In this document: positions 1-64,000 of the stretch, in pieces
Numbering within the stretch: the stretch's first letter is position 1
Layout: the number at the start of each line of letters is the position of its first letter
Assembly (NCBI GenBank): GCA_028554795.2
Contig: CM068824.1
Span: 161,522,130-161,586,129, forward strand
Source of the DNA: Sinohyriopsis cumingii
Lineage: Eukaryota; Mollusca; Bivalvia; Unionida; Unionidae
Length of the DNA: 64,000 bases
Direction: 5' to 3'
Position numbers and translations under genes: made by a program
Notes under the pieces: generated by a model
Told to the model about the DNA's origin: nothing
Databases searched by the model: none
Seen by the model: only the letters and a program-made list of their open reading frames with translations

Positions 1-1735
1 TCATTCAAAATGATCCTGAGTCAAGATGTGAAAATAAAATACAGGCATGATTTCTATTTGGGACCTACGGGACAATAATTGGCTGTTTTCGTACTACGTC
101 AGTCGCCATCATACCATTACGTGATACCCTAGATAAGCAGTTAATAGATCCGGATGGAAAACGTCATCTCGACAACAAATGGGTTGATCACTGAGTTTTT
201 CGGGACAAACAACATACTGATCGCCGAAAATCCGGCTGTTTTTTGTATGTGGATAAAAGTGTTACAACCACTCTTTCAGGTAAGTTAGGCAGACGGATTA
301 TTTGAGAAAAAGAACGTACAACTTAAACACGTTGTAATTAGCCAGTCACAATACATTTAATCTAATCAATTGAAGTAATTCGAATGACGAACAAGTGATG
401 AATACTATCTCTTCCTAAAAGTGGGTGATTTTTTATCGGCATTCTTCTTACGAATCCTAGGGACATTGTAATCGAATTTCAAGAAAGAAATGGCGACAGA
501 TTTAGGTCTTTAGACATAATTACACTCACCTTTCTCCCTGCAAAAACATAATTTCATATTTTCATGATCGGTATTGGAACAGGGTGGGGTGAACTATTGC
601 AATAGAAAGCTCTTACCTTAGACGACTCTACATCATTTACCTGCTGGCTAAATGTCCAGTTTGCCTATTGTCGCCATTCAACTGTACACTTTGTAGAAGA
701 TATAACTAACAAAACACAACATTCCGGTCTCCCCAAAGTCATCTGGCTGTTATACATTTCTTTGACACAGCGTGCACGCAGTATGCAACAAGATCACTGA
801 AATTCCGTCAACCATATCATTATCTCCTTTTAAAGATAAATAAATCAGACTATCACAACCATTTAAAGGTAGAGCAGATAAGTAAAACATATTTTTATAG
901 TTATTATTGAAACTACTATGCCATTTGCAAACGATATTGTCAAACTTTCGAAATTACCTGGGGCAATATGTTCCATTTGTTACAGAGAAGACAATGTTAA
1001 AAAGTGAATCTGGGTTTTATTGCATTTCGGAAAAACGTCATCCAAATTATAAAAAAACAACAACCGCATATGTTTATGAACCTGAAGAAGCGGCGAATCT
1101 TTAGTAGAAGGAAATGATTCCCGGAATTATTTATCTAGACCCCTTCCGTCCCCCCTCTCCACCTTTCTCCAACTCAGAAGACAGCTCTTCCCTGTCAAAT
1201 ATTTTCAACACCGATTATTAAAAGTCATCCATTGAAAAGAACATTAGCCCAGTCTCTCTGAAGATTGGCAAATAAATTGATCAATAGCCCAACCTCTCTG
1301 TGGGTTCATTCCATCATGAATTTCTTATCATACTTGGTGTTTCCGTCAGCACAAAATAATTTTGTTTTGTACTCATTCTTTCTTTCTTGTAGCCTATGTT
1401 CTCTTGACTGAAGTAGTTACTGGATTTATTTTCTTTTCCGGACAACTCTGGATTCGTTGTCTTTTCGGGGCATGCTTCCAGAAATGTTTTTGCTCTCACA
1501 GCATATTTACCATCTCTAAAAAAATGAATACCATCTATCACAAAACGCTAAAAAGGAGTTTATCTACTATTGGAAAGATTTAAGTCGTGTGAGAAATACA
1601 ATAAAACTCAGAGTTTGCAATTTGGCTTTAATTCTAGAGTAGTAAACGCAACATACTAAACAGCATAATTTCGAAAACTTTATTTCCAACGGCAAGAAAA
1701 CTTTTGATATGCAAACTATTCTATAACAGGTTCGA
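1..1735. other. AT-rich sequence without recognisable gene
   Basis: Open frames here are short and lack recognisable domains or composition. I see no repeat array, RNA gene or promoter that I can support. Confidence 0.5.
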
Positions 1736-1949
1736 TTTACCTTGAGATAGTTGTTTCAGTCAGTTAGTGCATTGGAAGTAGACTTTGAAGGTTTAGAATT
1801 AAAATTATGTAGCCCTCGGAACAATAGTTATTCTGGTCTTACCAAAGTTTCTTAACAGTGTGACAGGAAGTTCAATCCAGTTCTTAACTTCACGTAATTT
1901 TCACTTAAAATAAGCCACTAACTGACTGAAACAACTATTTCAAGGTAAA
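1736..1949. mobile_element. Short hairpin element (MITE-like), 214 bp
   Basis: The first 34 bases (1736-1769, beginning tttaccttga) recur in reverse complement at 1916-1949 with one mismatch (33 of 34). The interior has no reading frame. Terminal inverted repeats on a ~200-bp non-coding unit are typical of miniature inverted-repeat elements. No clear target duplication is visible at the edges, so the family is unknown. Confidence 0.6.
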
Positions 1950-2878
1950 CCGAGGCGAGATAATGTACAACCACGTCTGAAGTTGTGGGAAAAAAATCAA
2001 AAGACATCAGTATGGTGGTCTAGATTGGGTCTACCGATGTACGTCCGTCTGAGAAGAAAATCGAAAATCGGTGTGCTTATCCAAACCTTAACCGACACCT
2101 ATAACGTGCCATGGAATGTTTTCATCAACACACATCTATAGTTCTTGCGGATTCCCATAAATACGACCGTTGAAGGCAGTAATTTCACTGCTTTATTTAA
2201 ATAGACCATCAGTAGGTTTATGCTATTCGGAGCGTCAACAGCAGTAGATACAAACTGATATTTTCGTTTGTAATCTGAAACACCATGACAAATTCCCTGT
2301 ATATGGATACACTCTTAAGGACTTGTCTCGTCTGCATATCGCTATAAATGGACCATCTCTTCCGTTGTTGTTCTTAAGTTCTGTAGGCAATAATGGGACT
2401 AAACAAACCTGTATCCGTATCCTTTACATGGTCGATGTGGAAATAATACGACCAGACGACACAATTTCCGCCAGTTCCACGTGTATGTAGACCCCAGAGA
2501 AAAGGAATCAGAATTAGCTATAAATTATGTAAATGCCTGGTTTCTTCAATATCTGTTGTTGAGAAGACTCAGTGTGGATGAATGGAGTAGGGTCTGGCTG
2601 CTGTTTTGTTTCCTAAAGACCACTCTAATTGGTCTCCAACTTCCGCTCTAATTATGGGCCCGAGAAGGTCGATAAACTACTCTTCCGACCACATACATTT
2701 TCTGTACATGTTGTTTTATATGTATACTCCCTGTACACCACCTTTTAATATTTGCTTCCGATAAATTCATTATTGTCTAGCACGTACATTTCTCCAGGCA
2801 AAAAAGAAAAATTAATTAATAAGCAATTCGTACAAATGACGTGTTTCCTTACAAGACAAGCTATTGTTTGACATTGAT
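1950..2878. other. No feature seen
   Basis: Unique-looking AT-rich sequence between the hairpin element and the satellite. No convincing gene. Confidence 0.4.
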
Positions 2879-5800
2879 ACATTTCAAATTTGAATCCTGC
2901 AAGCTTTTCTTTGGTTTTGATAGGTTTCAAATTTGAATCCTGAAAGCTTTTTCTTTGGTTATGATAGGTTAAAATTTGAATCCTGCAAGCCTTTCTTTGG
3001 TTATGATAGATTTCAAATTTGAATCCTGCAAGCGTTTTCTTTGGTTTTGATAGGTTTCAAATTTGAATCCTGAAAGCCTTTCTTTGGTTATGATAGATTT
3101 CAAATTTGAATCCTGCAAGCTTTTCTTTGGTTTTGATAGGTTTCAAATTTGAATCCTGAAAGCCTTTCTTTGGTTATGATAGATTTCAAATTTGAATCCT
3201 GCAAGCGTTTTCTTTGCTTTTGATAGGTTTCAATTTGAATCCTGCAAGCTTTTCTTTGGTTTTGATAGGTTTCAAATTTGAATCCTGCAAGCCTTTCTTT
3301 GGTTATGATAGATTTCAAATTTGAATCCTGCAAGCGTTTTCTTTGCTTTTGATAGGTTTCAAATTTGAATCCTGCAAGCCTTTCTTTGGTTATGATAGAT
3401 TTCAAATTTAAATCCTGCAAGCTTTTCTTTGCTTTTGATAGGTTTCAATTTGAATCCTGCAAGCTTTTCTTTGGTTTTGATAGGTTTCAAATTTGAATCC
3501 TGCAAGCTTTTCTTTGGTTATGATAGGTTAAAATTTGAATCCTGCAAGCTTTTCTTTGGTTATGATAGGTTAAAATTTGAATCCTGCAAGCTTTTCTTTG
3601 GTTTTGATAGGTTTCAAATTTGAATCCTGAAAGCCTTTCTTTGGTTATGATAGATTTCAAATTTGAATCCTGCAAGCGTTTTCTTTGCTTTTGATAGGTT
3701 TCAATTTGAATCCTGCAAGCTTTTCTTTGGTTTTGATAGGTTTCAAATTTGAATCCTGCAAGCCTTTCTTTGGTTATGATAGATTTCAAATTTGAATCCT
3801 GCAAGCGTTTTCTTTGCTTTTGATAGGTTTCAAATTTGAATCCTGCAAGCCTTTCTTTGGTTATGATAGATTTCAAATTTGAATCCTGCAAGCGTTTTCT
3901 TTGGTTTTGATAGGTTTCAAATTTGAATCCTGCAAGCCTTTCTTTGGTTATGATAGATTTCAAATTTGAATCCTGCAAGCTTTTCTTTGCTTTTGATAGG
4001 TTTCAATTTGAATCCTGCAAGCTTTTCTTTGGTTTTGATAGGTTTCAAATTTGAATCCTGCAAGCCTTTCTTTGGTTATGATAGATTTCAAATTTGAATC
4101 CTGCAAGCGTTTTCTTTGGTTTTGATAGGTTTCAAATTTGAATCCTGCAAGCCTTTCTTTGGTTATGATAGATTTCAAATTTGAATCCTGCAAGCGTTTT
4201 CTTTGCTTTTGATAGGTTTCAAATTTGAATCCTGCAAGCCTTTCTTTGGTTATGATAGATTTCAAATTTGAATCCTGCAAGCTTTTCTTTGCTTTTGATA
4301 GGTTTCAATTTGAATCCTGCAAGCTTTTCTTTGGTTTTGATAGGTTTCAAATTTGAATCCTGCAAGCCTTTCTTTGGTTATGATAGATTTCAAGTTTGAA
4401 TCCTGCAAGCGTTTTCTTTGCTTTTGATAGGTTTCGAATTTGAATCCTGCAAGCCTTTCTTTGGTTATGATAGATTTCAAATTTGAATCCTGCAAGCTTT
4501 TCTTTGCTTTTGATAGGTTTCAATTTGAATCCTGCAAGCTTTTCTTTGGTTTTGATAGGTTTCAAATTTGAATCCTGGAAGCTTGTCTTTGCTTTTGATA
4601 GGTTTCAAATTTGAATCCTGCAAGCCTTTCTTTGGTTATGATAGATTTCAAATTTGAATCCTGCAAGCGTTTTCTTTGCTTTTGATAGGTTTCAAATTTG
4701 AATCCTGCAAGCCTTTCTTTGGTTATGATAGATTTCAAATTTGAATCCTGCAAGCGTTTTCTTTGCTTTTGATAGGTTTCAAATTTGAATCCTGCAAGCC
4801 TTTCTTTGGTTATGATAGATTTCAAATTTGAATCCTGCAAGCGTTTTCTTTGCTTTTGATAGGTTTCAAATTTGAATCCTGCAAGCCTTTCTTTGGTTAT
4901 GATAGATTTCAAATTTGAATCCTGCAAGCGTTTTCTTTGCTTTTGATAGATTTCAAATTTGAATCCTGCAAGCCTTTCTTTGGTTATGATAGATTTCAAA
5001 TTTGAATCCTGCAAGCGTTTTCTTTGCTTTTGATAGGTTTCAAATTTGAATCCTGCAAGCCTTTCTTTGGTTATGATAGATTTCAAATTTGAATCCTGCA
5101 AGCGTTTTCTTTGCTTTTGATAGGTTTCAATTTGAATCCTGCAAGCTTTTCTTTGGTTTTGATAGGTTTCAAATTTGAATCCTGCAAGCCTTTCTTTGGT
5201 TATGATAGGTTTCAATTTGAATCCTGCAAGCGTTTTCTTTGCTTTTGATAGGTTTCAAATTTGAATCCTGCAAGCCTTTCTTTGGTTATGATAGATTTCA
5301 AATTTAAATCCTGCAAGCTTTTCTTTGCTTTTGATAGGTTTCAATTTGAATCCTGCAAGCTTTTCTTTGGTTTTGATAGGTTTCAAATTTGAATCCTGCA
5401 AGCTTTTCTTTGGTTATGATAGGTTAAAATTTGAATCCTGCAAGCTTTTCTTTGGTTATGATAGGTTAAAATTTGAATCCTGCAAGCTTTTCTTTGGTTT
5501 TGATAGGTTTCAAATTTGAATCCTGCAAGCCTTTCTTTGGTTATGATAGATTTCAAATTTGAATCCTGCAAGCGTTTTCTTTGCTTTTGATAGGTTTCAA
5601 ATTTGAATCCTGCAAGCCTTTCTTTGGTTATGATAGATTTCAAATTTAAATCCTGCAAGCTTTTCTTTGCTTTTGATAGGTTTCAATTTGAATCCTGCAA
5701 GCTTTTCTTTGGTTTTGATAGGTTTCAAATTTGAATCCTGCAAGCCTTTCTTTGGTTATGATAGATTTCAAATTTGAATCCTGCAAGCGTTTTCTTTGCT

Positions 5801-7765
5801 TTTGATAGGTTTCAAATTTGAATCCTGCAAGCCTTTCTTTGGTTATGATAGATTTCAAATTTGAATCCTGCAAGCGTTTTCTTTGCTTTTGATAGGTTTC
5901 AAATTTGAATCCTGCAAGCCTTTCTTTGGTTATGATAGATTTCAAATTTGAATCCTGCAAGCTTTTCTTTGCTTTTGATAGGTTTCAATTTGAATCCTGC
6001 AAGCTTTTCTTTGGTTTTGATAGGTTTCAAATTTGAATCCTGCAAGCCTTTCTTTGGTTATGATAGATTTCAAATTTGAATCCTGCAAGCGTTTTCTTTG
6101 CTTTTGATAGGTTTCAAATTTGAATCCTGCAAGCCTTTCTTTGGTTATGATAGATTTCAAATTTGAATCCTGCAAGCGTTTTCTTTGCTTTTGATAGGTT
6201 TCAAATTTGAATCCTGCAAGCCTTTCTTTGGTTATGATAGATTTCAAATTTGAATCCTGCAAGCTTTTCTTTACTTTTGATAGGTTTCAATTTGAATCCT
6301 GCAAGCTTTTCTTTGGTTTTGATAGGTTTCAAATTTGAATCCTGCAAGCCTTTCTTTGGTTATGATAGATTTCAAATTTGAATCCTGCAAGCGTTTTCTT
6401 TGCTTTTGATAGGTTTCAAATTTGAATCCTGCAAGCCTTTCTTTGGTTATGATAGATTTCAAATTTGAATCCTGCAAGCTTTTCTTTGCTTTTGATAGGT
6501 TTCAATTTGAATCCTGCAAGCTTTTCTTTGGTTTTGATAGGTTTCAAATTTGAATCCTGGAAGCTTGTCTTTGCTTTTGATAGGTTTCAAATTTGAATCC
6601 TGCAAGCCTTTCTTTGGTTATGATAGATTTCAAATTTGAATCCTGCAAGCGTTTTCTTTGCTTTTGATAGGTTTCAATTTGAATCCTGCAAGCTTTTCTT
6701 TGGTTTTGATAGGTTTCAAATTTGAATCCTGCAAGCCTTTCTTTGGTTATGATAGATTTCAAATTTGAATCCTGCAAGCGTTTTCTTTGCTTTTGATAGG
6801 TTTCAAATTTGAATCCTGCAAGCCTTTCTTTGGTTATGATAGATTTCAAATTTGAATCCTGCTAGCCTTTCTTTGGTTTTGATAGGTTTCAAATTTGAAT
6901 CCTGCAAGCTTTTCTTTGGTTATGATAGGTTTAAAATTTGAATTCTGAAAACTTTTTCTTTGGTTACGATAGGTTTAAAATTTGAATCCTGAAAGCTTTT
7001 CTTCGATATTGATACGCTTCAAATTTGGATCATGGAAGTTTTTTTTAGGTTTGATAGATTTCAAATTTGAATCCTGCAAGCGTTTTCTTTGCTTTTGATA
7101 GGTTTCAAATTTGAATCCTGCAAGCCTTTCTTTGGTTTTGATAGGTTTCAAATTTGAATCCTGCAAGCGTTTTCTTTGCTTTTGATAGGTTTCAAATTTG
7201 AATCCTGCAAGCCTTTCTTTGGTTATGATAGATTTCAAATTTGATTCCTGCAAGCCTTTCTTTGCTTTTAATAGGTTTCAATTTGAATCCTGCAAGCTTT
7301 TCTTTGGTTTTGATAGGTTTCAATTTGAATCCTGCAAGCTTTTCTTTGCATTTGATAGGTTTTAATTTGAATCCTGCAAGCTTTTCTTTGCTTTTGATAG
7401 GTTTCAAATTTGAATCCTGCAAGCTTTCCTTTGGTTTTGATAGGTTTTAATTTGAATCCTGCAAGCTTTTCTTTGCTTTTGATAGGTTTTAATTTGAATC
7501 CTGCCAGTTATAGTCTGGCATTGAAACTTTCAAATTTGGATTATGCATTAGTTTGTTTCTGTCTTGATATGTACGTTTCATATTTGAACGATGCAAGCTT
7601 TTGTTTTGTATAGATATGTTTCAAATTTGAATCATTCAAGGTTTCCTTTGGTATTGGTAGGTTTCAAATTTTGATCATGTCAGCTATTGTTTAATATTAA
7701 TGCGTGTCATATTTAGATCATGCCAGCTATTGTTTGGTATCGACAGGTTTCAAATTTGAATAAAT
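2879..7765. repeat. Large ~43-bp tandem satellite (~110 units)
   Basis: A ~43-bp unit (core tttcaaatttgaatcctgca plus a ctttctttggtt/ttgctttt variant half) is repeated for ~4.9 kb. Two main variants, 'gcaagcctttctttggttat' and 'gcaagcgttttctttgcttt', alternate and form a ~86-bp higher-order unit; larger blocks are also re-used (for example around 3429 and 5325). The interior is highly homogeneous while the right edge (7500-7765) fades into diverged copies, as expected when unequal exchange homogenises the centre. All open frames here are by-products of the repeat and occur on both strands. Confidence 0.95.
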
Positions 7766-8346
7766 AAATGCTCGTAAGGATACTTAAGCATGACCCCAGA
7801 GGGATCCCTTTGTGTGATCGTGGACCAAGAGAGACGATCTTTGTCAGATCTTGGTACGAGGCGACAAATTTGACGTAGAATGTAACGATCGGAATTTACT
7901 CAAATTATTTTAACAATCAAATGTCTGTTCTCTAATAGGATCGCTTTACGATAATCATTTCTGTCGTGATCAGTAGATCTGTAAAATATTGCCCAATATT
8001 GCAGTTAGTCAAAACATTACATGCATTAATTTTGCTGCGGAAACAGCTGTTACTATTTGCACTAAGATTACGCTGTTAGGAAAATTAAATCGTAACGTTC
8101 ACCTTGCCAGGAAGTAATCATCATTTATTTTCTTATGGCTATAAAAACTTAATTAATATTTGACCATTACATCTTTTATATATGCCTGACCATTATCTGT
8201 GATGTTATATTACTGTTTCGACACTATGACATGGGTTATTAGCACAGTACAAAATCCAATTAACTGACTGTCTGCATAACTGACTGCATATGACTATACA
8301 TCTACATTCATAAACTTATTCATCCATATATCTGTAACCATATATC
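7766..8346. other. No feature seen
   Basis: AT-rich spacer between the satellite and a LINE fragment, with no convincing gene or repeat array. Confidence 0.4.
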
Positions 8347-8700
8347 ATGTTTCATTTCATTCATATATCTTTAAACCATCAACAATTTTTAAAAAACCCT
8401 AAGCTCCCATTTCAGCAGAGAACTCAGTTTCTAAAGCGTTTGCTAGTCTATAAATCCTTACTTGGTTTGACTGCGGATTATCTTAAAAGTAAATTTAAAT
8501 TTGTTAAAAATGTACATACGTATAAACTAAAATCTATCTCAAACAATTTATATTTACCTAAACCAAATTCAGAGTTTTATAAGACCAGTTTTGCTTTTTT
8601 CGGAGCCACACTATGGAATTCCATACCGTCTTACATAAAGTCAGCTAACTCATGCCAAGCTTTTAAAAAGCTTCTTAATCAACATATACAGAAACAATAA
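8347..8700 (+). pseudogene. LINE reverse transcriptase C-terminal fragment (CR1/L2-like)
   Basis: The 117-residue open frame has the pattern of the thumb/C-terminal end of non-LTR retrotransposon ORF2: a 'LVYKSLLGLTADYL' block near residue 32 followed by 'FGATLWNSIPSYIKSA' near residue 88 and a final short helix. This is known of CR1/L2/Jockey-type elements, where the frame ends just before the 3' UTR. The catalytic RT motifs are absent, so this is a 5'-truncated insertion. A 36-bp minisatellite begins about 37 bp after the stop. Confidence 0.75.
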
Positions 8701-8737
8701 TTTGTACGATTTTTTTTATTCAGTACTGCTACTTTTT

Positions 8738-9680
8738 ACAACATTGTTATCGTGTACTCACCTATGATATTTTACAACATTGTTATCGTGTACTTACCTA
8801 TAATATTTTACAACATTGTTATCGTGTACTCACCTATAATATTTTACAACATTGTTATCGTGTACTCACCTATAATATTTTACAACATTGTTATCGTGTA
8901 CTCACCTATGACATTTTACAACATTGTTATCGTGTACTCACCTATGACATTTTACAACATTGTTATCGTGTACTCACCTATGACATTTTACAACATTGTT
9001 ATCGTGTACTCACCTATGACATTTTACAACATTGTTATCGTGTACTCACCTATGACATTTTACAACATTGTTATCGTGTACTCACCTATGATATTTTACA
9101 ACATTGTTATCGTGTACTCACCTATGATATTTTACAACATTGTTATCGTGTACTCACCTATGATATTTTACAACATTGTTATCGTGTACTCACCTATGAT
9201 ATTTTACAACATTGTTATCGTGTACTCACCTATGATATTTTACAACATTGTTATCGTGTACTCACCTATGATATTTTACAACATTGTTATCGTGTACTCA
9301 CCTATGATATTTTACAACATTGTTATCGTGTACTCACCTATGATATTTTACAACATTGTTATCGTGTACTCACCTATGATATTTTACAACATTGTTATCG
9401 TGTACTCACCTATGATATTTTACAACATTGTTATCGTGTACTCACCTATGATATTTTACAACATTGTTATCGTGTACTCACCTATGATATTTTACAACAT
9501 TGTTATCGTGTACTCACCTATGATATTTTACAACATTGTTATCGTGTACTCACCTATGATATTTTACAACATTGTTATCGTGTACTCACCTATGATATTT
9601 TACAACATTGTTATCGTGTACTCACCTATGACATTTTACAACATTGTTATCGTGTACTCACCTATAATATTTTACAGATA
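8738..9680. repeat. 36-bp minisatellite, ~26 units
   Basis: The unit (tacaacattgttatcgtgta + ctcacctatgatatttt) repeats with almost no divergence. Only the trinucleotide after 'ccta' varies (taa, tga with atatt or acatt). Because 36 is a multiple of three, one frame stays open as a 12-residue peptide repeat. It starts directly after the LINE fragment, so the seed was probably the LINE 3' tail. I do not believe it encodes a protein. Confidence 0.95.
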
Positions 9681-9777
9681 TTGGCTATTACATATTGGCC
9701 TTTGCATAATGTATTGTAGCAGCAGATCAGTTGTATAGATTTTAACGGTATTTGTTGTCTAATGACACCTCATCTTA

Positions 9778-9940
9778 GATACATACATACATACATACAT
9801 ACATACATACATACACACACACATATACGTACATACATACATACGTAAGTACATACATGCAAACATACATACACACATACATACATACATACATACATAC
9901 ATACATACATACATTCATACATACATACATACATACATAC
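9778..9940. repeat. (CATA)n microsatellite
   Basis: Imperfect tetranucleotide repeat catacatacata with interruptions (cacacac, cgtac). Confidence 0.9.
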
Positions 9941-10778
<838 letters not shown>

Positions 10779-10939
10779 GGAGGATAAGGCAATGTTGAGA
10801 ATAAATTAATATATGGGCAAAATCAATTATTCGATTAAAGTTTTTTCTTCAAATAAGGAACATATTTCTCATGTCTCCTTATACAACGATGCAAAGGTTT
10901 TTTTTTTTGTCTTCTTTGTACTTTTATTCATGATGTAAC

Positions 10940-11570
10940 TCTAACATTTAATTTAAGTTCAAAGGAAACACATTTCCTAAAGGTTGAAAGGAAGAAGTAG
11001 ACCAACTTATTCGGATGTCTGGGCATAATTTGTCCTCTAAAAATGTTTTCATTCCTTGAGATTCTGATATGTTACAATTTAAATCAGTTGCTGGGAAAAC
11101 ATTACGAATTTCAAAGATAGCTCTGCAAGGATGTGGAGAGTCATCCAACAGTAAACGAGCATCACCAGAGTACTGACCTATTTTAAATTCTCTGCCATGA
11201 TATAAAATACTGTTAATATTTCTGTTCTTCTTGAGGTCAGTGGAGAGAAGTTATATTACAATAATAAATAAGTATGGACATAATTGTTCTCCCTGACGAT
11301 ACCCTCCATTCAAATAAAAGAACTAAGACAAGTTACCATTGTTGATGACACTGATTTTGTATTTATTGTAAAATGCTCAAAACCACTGATAAATACAATC
11401 ACACAAATTAAAATATTTCACAGCATTTTCCAAACAATCTCCTTGAATGGGGTCAAACGTTTTCTCAAAATCGTTTAATGAAAAAGTTCAGACTGAATTG
11501 TTTCAATGAGGTAGTTCATAAAATCATATAAAAGTCTAGTGTTTCCCCCTCTATAAAACCTTTCTGAGAA
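10940..11570 (-). pseudogene. LINE reverse transcriptase relic (L1/Tx1-like)
   Basis: Read on the minus strand in broken frames, the sequence shows the RT core in order: 'DSQKGFIEGGNTRLLYDFM' near 11540, a decayed finger/palm segment, 'NGGYRQGEQLCPYLFI' near 11290 (the RT-4/B' motif, normally GxxQG-plus-PYLF), and 'KIGQYSGDARLLLDDS' near 11150 where the catalytic YADD box is changed to YSGD. Multiple stops and frame changes separate the blocks. The QKGF-xxG-xNTR arrangement is typical of L1-clade elements. A dead, old insertion. Confidence 0.7.
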
Positions 11571-11699
11571 TCACTAATAGTAGTAAGGCTATTTCATATT
11601 AAAGCTGATGTTATTATATAGTACATATTTAGCAATGAAATTTCATTACAACCTTTGAAGCAAATCTAAATCTTCTGGGTTTATACTCTTTTGGAATAC

Positions 11700-12757
11700 A
11701 TCTGATACTTCTCAGAGACTGGAGTTCGGAAAAAGTTTTGATTTCATATCCCAAACTTAGAAATCATTCCAAACACAACTTTTAAAAGTGAATCTTAGTT
11801 CAAATCCCAATGAAATTCAAAATGGAAGGCGATGACGTCTATAATAACCTACGAAGTGCAGATGTGTCAACAGTATCTTGTTGAATCACAGTAAATAGTA
11901 TTCCAGTTTTTAATTCAGCATAAATTTTAATGAATGTCTTTGTCCAAGAAGTTTGTCAGAGCACTTTTGTATTTCCAGGGAAAACAATCACTTGAATGTA
12001 ATAATTTGAAGAAAAATAAAATTCAGCCCAAACTGGTCACAACATAATACAACTTGACGTTTCAAATGTTTTAAGCCCAACTTACTAGCTTTTATCAAAA
12101 CATCAGATATACGACTATCTAAGACTAGATTCCCGGATGAGGGTCTCAAGTTCATTCTTCTGGAAAAAATAGAAGTTTGTTACCAACTGACACATGATAC
12201 CTGTCACTTAGCCCAGGTATGACCTTGACTCATCTTAATGATTCTTACTTTGAAAAAGATAACAAATGTTTTAAATAAAATTTATTTACCAAAACTATCA
12301 CTGATTTAGGAACAAGATCAGCATCTAGTTACAATGTTTTATGAAGCTATTATTAGTTGTTTACACCAACGAAATAAAAAAAATAAAAAAGACAGTCAGG
12401 TCAAACAGAACTGTACTCAGTTCTGGACAAGGTCAAGTCCAGTAAATACTGTTACATTACAATAGCATGTAATGGAATAAAAAAAATATTTAAAACTAAC
12501 AGACAAATAATTAAATTAAATATACATAACACCAGCTACTACAAAACAAAATGAGAATGAGTTCTGAAAAAAAACCAAAATCCATTATAAGTAAATGCAT
12601 ACATGTATACTTACAAATATTAAGGATTGGAAGAGTCTAATGACGAGTTTGAAGCAGAATCATTGCAATGCCTGTGTAACATATTCTTTTATGATAATAA
12701 CAATAGTAAGAATAATGCTAATGATAATAGCAACAACATTAATAATTAGCGATATCT
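11700..12757. other. No feature seen
   Basis: AT-rich sequence, probably further decayed mobile-element DNA, with nothing I can name. Confidence 0.35.
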
Positions 12758-12761
12758 TTCG

Positions 12762-12800
12762 TCGTCATCATCACCATCATCATCATCATCATCATCAGTA
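12762..12800. repeat. (CAT)n microsatellite
   Basis: Thirteen or so trinucleotide units with one ACC interruption. Confidence 0.9.
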
Positions 12801-13086
12801 TATTTCTGTCTATTAGAGACATGTCGTAGCTTATTCTAAACCATTGCTTTACTATAAATTAAACATTGCTCCTCCCATGCAGCACATATCATGAGCAGCA
12901 TAATAACTGATACATTGTAATTTTTGGTTATCTCTGTAGCTGCAACGTATTCATGATGATTAAGATGTTTTAGAGTTACAACTAAAACACTAACTGCAAC
13001 TCAGCAGACTTAATAATATCAAAGCAATCAATCAAATACTCAGTAAATCTCGTCTTATCCAGGTATTGGGTACAATCATCCAATTA

Positions 13087-13430
13087 CAGAGTACAATTAA
13101 CCAGCTACACTGCTAAAGGGTATAATCAACCAGTTACATCGCACTATGATCTAGTTACAGGGTACAATCATCCAGTTACATCGTACAATGATCTAGTTAC
13201 AGGGTACGATCATCCAGTTACATCGCACTATGATCTAGTTACAGGGTACAATCATCCAGTTACATCGTACAATGATCTAGTTACAGGGTACGATCATCCA
13301 GTTACATCGCACTATGATCTAGTTACAGGGTACAATCAACCAGTTACATCGCACTATGATCTAGTTACAGGGTACAATCATCCAGTTACATCGCACTATG
13401 ATCTAGTTACAGGGTACAATTATTCAGGGT
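13087..13430. repeat. 42-bp minisatellite, ~8 units
   Basis: The unit combines 'gatctagttacagggtacaa' and 'tcatccagttacatcgcact'. Variants at 'tacaatcatc/tacgatcatc' and 'gcacta/gtacaa' alternate, giving an 84-bp higher-order pattern. The first units near 13060-13130 are diverged. Confidence 0.93.
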
Positions 13431-13705
13431 GAAGTCATCAAAACAAGTTAGGATGAAAAGGAATAATGATCACCATAAATTGAACTTACACAATAATAAA
13501 AAAGACTTTATCTATGGAATATTCTGGCTGATCTTTTTTTCCATACCTAAAGATGTAAAAGACAAATAGAGCTTATAAATAGTATCACCAACAAGCAAAA
13601 TGATAAACTAAATGAATGAGCTACACAGTGAATGAAACTGGAGAAAAACAGACATAGGAAACAGGCCTAATTTTAGGAAAATCAACAGTTATCTTTCAAA
13701 TCGTT

Positions 13706-13718
13706 ATGTATGTATGTA

Positions 13719-13817
<99 letters not shown>

Positions 13818-13840
13818 GTAAATATGGATGTATGGATGTA

Positions 13841-13889
<49 letters not shown>
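13706..13889. repeat. Compound (TATG)/(TA)n/(TG)n microsatellite
   Basis: A short tatg run, then ~95 bp of TA repeats, then a tatgtatg region passing into a ~45-bp TG run. Confidence 0.95.
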
Positions 13890-13890
<1 letters not shown>

Positions 13891-14906
13891 GTTTTTGGAT
13901 GCAAAAGCGACACTCTAGTCAGAATCAAAAATTATCTTTAATCTTGGCCTAAATGCTGAGAAGAATAGCTAAATATTGAATTAATGTAGACAGTATAAAA
14001 TTCAGTTCTGCACACAACGATTTCACGGCGGACACCCAGTTTGTATTAATGCTTTTTTCGTAATCGCATCACATGAAATACTTCCTAGAGAATGTAACAA
14101 ATTTAACTGTACCTATTAATCGAGTGGACGACTCCTTCCCCCCTTTAAAAAAAGAACAAAATTTAATCGTAGTTAAGAAATAAAAGTGTGATACTAAGTT
14201 TGCTTGAAAGTACCGTCTGCTTGTTTCTCCTTACTTATTGAACCGTGCATACAAACACTTCGTGGTTCCGCAAATCAGACGTTTTCACTCTCAATCATCT
14301 GGAACGCGAGTATGTATGTGTGCGTATGCAAGTTGCCTCCACTTTTGTCGAGTTATCATGCAAAAATTTGCGTTTTTTGTTTTCGTTTATTTATTTGTAT
14401 TTTTCCCCCTTTTTTAGCAATGTAATATAGACCTTAGCCTTACCGACTCACGTTTATTGTGAAGAAACAACATATAAATTTCTGCAACCTGCCAATGAAT
14501 CTCAATTGACATACGAAGTGTAGAAATAAAGCTACTGAAAACAGTCAATTTGTCTTGTGTGTGTCGTAGATTCTTAAGATTCCAAGAGTTCTGTACAGTG
14601 ACGATCGCTAAACGCCAACTCGATTTCCGCGCTTTCATTTTAATGACATTTATCGTGAAGAAATTATCAATTTGCGCCAATTGTTTCGTGTTTACGCCAT
14701 CGCTGGCACCGTTTACTGTGACTTGCGCGCAGGTCACATACGTATTCTATGAATCAATTTCTTTGAAAATTGGGCATAAATAATGATTACTTGAAAATTA
14801 TTGGGGATAATTTGCCCAAGAACTTCCATACTCTGCAAGAATTATATGGACAAATTACTTACTATTTACGCCTAACATGGGGAAAATCGAGCGTCAGCTG
14901 TATAAA

Positions 14907-15012
14907 GGTTAGGTGGAGTTATATACAGGTTAGGTGGAGTTACATACAGGTTAGGTGGAGTTATATACAGGTTAGGTGGAGTTATATACAGGTTAGGTGG
15001 AGTTACATACAG
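14907..15012. repeat. 21-bp tandem repeat, 5 units
   Basis: The unit aggttaggtggagttatata(c) is repeated five times. The length is divisible by three, so it reads as a VRWSYIQ heptad in one frame. Seen directly; no protein function claimed. Confidence 0.9.
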
Positions 15013-18204
<3,192 letters not shown>

Positions 18205-18325
18205 TGCAGCAAAATATATTATACATATATAACGATTTCAAGAAAGAACGAACAAAGGTAAAGGTAAGTCATGTACAAAAAGTTATCGTAAGAAACAGCA
18301 TGATGGTGCTTTTGCTCTTGGTATG

Positions 18326-18327
<2 letters not shown>

Positions 18328-18400
<73 letters not shown>
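18328..18400. repeat. (TA)n microsatellite
   Basis: Second TA run, ~70 bp. Confidence 0.97.
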
Positions 18401-18401
<1 letters not shown>

Positions 18402-20261
18402 CATTGAACATTAAAATTGAAGACATTGTACATTAAAATCTTAGTACAGTCAAGACAGCAATGTTTTATGTGAAGGGTCATTTCAACCTTTTCTCGTGTC
18501 AGTTGGTACATTTTATTTTGGGAGGGGAGCAGCATCTACAGCTAATTTAGAATTGACCCCAGGCATCGCAAATCTCTCCTGGGAAACTAAACATTAAGAT
18601 GCCGACCATACCCGCTTAATGGGAATAGCATGTAGAATAGTCATGTAGCAAAATGAAGTTGGTATGTGTCGTATTTCTCCGATTCTAGGCTGTTAAAATC
18701 TGACGGTAGAGATAATTATCTTGGGGAAAAAATTAGGAACGGCTGATTACGATTGGTTAGTTTAACTTAAGGCGTACACCCTGGAAGAAATCTTGGAAAG
18801 AACAGCATTAAGGTAATTTTTCATGCAATTTTCTATTTTGTTAGTTTTGTTTTATGCAAATGTGTTCGATATGCCTAGGATCCATAATATGCATCGTTTA
18901 TTCGATTTCTTGGAAATCTGTTGGTATGCTAGAGTTGTTGATGCAATTTAGTTCTTTAATTTGATAGTTACTTGTTCATTGATAGAACTGGCTGGTTGCA
19001 TGCGATCCAAATTTTCAGATGTGTAGGATTTCATAAGGTTATATGAATTAATTTCCTTTGTCTGTTAAGACGATACTGATTATCGTGAGTTAACGATAAT
19101 TGCATATTTATATCTAATGTTTTAATGCTTAAAGAATATTGTAGGCTAGGGATTGCCGTTAGCTGGAAGTTAGTGAGTCTTGTGCAATAGTAATCGATAG
19201 CATGTTATTGAGTGGAACTGACTAGGTTGGATATCTAAGGAGTCATGTGGTAGCGTATGCAGAGAGATACGGGAATGCTCGTTTACATGCACCGCTCGCA
19301 TGTTAATTTATTGTCAGTTGTAATGAAGCGAGGGTATGACCTATCTAATTAGGTCAGACTTAGATGTACATTACAGGGGTCGTTCGTAACTAGATAAAAC
19401 GGTTGTACCTAGCTCAAAATACAGTCTAAATTTGCAAGGACCAATAACTTTTATGGTCACCTTATGTCAGGATTAATGCAGTGTTTAGACAGCTATTTTA
19501 TGCTTTCTGAGTATCGAAAGTGAGAGACTTTTACATACATATAGACGGTACAACGAAGACTGAGTGGTAATCTTGTCATTCAGGGAAACATATCTCTGGA
19601 TCAGTCGGAAAGACGGATGTCCGGATAAAAGATCGAGCGATCCGGATAATAGCATCAAGAAATATCAAACATACACATGTGAAGGTGGGAAGACGTGGGA
19701 TACAAGGAGACAAAGACAGAAAGCGACGATAGGTGATGCAAATCAGACGTGGACATTGTGCTCATTGCACCAGTTTCGTTATCATGATGAAATGAATCAA
19801 TAATAGAACACTGCCATTGAAATTTTGTAAACGTAAATTTGTTTGAATTAAAGCTGACACTATTAGTTTATGTCATTAATTAAATTGTCTAAAGGGGGCT
19901 TGTATTGTATTATTTGTCCTCAATAGTTATGTTCAGTTCTCTGTTAACGTTCTATCTATCAACTCATACCAGGCAATACAATCGAAGGATGTGATCCTCA
20001 AGATAACGATAGCCAAAGCTAATTAACCACCCTTCTGTACCTAGAGGGAATATTGTTACAAACAATGAAGTGGTTGAAACTGATAGGGAAATGCTCTGCT
20101 TATCCTGTGTTTTGGCTTGCTCTAGGCACATTACGGTGCTAATGTTGGGAGACTTGGACTCACCGTTAACAATTTATAAGTTAGTATGACATTGAAATTT
20201 TCATAATAATAGATTTAAACTACCAGGTTAAAAGTACGACTAGTATGTACATGTCCAGAAC
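18401..20261. other. No supported gene
   Basis: Moderately AT-rich sequence with scattered short frames. I find no domain, repeat array or RNA gene to report. Confidence 0.4.
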
Positions 20262-20270
20262 TTGTGTGTT

Positions 20271-20339
<69 letters not shown>

Positions 20340-20341
20340 TA
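20262..20341. repeat. (TG)n/(GA)n/(GACA)n compound microsatellite
   Basis: TG run, then GA run, then gaca tetranucleotides in direct succession. Confidence 0.93.
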
Positions 20342-21479
20342 GAGGGATAATGCAATTACGAGAGCATAAGTTTCTGCATGAATAAAAGTGTACGAAAGTA
20401 AGAAAATGTGGGTATTGTCAAACCCGTGTTTAATAAAAACGTATTTGAACAAAATATGTTCATTCTGAAAATCACATCCTGTCACATAAATAAATACAGT
20501 TGTTCCACCAAGAAATACATTCCTCGTCACAAGAGTGATTAGTCACTTTATTAACGTCATTGCAAGTCCATTAGAATTATGAATAATAAACAACAATGTT
20601 AAAATATTTCGCATAATTCATAAAGTTCTCAAGTTCAAACGTGCGAGCAGACACATACTGTTACATAAAAACATGTACCTATACATACACATGTATTTAT
20701 AGACATATTAACTAATAAAATGAACAATGAAATTTCCCTGGACCGGGCACTGCTGGAACGATATGGATGGCTATGATACAGGGGTGGTATCTATAAAGAA
20801 AGAATCTGATTCAAATACCTATGTGGTATCTGAGTTTTAGTGATCCGTATAACAACGTTCTTTACTATTGATGATTACGTCCATTCTATACATACATTTT
20901 ACTCTAATCAATTCAAGACCACAGATCTCACAACCTGCCAAATATCTATCAACCGCACATCTGCATGGTTTCTCTTCGTTAGGTTTCCGTATCGTCAGCA
21001 GTTTTCGCCGTAGAAACTATGCAGATGTACCGTAACACAGGGAATTATTTTAACTACGCCTGTCGAACTATGGTTTCCAGGCACTTTTCGCCAGTACAAT
21101 TGCATCAGCTTTGCCACCATGGCGACATGAACGGTATCTGCCGTGTCCCTTCTTATTCACTGCATTGTGTAATTTACCGGTTTCCTACCGTAAATACTGC
21201 CACTGCAGTCACACCACCAATGTACGCCACTAGATTTTAGTAAGGACTTTATTTTTCATTGGACACTCATTCGGTTTGGACCTGAATTCACTACTAGTGG
21301 ACCATGGCATCATGGAAACTCACTAACACTTTACTCCGTAACGTTTGCTCCTAGTATTTGTCCAGTTATTTCGGGCAAAGGAATATTTCTATTGCACCGA
21401 ATTCCAATAATCAGACAAGTAATACAAAATTCCTTAAAACGGGGCGCTATAACTAAATGCGCAAACTCCATATTTATTA

Positions 21480-22100
21480 CAATACCAAAAGCTTTTTAAA
21501 ATGGTACTAGCAGCTACGTTGAGTGATTTGAGGTTTGTGTTCAGTACATGCAAACTTTATTATTTTCTGCATAGTCGTGTTCATAAAAGGAAATCTATGT
21601 TTCATCGCCTGTGACAATATCATTCAAACGTCTTTTTTTCCACCTAGATTTCGCGATTAGCTGTTTGCTGATTTCAATCAGAATTTGTGTTTGATCAGTC
21701 GTCAACCAATACAGAAACAATCTTGCCCAAAAACTTTTTGAAATTGAAATGATTCACCAGTGTATTAAAAACAGTCGACGAACTAATGTCTATCATAACA
21801 TAAATATTTCCCACTGTTTATCGAGCATCTTCATCAATTTCTCACTGCACAGTTACTTCCCGCTCATCAATCGCAGACAATAGTCTTCCAGAACGTGTGG
21901 CATCTTCCATGGATTCAGGTCTATTTTTAAAGCCATGAAACTATCTCAAAATTGTACGACAGGACAGCGAATTGCATCCGTAAACTTTATCTAACTTATT
22001 CATTATACCGGTCAGGGAGTTTCATAACAGTGTCAGGCTTTATAAAGTATCATCTTTCACGGTAGCAGAATTGTATTCCTTCTTCGACATTTTACGTCAC
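21480..22100 (-). pseudogene. Probable mariner-like transposase relic (N-terminal part)
   Basis: On the minus strand a broken frame reads '...RFHGFKNRPESMEDATRSGR' followed by 'LLSAIDEREVTVQ' (about 21960-21850). This matches the HTH region of mariner-family transposases, where a WFxxFKxG...EDxxRSGRP block precedes the second helix-turn-helix. Stops and frame changes occur throughout. Downstream segments are too decayed to place the catalytic D residues. Confidence 0.45.
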
Positions 22101-22919
22101 TGTCATTTGCCATATTACGTCACAGGTATGTACCTTCAGGTTTTTGGAGGTGCAACTGCAAAACTTTTTGAGAACGTTATTTGATTTATCGATTGGCATT
22201 ATTTGTACTGACGGGTTCAAAGGTACAAAAAAAGTTATGACAATATATATTCATAACTTTTCAAATGCTCTTGTATACGTTTGTCTACAGAGGACGTCAT
22301 ATAACAGATGGGCTGGGCCGGGAAATCGTTATCGTATAGTGATATGGATATTAATGGATTATTAATGTATTCAGACTTATCTACATATGCCTTGCTGTGT
22401 ACAGAATAGAAAATAAATATAGATTAATATTCAGTTTATAAAAATATCCAGCATACACAATATAAATAGGTTGGAAGTTGAAACGGAGCTAGCATTACAC
22501 GACTGTGATCTTAGACAGAGGTAGAGAAAGAAATAATAAAGTTACCTGTACATTTGATCTCTTAGGTGAAACGCCGAGAAGACGTAATTTACAACTTGAG
22601 ATCTAATGACAGCCTTCTTAGACTTCATCAGAGAATAGATTTCTTCACGTGGGCGTGTTTGTTAAAAATTCCTGGTATGAATCTATTTCTAAGATTGCAT
22701 AGAAAGGGAATTGTAAAGCAAAGTCGGGATGCCATTATGCCGTCCTTCCTCTATAGTTAAATTTTGAGCGGAACATCGGAGTCTCACTAGTGCGATTGTA
22801 GATGGGCATATAAATTAATGGTTGTGTAAAACTGAACGGGAAAAATATCATACAAATAATTATAGTGAAATGCTTTATGTGATTTATTTACTGCTGAATT
22901 CCTTCCCCGAATTAAATTG

Positions 22920-23470
22920 TGTTCGAGACATTGTCTAAAACTGAACAAAGTACTTTTTCATCTTTTACATTCTGTGCGAACCAGATACAACCAAGTCCAC
23001 ATCTGAATAGCATGTCATTAACAGTAGCTTTATCTGGCACGTCCAGGTTTGCAGCATAATATAACATTGTCTTCTTGGATATCGGCTATCACCCATTCTA
23101 ATAATCCAATACTGAATACATTTATGATAATAAGTAAATCATAGAGGGCTTTACCACGTGGTAGAAGGGAGTATGTGTATCTCGAACGGTTTAAAAATCT
23201 AGTATTGAGCCTATCATATACCTTTTCAATTGTATTCGACTATTCATACTCCTAAATTTCAGCAGCATAAATTAATGCAGGTGTGATCATAGCAGGAAAT
23301 AGTTTGAAAGCTTCTGTCAGGGAAAATTTGCCTAATTTATTTTGAATAATACGAATGTAGAGACTTATTTGCTTGTATCGCGAGTTCTTGCTTTGCAATC
23401 GTCCAAAACATTTTTAGGAGTGAAATTTAATCACATGTATTAATATCCAGATACGGTTTGGATTTGTTTA
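22920..23470 (-). pseudogene. LINE ORF2 C-terminal relic
   Basis: Minus-strand reading gives 'LIYAAEI' (the LLYGxExW-like block after the RT domain), then 'FLNRSRYTYSLLPRGKALYD' and 'FSIGLLEWVI'. This is the usual layout of the region between RT and the end of L1-type ORF2, where an IEKV...GRxPL block follows. Several stops interrupt it. Confidence 0.45.
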
Positions 23471-23652
23471 CCCCTATGATACCACTTTTTGTTACTCCTC
23501 AAAAATCCACCCTTTCTGAATATATAATTGTAGTTTTATCTAAAGTAACACACATTCAACTATTTTTACAAAATGACTCCACAATTATAATTTGCCTATA
23601 TATAAGTCGATTTTGCAACGGTCAAGAAGCATATAACCGCGCAATAATTATA

Positions 23653-23776
23653 GGTTACTGCATTTGTGTGGGAAAATATGGCCGAATTTTTCTGATGGAA
23701 TACTGCACGACCTTGTGCGTGCAGTATATCCATCCGATAAAACGAGTTCATATTTTCCCATACAAATGCAGTAATC
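23653..23776. mobile_element. Imperfect palindrome, ~124 bp (foldback/MITE-like)
   Basis: The left arm (from ggttactgcatttgtgtggg) is repeated in reverse complement in the right arm ending at 23776, with the arms meeting around the 'acgaccttgtgcgt' centre near 23710. About three quarters of the bases pair. No coding capacity. Consistent with a small foldback element; no target duplication recognised. Confidence 0.5.
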
Positions 23777-25380
23777 ATTTTATTATATGCTCATTTTCTT
23801 TATCTACATAAGGCTTAATTATATAAACAAAATGCACTACAATAAACAAACTAAATGAATGTATACCGCATTCCAAACTAAATACACAAGATGATATTCC
23901 TCATTACACAACAATAAACATTATTAATGCGCACATAACTCCGCCCAGATAAATTTGAACATGTCGCGCGCTAGACATAAGTTTCGAAAGAAAATGGCGT
24001 TTTTGTCTACTTAAAATTGAAATTTGGAGTCATATTGTGAATGAATGCGCATTGCAACAAGTTAAAGTACAATTTCGAAATGTGTAATTATGTTTGAGAA
24101 CTCATGACATGGCTCATGTAATTCGGATTTGCAGAACTAAGAATACATTTTGAGGAAATTAAGGATGTAAAACTGTAAGTATATTTTTGGCCAATCTTAT
24201 TAGCAGCTAAAGGAGACAGTTTATGCCTGGTAACTTGCATGTTATTTGTAGGTACCAAGCAATTTTATGAAATATAGCGTCTATCGCCAAAATCCGAAAC
24301 ATTGTATCAAAAACGTTAACGCGCAATGAAGCAAAGCAGGTGGTATGTGGCAATCCACGAAACAACTGCTTTAGTTCATTCAGAAACAAATTTAATCAAC
24401 CAAAACGTAAAGCGTATGCTACACGAGTGTACATGATTTGTTTACAAAGTAGTTCCTAATACACTGTTGGGCACACGTATCCTGAGCGTGAGTGCAAAAT
24501 GAAGGTGTGCAATATCGTAAAATACTGAACGATTCTGACAATGTAAAGTTAACGGAGAAAAAAAATGTAACGTTATCGTACGGTTACTGCATGTTTTGCG
24601 TGCACATATTTGTTTAATCAGCTTCCAAAACTGGGAGATGTCTGAGCTTGATTCTACTAATTCCTTTTTCTTTTTATGCTTTATATTCTCTATTTTCATG
24701 GGAATCACAATATTGAACCTGTTTATTCTCATTTATGATCCTTCTGATTTTGAATGGAGCTATTACAAACGACATTTATACAGAACATTCTTCTTCATAT
24801 TACGCTCGAATTTCCAATAATGATATTAGGAGTTATCCATGTATACTTTTTCTTTGTGTTAAGCAATAAACTTATTGTGCAGTTTTATATAAGAAGTGAC
24901 ATGTGCCACTTGGAGCCTATAACGGCTGCACAATGTTAAAAGGGTCGAAAGATTATGGACCCAAACGGGAAGTCAACACGGGGAAGGATTATAGGTACAA
25001 CAGAGAAGTTAACCCTGCTGGTAAACTGACTTGTTTACTATCCATCACGTTGTTTCATTATTATTTAAGATATCACTTTTTGATATACTCTCCAAAGCCC
25101 ACTTTTTGATATACTATCAAGCACATCGAATATAATGACTAAAAAACCCACACCTACTATCCAACGAAAATGATAGGTGTGTTTATAGACACGCTTAATA
25201 GATATACATACAAACACACTATCATGCACAAAGATTTGTAGGCACACAATACCCACACCAAGACAGTACACAAAAGAGGAGATTTTTCAGTTTTAGTTGT
25301 GAACATGGCCATATATATAGACATATACATACAATCACATTCATGATTATTCATAATGATTTTTAGGAGTATCTCTTTTG
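23777..25380. other. No supported gene
   Basis: AT-rich sequence between the palindrome and the older Polinton relic. I cannot identify the relic's outer TIR in it. Confidence 0.35.
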
Positions 25381-25395
25381 TTTAGAGATCAAGGT

Positions 25396-25411
25396 AGCCC
25401 TAAAAAGGGTC
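25396..25411 (-). promoter_or_regulatory. Decayed histone-type 3' stem-loop of the older Polinton
   Basis: The minus strand reads gaccctttttagggct followed by ACC and, about 15 nt on, aaaagagata. It matches the stem-loop plus purine element seen five times in the intact element, with one mismatched and one wobble pair in the stem. It follows a TATA box (minus, near 25707) and a very short frame rich in E, K and R, matching the small-gene layout of the main element. Confidence 0.55.
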
Positions 25412-25744
25412 CATTAGTCTATACGTTCTCCTACAGTGGTCGCAACTCCATGTTTGGTCACCACGGGCAGCACATCAGTGTCCACTCCAAGTTGTCTTGG
25501 TGTAGACAATGAGCCTATAACTATGCTCACTGCTCTCCATCAATCAAGTCTCCTCTGTCGACTATTGTTGCTGCTACCGCTCATCCCCCTAATTTTTGTC
25601 TTGTTCCTTCCTATTCCGCATCCTCACATTAACACTCATGCTCTTAGAAATGTCCCTCTCTCTTTTCTGCCGCTCTGTTTTTCTCTTCTCGTAGGCCCAT
25701 ACGGCGTTTATAGCTACCACTCTTTTTACAAGACTTAAGTTGCT

Positions 25745-26754
25745 TTAATCGCTACCACCGTTTCTCACAAGACTTTTCTGGCAAACGCCTTAGCGATATT
25801 TCCAACGAACTTTCATTTTTTGAAATGTACGTTTTGCACTTTATGACGTGTTCTTCGAAAGAGAAAGCGCTCAATATAGTACACGCCCTCTTCTTGCTGA
25901 ATTACTCACTGTAGCTCAGGCAAGTATAAAGTTCCTTCTAACACTTCTTCTCTCATATCTTCAAATTTGTTTCCATTGCCACGAAACAATTAAGGCATCA
26001 AATTAGGTAAATAATTGTATTTCTTCCAGTGTGAATCTCCAATGTTTAACAATCCTCTTTCTGCTTTTGGACGTTCCAAACATTTGATTTAACACTATCG
26101 ATTGCTTTTTTAGGTATCACTCCTGTGGAGTACATCCAATACTAGAATGGTACGATTTATTGAAAGCTGTGACTAAATGTGATAACATGTCGATGTATTT
26201 ACGAATGTTTTGATGTATTAAATATTTCCACATACATTACCTCAAACGTCTTTGGAAACTTTGTAAGTCACTAGCTTTTGACTCAGGAATTTCACTGGTG
26301 AAAAATTGAATGTCATTTTTAAGTTCTTTTTAAAAAGTTGCATTCAGACATTCCATGCCTTTGAAGATGTCGCTAACGTTGTTTGAAAACCAGGTTTAAA
26401 GCGCACACTAACTAAGCATATGTTTTAGAAGTCAAAGGAACTACCCAAGATGAGTTTGAATGCACGTCAATGACACCAAATATATATTTGTAACCTCAAC
26501 TGCATGACGTTAAATCAGAGACATCTACTATATCTGTGCGAGGATCGATGCCTGCTAGATTCGTTTGACTTCTGGAAAGTTTCGTCGAATAGGTTTGTGT
26601 AACGTGTACGTGAAGCGTTATTGTAAACATTGTTTTACAGCTTACACACGTGCACTTTTGAGTTTGGTTTAGCAGCACGATGCAGTTTTGGAATTTCACC
26701 GTAGCTAGCTGCCTGCGTATCGTTGTAATAAATACGGACTAAAAGTATATCCAT
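25745..26754 (-). pseudogene. Polinton integrase relic
   Basis: Starts with a frame resembling the N-terminus of the main element's integrase (ATG at 26754; 'IYYNDTQAASYGEIPKLHRA' versus 'IYYDPCHPAGYAGVQKLYRA'). It continues with 'TKPIRRNFPE', the first catalytic-Asp region ('DIVDVSDLTS'), 'IFGVIDVHSNSSWVVPLTSK' near 26420, a decayed glutamate block near 26170 and a chromodomain remnant 'MKVRWKY' near 25830. Many stops and frame changes. Clearly non-functional. Confidence 0.75.
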
Positions 26755-27014
26755 ACGTTGTGCTGTTTTGTTGTTGCCCCTTGGTAAGTTCACCAACTGC
26801 CAATGATCTTTCTTCGTGTGGTAATGTTTTTATTGCAATGTTTTAAGTGTCCGACGGGTATTTAGTGTAAAGGGTGATAACTGAACAGGGGTGATCTGTT
26901 CTGGTTTCAACGATGTCTTATCTTCTGTTGTTCAATCTTCTGTGGGCAAGGGTGTGGAGATCATCTTTTGGATCCATCCAGTTCTTGATGTAGTTGACAA
27001 CTTGTGTATTTTTA

Positions 27015-27290
27015 ACTGGTGGAGTGTATAAACCTTCTTCTTGTCCTTTCTATTTTATCCTTGGAGCAGTGGTTGTCAACCACATTATTGCTGTTGATAC
27101 ATTTTGTTTTCCTGTATGAGTCGTTTCGTCTGAAGCTATCTGAGGAAACAGTTGAAGACGTTGTAATTTGTTCTGTTTTTGACATATCTGATCGATCCAA
27201 AAAAGACTGTAATTCTTGTTGTAACTGTGACATGAAGTTCCATGGATAACAATCAATCTCACTGAACGAGCAATTTTTCTTATGACTGAT
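27015..27290 (-). pseudogene. Relic of Polinton-conserved 'LQRLQLF' protein
   Basis: Minus-strand frames contain 'LQSFLDRSD' and then, in another frame, 'KLQRLQLFPQIASDET', closely matching 'LLQRLQLFQQKALDET' of the protein at 47982-48606. Function unknown in either copy. Confidence 0.7.
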
Positions 27291-27554
27291 GGTCAGTTTG
27301 TTTTTCACAATATGGCGAAGATCATGAGATCTTTTCATAACCGCTGTATCTGTATTGTGGTCAAAGGCACCGTTCTTTACGAGAACTTCGAATGGTGCTT
27401 TGTGGATCATTTGCTTTCGCAACGGAAGATTGTATTTAGTCGGTGTTGACAAAGCAACCCAAACGTTTCGCTGTGAGAAAGTTTTTTATTTTCCTTTTCC
27501 TGGTTGATGGTTTATTTGGTAGTTGTCGATGATGATGGTGTTACTTTGTGACAT
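27280..27554 (-). pseudogene. Relic of the small Polinton-conserved basic protein
   Basis: Begins at an ATG at 27554 and includes 'LPLRKQMIHKAPFEVLV' and 'VMKRSHDLRHIVKNKLTISH', matching 'PPLRKKLIQSASKEVID' and 'LGKHRHVLRQLVQKKIPLRQ' of the protein at 47532-47933. The GG-LPLLLGPLL tail is not recognisable. Broken by at least one stop near the N-terminus. Confidence 0.65.
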
Positions 27555-27639
27555 GTTTGTTTCAGAAATAAAGAAGCTGAACATTTCTTCCTTTTCTATA
27601 CTAGAATTCGTCTACATGTTTTGACGGCGCTTCTTATCA

Positions 27640-28090
27640 TCTTGACTTGGGTGGTCTCAATGACTAACTCTTGACAGATCTTGTTTTGAGAAATTCAGTA
27701 AATCTTGTAACATGCCTGTTCTGTCTTGGATTATTGTCTTAGTATTGTCTGCAGCAGTAGCCGCACTTAGACCATTTGGAGAAGAAGTCGTCGCCCATAA
27801 GGAGACGTTTCTTTAGAAATGGATTTCAATTTTGCTCAAATTGGGAAACACTTGTTTTGAATCAGGCTCAGTAGGTATCATCACGAAGAAAGAAGTGGAC
27901 GTGCCAGAGGACGCCGTCAGCTACCCATGTTTTCTTAAGTACATGCGTGTTCTGGCGGCTGCACTTATGTTCCTTGCAGCGGATGCTTTTTCTTTGGACT
28001 TTTCTTAGTGCTTTTCTTCTTATTGTTGTTGTTAGAGGATGCACTTACAGCATCACCTCTCTTCTATTTGGTCTGCTGCCATGTAATTCA
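27640..28090 (-). pseudogene. Relic of lysine-rich Polinton core protein (C-terminal part)
   Basis: A lysine/serine block ('KKKSTKKSPKKKHP', near 28010) is followed by 'DRTGMLQDLLNFSKQDLSRV' near 27700, almost the same as the 'ERSGMLQSLLDLSKQELARF' tail of the core protein at 46497-47471. Stops and frameshifts between them show it is dead. Confidence 0.75.
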
Positions 28091-28363
28091 TTTGATTATT
28101 GTGATTCCATTTTAAAGTAAACGAATTATGACACCTCCTAAAGATTGACTTAAATCTGGTTACAAAATGAATTAGTTTTTATTTGCGTCTCAATTCACGG
28201 ATTATCTAGTTGCGATAAGCTACTCTGTGCTTTAAAAAAGCAACATTTTGTTTGATGTGGTATGTGAATAACTGGCGTAGTGCCAAGTAAACCGTCTTTA
28301 TACTTCTTTTAGACTCATCTCTAACAAATGCGAACGTACGTGCGCATGTTCTTTTCGCGACTG

Positions 28364-28680
28364 ATGGTATACAGTCAGTATTCAATTCACTTTATCAGGA
28401 TGATGGTATACAGTCAGTATTCAATTCACTTTATCAGGATGATGGTATACAGTCAGTATTCAATTCACTTTATCAGGATGATGGTATACAGTCAGTATTC
28501 AATTCACTTTATCAGGATGATGGTATACAGTCAGTATTCAATTCACTTTATCAGGATGATGGTATACAGTCAGTATTCAATTCACGTTATCAGGATGATG
28601 GTATACAGTCAGTATTCAATTCACTTTATCAGGATGATGGTATACAGTCAGTATTCAATTCACGTTATCAGGATGATGAG
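28364..28680. repeat. 36-bp minisatellite, ~9 units
   Basis: Unit gatggtatacagtcagtatt + caattcactttatcag, near-identical copies; one t/g variant (cactttatc/cacgttatc) recurs. Lies within the older Polinton relic, in place of the stretch between ATPase and core genes. Confidence 0.95.
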
Positions 28681-28740
28681 CTGGAAAGGAATGCATGATG
28701 AAAATTGTTGGGGAAAAAAAACAAGTAACTGATGTTTTTT

Positions 28741-29800
28741 GATTTTTTAAAACAGACGGAAACGTGGAAATTAAAATGAAAAGGACAGGACCTCCTCCTT
28801 AACACCAATTGCAAAACAAACTTTGTACGAATTCTCCAAAAAATAGGAGTGGTAGGTTTCAAATCAAATATTAAAATAATTCTCTTTGACTTTCTTGAAT
28901 TGAAGTGAAATCCGATTGCCCCTCTTTGAGATTCCATTCACGACACAAGAGATTTTAAATACATTTAGTCTGTCATGGTAGTGTAACAAGAACATAAACA
29001 TATTTATATTTCAAGGTTAGTCTGCAAAATTAAGACACAAAAACAAATGACCCATAACTTAATTAGTAGACAAATAAGGAACAAATTAAATCATAAAGTT
29101 GCATGTAAACAGGCAAAATTGCAGCATTCTCTATTTAAATGCGTCACATTCAGTCTATGTCAGCTTTCTGGTGTTTAGGTTTCTTGCAGTCGGTCTCTGA
29201 TCTCTTCCTTCATTTGTATCTGTACAATACTATTTTCGTTGGATGATATAATGATTTCATCTGTTTCTGTTTTATATGTCAAATTTCTTTGCAGTATAGG
29301 CGTTATGTACTCCACTAAAATAGAATCTAATTCCACTCTCGCTTCTGGGTTTTCACCCATTGATTTTATGTCAGATTCTATTTTTTGTATCAATTTAATT
29401 GCCATAGTGAGCCAAGTCTTGTATCTAAGTATTGAAGCCAAGACTTTTCCAGTACCATACATCCTTCCATTAATAAATCTACTGGAGTAAGCAACTAGCT
29501 ATACACTCTTCTCGGTAGAACAACAAATCCTCCTTCAAACGGAGGTACACAACTATTTTTTCACTGTTCGCAGCACTTTTAAAACGTTTGGATATTTCGT
29601 TCGCAGATACATTATTGGCACACACACACATATAAACATGTCCACACCCACCACATGTCTTCCAAAACTTAATGGAATCATGTCATCTAGTAGAATCAAT
29701 TTTTTTGAGCAATACTTGTAAATCCACTTTGTCTTAAATCCTGTCATTGTTATCCTTTCATGGAATTTTTTGTAACACTGATGACAAACGTTGTGGCATC
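28741..29800. other. Relic interior without recognised genes
   Basis: Within the older Polinton relic by position. Holds a 95-residue minus-strand frame (listed separately) and otherwise nothing I recognise. Confidence 0.35.
29175..29462 (-). CDS. Unrecognised 95-residue frame inside the older Polinton relic
   Basis: Mixed-charge, helix-prone sequence with regular hydrophobic spacing ('MAIKLIQKIESDIKSMGENP'), more protein-like than its surroundings. Position and strand would suit one of the small genes lying between polymerase and core protein in the main element, but I see no clear sequence match. It may be a chance frame. Low confidence. Confidence 0.2.
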   Translation of the reverse strand: MYGTGKVLASILRYKTWLTMAIKLIQKIESDIKSMGENPEARVELDSILVEYITPILQRNLTYKTETDEIIISSNENSIVQIQMKEEIRDRLQET

Positions 29801-29804
29801 AAGA

Positions 29805-31785
29805 GCTTTATATTCCTGTAGTATTTTGTGTCTGTCGTTGTCTTTATATTATTGTAGTATTATGTGTCCATCATAGTCTTTATATTCCTGTAGTATTTTG
29901 TGCCAGTCATAGTCTTTATATTATTGTAGTATTATGTGTCTTTCGTTGTCTTTATATTCCTGTAGTATTTTGTGTCCGTCATAGTCTTTATATTATTGTA
30001 GTATTATGTGTCCGTCATAGTCTTTATATTCCTGTAGTATTATGTGTCCGTCATAGTCTTTATATTCCTGTAGTATTTTGTGCCAGTCATAGTCTTTATA
30101 TTATTGTAGTATTATGTGTCCGTCATAGTCTTATATTATTGTAGTATTATGTGTCCGTCATAGTCTATATTCCTGTAGTATTTTTTGCCAGTCATAGTCT
30201 TTATATTCCTGTAGTATTTTGTGCCAGTCATAGTCTTTATATTCCTGTAGTATTTTGTGCCAGACATAGTCTTATATTCCTGTAGTATTATGTGTCTGTC
30301 GTTGTCTTTATAATGCTGTAGTATGTTGTGTCTTTCGTGGTGTTTATATTCCTGTAGTATTATGTGTCTGTCGTTGTCTTTATAATGCTGTAGTATTTTG
30401 TGCCAGTCATAGTCTTTATATTCCTGTAGTATTTTGTGTCTGTCGTTGTCTTTATAATGCTGTAGTATTTTGTGCCAGTCATAGTCTTTATATTCCTGTA
30501 GTGTTTTGTGCCAGTCATAGTCTTATATTCCTGTAGTATTTTGTGTCTTTCGTTGTCTTTATATTCCTGTAGTATTATGTGTCTGTCGTTGTCTTTATAA
30601 TGCTGTAGTATGTTGTGTCTTTCGTGGTCTTTATATTCCTGTAGTATTTTGTGTCTGTCGTTGTCTTTATATTCCTGTAGTATTTTGTGTCTGTCGTTGT
30701 CTTTATATTCCTGTAGTATGTTGTGTCTGTCGTTGTCTTTATAATGCTGTAGTATGTTGTGTCTTTCGTGGTCTTTATATTCCTGTAGTATTTTGTGTCT
30801 GTCATAGTCTTTATATTCCTGTAGTATTTTGTGCCAGTCATAGTCTTTATATTATTGTAGTATTTTGTGTCTGTCATTGTCTTTATAATGCTGTAGCATG
30901 TTGTGTCTTTCGTGGTCTTTATATTCCTGTAGTATTTTGTGTCTGTCGTTGTCTTTATATTCCTGTAGTATTTTGTGCCAGTCATAGTCTTTATATTATT
31001 GTAGTATTTTGTGTCTGTCATTGTCTTTATAATGCTGTAGTATGTTGTGTCTTTCGTGGTCTTTATATTCCTGTAGTATTTTGGTCTGTCGTTGTCTTTA
31101 TATTCCTGTAGTATTTTGTGTCTGTCGTTGTCTTTATATTCCTGTAGTATTATGTGTCTGTCGTTGTCTTTATAATGCTGTAGTATGTTGTGTCTTTCGT
31201 GGTCTTTATATTCCTGTAGTATTTTGTGTCTGTCGTTGTCTTTATATTCCTGTAGTATTTTGTGCCAGTCATAGTCTTATATTCCTGTAGTATTTTGTGT
31301 CTTTCGTGGTCTTTATATTCCTGTAGTATTTTGTGTCTGTCATAGTCTTTATATTCCTGTAGTATTTTGTGCCAGTCATAGTCTTTATATTATTGTATTA
31401 TTTTGTGTCTGTCATTGTCTTTATAATGCTGTAGTATGTTGTGTCTTTCGTGGTCTTTATATTCCTGTAGTATTTTGTGTCAGTCGTTGTCTTTATATTC
31501 CTGTAATATGTTGTGTCTTTCGTGGTCTTTATATTCCTGTAGTATGTTGTGCCAGTCATAGTCTTTATATTCCTGTAATATTATGTGTCCATCATAGTCT
31601 TATATTCCTGTAGTATGTTGTGTCTGTCGTGGTCTTTATATTCCTGTAGTATGTTCTGTCTGTTATTGTCTTCATATTCCTGTAGTATTTTGTGTCCGTC
31701 ATAGTCTTTATTTTCCTGTAGCATTTTCTGTCTGTCATAGTCATCATATTCCTGTAGTATTTTGTGTTTGTCATAGTCTTTCCCA
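29805..31785. repeat. ~35-bp minisatellite, ~55 units
   Basis: Unit 'tctttatattcctgtagtat' + 'tttgtgtctgtcgttg', with variants tattat/tatgttg, gtccgtcatag, gccagtcatag and aatgctg. Units of 34-36 bp occur, so open frames come and go on both strands. Inserted inside the older Polinton relic between the polymerase and core fragments. Confidence 0.95.
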
Positions 31786-31937
31786 TGAACCAACCTTCAT
31801 AAACGGTGGAAATAGTAATAGTTTCAAAATCGAGAAATGACTCTGAGTTCATGTTTCACTTGAATCGTAACAAATTCCTTTTAAATGCATTCCTGCAGTT
31901 ATAAAAGGTATATTCTGAATTTGATCTTCCAAAATAA

Positions 31938-32153
31938 TCACCACAAAGGAATTTCTTTTTTGATGAAATAGTCAACCAGAAATTGCTGGTCAATTATATC
32001 AAAGAAAATTTCACATACCACGTGAGACGTTTCGTCTTGAAGTAAAACTGCCATGAAAAGATTTTCTTCGTAATTCAGTAAGGCTTCGTAGCTTGGAATT
32101 CTGTTTAGTATTCCAATCTTACAGGTATCAGTCGTGGCATCGAAACTCTTCAT
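31938..32153 (-). CDS. Unrecognised 71-residue frame inside the older Polinton relic
   Basis: Hydrophobic/acidic helix-like sequence ('LFMAVLLQDETSHVVCEIFF'). It sits directly downstream of the polymerase relic on the same strand, where the main element has its BIR and small helical genes. A distant resemblance to the C-terminal half of the gene at 44923-45353 is possible but not demonstrable by eye. Confidence 0.25.
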   Translation of the reverse strand: MKSFDATTDTCKIGILNRIPSYEALLNYEENLFMAVLLQDETSHVVCEIFFDIIDQQFLVDYFIKKEIPLW

Positions 32154-32279
32154 AGTTGTAGGTAGTTGATCTGACCATTAAAACAGTTTCAAAGTAATCA
32201 ATTCTTTTATAGCATTCAGATATCAACGATATACACCTCTACCGTAGAAAATGCAAATGTTAATTTTGTTTCGCTTCAA

Positions 32280-33100
32280 TCTTGACAAGCTCTCTGTAAA
32301 TGCATTATTGCAGTTCTGGAGGTAAACTATGCATACTCCCCTTTTCGGAAGATTTAGTAATTGTTTGGTCAACGGCTAGCAAAACTCAAAACAGTGAAGT
32401 ATATTCAGTATGGTCGTCGGTCCAAGCTTCAAAACGTTCATCTTCGATTCATGAGTGATAGCTTCCAGTGTGATCGATGTACCTGCAACAATATGTGTCA
32501 AATTCAAGGACTGGATCTCCAAAAGGTTCCAAAACAGAATACAATTTAAAACGGGTATTGGCCATGACGTAAGCTGCAGTTATGACCTTTCCAAACTCGT
32601 TAGTGGGCGGCGTAGGATGGTGCAGACAATTCACCATGATCAATTCTCTTCTATCATGTCGTGTTTAATGAATTTTCATCGGCTAGTTGAAAGTATAGAC
32701 ATGAATCTACCACGTATTCTGTCTTGGCAATATCAGACGTTGAACCAATTTCCCCTACAAATACTTTAGTATAACTTTTGCAGAAGAAGCTTGACACGAA
32801 GACGGATAGCCGTTAGCTTCTTGATTCATTTCTTAACTTTGTGGCATTTCACAATCTTAGACTTTCATGTTAATCTGGTAATTTTGATTGAAGATTGGTA
32901 AATCACGATAGGCAAACAAAAGCGACTGCAATTATTATCAATTCGATGTAATTGCTAAATGTAATTTTCGTTACAAACTCCTCAAGCCAGTTACAGGAAA
33001 TAATTATAATCGCGTCAATTAGGCTCCTTCAAGAGATACCGCTTGACCGACTAATCATCGCAATTCACATGGTGAGCCACGTTATCTACCGAGTTTCCGA
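32280..33100 (-). pseudogene. Protein-primed DNA polymerase B relic (motifs B-C)
   Basis: Minus-strand reading gives, in order, 'QEANGYPSSCQ' near 32800, motif B 'FAKVILKYLWGKLVQR' near 32770, 'EFGKVITAAYVMANTRFKLY' near 32600, motif C altered to 'EFDTYCCRYID' near 32500 (second catalytic Asp of DTDS lost), and 'AWTDDH'. Each has a close counterpart in the polymerase at 39741-43430. Several frames and stops are involved. Confidence 0.8.
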
Positions 33101-33639
33101 CCATTTTCTAAATATTGATCAAGATCATACTTAATGAGTTGTATTTACCCTTTCACTCCTGAGTTTCAAGCAAAATAGGATTGCAGTATTCAGTTCCAGT
33201 TAATTTTTCTTTCAAATCCATATATAGAGAAGCTGAAAGAGGATGCATTTAAGAAAACATAATTTCATTCACAAAATATAATTTAGCCGGACGCTTATAA
33301 TTCTCTTTTTTGCCGGAAATATGGTATATGTATGTAGTGGCACTTTACGGCACCTCAGCACAATACTAACTATACAGTGCCAACAAAATGTTAAATTCGA
33401 AAAATGAAAAATTGAATTGCACAAACATTTAAAAAGATAAGGCCTCAAATAAATTTACAATTATAGACAACAAGACAAAATATTAAACATAAATATGTCT
33501 CGCTTTATTTTAAGTGCATATTTTGAGTAAGAAAATGTACGTACATAAACAGTGCTATATTACCTCAGCACAAAAGTGACTTTAAATGTTTATAGCATTA
33601 TACTTGGATTCTATTTGTCTCTTTATTTTCTTCTATATA

Positions 33640-33879
<240 letters not shown>

Positions 33880-34317
33880 TCCATGTGGCTACAATATTGT
33901 TAACAGGCCTGTCGGGAAGAAGTAAAATAAAAAATATTTTTTATTTTCTGAGGAGAATGGTTTTTTTTTATTCCGTTTGCAATGGCTTTACTGGCAATTT
34001 TAGAGTCTCTCTTCACTAAACCTCTTGGTCTCCAATTGGATCAGTTGGTCAAATCCTTTCCCCTTTTGGGATTAGGGATATCACATTAATATTCTGTAAT
34101 GTATCCAGTCTTCCTTTTTGGAATCTGACGTTAAAGGCATCTATAAAATTATTTTTCGAGTCGAATAAAAATATTTTATAAAACAATGGCATTAGGGATT
34201 GGATTTTTATTACTATACATATATGTTTTCTTTTAAGTGCGTCCTTCGAGTAATAATCAGGGCCGGATTAGAGCTAATATCCGGAAACCCACCCCAGGGT
34301 TAAAAAAATAACAAGTT

Positions 34318-34362
<45 letters not shown>
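34318..34362. repeat. (CA)n microsatellite
   Basis: Uninterrupted CA run. Confidence 0.95.
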
Positions 34363-34368
<6 letters not shown>

Positions 34369-34841
34369 GAGGCACAACCGCACAGTCACTTATCGCTTGA
34401 AACATTGTCCATTGTTTGATTCTTGCGTATGTTTATTGGGTATTATGAACACTTTGAGTAAATAGACACATAGGATTTTGCTTTTGTGCACATCTAATGT
34501 CAGGGCCTTTTTAAAGTTTTCGCCCCAACACTTGACTTGATCCGGCTCGCATAATTTTCTTTCATCTTCAGTTTTTTGTGTGTATATACATTCCCCTTCC
34601 CCAATTCATTTTTAAGAACAACAACTTTAATTGTGTTCTTCAAATATATATATTTTTTGTAATTCGTTACTTATCCTATGTAACTTTATTTCAATATGCG
34701 TGATACTTGGGTTATCGCTCATTGTTTAACTTTAATTATAGTCTTTCTTTCAGCCACATGAGGACCCATCAGCGAAGAGCATCGCAGGATTGACTTTATC
34801 GAGCCCCGATGGTCAACCGATTATATATATACAAAACTGAA

Positions 34842-34905
34842 GATGAAAGTGGTTAGAGAGTCCGCCTCGGATGCCGGATGTCGTGGGTTCGATCTGGAGC
34901 AGTCT
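34842..34905 (+). mobile_element. tRNA-like SINE head fragment
   Basis: Contains 'agtggttagagagtccgcct' (A-box region) and 'tcgtgggttcgatctgg' (B box), diverged from the fuller SINE at 36241. The acceptor stem is not formed, so it is not a functional tRNA. Confidence 0.5.
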
Positions 34906-35205
34906 AAGAAAAACAGAAGCTGACAGAATGTGGAGGTAGGCGAGAAAAACAAAGATGGACGCGGAAACTACATCACCCAAAATACGTAAAATGTTCATAG
35001 AGGAAAATGCATGCGTTAGGTGAAACTAAAATATCTTTCTTCGCAGTGCATTTACATATTTACTAAAGAGGGTGAGGATACCGTTTTATTTATTTCAGTG
35101 TATATACATCAATAAATGAAAACTAGCCTTGCCGATCACGACGCGAACATAGATCATAGGAACGGAAATTACAAATGACGTGCCGTTGAACGCTAATACA
35201 TACAC

Positions 35206-35217
35206 ACATCCATCCAT

Positions 35218-35251
<34 letters not shown>

Positions 35252-35285
35252 CATCCCATCCATCCATCCATCCATACATACATAG
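35206..35285. repeat. (CATC)n microsatellite
   Basis: Tetranucleotide repeat with a few interruptions. Confidence 0.95.
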
Positions 35286-35659
35286 TCCAAGACCTCGTAA
35301 TTAACTGTCAGTCAACTATGACTTAACAGGTGACAAAAGTTGTCTACTTACTGGCACAGGTGTTAATAAAATCAATGTCAGCCGAGTTTACATTGATCAA
35401 AGCCAGGGGACACTTGTGTTGACACATTTAAAATGACTGTACATCACACCTATCTTATCATTTCATCAAGGATAGTCGGAGTTGATCTCTAATAGCTATG
35501 AATCAAAAACGTATAATCTAGTCATGAATTGTAATAAGGAAAGTATGCTAATAATATATTGTTTATATGCACCTTTTCCACTCTTAAAGATGCCGCATGT
35601 CATCGAAATCTGAATACTTTACTTCATTGCTATTACAAACACAGTTAAACATACGGCGA

Positions 35660-35830
35660 GCGGCGGTAGTTCAATTGGTAGATTATCAGACAAATACTCC
35701 AAGGTTGTGCGTTCGATAACTGACAAGGCTACCCTGGGTCGGTTGTCTCGGTGTGTTCTTCGGAAAGGCACTTAGCTCCAATTTCTCTGCCAGTGAAACC
35801 AAACAACCATCCACGAAACCAAGCAAAGAG
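35660..35830 (+). mobile_element. Second, different tRNA-derived SINE fragment
   Basis: An A-box-like 'tagttcaattggtaga' and B-box-like 'ttgtgcgttcgata' are followed by 'gtgttcttcggaaaggcact', a body motif I recall from SINEs of marine invertebrates. Diverged from, and unrelated in body to, the SINE at 36241. Confidence 0.5.
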
Positions 35831-36240
35831 CAAACAAGCGTACGATTATCGAACCTATTTAATCCGTACACTTTCATTCACACTTTTAATTTTTGGATAA
35901 AATTCAATCATCCTGACGAAATCGGTCTCTGATTGGTCCGACCCTGTCTCTGATGGGTCCGGGCAATCGACGTCTTCTCGCACTTACCAGTATTAAAGCA
36001 GCCCCAAAGTATTATAATGAACTGTATATGACACTTTCACTCTAGACCCTGTATTTTCCAACACTTAAGCAAAACACTCAAATCCATGAACCACACCTCC
36101 TCGCATCATCGCCATCCCTCAAACTCAGACGTGATATTTTGATTGAATATTTGTCAGTTAAATTTAACATGATAGTATAGAAGAGAGGCAGAGGAGAATC
36201 TTGAAGAGTGTTTGATTGTTACATTATTCTAATTATTACA

Positions 36241-36566
36241 CCGCTCCGGTGGCCTAGTGGTAGAGCGTCCGCCTCGGATGCGGGAGGTCGTGGGTTCGAT
36301 CCCCGGCTGAGTCATACCAGAGACTTACAAAAATGGTACTTACAGCTGCCTCTCTCGGCATTGAGCATTATGAGATTAGTGTTAGGACTGGTCGGCCCGG
36401 TGTCAGGATAATGTGACTGGGTGGGACATCATGCTACATGTCTGCAGCATGATGCCCCAGTGCTAGACATCACTATAAGCTGGCACAATGCAGACATCGT
36501 AGCAATATGACTGAAAAGTTGTTAAAACTGCTTTGAAAATCGAAATCACATCACATCACATCACGT
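36241..36566 (+). mobile_element. tRNA-derived SINE, near full length
   Basis: The head carries a good pol III A box (tggcctagtggtagagcg) and B box (ggttcgatccc), with a cloverleaf-like CCGCC-TCGGATG-CGGG anticodon arm. The ~230-bp body includes 'ctggtcggcccggtgtcagg' and 'catgctacatgtctgcagca', and the 3' end is an (ATCAC)n tail (36544-36566). Head, body and short-repeat tail is the standard SINE layout. I recall this body from bivalve SINEs, which is the main hint of host identity. No clear target duplication seen. Confidence 0.75.
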
Positions 36567-37299
36567 ATTATTTTTGTTACAGAATGTCAAATTTTCTCAT
36601 ACTTTCATCTTGAGCTTGAGTTACCTACCAAGGAAATTTTGAGAGTATTTGGCGAAGACATTTGTTAAGGCATGGACTTCTAATTAGGAAACCTGTGTGA
36701 GATTAAATAATAGAGAATATCGGTTTTCACGACCGAAATTTCTATTTAACGTTTTTCATCACTTCAGGGATTGCTCGAAACGTTTCTTGTCATACTCTAG
36801 GAAGGAATTGCGCGGATACAAAATCCGACAAAATAGGAACTGCAATAGGATAAAACTTGACTAAAAAATTATATTCCTTATTCTTTAAATAAAATTGTAG
36901 AGATATTATTTTAAACTTCGTTGCTTTTCAAAACTTGACAGGAAACTTTTGGCGAAGGACATTCGCAATAAGTGGTAGCAGGGGTGGGGAGGTTTTCGAG
37001 GGGATGAACCTAAACATTGTCTAAAGCATCAGTACCTTTCCAAAATTGCTAGAAAAAGCTTTAATCAAAGATCATTTGTCAACATTTTGGTATTGAGGGA
37101 GAACCTTTTCATGTTTCTTACGCTTTCGTGATAATAATCGCGTGATAAAAATTGCAGATGCAATCAATGGAAACTGAGTGTCCATCGTCCAATGAGATGA
37201 TTTCACGCTGACCAATCATATCAAGAATGTTTTTATATCGAACATGAACAAGAAACTCGTATTACATATTTTTGAATTTCAGGAAGGAGCCAGAATTTA

Positions 37300-37471
37300 T
37301 ATAAATAATAATGACAACGAAACACCCGTCTCTGTTCAAAAAGAGAAATGGACGGACGTATGGAATAATACAGTGACCTTTCATAAAAAATCGGAAAAGA
37401 TGAATGGCGACTGAGTTTTTAAATTTTGTAAAGTTGGTCAGATTGATATGGGTCGATAATTGCTAGCTGCC
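37300..37471 (-). pseudogene. LINE reverse transcriptase relic, piece left of the Polinton
   Basis: Reading leftward from the insertion point on the minus strand gives the RT motif NYRPIS within a few codons of the target duplication, followed by a stop at the next positions and then decay. It continues the frame that ends at the right-hand flank (56011-56200). The RT was therefore already a pseudogene or became one alongside the insertion. Confidence 0.65.
37466..37471. repeat. Left target-site duplication, gctgcc
   Basis: Identical to the six bases following the right terminus (56011-56016). A 6-bp duplication is the hallmark of Polinton/Maverick integrase. Confidence 0.92.
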
Positions 37472-37845
37472 AGTAGTGAATAGGGTCACTTTGGAGACAA
37501 TGGGAATTAGCATTAAAAACCACCCTGGGCCACTTTGGCGACAATGGGAAATTTAACATTACGAAAACCCCTGGGTCACTTTAGCGACAATGGGAAATTA
37601 ACATGGGAATATATTTTGGGTCTGTTGAGCGACAAGGGAAAATGGAACAGGGTCGGGATCCTATTTTAATATGGTCAAGACCTGATGGGTCTATGGAAAT
37701 GGAACAGGCGAAAAAAATTGAAACAGGGAGGGATCTCTATTTTTTAAAAAAAAATAAATAAAAATAAAAATAAAAAAGGGTAGGCAATTGAAAGTCTATC
37801 TCTTTTCGAGAGATGTGGGTGGCCCTGAAAAGGGCCTTTGGGTTT
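37472..37845. repeat. Left terminal inverted repeat
   Basis: Pairs with 55637-56010. Contains four ~45-bp subrepeats starting gggtcacttt or gggtctgttg with a shared gcgacaa(t)ggga core, an A/T-rich spacer (~37741-37775), the 'aattgaaagtctatctcttt' block and, at the inner edge, the histone-type stem-loop (37821-37836) read outward on the minus strand. Confidence 0.95.
37821..37836 (-). promoter_or_regulatory. Histone-type mRNA 3' stem-loop in left TIR
   Basis: Minus strand reads ggcccttttcagggcc: a 6-bp stem with loop TTTC, flanked 5' by acccaaa and 3' by acccaca. The purine element aaaagagat follows ~15 nt later. The stop of the leftward gene at 37856 is 19 nt upstream. This is the metazoan histone consensus in stem, loop (U at loop positions 1 and 3) and flanks. 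Confidence 0.8.
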
Positions 37846-37855
37846 ATATATGCCC

Positions 37856-38086
37856 TTAACATAAAGGGCATCTGTGACTTCTTCTTGTCCTTAGGCTTCG
37901 TCTAATGGTAGGACCATACACTAACACTCTTTTGAGGCATCCTTGCCTTTCCACGTAAATCCTACGTATCCATAGGCTTGTGGCGGTCCTATGGACAACT
38001 GTCCATTCGGATCGGACATACATCGGTATGTCCGTCGTGAACATCATTGTTGACACAAGGGTGGAAGATTCAACGTCAGTATACAT
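37856..38086 (-). CDS. Small Arg/Cys-containing leftward gene with histone-type 3' end
   Basis: A 76-residue frame, not recognised. Its C-terminal third is arginine-rich with two late cysteines. Evidence that it is real is contextual: a TATAAATA box on the minus strand at 38131-38138, ~45 nt upstream of the ATG (leaving room for a start site near 38108), and a stop 19 nt before the stem-loop at 37836, the same layout as the small genes at the other end. It forms a divergent pair with the gene at 38306. A plus-strand frame of similar length overlaps it but lacks a promoter or 3' signal. Confidence 0.5.
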   Translation of the reverse strand: MYTDVESSTLVSTMMFTTDIPMYVRSEWTVVHRTATSLWIRRIYVERQGCLKRVLVYGPTIRRSLRTRRSHRCPLC

Positions 38087-38305
38087 GCTGAGGCGCCGAG
38101 AACAGGTGAATCAATGCAGTGAACTGCGCTTATTTATAGGTAGAGGAAGGATTGAAACGGATTGAGTTCATTGACCAATCCAAACACGCGTTACAAAATT
38201 CAGTCAGCTCGCATCCAATCCGAAGAGAGCAGTCTGTGACGTCACGTGGTCTATATAGATTCGCTAGCGCCTGTGCGCAGTCAATTCATGCGACAGTTAT
38301 TCAAC
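38087..38305. promoter_or_regulatory. Bidirectional promoter between the two left-end genes
   Basis: On the minus side TATAAATA at 38131-38138 faces the 37856-38086 gene. On the plus side TATATA at 38252-38257 is followed ~30 nt later by tcaatt and the ATG at 38306. Between them lie two CCAAT boxes (about 38177 and 38213) and a compound TGACGTCACGTG (38237-38248), i.e. a CRE overlapping an E-box. The plus TATA position rules out the upstream ATG at 38246 as the start. Confidence 0.65.
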
Positions 38306-38875
38306 ATGACGGAAACTCAGAAAACGATCAATTGGGGTGCACCAGCAGTGGAGACCACCCAATGGAACCCGGACTTACTTTCAGAAGAGGTAAATTGGGA
38401 TTCTGTGGATTTTCTTACCTCGCAAGAATTTGTTCCGGAACCTTCATCACCTTCTTCATTACCGCGCGTGGAGAATTTTAGACAGAGACAGAAAGAAGAA
38501 TTGGAGAAATTTATACAACAGCAAAAGGAAGCGGAACAAGCTTTTCTCCTACAGCAACAACAGCAAGAAGAAGAGGTAAGAAAAAAACAACAAGAAGAAG
38601 CAGCAGCAAAGAAACAAGGGTGTGAAAATCAAACGGTCACGGTATTGTTAGACATTTTAGCGGAGTTAAGAAGTCTGAAACAGATGTATCAGACTTCTTT
38701 ATTACGACCGAAGAGAATACGACCTTAACGAGCTAATAACGTCAACCCTCTGACTAAGCCTACCGTGCCACCCTTAGTGATTTCAACTAAATCATCATCA
38801 TCATCAACAGTACGCAGTCCAGAAATAGGCCTTGGCCGTGGCGAAGGCTTAAGACAGTTAAAGCTGATTGCTTAA
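38306..38875 (+). pseudogene. Q/E-rich coiled-coil protein gene, probably with one premature stop
   Basis: From the ATG at 38306 the frame reads 140 residues to a TAA at 38726. It has an acidic N-terminal ~55 residues, then a long Q/E/K coiled coil (residues ~60-115) and a basic end. The same frame remains open for 48 more codons to a TAA at 38873, 20 nt before the stem-loop at 38896. Since the other stem-loop genes stop 15-29 nt before theirs, the stop at 38726 is probably a later mutation or marks a shorter form. Family unknown; its composition resembles the coiled-coil genes at 53436 and 54250. Confidence 0.6.
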
Positions 38876-38895
38876 ACTCACCCCTACACCAAAAC

Positions 38896-38911
38896 GGCCC
38901 TTTTCAGGGCC
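38896..38911 (+). promoter_or_regulatory. Histone-type mRNA 3' stem-loop
   Basis: ggcccttttcagggcc (6-bp stem, loop TTTC), followed by accaa and, 15 nt later, the purine element gaaaagagatag. The 'agactttcaattgcc' tail is shared with the TIR copies, so the whole ~55-bp 3' module was duplicated. Confidence 0.8.
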
Positions 38912-39074
38912 ACCAACGTCTCTCGAAAAGAGATAGACTTTCAATTGCCAACATCCATTCAAACTCAAAAAAAACAAAACAACCCATTTTACCCCTATAG
39001 TACGTGTGTATGAGTGTGTGAGTGTACGTTCTTATTTCAAAATCAAAACTCAGACACTTACCTTTTATACCTAA

Positions 39075-39080
39075 TTTATT
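39075..39080 (-). terminator. Polyadenylation signal AATAAA (minus)
   Basis: AATAAA on the minus strand about 105 nt after the stop of the zinc-knuckle gene. No histone-type stem-loop accompanies this gene. Confidence 0.6.
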
Positions 39081-39183
39081 CTTTTATAAATATTTACAAT
39101 CCAATTCACAATTCACAATTCTCAACAAATCACTTTAAAAATTTCATACACTTCTTCTGTCTCATTATTTAGTCTCTCTGTTT

Positions 39184-39606
39184 TTAAAATTTCTTCACCA
39201 TCACAGTCTTTTCCTCGTCTTCCTCCCCACTTTCTTCCCTTCTTCTTTTCTTCTCCTGTTTCTTTTTCTTCACCTGTCTGCTTTCTTCCTCTTCTTCTTC
39301 CTCTGAAGAATCCCTCTCTTCTTCTGGCTCCTCGTCTTTCTTTTTTGGGCAATCTGGAGACCAATGTCCTTTTTCTTGACAATAATAACAGGTATCTTGA
39401 CTTTTGTCTCTTTTAATCCCTGTTTTTCTTTTTTGACGGTCTGGACACTCTGAAGACCAATGTCCTTTCTTCTGACAGATATAGCAAGTATCTTCACTTT
39501 TATCTCGCAAGGAAGGAGAGCAGTCCGTCGGCTGGTCTGAAGAGAATTTTCTAATGACCCCTCGCAAACCTCTGATGAAACGTTCGATCTGGGTAGTTTC
39601 TTCCAT
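39184..39606 (-). CDS. Double CCHC zinc-knuckle protein with acidic and lysine-rich tail
   Basis: 140 residues from the ATG at 39606. Two exact C-x2-C-x4-H-x4-C knuckles (C41, C44, H49, C54 and C73, C76, H81, C86) are near-duplicates, each with a KKGHW or EKGHW core. An E/D/S-rich stretch and a K/R-rich end follow. Such knuckles bind single-stranded nucleic acid in Gag and CNBP proteins; a role in genome or transcript binding is inference. The frame is open up to 39654, but the TATA box (minus, 39660-39671) puts transcription start near 39640, so the ATG at 39654 would lie upstream of the mRNA. It appears intact. Transcribed away from polB. Confidence 0.8.
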   Translation of the reverse strand: MEETTQIERFIRGLRGVIRKFSSDQPTDCSPSLRDKSEDTCYICQKKGHWSSECPDRQKRKTGIKRDKSQDTCYYCQEKGHWSPDCPKKKDEEPEEERDSSEEEEEEESRQVKKKKQEKKRRREESGEEDEEKTVMVKKF

Positions 39607-39654
39607 CGTTGTGCTCGGTTTGAGAGTGAAATGAATAGAGGAAGGACAAGACAC

Positions 39655-39740
39655 ATACCCTTTTATATACGCTGGTCTGCCATGACTATAAATTAGTCCA
39701 TGGTGTTTAAACTTTAGTCATTTGACTTTTTGCACTCAAG
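39655..39740. promoter_or_regulatory. Compact divergent promoter with back-to-back TATA boxes
   Basis: TATATAAAAGGG on the minus strand at 39660-39671 serves the zinc-knuckle gene. TATAAATT on the plus strand at 39687-39694 serves polB (ATG at 39741). Only about 15 bp separates the two boxes, so the two pre-initiation complexes would probably compete. Confidence 0.7.
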
Positions 39741-42700
39741 ATGAAACGATCCAATTCATCTGAGAAGAAAGAAGAAAGTAAGAGGCAGAAACGTGATCTA
39801 TCGCCTCGTACCAGGGCTGAAGCTTGGCACAAATTCATGCCAGCGATTTTGAAGAGGACATGAGTGAACCAGAATCAAACCCTCTAAACAAAGTTCACCA
39901 CCCTTAGTCAACCCTGAAAAGTACTATGACATTCGAGAGACGGAAAAGCGTCCCTCTAGAAAATTTAGAACCACGGCTTACAAATACACGGTGAAGTTTA
40001 AAGATTTCAAGTCCGAAGTACCGTTAGAGAAAGCAGAAGGGTTCATCACCGAGATGTGGGATTCTTTGCTCACCACACTCAAGCGACAATGTCAACCTAA
40101 AGAAGACGATCGCTTGAGACTTTCCATACATCACGACGGCTTGAAATCCCCTGTTTGGATCGAGTTTAGCAGCCCTGCAGAATTAACCGATTCCAAAGTC
40201 ATGGACAAGATTCAACACGTGCAACAATCTAATGACCAGTTTGACATCACCGATGGAAAAGCCACACTGGACATGACCCACGTCTCTCCTCCTCAAGGGA
40301 CTGGACGCTAAAAGATCTTATTGGTGAACGACCTTCGCAGCACCAAAAAGAGTCTCGTCCGAATTAACAACCCTCAAGACCAGATGTGTTTAGCCCGAGC
40401 CATCGTAGTGGGATGAACCTATGCCAACAAGAACGACACGGTAGAATGGAAAAGAGCCTGGAAAACTATTCAAAAATCGGACCAAGCCAAACAACGAAAC
40501 GAAGCAGAACTCCTGTTACAACAAGCCGGCCTGTCCAAAGACACACCCTGTGGCATTCCTGAAATGCAAAAATTGTAAGATGCCCTAGCTCCACGCTACA
40601 CTTTGAAAGTGCACCCTCAAGAAATGCGTGGGCCTCTATTGTTTCGAGGGAAAGACTTTAAGGATGGAAAATACATTCGTGTCTATCATCACGATGAACA
40701 TTTCGATACCATTAATAGCATCACCGGATTCCTGGGATATGTTCATTATTGTGAGAAATGTGACTATGGCTATAACAATCGAGAGCAACACAAGCATTGT
40801 GGATTGAAATGCTCAGGATGTTTGGCCTCTCAACCCTGTCTGAGCGAAGGGCAAGAACCAGTGCATTGTCCAGCTTGTCAGCGCACGTTTGTCAGCCCTG
40901 CCTGTTACCAACAACATCTGAAATGTGCTTGTCAACTCCTGAGATTGTGCCCTACCTGTGGACAAGGCCTATGTACCAACAGTGCCAAGGCCCAGGTATG
41001 TCGAGGAAAGAAAAAATGTCACATTTGTCACCACATCGTGGACTTGGAACACCAATGCTTTGTGCAAAAATACCAACCCAAACCAGAGAAAGAGGACGGT
41101 CACAAGAAGAAAGGCAATTTCATCTTTTTCGATTTCGAATGCATGCAAGAGACCGGCATTCACATTCCTAATTTCTGCGTGGCTCATCGAGCGTGCGAAA
41201 AGTGCATTCAAGAATATATTTTCAGTCATTGCCCTCACTGCAGTAAGATTCCTGGAGGGCGTGAAAAAATCTTTCGAGGACCCAACACGCTAGCCGATTT
41301 CGCTCGATGGGTCTTAAACCCCATCGACAAGACGTGGAGCCAAGAGGACATCGAACGTTATCGAGATTGTCATTGCCATACCACGGTGATGGCTCACAAT
41401 TTCTCCGGATACGATGGACAGTTTCTTTTGAGATACTATACGGAACATGGCACCGAACGTCCTAAAGTGACTTTGAACGGAGCCAAAATCATTTTCATGC
41501 AAGTGGGACAAGTACAGTTTAAAGATTCGATGAGTTACTTGGCCATGCCTTTGAGCCGAATGCCTAAAACGTTTGGAATGACAGATATGGTTAAAGGGTA
41601 CTTTCCACACATTTTCAATACGGAAGCCAATCAACATGCCGTTCTACCCATTTACCTGAGACTCACTATTACGACCCTGACAACATGCGTACCGAACAAC
41701 GAGAAGCTTTCTACGCTTGGTACCAGGCTCACGCCTCGGACCCTTTCGACTGTCAGGAAGAAATGCTATAGTATTGTCGTTCCGACGTGGACATTTTACG
41801 TCGATGCTGTGGAAAATTTCGAGAACTGTTCATGGAACACGGAGGGGTCGATCCTTTGAAAGAAGCTTGCACCATTGCCAAAGCCTGTTCCTTAGCGTAC
41901 AGGCAACGATTCATGCCTGAAAACACCGTGGCTGTCATCAGTCCTCAAACGACCAACTATGTCAAACGTCAATACTCGGTCAAAGCCCTACGTTGGTTAC
42001 GTTACTTGTGCGACAAGGAAGACAAATGGATTCAGCTTGCCCGCAACGGAGGGGGCGAAAAGACCATCGGAATACATTCGGTCGATGGCTGGGACTTAGA
42101 AAACCCCAAGATCGTGTACGAGTTTAACGGTTGCTTATTTCACTGATGCCCCGTCTGCTACCCTGACCGCGGCACTAAAAATCAGTTTTTACAACTAACC
42201 ATGGAAGACTGGTACCAGGACACTTGTCAGTGACGCCTAAAGTTAGAACAGGAAGGATACCAAGTGGTGGAAATGTGGGAACACGAGTACGACCACCGTT
42301 TGAAAACCGATCCTGAGTTTAAACGCCTCGTGGAAAGTTACCAGTTCATGGACCCCCTGAACCCGAGGGATAGTTTGTACGGAGGAAGGACCAATGCCAC
42401 TGTTTGCTGTACCAAGCCGACGAAGAGAAAGGAGAAGAAATCAAATACTTGGACGTGTGTTCGCTGTATCCCTACGTGTGCAAATATTGTCGCTTTCCTG
42501 CAGGGCACCGACAATTGTTCACCGAACACATCGACCTTAAAAACATTCGACAATACGAAGGCTTGATCAAGTACAAAGTTTTGCTTCCCACGAATCTATA
42601 CCATCCCGTCTTACCTCACCATTGCCAAGGCAGACTGATGTTTCCTTTGTGCCGTACTTGTGCCGAAACGTGCAACCAAGACCAACCTTGTCAGCACACC

Positions 42701-43430
42701 CAGGAAGGACGGGCCTTGACGGGGACGTGGGTCAGCGTAGAATTGTTCAAAGCTTTGGACATGGGATATCAACTGTTAGAAGTGTACGAAATTTATCACT
42801 TTCCCAAGACACAACAATACCACAAGGGTGACCCCACGCAGAAAGGGATTTTCGCAGACTACGTGGATGCCTTTTTGAAACTGAAGCAAGAAGCCAGTGG
42901 CTATCCTTCCTGGTGTCACACTCCCGAAGACCAAATACAATTCAATGAGAAATACTTTAGACCACATCGAGAAAAACGAAGGCAGGCGATCGTTTGCCAA
43001 AGTGATGTTAAATTGCTTGTGGGGAAAAATGGCACAACGACCGTGTTTACCCAAGACGGAGTATTTGACAGAACCTTCCCGCTACTTTCAGATGATTCAC
43101 GACAAAACCAAATTCATGAAACACGTGGACGTCGTTCGAGAGGATTTGATCTTGGTCAATTACGAAGAAGATCTGGACTTTGTACAAGACGACCCTTTTG
43201 GAAATGTCATCATTGCGGCTTACGTGACAGCTCATGCTCGTTTAAAATTGTACGAAGCTTTAGAACTGTTAAGGGAACGCGTCCTGTACTTTGACACGGA
43301 CAGTTGCATTTACATCCATCACCCGAGTCAACAGCACCCTGACATCGAAGGAGACCGTTTAGGAGCCTGGACAGACGAGCACCCCGACGATAAGATTCTA
43401 AGTTTCGTCAGTGGCGGTCCCAAAAATTAG
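39741..43430 (+). pseudogene. polB: Protein-primed family B DNA polymerase, broken
   Basis: Replicates the linear element using a terminal-protein primer. A lysine-rich N-terminus is followed by a Cys/His-rich region (40740-41060, several CxxC pairs), the exonuclease motifs 'FFDFECMQ' (Exo I, ~41130), 'HNFSGYDGQF' (Exo II, ~41400) and 'YCRSDVDIL' (Exo III, ~41775). Then come polymerase motif A 'YLDVCSLYPYV' (~42450), motif B 'KVMLNCLWGKMAQR' (~43000) and motif C 'YFDTDSCIYIH' (~43290), ending near 'FVSGGPKN'. All catalytic residues remain, but there are about five frameshifts (near 39835, 39890, 41700, 42400, 42965) and stops at 40309, ~40416, ~40576, 41772, 42145, 42231 and 43428. The region after motif C is short and unrecognised, so the C-terminus may also be lost. 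Confidence 0.93.
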
Positions 43431-43713
43431 TTTAGACAGGCACAATTCAAGTTTGGGGCTTCTGAAGTAGAATGCTATTGTGAGCCTTGCGATGGGAACG
43501 AGGCTGTACGCTGTGACCTTAAAGCATCATGGGAACTTTGTTCTCACTACCCCTATCATGGAAAGTGATGCTGTGCGTGCCAAACCTGAGGGGTGCGAAA
43601 GCGATGCCTTTCGTCCTCTTGGACACTTTACTGGGTCTTGTTTTAAAGGTGGATGTTCACCTTCACGTCTACCCTCCTATGGATGTCATCCAGCCCTGAG
43701 CAAACTCCTGTCC

Positions 43714-44025
43714 ATGTCACCCATCCCTCATCGAAACGAACCTGTGAAAGACGAATATTCGTTCCCTGTGCGTTTGTCGGAATACTGTGACTTTGAAAAT
43801 TGTCTTCAATCGTTCAAAGGAAAATGGCCTAAGTATCTGGGAGGTCCGACCCCCGAAGAATTAGCCAGAGTCGGATTGTTCTACTTGGGCGAAGGAGATA
43901 AAGTCAAGTGCTTCAGTTGCGGTGTTTCACTTCACCACTGGGAACCACAAGATTCGGCCTACCTAGAACATGCTCGTTGGTCACCGAATTGTCATTACTT
44001 ACCTTTAGTGGGACCGAGACATTGA
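43714..44025 (+). CDS. BIR-domain (inhibitor-of-apoptosis-like) protein
   Basis: 103 residues from the ATG at 43714. A single BIR domain spans ~residues 30-98 with the exact C-x2-C-x16-H-x6-C zinc site (C66, C69, H86, C93) and flanking 'ELARVGLFYLGEGDKVKCF' and 'HHWEPQDSAYLEHARW' blocks. BIR proteins bind caspases or pro-apoptotic peptides; there is no RING or CARD here, so it would act by binding rather than ubiquitylation. The frame is open upstream to 43480 but that part shows no domain. Likely captured from an animal host or a large DNA virus and used to keep infected cells alive (inference). Intact, and 11 bp before the next gene. Confidence 0.85.
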   Translation: MSPIPHRNEPVKDEYSFPVRLSEYCDFENCLQSFKGKWPKYLGGPTPEELARVGLFYLGEGDKVKCFSCGVSLHHWEPQDSAYLEHARWSPNCHYLPLVGPRH

Positions 44026-44036
44026 AGTAACTTACC

Positions 44037-44426
44037 ATGTCGTTGAAGAAGAAACCAGATTGGTTAGGAGTCAAATGTTGGACATCACCGAGACCAGTAT
44101 TTAAACTTCATTTCAAATACGATATTGAATCATTACCTAAGGAACTGCAAGAGAAGATTTACAAGGAAGTTTGCCAGGGGTTTGCCAGAGTGAAATCTCA
44201 ATGGGTAACTGTAGAACTTTTGTGCCGAGAAATTCACAAGAGGAAAGTGAAAAAAGTCAACCAGTGTGTTAGATTTCTCTGGGTCAAGTGTGCATTCATC
44301 CTATTATATCACTCAAGACCGTTTACATCAAAAGAATTCATTGCGATTCTTGGACGTTACCCTGAATGGCAGTGGTCAGAAATTACTCACTATGTGGATT
44401 ACTTTTGCTCCGGGAGAAGATTGTGA
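44037..44426 (+). CDS. Unrecognised helical protein A (LPxEL-IY motif)
   Basis: 129 residues, basic. Contains 'SLPKELQEKIYKEV' (~residues 32-45), shared with the next gene's 'ALPVELRERIYREL', so the two look like tandem paralogues. The motif resembles the first helix of F-box-like domains (LPxEL...I), but the rest does not match. Predicted mostly helical. Only 11 bp after the BIR gene and 21 bp before the next, with no TATA between, so the three may share a transcript. Function unknown; an apoptosis or ubiquitin link is only suggested by neighbours. Confidence 0.65.
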   Translation: MSLKKKPDWLGVKCWTSPRPVFKLHFKYDIESLPKELQEKIYKEVCQGFARVKSQWVTVELLCREIHKRKVKKVNQCVRFLWVKCAFILLYHSRPFTSKEFIAILGRYPEWQWSEITHYVDYFCSGRRL

Positions 44427-44447
44427 ATTGTACGGACTGACCTATTC

Positions 44448-44846
44448 ATGGATACTTTACAAGAGAACGTTCGTGCTTTGCCTGTGGAGTTGAGAGAACG
44501 CATTTACCGAGAACTGGTCAAAATACAAGTCAAACGTAAAGAACAATTGCATTGGTTACGTCACCAGCTCTTTAACCACTGGTACCTGAATGGTATAAGA
44601 GGACTGATTCGTCAGAAATTGTTTCAGTGGTCAGACCTTGTTCAACACTTTCAGTTAGTGAATGAACTAAATGTTAGTAATTTTGGTTACTTCGAGATTC
44701 ACCTAGCGCAACGTATTGAGGAAGACGAGTTAAAGGATTACCAACATATTTTACGTGGAACCTGCTTAGCGGAAGACGAAACATCTAAACAAACTTTGAA
44801 GTTTAGGTTACAGTTTGGAGCATTCAGATTCCCTACTGGAGAATGA
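44448..44846 (+). CDS. Unrecognised helical protein B, paralogue of A
   Basis: 132 residues. 'ALPVELRERIYREL' sits at residues ~10-23, followed by basic helices ('RKEQLHWLRHQLFNHWY') and an acidic stretch near residues 90-100. Similar in size and N-terminal motif to the upstream gene. No known family recognised. Confidence 0.6.
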   Translation: MDTLQENVRALPVELRERIYRELVKIQVKRKEQLHWLRHQLFNHWYLNGIRGLIRQKLFQWSDLVQHFQLVNELNVSNFGYFEIHLAQRIEEDELKDYQHILRGTCLAEDETSKQTLKFRLQFGAFRFPTGE

Positions 44847-44922
44847 AGATGTCTAGTTAGAAAGTACCTTTATTGCTTCCGAAACAAAGAGACTATAAAA
44901 TCAAGAATCCATGCCACGGCTT

Positions 44923-45353
44923 ATGTCACAAGTGATTGAACAGATTCCGTTGAAGGAACTCAATGACCATATTCAAACCGTGGATCATTACCATCAATTA
45001 TTACAAGAACTGTATCCAATCAATTTGGGACGACGCATAGTGTGTGTCTTAGTGACTTGTTTTCTGGGATTTCGTTTACCAGCCGATTCTTTGTGGGCTC
45101 TTTACGAGCAGTACTTACCCCCCCCCCCCCCCCCCCGGCCTTAAATGGTCACGAGAGACTCCTTTTGCTCAAAGCCTTGTGTTTTCATCTGGATACTTCT
45201 CGACACTCAACAGGAAAAAAGATTCGTGAACTTTTAGCTACCGAAGACGTGTATGACGATGTGTGTGTAGCTTGTGACTTACACCCCCACTGGACAGTTG
45301 TCCGTGCCTGGAAAAAAGGGGGTTTTGAGGCTTGGACCCAAGACGTGGCCTAG
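44923..45353 (+). pseudogene. Unrecognised helical protein C, frameshifted at a 19-C tract
   Basis: Opens at ATG 44911 or 44923. TATAAAA at 44894-44900 favours 44923 or later. The first ~65 residues are all-helical ('HHQLLQELYPINLGRRIV' region); then a run of 19 C (45118-45136) throws the frame, and the sequence continues in another frame with 'LLLLKALCFHLDTSRHSTGK' and 'ELLATEDVYDDVCVACDLHP' to a stop at 45353. Six-helix-like spacing could suit a death-fold domain, which would fit beside a BIR gene, but no signature residue proves it. The C tract could also be a sequencing length error. Confidence 0.5.
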
Positions 45354-45354
45354 T

Positions 45355-45639
45355 ATGCACGAGAGTTGTTCAAGGAAAAAAGTCACTTTTCAACCTGTGT
45401 TAATGACAGTACCAGAAGAACCCGTCACCCAGGACAGGACTGTCGTGGACATCCCTGAAAGACCCTTTCGGGAGGACACTTGTGTGACCTTACCCAATAT
45501 AGAACTGGTCAGAACATTACCCAAAACATGTTGTACAGATGGTTATCATGTGCATTTTATCGTTGTACTTAAGCCTTTGGCTTTTATGTATTTTTGTCTT
45601 TCGCATTCATATTTCAAACATTCAATAAACGTGTTCTGA
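45355..45639 (+). CDS. Small frame with KKVTF motif, uncertain
   Basis: 94 residues from the ATG at 45355, two bases after the previous stop. The first half is polar with 'RKKVTFQPV', a match to the RVxF docking motif for protein phosphatase 1. The second half is hydrophobic. The frame runs through the AATAAA at 45624, so its last residues overlap the polyadenylation signal, which weakens the case for this stop. Unrecognised. Confidence 0.35.
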   Translation: MHESCSRKKVTFQPVLMTVPEEPVTQDRTVVDIPERPFREDTCVTLPNIELVRTLPKTCCTDGYHVHFIVVLKPLAFMYFCLSHSYFKHSINVF

Positions 45640-45653
45640 AAAAGTATATAAAT
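45624..45653 (+). promoter_or_regulatory. AATAAA polyadenylation signal followed by the ATPase TATA box
   Basis: AATAAA at 45624-45629 would end the upstream transcripts. TATATAAAT at 45645-45653 lies 48 nt before the ATPase ATG. Termination and initiation signals are only 15 bp apart. Confidence 0.65.
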
Positions 45654-45700
45654 TCTTGTCTTGTTTGTTTTTGTGTCACAAGTGACATTTTCCTAACACT

Positions 45701-46429
45701 ATGGCTACCTGAGCTGTCTCTGCTCCCTCTTCCTCTACTGTCAAAGTCATCGACGAACACTTAGATCGTGCCAGTTGGGAGGCTTTGTATCTTCGCCATC
45801 CCTTTAACATGCTCATTGCTGGACCTAGCGGTTCAGGCAAAACCGAATTCGTCAAACGTTTGATCGAACATAAACATCATTTGATCGATCGTCCACCTCA
45901 ACGCATCGTGTGGTGTTACAAAGAGTGGCAATCGGCGTACAGCCTCTTGCGAGAAAGTCAAGGCGATTCCATCGTGTTTGTGGAAGGCATTCCTAAAGAA
46001 GACGACAGCATCGTCTCTGACTCCCGTCAAACCCATTTGGTCATTTTCGACGACATGTTAGGAGAAGACGAAGAAGAAATTAAACTGTGGTTCACGCGCA
46101 AAGGGCATCACCGTAATGCCAGTGTCGTTTACATCACCCAAAATTTGTTTCAACAAAGTAAAGCCCATCGCACCATCAGTGTCAATGCGCATTACGTGGT
46201 CTTGTTTAAAAGCCCTCGAGATAAATCGCAAGTGCAAGTCTTAGCCAAACAGTTAGGAACGCCTTGGCTGACTCAGGCGTACGACGATGCCACTCAAACT
46301 CCACACGCCTATTTACTCGTCGATTTGAAACCTACGACTCCCGATGATTTGCGATTTCGTACCCACTTGTTTCACCACTGGTGCCAAGACGGAGGGCCTG
46401 TCCTGTACACGTCTCCATCATCGACTTAA
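45701..46429 (+). pseudogene. Packaging ATPase (A32/FtsK-HerA type) with stop at codon 4
   Basis: Motor that pumps the genome into the capsid. Walker A 'AGPSGSGKT' lies at ~residues 40-48, Walker B 'HLVIFDDML' near 113-120 and the sensor-like 'VVYITQNLF' after it; ~240 residues is typical of Polinton ATPases. From the TATA-positioned ATG at 45701 the fourth codon is TGA, and the remainder is open without lesion. An internal start at the leucine/methionine region near 45785-45809 would keep Walker A, so residual translation is conceivable. The first in-frame codons after the stop are clearly part of the protein. Confidence 0.92.
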
Positions 46430-46496
46430 CTTCACTCAACAAAAAAAAATCTATAAAATCCTCAGACACTTTTCGTCTGTCTCACACAGTTTGAAC

Positions 46497-47471
46497 ATGA
46501 CGTCCCTTCAGTCACATCTTCCCGTCAAATTGATTCGTGCCTTGTATGGTATCAGTCGAGAAAAAAATCCACAAATACGAGCTCGTGTCTTAGAACCTAG
46601 TCTCAAAGAAGTCTTACGATGGTTCACGGTGACAGCACGTCAATTACTGCAAGGGATCATTCAGATTACTCATGAAACCAGACGCTTTTTTCATCGAAAC
46701 AAAGTCGCTTTGACCCAACTGGCCAATCCCCGCATCGACACTCAAACCAAAAAACAAATCATTTTGAAACCTGGAGGGAGCGGTACTCTAGGAGGGGTCA
46801 TCATTCGCTCTCTCTTAAGATGGGATCCTAATGCTCCCAAAGTTCTTCCCAAGAAAAAAGAAGTCAAACGAAGCTCGAAGAAGAAGAAAAAGAGCCACGG
46901 TGGCAAGACCAGGTCCCCAAGGAGAAACGTGTCTCCAAGAACTTCTCCAGTGGCAGGACCCTCCTCTTACCAGACACCACCCCGCAAAAAGAAAAGCCCC
47001 CAGAAAAAGAAACAGAGAAGAAGTCCCCAGAAAAAGAAAAGCGCACAGAAGAAAACTAGTCGCAAGATATGCACTTCAACCAGGACGCAACGTTACACTC
47101 GCAAACCACGACCTGTCACGACGGTGACCGCGTCTCCGGTAGCCTCAGGTTCAGTCACTTCTCCGTTGATGACACCAAGAACTGAAAAGTACTTGGAGAC
47201 GTTGAATCACACCAAGAACGTGTCCGTTGATGACCCCAAGAACTTCCCCAGTGGCAGGACCCTCCAATTTAGCGGCAGTGGCCGCTGCTCACAAAGTACC
47301 TTCTCCCAAAATCAAAGACAAGAGAGATCGGGCATGTTACAAAGTTTACTGGATTTGTCCAAGCAAGAACTGGCTCGATTTAGTTCGTTGCGTACCCCTG
47401 CAGGACGTGTCATGCCTGTCCTCAGGTTGATACGACGTAAAGACAATCAGTGGCGACGCGTTCCAGTATAA
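46497..47471 (+). CDS. Lysine-rich virion core-like protein
   Basis: 324 residues from the ATG at 46497, 39 nt after TATAAAA (46452-46458). The N-terminal ~95 residues are helical. A glycine-rich 'LKPGGSGTLGGVIIRSLL' follows, then ~150 residues of K/R/S/P repeats ('KKKSPQKKK' and similar; three 'RTSPVAGPSS'-like repeats) and a conserved tail 'SGMLQSLLDLSKQELARF'. Such composition suits a DNA-condensing core protein (inference). The tail and lysine block recur in the older relic, showing they are conserved parts. The reading frame is intact. Confidence 0.75.
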   Translation: MTSLQSHLPVKLIRALYGISREKNPQIRARVLEPSLKEVLRWFTVTARQLLQGIIQITHETRRFFHRNKVALTQLANPRIDTQTKKQIILKPGGSGTLGGVIIRSLLRWDPNAPKVLPKKKEVKRSSKKKKKSHGGKTRSPRRNVSPRTSPVAGPSSYQTPPRKKKSPQKKKQRRSPQKKKSAQKKTSRKICTSTRTQRYTRKPRPVTTVTASPVASGSVTSPLMTPRTEKYLETLNHTKNVSVDDPKNFPSGRTLQFSGSGRCSQSTFSQNQRQERSGMLQSLLDLSKQELARFSSLRTPAGRVMPVLRLIRRKDNQWRRVPV

Positions 47472-47531
47472 AAAAGGTCTGTGACTAAGTAGGGGTATCA
47501 GTGTTTTTGGTGCTGTTTTGGTGACTCAAAG

Positions 47532-47933
47532 ATGTCACCCTCCAGAAAACATCCCTCTTCTAAAACATAAGGAAAGAAAAGGAAAGGACTGCCTCCTCGT
47601 TTAGTCAAACATGGGGACATGTTATCTGTCCTGTCCAAAGCTTCTCCACCCCTACGAAAAAAACTCATTCAATCAGCCTCCAAAGAGGTCATCGATACCG
47701 TGTGCGAATGTTGTTTGAACGTGTTGAAAGGCACGATCCCTTTGTCCAAACACCAGAAACAATGCTTAGGCAAACATCGTCACGTTCTTCGCCAATTGGT
47801 TCAAAAGAAAATTCCCCTTCGTCAAAAAAAGAAGATGTTGGTTCAACGTGGAGGAATTTTACCCCTCTTGCTAGGCCCATTGCTGAAAGGAGTCTTGGGA
47901 ACCATGTTGGGAGGACTGGTGGGAGCAAGATAA
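47532..47933 (+). pseudogene. Small Polinton-conserved basic protein, stop at codon 13
   Basis: TATAAAAAA at 47467-47475 positions the start at the ATG at 47532. Codon 13 is TAA (47568), after which the frame is open to 47933. Core: 'LRKKLIQSASKEVIDTVCEC', 'CLNVLKGTIPLSKHQK' and a 'RGGILPLLLGPLLKGVLG' hydrophobic glycine-rich tail. This pattern is widespread in Polintons of many animals as I recall; an adenoviral pX-like role has been suggested for such small proteins, but I cannot confirm it. A relic copy lies at 27280-27554. An internal ATG at 47619 could still give a shorter product. Confidence 0.75.
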
Positions 47934-47981
47934 AAAGGCCCTCTGAAGTCCCAAGATCTCAGAATCGACCCCTGACATCCC

Positions 47982-48606
47982 ATGGAAGGACGAAAACTAG
48001 CTTTAGTTCCTTACAAACGATGGATGGAATACCATCGTTGGCAAGAACAACGCACCCCACATTTACCTCCCAATCCCCATTTGAGCAAATTGCCCCAGTT
48101 ACAAACACGAATTGCAGTCCTTGATGGATCACCAAGATTCGTCCGAAACAGAAAAATCGCAAAAGTACGGTCAACTCTTGCAACGACTTCAACTCTTTCA
48201 ACAGAAAGCTTTAGACGAAACAGTTCTACCCACTCTGAAAGATTTTAAGACCGTGATGAAAAGTCCAGCACCATCACCAGTACCACTACCACCACTACCA
48301 CTGACCAAGACAGAAAAAGGAGAAGAAGAGGAAGGGTTTCAAACTCCACCAGAAAAAGTACGCAAGTTAACAACACCACCTACCTCCAGAATTGGATGGA
48401 TTAAAAAGATGATGACCACCCCTTCTTCATCAGAAGAGAAAAAGAAGGTGAAGCCAGAAGTGAAACAAGAAAAAGTATCATCTGTTCAGAGATCCTCCTC
48501 CTCCTCCTCGACACCTATTGCCGGCCGCACACGCAAAGCATTACAATCCAAGAAAGTACCCCAGGAGAAAAAGAGTAGCATCTTCCAAGAGTGGGTGCCT
48601 TATTAA
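47982..48606 (+). pseudogene. Polinton-conserved protein of unknown function, one frameshift
   Basis: The N-terminal frame (47982 to ~48110, 'GRKLALVPYKRWMEYHRW') passes into the next frame (~48112-48606, 'DSSETEKSQKYGQLLQRLQL') after one length change near 48110. The domain with a 'YxQxLQRLxxF' motif is followed by a P/T/S/K-rich linker and a final basic segment ending 'FQEWVPY'. Similar arrangements occur in other Polintons by recall. A relic is at 27015-27290. Precedes integrase by 15 bp. Confidence 0.7.
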
Positions 48607-48621
48607 CACACAAACCAACAA

Positions 48622-49783
48622 ATGGAAGAAGTCTTAGCCAGCATTTACTACGATCCCTGCCATCCTGCAGGTTACGCAGGAGTTCAAAAATTGTATCGTG
48701 CTGCCAAAACTCGACTGAAAAGTCTCCGTTTACCTCAAGTGCAACGATGGTTACAAGAACAAGCTACCTACACCTAAACCCATTCGACGCAAGTTTTCCA
48801 GAAGTCGCACCCGAGTGGAAGACATCGATCATCAATGGCAAGCCGATTTAGCCGATGTCTCTCATTTGGCCAGCTACAATCGTGGCTACAAATATTTGTT
48901 TTGTGTCATCGACGTCTTTTCCAAATTTGCCTGGGTCGTGCCCTTGACTTCCAAATCGAGCAGTGATTTAGTGCGAGCCCTGCAATGGTTGTTGAAACAA
49001 AGCGGTCGTCACCCTCTTCGATGGCAAACGGACAAAGGCACCGAATTTCTGAACCAAGCTTTCCAAAAAGAATTAAAGAAACGTGACATTCATTTTTTTA
49101 CCACCGAGAATCCTGAAACCAAAGCCAGCATCGTGGAACGTTTTCAACGCACTTTGAAAGAACGCATGTGGAAATATTTTACGCATCAGTACACTCTGAA
49201 GAACATCGACATCTTACCACACCTGGTGCAAGCGTACAACCAATCTTACCATCGAAACATTGGACGTGCCCCGCAAGAAGTGACTCCCGACAACGAAGTG
49301 CTGATGTTTGAGCGCCTGTTTGGTGCGTCTCCGACGAGGGCTGTCCCCAAGAAAAGTGTAGTGTTGGACGTAGGAGATTGGGTACGCGTTGGCAAAACCA
49401 AACGCACTTTCGACAAAGGTTACTTACCTAACTGGACCACCGAATTGTTTCTTGTCACTGGACGAGTGCATGGTCGTCATCATGCCGTCTATAAATTGGA
49501 AGACATGAACGGAGAAGTGCTCAAAGGAACGTTTTATTTGCCCGAGTTACAACGTGTCACCAAAAAAGAAGACGACGTGTACGACATCGAAAGCATTCTC
49601 GAACGCAGAACCCGTAAAGTGGGCAAACGACGTGTCAAAGAAGTCAAAGTACGTTGGAAAGGATATCCGCCCAGTTTTGATTCTTGGATCGACGCTTCGC
49701 AAGTCATCGACTATAAAAAGCTTTGGAAAGTGTCAAAAAAAGTGTCACCATGGAATACCACAAAGCAGCTCGTCGCTTCTTGA
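48622..49783 (+). pseudogene. Polinton integrase (RVE) with C-terminal chromodomain, one frameshift
   Basis: Joins the TIR ends to host DNA, giving 6-bp duplications. The N-terminal part (48622-48774, 'YYDPCHPAGYAGVQKLYRA') ends at a TAA at 48775, but the next frame continues directly with 'PKPIRRKFSRSRTRVEDID'. Catalytic triad: D in 'WQADLADV' (~48845), D in 'QTDKGTEF' (~49031) and E in 'ASIVERFQRTL' (~49136), with 34 residues between the last two. A chromodomain follows (~49580-49730, 'VKVRWKGYPPSFDSWID'), which in other elements guides integration to histone marks. One lesion near 48770 inactivates it. Confidence 0.93.
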
Positions 49784-50262
49784 TGAAATTTGACGGGAGT
49801 AAAATCGTGTCCATTTTATTTTGTCCTGAATTGTTTGACATGTTGGGCGGAGACATGGACATGAGAATGGCCATGATCAAGAAAAACGAATTACCAATTA
49901 TTTACGACAACGAGTCTTTTAGCAAGTTATTTCGTGCCCCGGTAGAACTGAACCAAGGACTGAATTTGATGTTTGTGTACTCCGATGTGGTGGAGTATAA
50001 CGTGGTGGGACACACCTCTGTGACGTTACTGCGTGTCATTCCTTTCAAAGTGGATTCTGCCACGACAGCTGACGAGGAAGGTGGAAACACTTACTACGTT
50101 CACCGCGAATTTGTACATCCTCACTATTTACCTGTCAGTAAATCGTATTTGGACACGGTCAACATTGCTATAAAAGGAGATCTGGGACAAAATATTCCAT
50201 TCACCAAAGGAAAAGTCACGGTGAAACTCCATTTTCGAAAACGGTTCTCTCACGAGTCGTAA
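49750..50262 (+). pseudogene. Penton-like minor capsid protein, C-terminal part only
   Basis: 170 residues matching the C-terminal half of the Polinton penton-like single-jelly-roll protein: a 'LFVYSDVV'-type strand (here 'MFVYSDVVEYNVVGHTSVTL'), 'LLRVIPF', 'YLPVSKSYLDTVNIAI' and the terminal 'PFTKGKVTVKLHFRKR'. Full-length relatives are more than twice as long; the N-terminal jelly-roll strands are missing and the frame starts inside the integrase end, with a 34-bp overlap. An internal deletion at ~49.74-49.78 kb is the simplest explanation. The remaining frame is open. Confidence 0.75.
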
Positions 50263-50265
50263 GTC

Positions 50266-50691
50266 ATGTATTCAGTGTACCGAGGCGTTGCTCGACAGCG
50301 AGGACACGGTTTAGGAGATATGTTAAAATCGGCCTTTCGTTCGGTGGCCCCGGTGTTGAAACCGATGGTGACACGCGGATTGCACGCATTGAAAGATGCG
50401 GCACTGACGCAAGGCAAAGAATTTCTCCAAAATGTCATCATCGACAAACAAATCCCCAAAGAAGCTTTCTTGAGGGCAGGCAAAAATGTCTTGTTGCAAA
50501 CGGGCAAAGACCTTTTGGGCCGACGAGAAACACCTATAAATGCCCTGCACGCTACCGAGTCAGGCATTCAGCAAGGACAAGGCAGAAAGAGACGACGAAG
50601 AAAACACCCTTTCACCAGTCTTCACACGTCTAAAGCTAGAAAGGCAAAGAAAAGAAGAACCGTTCGAGACTTAGACGTTTTCGATTATTAA
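50266..50691 (+). CDS. pVI/pX-like minor capsid protein
   Basis: 141 residues, three bases after the penton stop. N-terminal 'VYRGVARQRGHGLGDMLK' followed by an amphipathic helical region and a K/R-rich tail ('GRKRRRRKHPF', 'KARKAKKRR') ending 'DVFDY'. The RQRGHGLG start and basic end are characteristic of the protein that sits just upstream of the capsid gene in Polintons and adintoviruses, thought to be a counterpart of membrane-active or core proteins of adenoviruses. Intact. Confidence 0.75.
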   Translation: MYSVYRGVARQRGHGLGDMLKSAFRSVAPVLKPMVTRGLHALKDAALTQGKEFLQNVIIDKQIPKEAFLRAGKNVLLQTGKDLLGRRETPINALHATESGIQQGQGRKRRRRKHPFTSLHTSKARKAKKRRTVRDLDVFDY

Positions 50692-50717
50692 AATATTGAA
50701 AAAACAGAAAAAAAATA

Positions 50718-52009
50718 ATGCACCGAGAGTCTTGCGCCTGTTCCAAGTCGGAACTGGATCTGTTTGCCATGCCCCTCACCATGATGACCATGCAAGAATC
50801 CCAGTGGGTGGAATTTCATCCCGTCTCCTCTTTGATGGATTCCGCTCCCATCGAGTTTGAAATCGAAGGACAGCCCGAAGATTACATCGATCTGAATAGC
50901 AGTTACCTGTACTTGAAAGTGAAAGTGATCAAAACGGACAACACCAATCCAGGAGGCGATGCTAGAGTAGCTCCTGTCAACAATTTCATGCATTTCTTGT
51001 TCAGCGAAGTGGACTTGTACTTGAATAACAAACTGGTCAGCAGCAGCATGGATACTTACCCATATCGTGCCTACCTGGAAAATCTCTTGACGTACGGAAA
51101 AGAAGCCAAGAATACTCATCTGGATGCTTGCGTGGTATGGAAACCTGACACGGCAGGTGTAGCCACGTTTAACGACACAGTCCTAACAGAAGATGACAAT
51201 CCTCACAATGTGGGGTTTAACGACCGTCGCAAGAAAATTCTGCAAGGGCGAAGTTTAGAACTGATGGATCGTTTGCATTTGGACATGTGGTTACAAGAAA
51301 AGTATTTGCTCAACGGGGTGGATATCCGTCTGAGACTGAATCGTAGCAGTGCCGCTTTCCATTTGATTGCCCATGCCAATGAATACAAAACTATCATTCA
51401 AGAAGCCCGACTTTACGTGCGTCGTGTGGAAGTGTTGCCTAAAGTGGGAAACGACGTCAGTCACACGTTGAGCAGAACGACCGCCAAGTATCCGATACGA
51501 CGCGTAGAAGTGAAAACGTTCACCATTCCTGCTGGACAGCGATCTATGATCGAAGATCATCTGTTCCACAGACAGTTACCCAAGCGTTTGATTGTTGGTA
51601 TCGTCAGGAATTCAGCCTTCAACGGAACCCACGATCAAAATCCTTTTGAGTTTCAACATTACAATGTGTCCAAGATTGAAGTCAGTCGCGACGGCAAGAC
51701 CTTGTGTACCCGACCCTTTAAGCCTAACTTTGGTGTCGCGAAGAATTATTTGAGATCGTACTTGTCCCTGTACGAAGCCAACGGACAGTTAGGAACCAAC
51801 ACCAGTCACGGTATTTCGTACGACGATTATGCAGGAGGCTATGCTTTGTGGGGTTTTGATTTCACTCCAGACCAAGGCAGCGACAGATTCGTGTGGAACT
51901 TCAGTTTGCAAATCCACCTCCAGATCACACAGTGAACGTCCTCCTGTATGCAGAATTTGACAATACCATAGAAATCAACAGTTTGAGAGAAGTCATTCTA
52001 GACTATTAA
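50718..52009 (+). pseudogene. Major capsid protein (double jelly roll), frameshifted near its C-terminus
   Basis: 405 residues read from 50718 to 51935, beginning with the family's 'SKSELDLFAMP' and 'QWVEFHPVSSLMD' blocks. It includes 'NSSYLYLKVKVIKT', 'YPYRAYLENLLTYGKEAKNT', 'RLHLDMWLQEKYLLNGVDIR' and 'YAGGYALWGFDFTPDQ'. This matches Polinton capsid proteins, long annotated in worms as F54H12.2-like. The last ~25 residues are displaced: after the stop at 51933 the expected ending (with 'LLYAEFDNTIEI' and a final DY) lies in another frame up to a TAA at 52007-52009. One base change in length near 51930 explains it. Otherwise undamaged. Confidence 0.92.
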
Positions 52010-52014
52010 AAGCC

Positions 52015-52520
52015 ATGGAAGACTGTTATCCCTCTTTACCTAGTGGAGAAACTTTGGAGATGGAATGTGAGGAGACCGGGGAAGAAGAATCTCAAGACAA
52101 CGACGAAGAAGTTATCATGATGAAGTCGAGATGGACAGAACAAGAAGCCCATTTAGTCTCCTGTTTTGCTACATTCCTGGCAGATATAATGAAAGAATTG
52201 ATCAAGGAAGAGTGTTATGGATGTCACAACGATCATCCCAGTCAAATTCAACACGACAAATGTCTGATGTTAAGTCAAGAAGAAAAATTGGACGAATATC
52301 TGGACAAAGCTTGGGATCACAAATCGAAATAGAATTCGTGTTGAACGAGTGGTATAAAGGCCTGGATAAACATTCTTCTCCTCCATTAACATCTCTGGAG
52401 TGACGTCGCATCGAATCTCTCTTGGACCAGAGTAAGAAGTCGGATCTAAACGCCTTTTACTTGTCAGACATTTTCAAGCAAAAAGTCAGGATCGAATTGA
52501 TCACTTATCATTACCTGTGA
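52015..52520 (+). pseudogene. Polinton-conserved 'HPSQ' Cys protein, frameshift plus stop
   Basis: The 105-residue first frame has an acidic N-terminus then 'ECYGCHNDHPSQIQHDKCLM', a C-x2-C-x-x-x-HPSQ-x2-H motif I recall in many Polintons, of unknown function and possibly metal-binding. Near 52320 the frame breaks; the continuation ('EFVLNEWYKGLDKHSSPPL') meets a TGA at 52401 and then stays open to a TGA at 52518. It starts 5 bp after the capsid gene and ends 20 bp before the protease. Confidence 0.65.
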
Positions 52521-52540
52521 AGAAAAAAACACACAAATCA

Positions 52541-53101
52541 ATGGATACCTGGGAACTTTATTACCTTTTGAACCACAGCTCGTACACGGCTTCTTCGAAT
52601 CCTGTCGTCTGTGCTAAAGATGAACTCCCTCATCGTAAACCTCAAGACCATCTAGCTTATGTGATCAACACGGACGACAGTCATCTCCCAGGAACCCACT
52701 GGGTAGCCGTCTACTTTCCTCAAGAAGGATGTTTGGAATATTTCGATTCGTATGGATTGCCTCCTTTGGAAGACGATATCATTGACTTTATGAAAAGAAA
52801 TGCTCAGACCACCCGATTCAATAATGTGAAATTACAAGGCGCAGATTCCTTGGTGTGTGGACAATATTGTGTGTATTTTCTGCATCATCACAGCCTGGGT
52901 TATTCCTTAGAACATTTAGTGACTCATTTTGATCCTGGTTCTTCTTCTAGAAACGATGTAAAAGTAGATCGATGGTTTTGTGACCATTATGCTTATCTTT
53001 TGTCTCAAGCTAGGAAACGTGGTGTCCATCAATGGCCTAATGACTTCCAACAGTGGAAATCACAATTTCATTCACAACGTTGTCATCCTTGTCCAAAATA
53101 A
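52541..53101 (+). CDS. Adenain-like (Ulp1-fold) capsid maturation cysteine protease
   Basis: 186 residues from the ATG at 52541 (an open frame continues upstream but has no ATG). Catalytic residues: H53 in 'GTHWVAVYF', D69 in 'LEYFDSYGLPP', a candidate oxyanion Q99 and C110 in 'VCGQYCVYF'. Size and layout match adenovirus/Polinton proteases that cleave capsid precursors. No lesion is seen, making it the only core enzyme gene of the element that is intact. Followed by AATAAA at 53211. Confidence 0.93.
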   Translation: MDTWELYYLLNHSSYTASSNPVVCAKDELPHRKPQDHLAYVINTDDSHLPGTHWVAVYFPQEGCLEYFDSYGLPPLEDDIIDFMKRNAQTTRFNNVKLQGADSLVCGQYCVYFLHHHSLGYSLEHLVTHFDPGSSSRNDVKVDRWFCDHYAYLLSQARKRGVHQWPNDFQQWKSQFHSQRCHPCPK

Positions 53102-53210
53102 TGTGTTAGTTGGAAAAAAATGTTTGTCATTTGAAAAAAAATGTTTGATGTTATATTGTTGGATTATTGTTAAAACTGTTAGAGTTGTTTGTTAGTGTTA
53201 GGTGATTTTG

Positions 53211-53216
53211 AATAAA
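53211..53216 (+). terminator. Polyadenylation signal AATAAA after the structural gene block
   Basis: AATAAAAAAA 110 nt after the protease stop. Marks the end of the capsid/protease block. The small genes to the right use stem-loops instead. Confidence 0.6.
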
Positions 53217-53343
53217 AAAATGTTGTTTTGAAGAAAAATGCCTTTGTCTTTTTGTTTGGCTATAAGAATTTTGATTCATGCTCTTTGACTTCTTACTATC
53301 CCTCTCATGACACTCATTGAACGTTCCGACTCTAAAACCGTGT

Positions 53344-53435
53344 AGGGATGTTTTCCTTCACGTCCGCGCTTTGACTTTAAAAACCGGGGCAGTTTCCAGT
53401 CTAACCATCCATTGCCGACTCATCCTCCTACGAAG
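53344..53435 (+). promoter_or_regulatory. Right-end small-gene promoter, copy 1
   Basis: Conserved box ggatgttttccttcacgtcc + gcgcttt (53345-53371), TATA-like tttaaaaa (53376-53383), then a start-site-like 'ccagtctaacc' ~25 nt on and the ATG at 53436. The same box recurs at 54164, 54901 and 54967. Confidence 0.7.
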
Positions 53436-53801
53436 ATGTGCTCCAAACTAGCTAAGCTAAACGAAGCCTACGTGAATTTGCATAGGGTCAGACACAGTCT
53501 GATACCGAAGCCAGAAGAGATAGAGAATGTGAGAATGTTAAAAGACAGCGAAGACCTGATAGAAGAGCTCTTCAGAGAAGAAGTGAACAGGGAGAAAGAA
53601 GAATGGACAGAGAAGTACAGACTTCAGAAACAGCAGAGACAGCAGCAACAGCAACAACAACAACAGCAGCAGCAACCTGAACCTGACAGAGGCTTTGTCG
53701 ATTGTCGTATCGACACCAAAGAGTTCTTCTTCTCTTTCCGAAGAAGCAGACCTATCGTCAGAAAGTCTATCGTCAGAGGACATCGCATTCTTAGAAACTA
53801 A
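53436..53801 (+). CDS. Small coiled-coil protein (right-end family, member 1)
   Basis: 121 residues from the ATG at 53436; the TATA position excludes the upstream non-ATG part of the frame. A charged helix 'DSEDLIEELFREEVNREKEEW' (written here in its core form; residues ~41-61) passes into a polyglutamine tract (13 Q in CAG/CAA) and a basic C-terminus. The helix shares the pattern xDLIxExxxxEVxxxKExW with the genes at 55053 and, loosely, 54250, so the three are probable paralogues. Intact; the stop is 25 nt before the stem-loop. Function unknown. Confidence 0.7.
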   Translation: MCSKLAKLNEAYVNLHRVRHSLIPKPEEIENVRMLKDSEDLIEELFREEVNREKEEWTEKYRLQKQQRQQQQQQQQQQQQPEPDRGFVDCRIDTKEFFFSFRRSRPIVRKSIVRGHRILRN

Positions 53802-53826
53802 AAGATTGCCATAGCAAACAAAAAAC

Positions 53827-53842
53827 AGCCCTTTTAAGGGCT
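53827..53842 (+). promoter_or_regulatory. Histone-type mRNA 3' stem-loop
   Basis: agcccttttaagggct: 6-bp stem with loop TTTA, then ACCCA and a purine element gaaaagaaat 14 nt later. The closing pair is A-T instead of G-C on both sides (a compensated change), while the invariant second G-C pair and loop uridines are kept. 'aatcgatttgccaatgtg' follows, related to the TIR tail. Confidence 0.78.
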
Positions 53843-54163
53843 ACCCAATACTCTAGAAAAGAAATAACAATCGATTTGCCAATGTGTTTATGTAGAGTAG
53901 TGTGAATATAAACACTGACTCTTTTGTGGTGTGAGTGTATGTGTTTGTGTGGATAGTAGATAATGATCATGGTTTTTTTGCTGTTTGACGTGCGTGGAGA
54001 GTAGATTTGGGGTTTGATTGCTTTGGGTATGTAAATAGTATATAATTTTTTAAAATGAAAATTTTGAAATTAGTAATAGGTAGTATAAAAAAGTGAGTTA
54101 GTGTTTCTTTTAGGTCCGCGCGTTGTTTGGTCATGATCTAGGTAATATAACTTTTGTTTTAGG

Positions 54164-54249
54164 AGATGTTTTCCTTCACGTCCGCGCTTTAACTATAAAT
54201 TGAAAATCGCTCGGCAGTCTAGCTACCCTGTTCATTCGTTAACAAGACA
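54164..54249 (+). promoter_or_regulatory. Right-end small-gene promoter, copy 2
   Basis: Box gatgttttccttcacgtccg + cgcttt at 54165-54190, TATAAAT at 54194-54200, 'ggcagtctagc' ~15 nt later and ATG at 54250. A partial box (tccgcgcgttgtttgg) precedes it at 54115. Confidence 0.75.
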
Positions 54250-54558
54250 ATGAATACCAGAACTGTAAAGCTTCTAGAACTCCAGATGCACCTGGAATAT
54301 GCCAGGCGTATAGTGAATGAGCTGGCTGCAGAGGCCATAGTAGAAGAAGCAAGGATAAAGAAAGAAGACGAGGAAAGAAGACAGAGGGAAGAGGAGGAAA
54401 AGAAAATAGGAGAGAGGATGGCTTACAAGATACCAGAGACAGAGGATTGGGGTGCTGAGGCCAATCATCCTCCCTCTGCGCTCTCAAGAAAAAAAGTAAT
54501 AGGAGACTGGGGAAGAAGATGTGTGTGTGGTGCCAGGCCTGGAAGGTGCCATCATTAA
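54250..54558 (+). CDS. Small coiled-coil protein (right-end family, member 2)
   Basis: 102 residues. Helix with 'LLELQMHLEYARRIVNELAA' then a very charged E/K/R coiled coil (residues ~35-56), 'YKIPETEDWG', and a C-terminus containing 'RRCVCGARPGRCHH', a Cys/His cluster that could bind metal. Intact; the stop lies 29 nt before the stem-loop. Related in layout to the genes at 53436 and 55053. Function unknown. Confidence 0.7.
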   Translation: MNTRTVKLLELQMHLEYARRIVNELAAEAIVEEARIKKEDEERRQREEEEKKIGERMAYKIPETEDWGAEANHPPSALSRKKVIGDWGRRCVCGARPGRCHH

Positions 54559-54587
54559 CCAGGTGTCACTGGAGTTCAAAAACAAAC

Positions 54588-54603
54588 AGCCCTTTTCAGG
54601 GCT
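54588..54603 (+). promoter_or_regulatory. Histone-type mRNA 3' stem-loop
   Basis: agcccttttcagggct (loop TTTC), then ACCCA, then gaaaagaaatag 14 nt later. Same compensated A-T closing pair as the copy at 53827, showing these two share a recent origin. Confidence 0.8.
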
Positions 54604-54900
54604 ACCCAAACCTTTAGAAAAGAAATAGTAATCGATTTGCCAATGTGTGTAGAGCAGTGTGAATATAAACACGGACTCTTTTTTAGTAGTGTGAGTGTGT
54701 GTGTGTTTGTGTTTGTAAGCGCTCACGTACGTTTGTGTGGATAGTAGATTATTGGGTTTTGTAAAAGCTTAAGCTGGTTTGGGTGGATAGTAGATTTGGG
54801 TTTCATTTTAATGCTTTGCGTGTGTGTATAGTAGATTTGGGACTTGTTTATTGCTCCTTCACGTATGTGGATAGTAGATAATATGAAATGAGAAAAGTAG

Positions 54901-55052
54901 GGGATGTTTTCCTTCACGTCCGCGCGTTTTAAGTGATGATCTAGGTAAGATAAGTTTTGTTTTAGGGGGATGTTTTCCATCACGTTCGCACTTTTCGTAT
55001 AAGAACCCACAGTGTTAGTCGTTCGCACCATTCTAAGGAATAAACAAAGAAG
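54901..55052 (+). promoter_or_regulatory. Right-end small-gene promoter, copies 3 and 4 in tandem
   Basis: Two boxes: gatgttttccttcacgtccg at 54903 and the variant gatgttttccatcacgttcg at 54969, the latter followed by TATAAG (54998-55003), 'agtgttagtcg' and the ATG at 55053. The box at 54903 has no TATA of its own. Confidence 0.7.
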
Positions 55053-55630
55053 ATGGAGGTGACAAAATTATTTAACGATTTGAGACATAGCTATTTTTGG
55101 ATCATGGATGGGACTTATGTAGTAGAAAGATTGAATAAGGAAGGAAGATTTCAAGGTAGCCTGAACAATGTGAAGAGTCTTGGAGTAGCAAAAGATCTAA
55201 TAGGGGGAATGATTGAGGAAGAAGTAGAAAGAATCAGAGGATTCATTGACCCACCTTACGTGAGAGTAGGTACTTTAAAGGAAGCCTTGGATCATATCAT
55301 AGAAGTTAGGAGCTTCCTAGAAAATAGCTTTTATTGGACTTACTGGTGGTACGTAAAGTGGGTTTTAACCAGTTGATAAAAGCAGAAGAACTAATTAGAG
55401 AGGTAATGAAAGTAGAAGTGATGAAGATAAAAGAAAAATGGAGCAAAGAGAGAAAGGAAGAAGAGAATAAGAAGAAGAAATTAGAGTTTGAAAGATTGAA
55501 TAACAACTGGATGATCCAACAGAAATTCAGAGATATGGGTCATCCTGACTGGATAACAGAAACTGAAAAGAGGAAGAAGAAAGGAATAATGGAAAAAGTG
55601 AAGACTTGGTGGAAGAAGTGGAGAAGTTAG
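55053..55630 (+). pseudogene. Small coiled-coil protein (right-end family, member 3), frameshifted
   Basis: The first frame (55053-55376) has 'DLIGGMIEEEVERIRGFID'; the second (to 55630) has 'AEELIREVMKVEVMKIKEKW', a K/E/R-rich coiled coil and a W/K-rich end 'KTWWKKWRS'. A length change between about 55330 and 55376 separates them. The repeated xELIxxxMxxEV motif in both halves, also present at 53436, suggests the ancestral protein carried two copies of one helix. The stop is 15 nt before the stem-loop in the right TIR. Confidence 0.65.
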
Positions 55631-55636
55631 AAGAAG

Positions 55637-56010
55637 AAACCCAAAGGCCCTTTTCAGGGCCACCCACATCTCTCGAAAAGAGATAGACTTTCAATTGCCT
55701 ACCCTTTTTTTTATTTTTTTATTATTTTTTTTATAAATAAAATAGAGACCCCTCCCTGTTTCAATTTTTTTCGCCTGTTCCATTTCCATAGACCCATCAG
55801 GTCGTGACCATATTAAAATAGGGTCCCGAGCCTGTTCCATTTCCCCTTGTCGCTCAACAAACCCAAAATATATTCCCATGTTCATTTCCCTTGTCGCTCA
55901 ACAGACCCAAAATATATTCCCATGTTAATTTCCCATTGTCGCTAAAGTGACCCAGGGGTTTTCGTAATGTTAAATTTCCCATTGTCGCCAAAGTGACCCT
56001 ATTCACTACT
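55637..56010. repeat. Right terminal inverted repeat
   Basis: Inverted partner of 37472-37845, equally long. Its ~45-bp subrepeats are arranged differently from the left TIR: the unit with gttgagcgacaa is present twice here and once on the left, while the unit with ctttggcgacaat is present once here and twice on the left. Confidence 0.95.
55646..55661 (+). promoter_or_regulatory. Histone-type mRNA 3' stem-loop in right TIR
   Basis: ggcccttttcagggcc with 5' flank acccaaa and 3' flank acccaca; AAAGAG begins 16 nt after the stem, as in a histone downstream element bound by U7 snRNA. The downstream atctctcgaaaagagat can itself pair as a second small hairpin. Confidence 0.85.
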
Positions 56011-56016
56011 GCTGCC
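56011..56016. repeat. Right target-site duplication, gctgcc
   Basis: Matches 37466-37471. Confidence 0.92.
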
Positions 56017-56200
56017 GATATGTTGCCTTGTTTAAAGACAGAGAACAGTCTTGCTAATTTTACATTAGTTGGAAAGATTTCTGTATCATTACTTGTATTT
56101 ATCCTGACAGCGTCTGAAGGGTTAGCAACTTGAGCGTATAGTTGGAGTATTTTTTGTGAGATTTCATCTAGTCTTGTTGCTTTTTTTGCCATAAACTTTA
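56011..56200 (-). pseudogene. LINE reverse transcriptase relic, piece right of the Polinton
   Basis: Minus-strand frame 'KKATRLDEISQKILQLYAQV' ... 'VKLARLFSVFKQGN' is the RT finger region of non-LTR retrotransposons (KAxGxDxIxxxLL ... WKxAxVxPLFKKG). It is cut by the Polinton's right end and resumes, after one copy of the 6-bp target, at 37471 with the NYRPIS motif. Confidence 0.8.
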
Positions 56201-56550
56201 TCTAAATTATCTATAAAATCTGTAATCCATATGGCAGGGATCTGGAAATTCGATGGTGAGTGAATAATTTCGAAGTGTTGAATAATGTTCCCAAAGTATT
56301 GAAGTTAATGAACTTAATGTTTTTATGTCTGCTTTATGATATCTGATGCTTAATTTCCGAGAAATAATAAAAATGATTGTTTACTTAAAGTTGGAAAATA
56401 AGAAATAATTAAAGTCGCTGTTATATTACAGTAGCTAAATCGCAAGTGGTATCACAAGTTAAACATTTATTGAATCTTTACCGGATCCAGCTGTATCTTA
56501 CTATAAGATCAGAAAAATTATTTTGCTTACAGAAAAGAAACATTAAGAGA
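56201..56550. other. No feature seen
   Basis: AT-rich sequence upstream of the LINE relic's readable part; probably more of the same relic. Confidence 0.35.
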
Positions 56551-57402
56551 TGTTAATTTTTTAAATTATTAGTGATTTCGAAGTTATCAACAACAGTTAA
56601 TTATACTAATCAATGATAATATCCTGGATCAGAAAAGTGAAGCAAATAATGAATATACGAAAGTGAGCTCTAAACTCTCTTTATTTAGCCTTCGATCAAA
56701 GATCAGTAACCTCTTGCACAATTCACTGTATGATCAATTTGGTAAAATGTTTAGAAGGAGGGATACAATTTATAAAAGTAGACACTGAGACAGCGCACAA
56801 AATACTATTCTCACCGCACTGGTAAAATTTGTTGATGATGCTATAAGAAAACGTTTCGAAAAATGGCATGACAAAGGTGCTCACAATAAATTATAATGGG
56901 GTCTGAGGACACGCTTACTAATCACGTCTACCAACCCAGAAACGCTTCTATATTCTTAGTAACGTTTCTCCGCTGAGAATTTTGTGCACAAGCTTCTGTG
57001 CGACCGCGTGGAAGCTTTGCTTCTTAATAGAGCGCAATTTTAGCGGAAGCTATGCTTATTTGAGGTTGCCACGTATTTCTGCAGAGGGCACTGCAAGTTT
57101 TATACGAACTAGTTTGTCAACACTACCTACCAATTGGAGGAACATTTGTTGCAAAGGCGATCCCGATTGGGACCACACTTTTCTTGCTGCGCGAAATTTG
57201 AGCGACTATATAAGTCACGGACAGTTCACCAGCACAGGACACACACGAACCCAAACAGATAAACCCATCACCGGTACACGCGACCAGCAAACACACAGTT
57301 TCTTCAATAATACAACGAAGATGGCACCGACCGTCTCGTATGGTCCTACTATACAAAGCATCAAATAACTGTAGCCCCTTTAGACAATGCAACAACGTAG
57401 CA
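56551..57402. repeat. ~850-bp duplicated sequence, copy A (LTR-like)
   Basis: Collinear with copy B at 59870-60740 at roughly 70-75% by eye, sharing blocks such as 'cagaaaagt', 'aaaatggca', 'aatggggtct' and 'gcgcaattttagcgga/gcgcaatttttgtgga'. It begins TGTTA and ends CAACA, with a TATATAAG box near 57211 and a downstream frame of modest length. Those ends and a central promoter are typical of LTRs, but no primer-binding site, polypurine tract or target duplication is recognised. Confidence 0.5.
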
Positions 57403-57985
57403 AGCAAGGTGATTGTACTATACGAAACAACCATGCAAAATACAAATCAGCGACAAAAAGCGGTGTAACCATCTTCCAAGTCTTGGAGATCCGTAAACTG
57501 ACGTCGGTAGGTCTACACATACTCCAAGAAGACGGACATGGGAGCAATCTGATACCAAACAAAACTGAGTGACTGGAAATTGGTGAACAATTTTTAAGCC
57601 TCTGACATCCAGGTTGCCGATTCTGTTTCTGCGGGTAACGTATGTAAAGTATGCATTCAACTGTAGATAGTTTAATTTAAGCAAACGACTCGCATGTCTC
57701 AGTGAAATCTTCCCCGAACGTTAGCAGATCTTCTAACTGCTCACGATGGGTTACCTCCTTACAGATTGAATATCACTGTCACCATTACATGAAGTATGCT
57801 ATACACATGCGGAAAGACATTTTTCCTGATTTAATCTTGCTTTTGAAAGAATTTCCCAACAAATCTTCATACGAAACAGAGACAAAAATGTTTAAGCTAG
57901 CAGATCTAGCACTGCCATACTAAATGTACCCATTGGTTTGTGCAACCAGTAGTGTCATCAATGGCGTCGTCTGTAGAGTTGCTTG

Positions 57986-58670
57986 AACCCATGTATGGCA
58001 TAGACCTCAGAGAAACTTGCGCGAGTTTCAACCCATGTATGGCATAGACCTTAGAGAAACTTGCGCGAGTTTCAACCCATGTATGGCATAGACCTCAGAG
58101 AAACTTGCGCGAGTTTCAACCCATGTATGGCATAGACCTTAGAGAAACTTGCGCGAGTTTCAACCCATGTATGGCATAGACCTCAGAGAAACTTGCGCGA
58201 GTTTCAACCCATGTATGGCATAGACCTCAGAGAAACTTGCGCGAGTTTCAACCCATGTATGGCATAGACCTTAGAGAAACTTGCGCGAGTTTCAACCCAT
58301 GTATGGCATAGACCTCAGAGAAACTTGCGCGAGTTTCAACCCATGTATGGCATAGACCTCAGAGAAACTTGCGCGAGTTTCAACCCATGTATGGCATAAA
58401 CCTCAGAGAAACTTGCGCGAGTTTCAACCCATGTATGGCATAGACCTTAGAGAAACTTGCGCGAGTTTCAACCCATGTATGGCATAGACCTCAGAGAAAC
58501 TTGCGCGAGTTTCAACCCATGTATGGCATAGACCTCAGAGAAACTTGCGCGAGTTTCAACCCATGTATGGCATAGACCTCAGAGAAACTTGCGCGAGTTT
58601 CAACCCATGTATGGCATAGACCTCACAGAACCTTACAATAGCCAGAACCCATGTATGGCGCAGATATCTT
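57986..58670. repeat. 44-bp minisatellite with internal palindrome, ~15 units
   Basis: Unit 'cccatgtatggcatagacct' + 'cagagaaacttgcgcgagtt' + 'tcaa', nearly identical copies (ctcag/cttag variation), with two diverged units at the right end. Each unit holds the near-palindrome GAAACTTGCGCGAGTTTC. Confidence 0.95.
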
Positions 58671-58679
58671 AGAGCCTTG

Positions 58680-59814
58680 AGAGAGTCAGGTTACGCTGAA
58701 AACAATAAGTTAAACGAAAAGGAAGCTAATGTACCGGCGCATTGTGCAACGACAGATTTATATGCAAGAAAAAACCGTATAAATAAACATTCCAGCACAT
58801 TCATGGACTAACATTATAATGCAATAACTAAATAAGCCCCATTAAGCAAATTCTCGGTCTTTAAAAAACCAAACTATTATCTGCAAGAAATCAATTGTAA
58901 ATGTTTGCATCTTTAATTTTGTTATGTTTCGCCAATTTGTTATTATGTTATTTCCAAAAGGACAAATTTGGATATATTGTTCGATTTAGTATAAGTCAAA
59001 ATATATTTTTATGTTCTCTACATTGTATGATAATTTTATATCACTGAGACCTTTTTTATGGAATGGGGACGAGGAAGTAACGTAACTGTCTTTGCACGAA
59101 AAGTTTGGAGGTGACTCTCAAAAATATTTATTGATATCTATTGATCTGCACACAATACTAACATTTTATCTGAAGGGTGAGAAATGTGGTTTTAATATCT
59201 GCAACGGCATATTTCTTACATATTAATATATGATATGTGAATTGAATTTTCCAATATATTTTCAAATTACCAAGTAAAATCAATTCTGTAATGTTAGCTC
59301 TATTCTGGTTCAGGCTCTTACATAACTGATAATTTAATTAATTAGAAGGACATCCGTTCTGGGGATATGACCCACGTGACATTAACATTTATTTAAACCC
59401 TTAAAGAATCTAGCTAACGAATCTCAGAATATTTTATCCAGGACATTGCGAAGACAATTCATGGAAATAAACCAATGACACAGTTTTAGTTGGGCCCTAT
59501 GAGAACGAGAAGAAAAACCTCTCAACTCACACGCGAAGCCACAAGGCTCAACGAATTTTCTAACATCTTGTATAGGTTTGTTTAGCGTACTATACATATT
59601 GTGTGATGTCATGTACCTCCTAGACATTGCGCCATCAGCCATGCTGTTTACGGACACATTGCTATGATAAAGCGTTCAGTAGACCATATTGTTGTTTTCA
59701 TCTTTATTTAGGTGACAACTTTTGTGTTGTCCAAGAAGGGCTTTTAAATAGTTGTTGTGAAACAATAATGTTATGGAAATTCGACTGACTGTTCCTGTCT
59801 TTATGCATTGTATG

Positions 59815-59815
<1 letters not shown>
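58680..59815. other. No supported gene
   Basis: AT-rich sequence with short frames only, e.g. a 77-residue minus-strand frame at 59424-59657 that shows no domain. Confidence 0.4.

Positions 59816-59869
<54 letters not shown>
59816..59869. repeat. (ATA)n microsatellite
   Basis: Eighteen or so trinucleotide units immediately before duplicated copy B. Confidence 0.95.
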
Positions 59870-59871
<2 letters not shown>

Positions 59872-60740
59872 GTTATTTTTTAAATTATTAGCAAGTTAAT
59901 TTGTAAATTATAAGTAATAATTAATTCTAGTCAGCAATGAAAATGTCATGGATCAGAAAAGTAATAAAAAACGCAACAAAATAATTTTTCTAATTAACAC
60001 TGAGTTTGAAAACCTTTTTACATAGCAATTTATTGCATATCAATGATCTAATCCTTAATTTATCGGATGATAAATTTGGTAAAATGTTTAAATGAAGGGA
60101 AAGAATTCACAAAAGTAGACACTGAGACGGCGGGCAAAATACTATCCTTACCGCACTTGTATAATTCGCTTATGATGCGATCAGAAAACGTTGTGTTCTT
60201 TTTGGGAAAATGGCACGAAAAAGATGCTCGCAATAAATCATAATGGGGTCTAGTTTAGGCTAACTCATCACGTCGTCTACTAACCCAGAACCGCTTCTTT
60301 ATTCACAGCGGCTTATTCCCACTGGTAATTTTTTACTCAAGCGGGCGTGGATCTGCGTGGAATCTTTGCTTCTTGTTTGAGCGCAATTTTTGTGGAAGAT
60401 ACGCTGAATTTTGTCAGTTCCTATCGCAAGTTTTCGACGAGCTAGTCTTTATACACTACCTACCTATCAGAAGAACAGATGTTGCAGAGGCAATCCCGAT
60501 AAGGATCACTCTTTATCATGATGCGCGAAAATTGATGACGAATAAAAGAAAATGACAGCTCACCAGCTCAGACTGGCACGGCATACAAACAGGTTCACAC
60601 AAAAGATACACGAGATCCGTATACCCACAGTTGTCTTAATGGGTCACCGACGAAGGCAGCTACAATCTTGGGTAGTCACACAATACAAGGCCTAAACCAA
60701 ATGGAGAAACGGTAGCCCCTATAAACAATGCAACAATATA
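59870..60740. repeat. ~850-bp duplicated sequence, copy B (LTR-like)
   Basis: Counterpart of 56551-57402, again from TGTTA to CAACA. It is followed directly by a more GC-rich, coding-like stretch (60763-61287), as an LTR followed by an internal region would be. Confidence 0.5.
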
Positions 60741-60762
60741 GTGGCTGCTCTCTGGGCATCTG

Positions 60763-61290
60763 ATGTTTGTTGACGACGTATACGTGTTTGCCTATCTCCG
60801 CCTTAAGGACATCGCGTATAGAAAGGTTAGCGTGCTCTGTACGACCGGGGATGGCAGGTCTCCCAGAGTCGTTGCTTCGGATATGCCGGAGCGGAGCAGA
60901 AGACCATCACCGCCAGCCGCACCGGCATTAAGAACACACACACACACACACACACACACACATCAACGATATAAAAAAAATACGGGGATTGCGTTTGGGA
61001 CGCGTTGGAGGCGCAAAACAATCCCGAAAGCAGCAAGCCCTACACCGCCGTCTTTGTTACCACGGTGGAAGTCACAAAGGTCCACAAGGAGAATCTGCAG
61101 ACGTGCCTGGCAGACTCCGATTGACGATTTCTCATCCACATACACGGGATCTACTCCATCGACTACGTGCGTGCATTCTATGACGTTTTCGACAGGGAGC
61201 ATTTGCTACAATACCTGCTGCCATAAGATCTCAGGCTGCAAGGGGAAGATATCCCCGTATGCGAGATACGGACATGTTGAATTTTAGACG
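60763..61290 (+). pseudogene. GC-richer coding-like fragment, unidentified
   Basis: The GC content rises sharply from the surroundings. Plausible protein segments appear in more than one frame: 'MFVDDVYVFAYLRLKDIAYR' at 60763 and, in another frame, 'KPYTAVFVTTVEVTKVHKEN' and 'RAFYDVFDREHLLQYLLP' around 61050-61230, interrupted by a (CA)n run at 60936-60963 and by stops. Probably a broken internal gene of a mobile element linked to copy B. I do not recognise the family. Confidence 0.35.
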
Positions 61291-61674
61291 TACACGACCT
61301 CTTCAATTAACTCCTTTCATCTTTGAGGTATTTTTCAAACTGACTAGAGAGCCATATATGTTCCTATTAATCCATATTTCGCTTTCTACTCATTAAAACA
61401 ATGAAAAGTATCATTAGTCTCGAGCACGCCAATAATATTATGTATGTGGACTCCCATTTCACAACCCCTTCTATTTTCCTCATGGCTTTTCTTAGCAGGA
61501 AAATATGCGTTATGGGTTTATCAGAGCGCCAATTATGAGGCTAACACGTTTGTTTGTTTTTCCCGCAGAGACGATCACGAGCTTTCGAGAGACTACCCTT
61601 ATAGGAAATATATCTGTCATTGTGTATGTTATTCAAATATGAATTTCCATATTTAGGTTCATTTCATTCTTCCT

Positions 61675-61679
<5 letters not shown>

Positions 61680-61730
<51 letters not shown>
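61680..61730. repeat. (TC)n microsatellite
   Basis: Uninterrupted dinucleotide run. Confidence 0.95.
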
Positions 61731-62900
<1,170 letters not shown>

Positions 62901-63507
62901 ATTGTCTGTCAGTTATAACTTTTTTATTTTTTTTTATTTTTCATTAAATGATATTGTAATGTAAATTTATTCACTAGAGCTGATACTTTTTCAGAAAATA
63001 GTTTGTTGACTATTAGTTTATAAACGCCAGGTGTTTATCTAAATCCTGACCTTGTTTCAAAATTTGTAACATCCACGTAAACATTTCTATTTTATTTTAA
63101 AATGATTGGTTGCTGTTGAGGTCATGATGGGACTTCGAGTTTAAGATGTAAACAATTTGTTTTATATCTTTTATTTCTTAGAGTAAAATGATTGGTTTTC
63201 GTCGGGGTCACACTGTGTAGACGTGATCTTTAACAAGTACTTACCTTCTATAAATTTCCAGAAGATGATCACGTGACCCCATGTTTACGTTTTAGGATAC
63301 GATATAACCTCTGTTTTGGAGAGTTATTCTCAGTAGAAGCTGGGATGTTAAACTGATAGTTTTATGTTCTGCTGTTTGGAGTTATTTCAAATTACTTTGA
63401 TTCAAAAGGATTAATTACGTTATTTTTCTGGAAAATACATGTGCTCATGTGAGATTCTTAATCAAAGACAGGTCTTATAAGAAATTTATCTAAATTTCCA
63501 AACCGGA

Positions 63508-63702
63508 GTGATAATTCTTGTTTCTACAAGGAACTGTAGATTCAACACTACAGATTTCATCATACGTCATCGTCTTCCATTGTGGATTCTTCGTCGGGAT
63601 TCGAACTTGACATCAGTAGATCATTTTGTTATTAAGACTTCAAAAATTTTATTCGTGGATTATTCTTGGATTATTTTTGGATTTGATTCTATAAAACCGT
63701 AA
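63508..63702 (+). other. Possible 5' exon ending at a splice donor
   Basis: A 64-residue frame ends at 'aaaccgtaagttc', where the phase allows an exon end before GTAAGT (63702). Upstream sequence has CACGTG and ATTGG boxes (63100-63280). No domain is recognised and no acceptor is in view. Weak suggestion only. Confidence 0.15.
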
Positions 63703-64000
63703 GTTCATATTTTTTCATTTTTACAGAATTTTTCCAGGGAAATAAATCATTGTATTTTTAAAATCTTGTTGTTTTCACTCTTTCTGGTGGTACTGTTTAT
63801 TCGAGCCTAAACATATAGTTAAGAAACATTATTTCTCATTGCTGGGACATGTTACTCCCATCATATTAGAGGACTTTCTTTTGTATTAAATAATGTATCA
63901 TTCATAAAATACGTTTGACACGAGGTGAAAATATTAAATGATGATTAATATAGCTATTGTTGATCTGATAAAGAATCACATAGACATTTAATATTTGAAT

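Follow-up and report, generated by a model that had tools for sequence, protein, structure and literature searches.

A Polinton of Sinohyriopsis cumingii with histone-type control signals, probably taken from its host, at its small terminal genes

The DNA analysed here is a 64,000-nucleotide stretch of the Sinohyriopsis cumingii genome (the window), which contains one mobile element with the following borders and core genes.

37472-56010: Polinton of 18,539 bp, flanked by the 6-bp target duplication GCTGCC at 37466-37471 and 56011-56016
37472-37845: terminal inverted repeat on the left, with the gene a hairpin and downstream element at its inner end
40624-43430, plus strand: DNA polymerase type B, with several broken frames in the window copy
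45809-46429, plus strand: packaging ATPase, A32 type (PF04665, 23.4 bits, cutoff 22.8)
49166-49783, plus strand: integrase, chromodomain end (PF00385, E 3.2e-8)
50718-51935, plus strand: major capsid protein, with 1246 relatives at E 0.001
55637-56010: terminal inverted repeat on the right, with the gene e hairpin and downstream element at its inner end

Terminal inverted repeats, a 6-bp target duplication, a DNA polymerase B and a packaging ATPase are features of Polintons/Mavericks, and all are present. Two pieces of the polymerase were scanned against PF03175 and gave E 8.9e-6 and 0.0011, both below the Pfam cutoff, the first slightly short of it (25.3 bits, cutoff 25.8). Of a retroviral-type integrase, the chromodomain is seen, and relative L073 has a stretch that is 47% identical. 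A capsid relative, P0111 (43% identical), matches the double jelly roll family PF21738 above cutoff; neither the capsid of the element nor the other 12 members of alignment A1 match PF21738 (0/13). A further protein, which we take from its motif to be an adenain-type protease, had no Pfam match and has relatives at 24-35% in L073, L075 and L076.

Five small genes, here a to e, lie at the two ends of the element together with the following signals.

37796-37841, minus strand: stem-loop and GAAAAGA of gene a (RF00032, 40.3 bits)
37856-38086, minus strand: gene a, encoding a basic protein of 76 aa; stop 19 nt ahead of the hairpin
38087-38287: promoter region between the divergent genes a and b, with CCAAT at 38175 and 38215 and TATA-like sequences
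38288-38875, plus strand: gene b, with an in-frame stop at 38726-38728 in the window copy
38891-38936, plus strand: stem-loop and GAAAAGA of gene b (RF00032, 36.7 bits)
53347-53370, plus strand: T1 box (host H2B/H1 type) of gene c, 1 of 24 nt off the host H2B box; TTTAAA 5 nt on
53436-53801, plus strand: gene c, 121 aa; stop 25 nt ahead of the hairpin
53822-53867, plus strand: stem-loop (A-U closed) and GAAAAGA of gene c (RF00032, 31.1 bits, E 1.8e-5)
54104-54124, plus strand: T2 box, 21 of 21 nt equal to the host H4 promoter box; single occurrence
54165-54188, plus strand: T1 box of gene d; TATAAA 5 nt on
54250-54558, plus strand: gene d, 102 aa; stop 29 nt ahead of the hairpin
54583-54628, plus strand: stem-loop (A-U closed) and GAAAAGA of gene d (RF00032, 31.6 bits, E 1.2e-5)
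54903-54992, plus strand: two T1 boxes of gene e, at 54903 (1 mismatch) and 54969 (3 mismatches); TATAAG 5 nt past the second
55053-55630, plus strand: gene e, split in the window copy into the two frames 55053-55376 and 55406-55630; final stop 15 nt ahead of the hairpin
55641-55686, plus strand: stem-loop and GAAAAGA of gene e (RF00032, 40.3 bits)

A preliminary description of this DNA had placed the hairpins 15-29 nt past the stop of each gene. This holds for four genes (19, 25, 29 and 15 nt) and fails for gene b, where the distance is 167 nt in the window copy because of the in-frame stop at 38726. Beyond that stop the frame reopens and runs to a stop at 38873-38875, 20 nt ahead of the hairpin, and in 10 other copies gene b is unbroken, encodes 183-193 aa and ends 19-27 nt before the hairpin. 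Gene e is likewise a single frame in L004 (182 aa) and L017 (204 aa). Calculated from unbroken frames only, dN/dS was 0.14 for gene a (14 copies), 0.47 for gene b (10 copies) and 0.20 for gene d (5 copies). The products of genes a-e of the window copy gave no histone domain at E 0.1 and no Pfam match above cutoff.

The hairpins themselves were found where the preliminary description had put them, at 37821 (minus), 38896, 53827, 54588 and 55646, as five exact matches to RGCCCTTTTNAGGGCY. Allowing up to 2 mismatches gave 7 matches in the window, where 100 shuffles averaged 0.12; the two extra matches are one at 25396 on the minus strand (1 mismatch, outside the element) and the reverse reading of 53827. 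For 53827 and 54588, the earlier consensus was wrong in one loop letter, given as Y, since the A at 53827 makes it M. The proposed covariance-model search bore the hairpins out: with Rfam RF00032, three of the five exceeded the gathering score of 34 in a search of the whole window (40.3, 40.3 and 36.7 bits), the two A-U closed ones (c and d) fell just under it at 31.1 and 31.6 bits, and all five reached E <=1.8e-5 in a 20-kb search. For the complete motif (hairpin, A, 11-14 nt, AAAAG[AG]), the element has 5 occurrences, and 200 Markov-1 simulations of its sequence produced none. The five hairpins are not five independent cases, because 37821 (minus) and 55646 are two copies of a single terminal-repeat sequence, and 53827 and 54588 are 88% alike across 74 nt.

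Two of the five hairpins sit at the inner edge of a terminal repeat, as might be expected if they acted as a DNA signal, or as a replication or packaging signal of the repeats, and not in mRNA. We regard this as very improbable: the remaining three lie away from the repeats, every one of the five runs in the direction of the gene that precedes it, and the element downstream of each equals a host histone signal in letters and spacing. That last point emerged from a comparison with host histone 3' ends. In the one host histone repeat that we read, H4, H2B, H2A, H1 and H3 share their stem type with the element (the H1 stem is a variant), and GAAAAG follows the stem after 13, 13, 14, 14 and 13 nt, respectively. 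In the element, GAAAAGA lies 13 nt past the stem in all five modules, which confirms the purine-rich downstream element noted earlier. The stem is followed by ACC in the element and by ACA, ATA or ACT in the host. In a BLASTN comparison of the element with the histone repeat, the 3' module of genes a and e aligned to that of host H2B at 82% over 55 nt, and the H2B module is its closest match. The signals of the element were probably captured from the host histone repeat. Searches for host U7 gave weak candidates only, and those for host SLBP, which ran without a positive control, returned nothing.

Genes c, d and e also start with histone-type signals, as their upstream boxes resemble those of host H2B and H1 (23 and 22 of 24 nt). 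The same BLASTN comparison aligned the boxes at 88-100% on the sense strand. Within the window, T1 and T2 matches (<=4 mismatches) are confined to the right end of the element, and the T1 and T2 cores (<=3 mismatches) were absent from 9 unrelated loci. No T1 or T2 box was found in the promoter region shared by genes a and b. The boxes did not figure in the earlier account of this DNA.

Both kinds of signal are abundant in the 2.9-Gb host genome, with 33,759 matches to the hairpin module and 32,116 to the promoter boxes; the reversed patterns gave 0 matches each. Among 93 boxes (100 listed minus 7 beyond the module list), 50 have a same-sense module 150-1000 nt downstream, where 0.63 would be expected at random. 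Boxes and hairpins might instead be a general mollusc signal, shared as promoter and 3'-end parts by many host genes and not specific to histones. Just one host genome was examined, a point in favour of this reading; we consider it very improbable, since 91 of the 93 listed boxes (first 6.28 Mb of C1) lie <=20 kb from a listed module, and the best 30 of 75 listed Histone3 loci in the host genome align to the element without exception. Histone genes were not detected by tblastn in those 30 fetched loci.

Full-length H4 matches in the host number about 109, which would amount to roughly 550 host histone stem-loops if each match marked a repeat holding five of them, like the repeat that we read. 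Set against 33,759 modules, this inferred product is what favours a decoy role, in which stem-loop RNAs would mainly soak up SLBP or U7 snRNP and lower host histone supply during replication of the element. We give this a slim chance at best. The hairpins follow open frames that are under purifying selection in the three of five genes measured, so that coding matters, and most copies are probably silent.

Conservation among copies bears on whether the signals are in use. Histone pieces might have been picked up once and carried along unused, with recent multiplication giving the appearance of conservation. The very high copy number would fit this, as would the 103 capsid copies scored, many of them 95-97% identical, and the hairpins of genes b and c, which do not exceed much of the neighbouring sequence in conservation. 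Windows as conserved as the hairpin amounted to 93 of 444 for gene b and, at the right end, to 67 of 384 for c, 6 of 384 for d and 11 of 384 for e; local conservation thus stands out at two of the three right-end sites (d and e), not at c. Against such passive carriage, six copies selected by their capsids (76-79% identical to the window copy in the four measured) yielded 16 hairpins, all 16 of them intact. In capsid-chosen copies the hairpins are 0.98-1.0 identical and GAAAAGA 1.0, versus 0.49-0.88 for the flanks (30-150 nt before and 60-240 nt after) and 0.49-0.53 for the flanks of gene e; the ACC past the stem is less well kept at e sites (0.69). Moreover, the modules stand in sense behind five different genes, and boxes precede three of these with unrelated coding sequence between box and module. 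Taken together, we judge passive capture to be unlikely.

The preliminary description had also expected hairpins after homologous genes in related elements. Copies and sites chosen regardless of the hairpin agree with this, as 24 of 28 hairpins at flank-selected sites fit the consensus. In a further covariance-model search, 12 of 16 hairpins scored under the curated RF00032 cutoff. Four distant relatives do not agree: L073-L076, which are found in bacterial assemblies, are presumed animal contaminants and are partly incomplete, gave no Histone3 match at E 0.1 (4/4), and this absence counts against a wide generality of the hairpins. The outer pair of the stem is G-C or A-U in 33,381 of 33,759 modules (98.9%), a figure that is not independent evidence because the two pair types follow two lineages. 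Across 18 sequences, pair changes were few; the two pairs with double changes were matched in 61 of 500 shuffles, the number of cells paired in 5 of 500 and the covariation score in 4 of 500.

The idea that structural genes use AATAAA was weakly seen, at 53211 past the protease and at 39080 (minus) past a zinc-knuckle gene. Two of the hairpin genes, a and e, have a poly(A)-type signal <=200 nt from the hairpin: counted from the hairpin start, ATTAAA at 166 nt for a, and AATAAA at 90 nt and ATTAAA at 166 nt for e.

Our preferred explanation, with a probability of about 0.8, is that a Polinton took up host replication-dependent histone control signals and uses them for small terminal accessory genes. 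In sequence, each of genes a-e ends in a histone stem-loop with a host-type downstream element at host spacing, and c, d and e begin with host-type histone promoter boxes. Such host-like start and end signals suggest that expression of the accessory genes may be timed to host DNA replication; the boxes support S-phase timing, for which the 3' ends alone would not suffice. The boxes would bring in the transcription programme of histone genes, SLBP would bind the stem-loop, U7 snRNP would bind the downstream element, and CPSF73 would cleave between the two. The resulting mRNAs would lack a poly(A) tail and be made, stable and translated in S phase, perhaps also in the egg and early embryo like stored histone mRNAs, at a time when the replication proteins and nucleotides needed by the element are at hand. 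At the element ends, the cleavage site would in addition keep transcription from running outward past the inner edge of each terminal repeat. We infer cleavage, the missing poly(A) tail and S-phase timing from the signals present. Somewhat favoured over its contrary is the broader proposal that the whole programme (boxes, stem-loop and U7 element) was adopted, so that regulatory genes would make non-polyadenylated S-phase mRNAs and the more than 33,000 modules would be the leading class among the histone-type 3' ends of the host genome and may tax the SLBP and U7 of the host. The tests that gave an answer mostly support the earlier interpretation.

To our knowledge, the general view is that in animals histone stem-loops are peculiar to replication-dependent histone mRNAs. 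If our reading is right, the histone 3'-end pathway can be borrowed by unrelated genes, and there is a mechanism by which a transposon or virus could couple the expression of its genes to replication of host DNA. The genes of the element would be natural test constructs, with other coding sequence behind the same signals, in which effects of the signals and of histones are separable. Annotators should take warning: by present counts, a Histone3 match in this genome points to the element much more often than to a histone gene.

The earlier statement that such ends had not been described for Polintons or adintoviruses holds in part. In one study of adintoviruses the word histone occurs solely in a reference title (PMC8363768), and in the portion of another considered here it refers to histone-like proteins (PMC11071296). 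A 2025 paper on 8,300 genomes of polinton-like viruses and virophages counted six histone 3'UTR stem-loops, none of them in 1,107 cryptophyte elements; its non-coding RNA section gives a bare count and says nothing on where they lie, on gene ends, on a downstream element, or on promoters and function (PMC12220804). Our reading, if true, would give meaning to these six unexplained stem-loops. As far as that section goes, the polinton-like viruses resemble our element in having RF00032-type matches at gathering score in Polinton-related elements (PMC12220804).

Among other viral cases, a predicted coronavirus Histone3 element is likewise an Rfam Histone3 match in a viral genome but, in the part of the report considered, scores 14.7 bits, far short of the cutoff of 34, and is located within nsp3 coding sequence of an RNA virus (PMC7786107). 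The adomavirus Histoid shares a link to histones, in animal DNA viruses that have genes in common with adintoviruses; there, according to the relevant passage, the protein is histone-like, whereas our element has control signals only (PMC11071296). Metazoan replication-dependent histone genes share with the element the stem, loop, downstream element, spacing and short 3' UTR, and host H2B, H1 and H4 also share upstream boxes; unlike them, the element genes encode no histone, are located in a mobile element and have an ACC tail. Polintons/Mavericks and adintoviruses share its terminal inverted repeats, 6-bp target duplication, polymerase B, chromodomain, A32-type ATPase and capsid, and what sets the element apart from the known ones is the histone-type promoter boxes and 3' ends on its accessory genes.

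The small genes at the ends of the element, termed genes a to e here, share a module made up of a histone-type hairpin, a tail and an AAAAG/GAAAAGA downstream element. Judged by its sequence features, the element is a Polinton because of its terminal repeats, its 6-bp target duplication, its Pfam domains and the relatives of its capsid protein. Both ends of the 18,539-bp copy begin AGTAGTGAATAGGG, with GCTGCC on either side as the target duplication, and the terminal repeats of about 374 bp show a complementarity of 93% over 254 nt and 99% over 115 nt. The Pfam domains comprise polymerase B (in broken pieces, below cutoff), a BIR domain, an A32-type ATPase, a chromodomain and zinc knuckles. 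At E 0.001 the search with the capsid protein returned 1246 relatives. Of the top 120, those that carry a name come from Mercenaria (the closest), Ostrea, Crassostrea, Saccostrea, a sea cucumber and one bacterial MAG. A comparison of the capsid profile with PDB sequences gave a single, unconvincing match, and the accessory proteins had no match above cutoff in PHROGs and Pfam. The copy in the window is broken, because its polymerase frames are broken, gene b has an in-frame stop and gene e is split over two frames.

Features of the element and its surroundings
37472-56010: Polinton copy
37821, minus strand: hairpin of gene a
38896, plus strand: hairpin of gene b
53827, plus strand: hairpin of gene c
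54588, plus strand: hairpin of gene d
55646, plus strand: hairpin of gene e
37463-37643 and 55841-55973: 44-46-nt subrepeats, outer part of the terminal repeats
39184-39606, minus strand: zinc-knuckle gene with two internal 65-nt copies, 80% alike; its stop is followed after about 100 nt by AATAAA
43492-44025: gene for a BIR (inhibitor of apoptosis) domain within the Polinton, E 4.5e-21
25396-25411, minus strand: hairpin-like match with one mismatch outside the element, GACCCTTTTTAGGGCT, taken as chance
36243-36314: tRNA-like sequence, 33.5 bits; 1.4 kb off, at 34854-34894, a partial copy of 41 nt with 93% similarity; together perhaps a tRNA-derived SINE
30000-31600, 57851-58810, 33588-33892 and 62720-62903 (search began at 30000): 36- and 44-nt minisatellites and an 8-nt-period array, the latter flanking the element on both sides in opposite orientation

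The preliminary description had interpreted the five gene ends as stem-loops of the histone mRNA type. A covariance-model search with Histone3 (Rfam RF00032, cutoff 34) recovered three of them at 40.3, 40.3 and 36.7 bits, and the two A-U closed hairpins scored 31.6 and 31.1 bits, under the cutoff. Folding predicted the stem in all five and, for the three G-C hairpins, an additional second stem reaching into the downstream element. The full motif did not occur in 200 trials with simulated elements. Because two of the hairpins are one sequence in both terminal-repeat copies and those at 53827 and 54588 are sister copies, the count of five overstates their independence; their repeated use at five gene ends does not. 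We thus dropped the notion of five independent covarying hairpins and count about three lineages. A missing AATAAA was also dropped as evidence, as it is often expected by chance and such signals are present at two of the genes.

In the 2.9-Gb assembly that includes the window, the host histone genes are arranged in tandem with a repeat length of about 8.3 kb; H4 has 114 matches, about 109 of them full length. The one repeat read, at host locus L052, contains H4, H2B, H2A, H1 and H3; the closest named relative of host H1 is from Mytilus. The proposed likeness to the host's own histone 3' ends was borne out in this repeat, in which H4, H2B, H2A and H3 carry GGCCCUUUUHAGGGCC, and H1 carries GGUCC/GGACC. 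GAAAAG follows 13-14 nt past the stem in these genes, and GAAAAGA follows at 13 nt in all five modules of the element. By contrast, the tail after the stem is ACC in the element but ACA (three genes), ATA or ACT in the host histone genes. Three host stem-loops scored 35.9-38.2 bits against the Rfam family, below the terminal-repeat hairpins (the scored loci were without H2A and H1). The module of genes a and e is 82% alike to that of host H2B over 55 nt, and the captured signals therefore look host-derived at the sequence level. Searches of the host for SLBP, by family and by typed peptide and with no positive control, gave no match; those for U7, by family and by pattern, gave only weak or chance-like candidates (14 matches to the pattern, 4 to its reverse). 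A doubtful U7 snRNA-like match is located at 1501-1560 of another host locus, L047 (29.3 bits, under the cutoff of 34).

A BLASTN comparison of element and histone repeat yielded not only the 3' modules but also upstream matches, 20-27 nt long. Promoter box T1 (GATGTTTTCCTTCACGTCCGCGCT) is positioned upstream of genes c and d with no mismatch and twice upstream of gene e, with 1 and 3 mismatches; in host promoters it is found at H2B with 1 mismatch and at H1 with 2, and the H2A box is weak, with 5. In genes c, d and e a TATA-like sequence lies 5 nt past T1; the corresponding gap is 4 nt at host H1 and 27 nt at host H2B. Gene d has a second upstream box, T2 (TTTCTTTTAGGTCCGCGCGTT), which over 21 nt is identical to one lying 59 nt ahead of the start codon of host H4. 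At up to 4 mismatches, T1 and T2 are confined within the window to the right end of the element, and at up to 3 mismatches their cores were absent from nine unrelated loci. Genes a and b have a common divergent promoter of 200 bp with CCAAT and TATA-like sequences and without a T1 or T2 box; their CCAAT boxes were rejected as histone-specific, the motif being too common.

The stem-loop was expected to recur in other copies of the element. We placed sites in 30 host loci, which had been chosen for another hairpin within them, by their flanks with the module masked, and dropped 17 of 45 rows with alignments of 21-101 nt. The hairpin matched the consensus at 24 of 28 flank-located sites and had one or two changes at the other 4. 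Conservation at d sites (n = 12) was 0.969 in the hairpin and 0.99 in the downstream element, with 0.82 upstream and 0.77 downstream, and b sites (n = 13) exhibited little contrast between hairpin and surroundings. In six copies selected by capsid protein alone, four of which have a capsid identity of 76-79% to the window copy, all 16 hairpins were of the consensus form, and each follows, at a distance of 15-46 nt, an open frame of 102-247 aa (the stretch of one host locus, L081, covers the first site only; one extra match with 3 mismatches was discarded as spurious).

Pairwise identity at the c, d and e sites of the six capsid-selected copies plus the window copy (site: upstream, hairpin, GAAAAGA, beyond; windows of 384 as conserved as the hairpin)
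e: 0.53, 0.98, 1.0, 0.49; 11
d: 0.82, 1.0, 1.0, 0.69; 6
c: 0.88, 0.98, 1.0, 0.55; 67

Of the 59 hairpins that the 30 loci list, 38 have an open frame of at least 70 aa that ends 7-36 nt ahead of them. For unbroken frames only, dN/dS was 0.14 for gene a (n = 14), 0.47 for gene b (n = 10) and 0.20 for gene d (n = 5). The gene a protein is small and basic. The gene b protein, which has 20 public relatives (56-92% identical, on contigs of up to 2.3 kb), combines a conserved acidic-aromatic N terminus (NWDxVDFL, SQEF) with a glutamine-rich middle. Our guess is that genes a to e are early regulators.

Across the host genome, the hairpin-ACC-AAAAG pattern has 33,759 matches and its reverse 0. The outer pair is A-U in 19,940 and G-C in 13,441, together 98.9%; as the two pairs represent two lineages, this figure does not count independent changes. 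The 19-nt core of T1 has 32,116 matches (reversed, 0); on the first 6.28 Mb of one contig, 50 of 93 T1 boxes are followed at 150-1000 nt by a module in the same sense, and 91 of 93 have a module within 20 kb. Assuming two A-U modules per element, a rough estimate suggests about 10,000 element copies, some 6% of the genome. The genome-wide Histone3 search scored only 75 of 589,472 candidates, so that host histone and window hairpins need not appear in it; the best 30 loci fetched all represent the element, and none contains a histone gene (tblastn, five typed histones). Capsid matches in the host genome were stop-free in 100 of 103 and 95 of 97 cases (best-scored of 28,970 and 27,652 candidates), which may mean a recent spread of the element.

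Scans of IMG/VR with the capsid protein and the capsid alignment, and a scan with the gene b alignment, identified no relatives outside the host genome. Stem-pattern matches in IMG/VR (5 and 2 contigs) were attributed to chance, with 0 Histone3 matches at gathering score in the stretches scanned. Among GTDB contigs in bacterial MAGs, four loci (L073 to L076, two of them from symbionts of tubeworm and mussel) encode capsid proteins of 25-46% identity that are of the animal Polinton type, and these loci are thus probably host (animal) contamination. Here the expectation of a hairpin in related elements failed: there is no Histone3 match at E 0.1 in these four relatives, all partial. Its absence from L073 is weak evidence, because L073 spans ATPase to protease and its element ends are uncertain. 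Given the four loci without the hairpin, histone-type ends may be limited to one Polinton lineage, with one host genome studied. A weak twister-P1 ribozyme-like match (28.9 bits against a cutoff of 67.2) is present at 11731-11795 of L074, some 540 nt downstream from the capsid match.

The element combines both RNA signals at host spacing with histone promoter boxes of the host type. The simplest reading is that genes a to e are expressed as replication-dependent histone genes: they would be transcribed and processed as such, and the outer two hairpins would in addition terminate transcription at the inner border of the terminal repeats. The claim that such ends are undescribed stands in part. 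The nearest precedent is an Rfam survey of polinton-like viruses and virophages (8,300 genomes, gathering score), which counted six histone 3'UTR stem-loops and does not comment on them in its section on non-coding RNAs (PMC12220804). The literature surveyed, largely outside subscription journals, has no report of a transposon or DNA virus that couples histone-type promoters to histone-type 3' ends, or that uses them for accessory genes; PMC12721341 and PMC10120064 contain no relevant passage.

The element can be compared with several known systems. A Histone3 call in SARS-CoV-2 (PMC7786107) differs in scoring 14.7 bits and lying inside coding sequence. In the replication-dependent pathway (PMC7026596, PMC2781718), the stem-loop is recognized by SLBP and the downstream element by base pairing with the 5' end of U7 snRNA, CPSF73 cuts between the two, and mRNA stability is tied to DNA synthesis through the stem-loop. 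The same kind of palindrome is reported near the stop codon of histone mRNAs in a clam, Lucina (PMC6210712).
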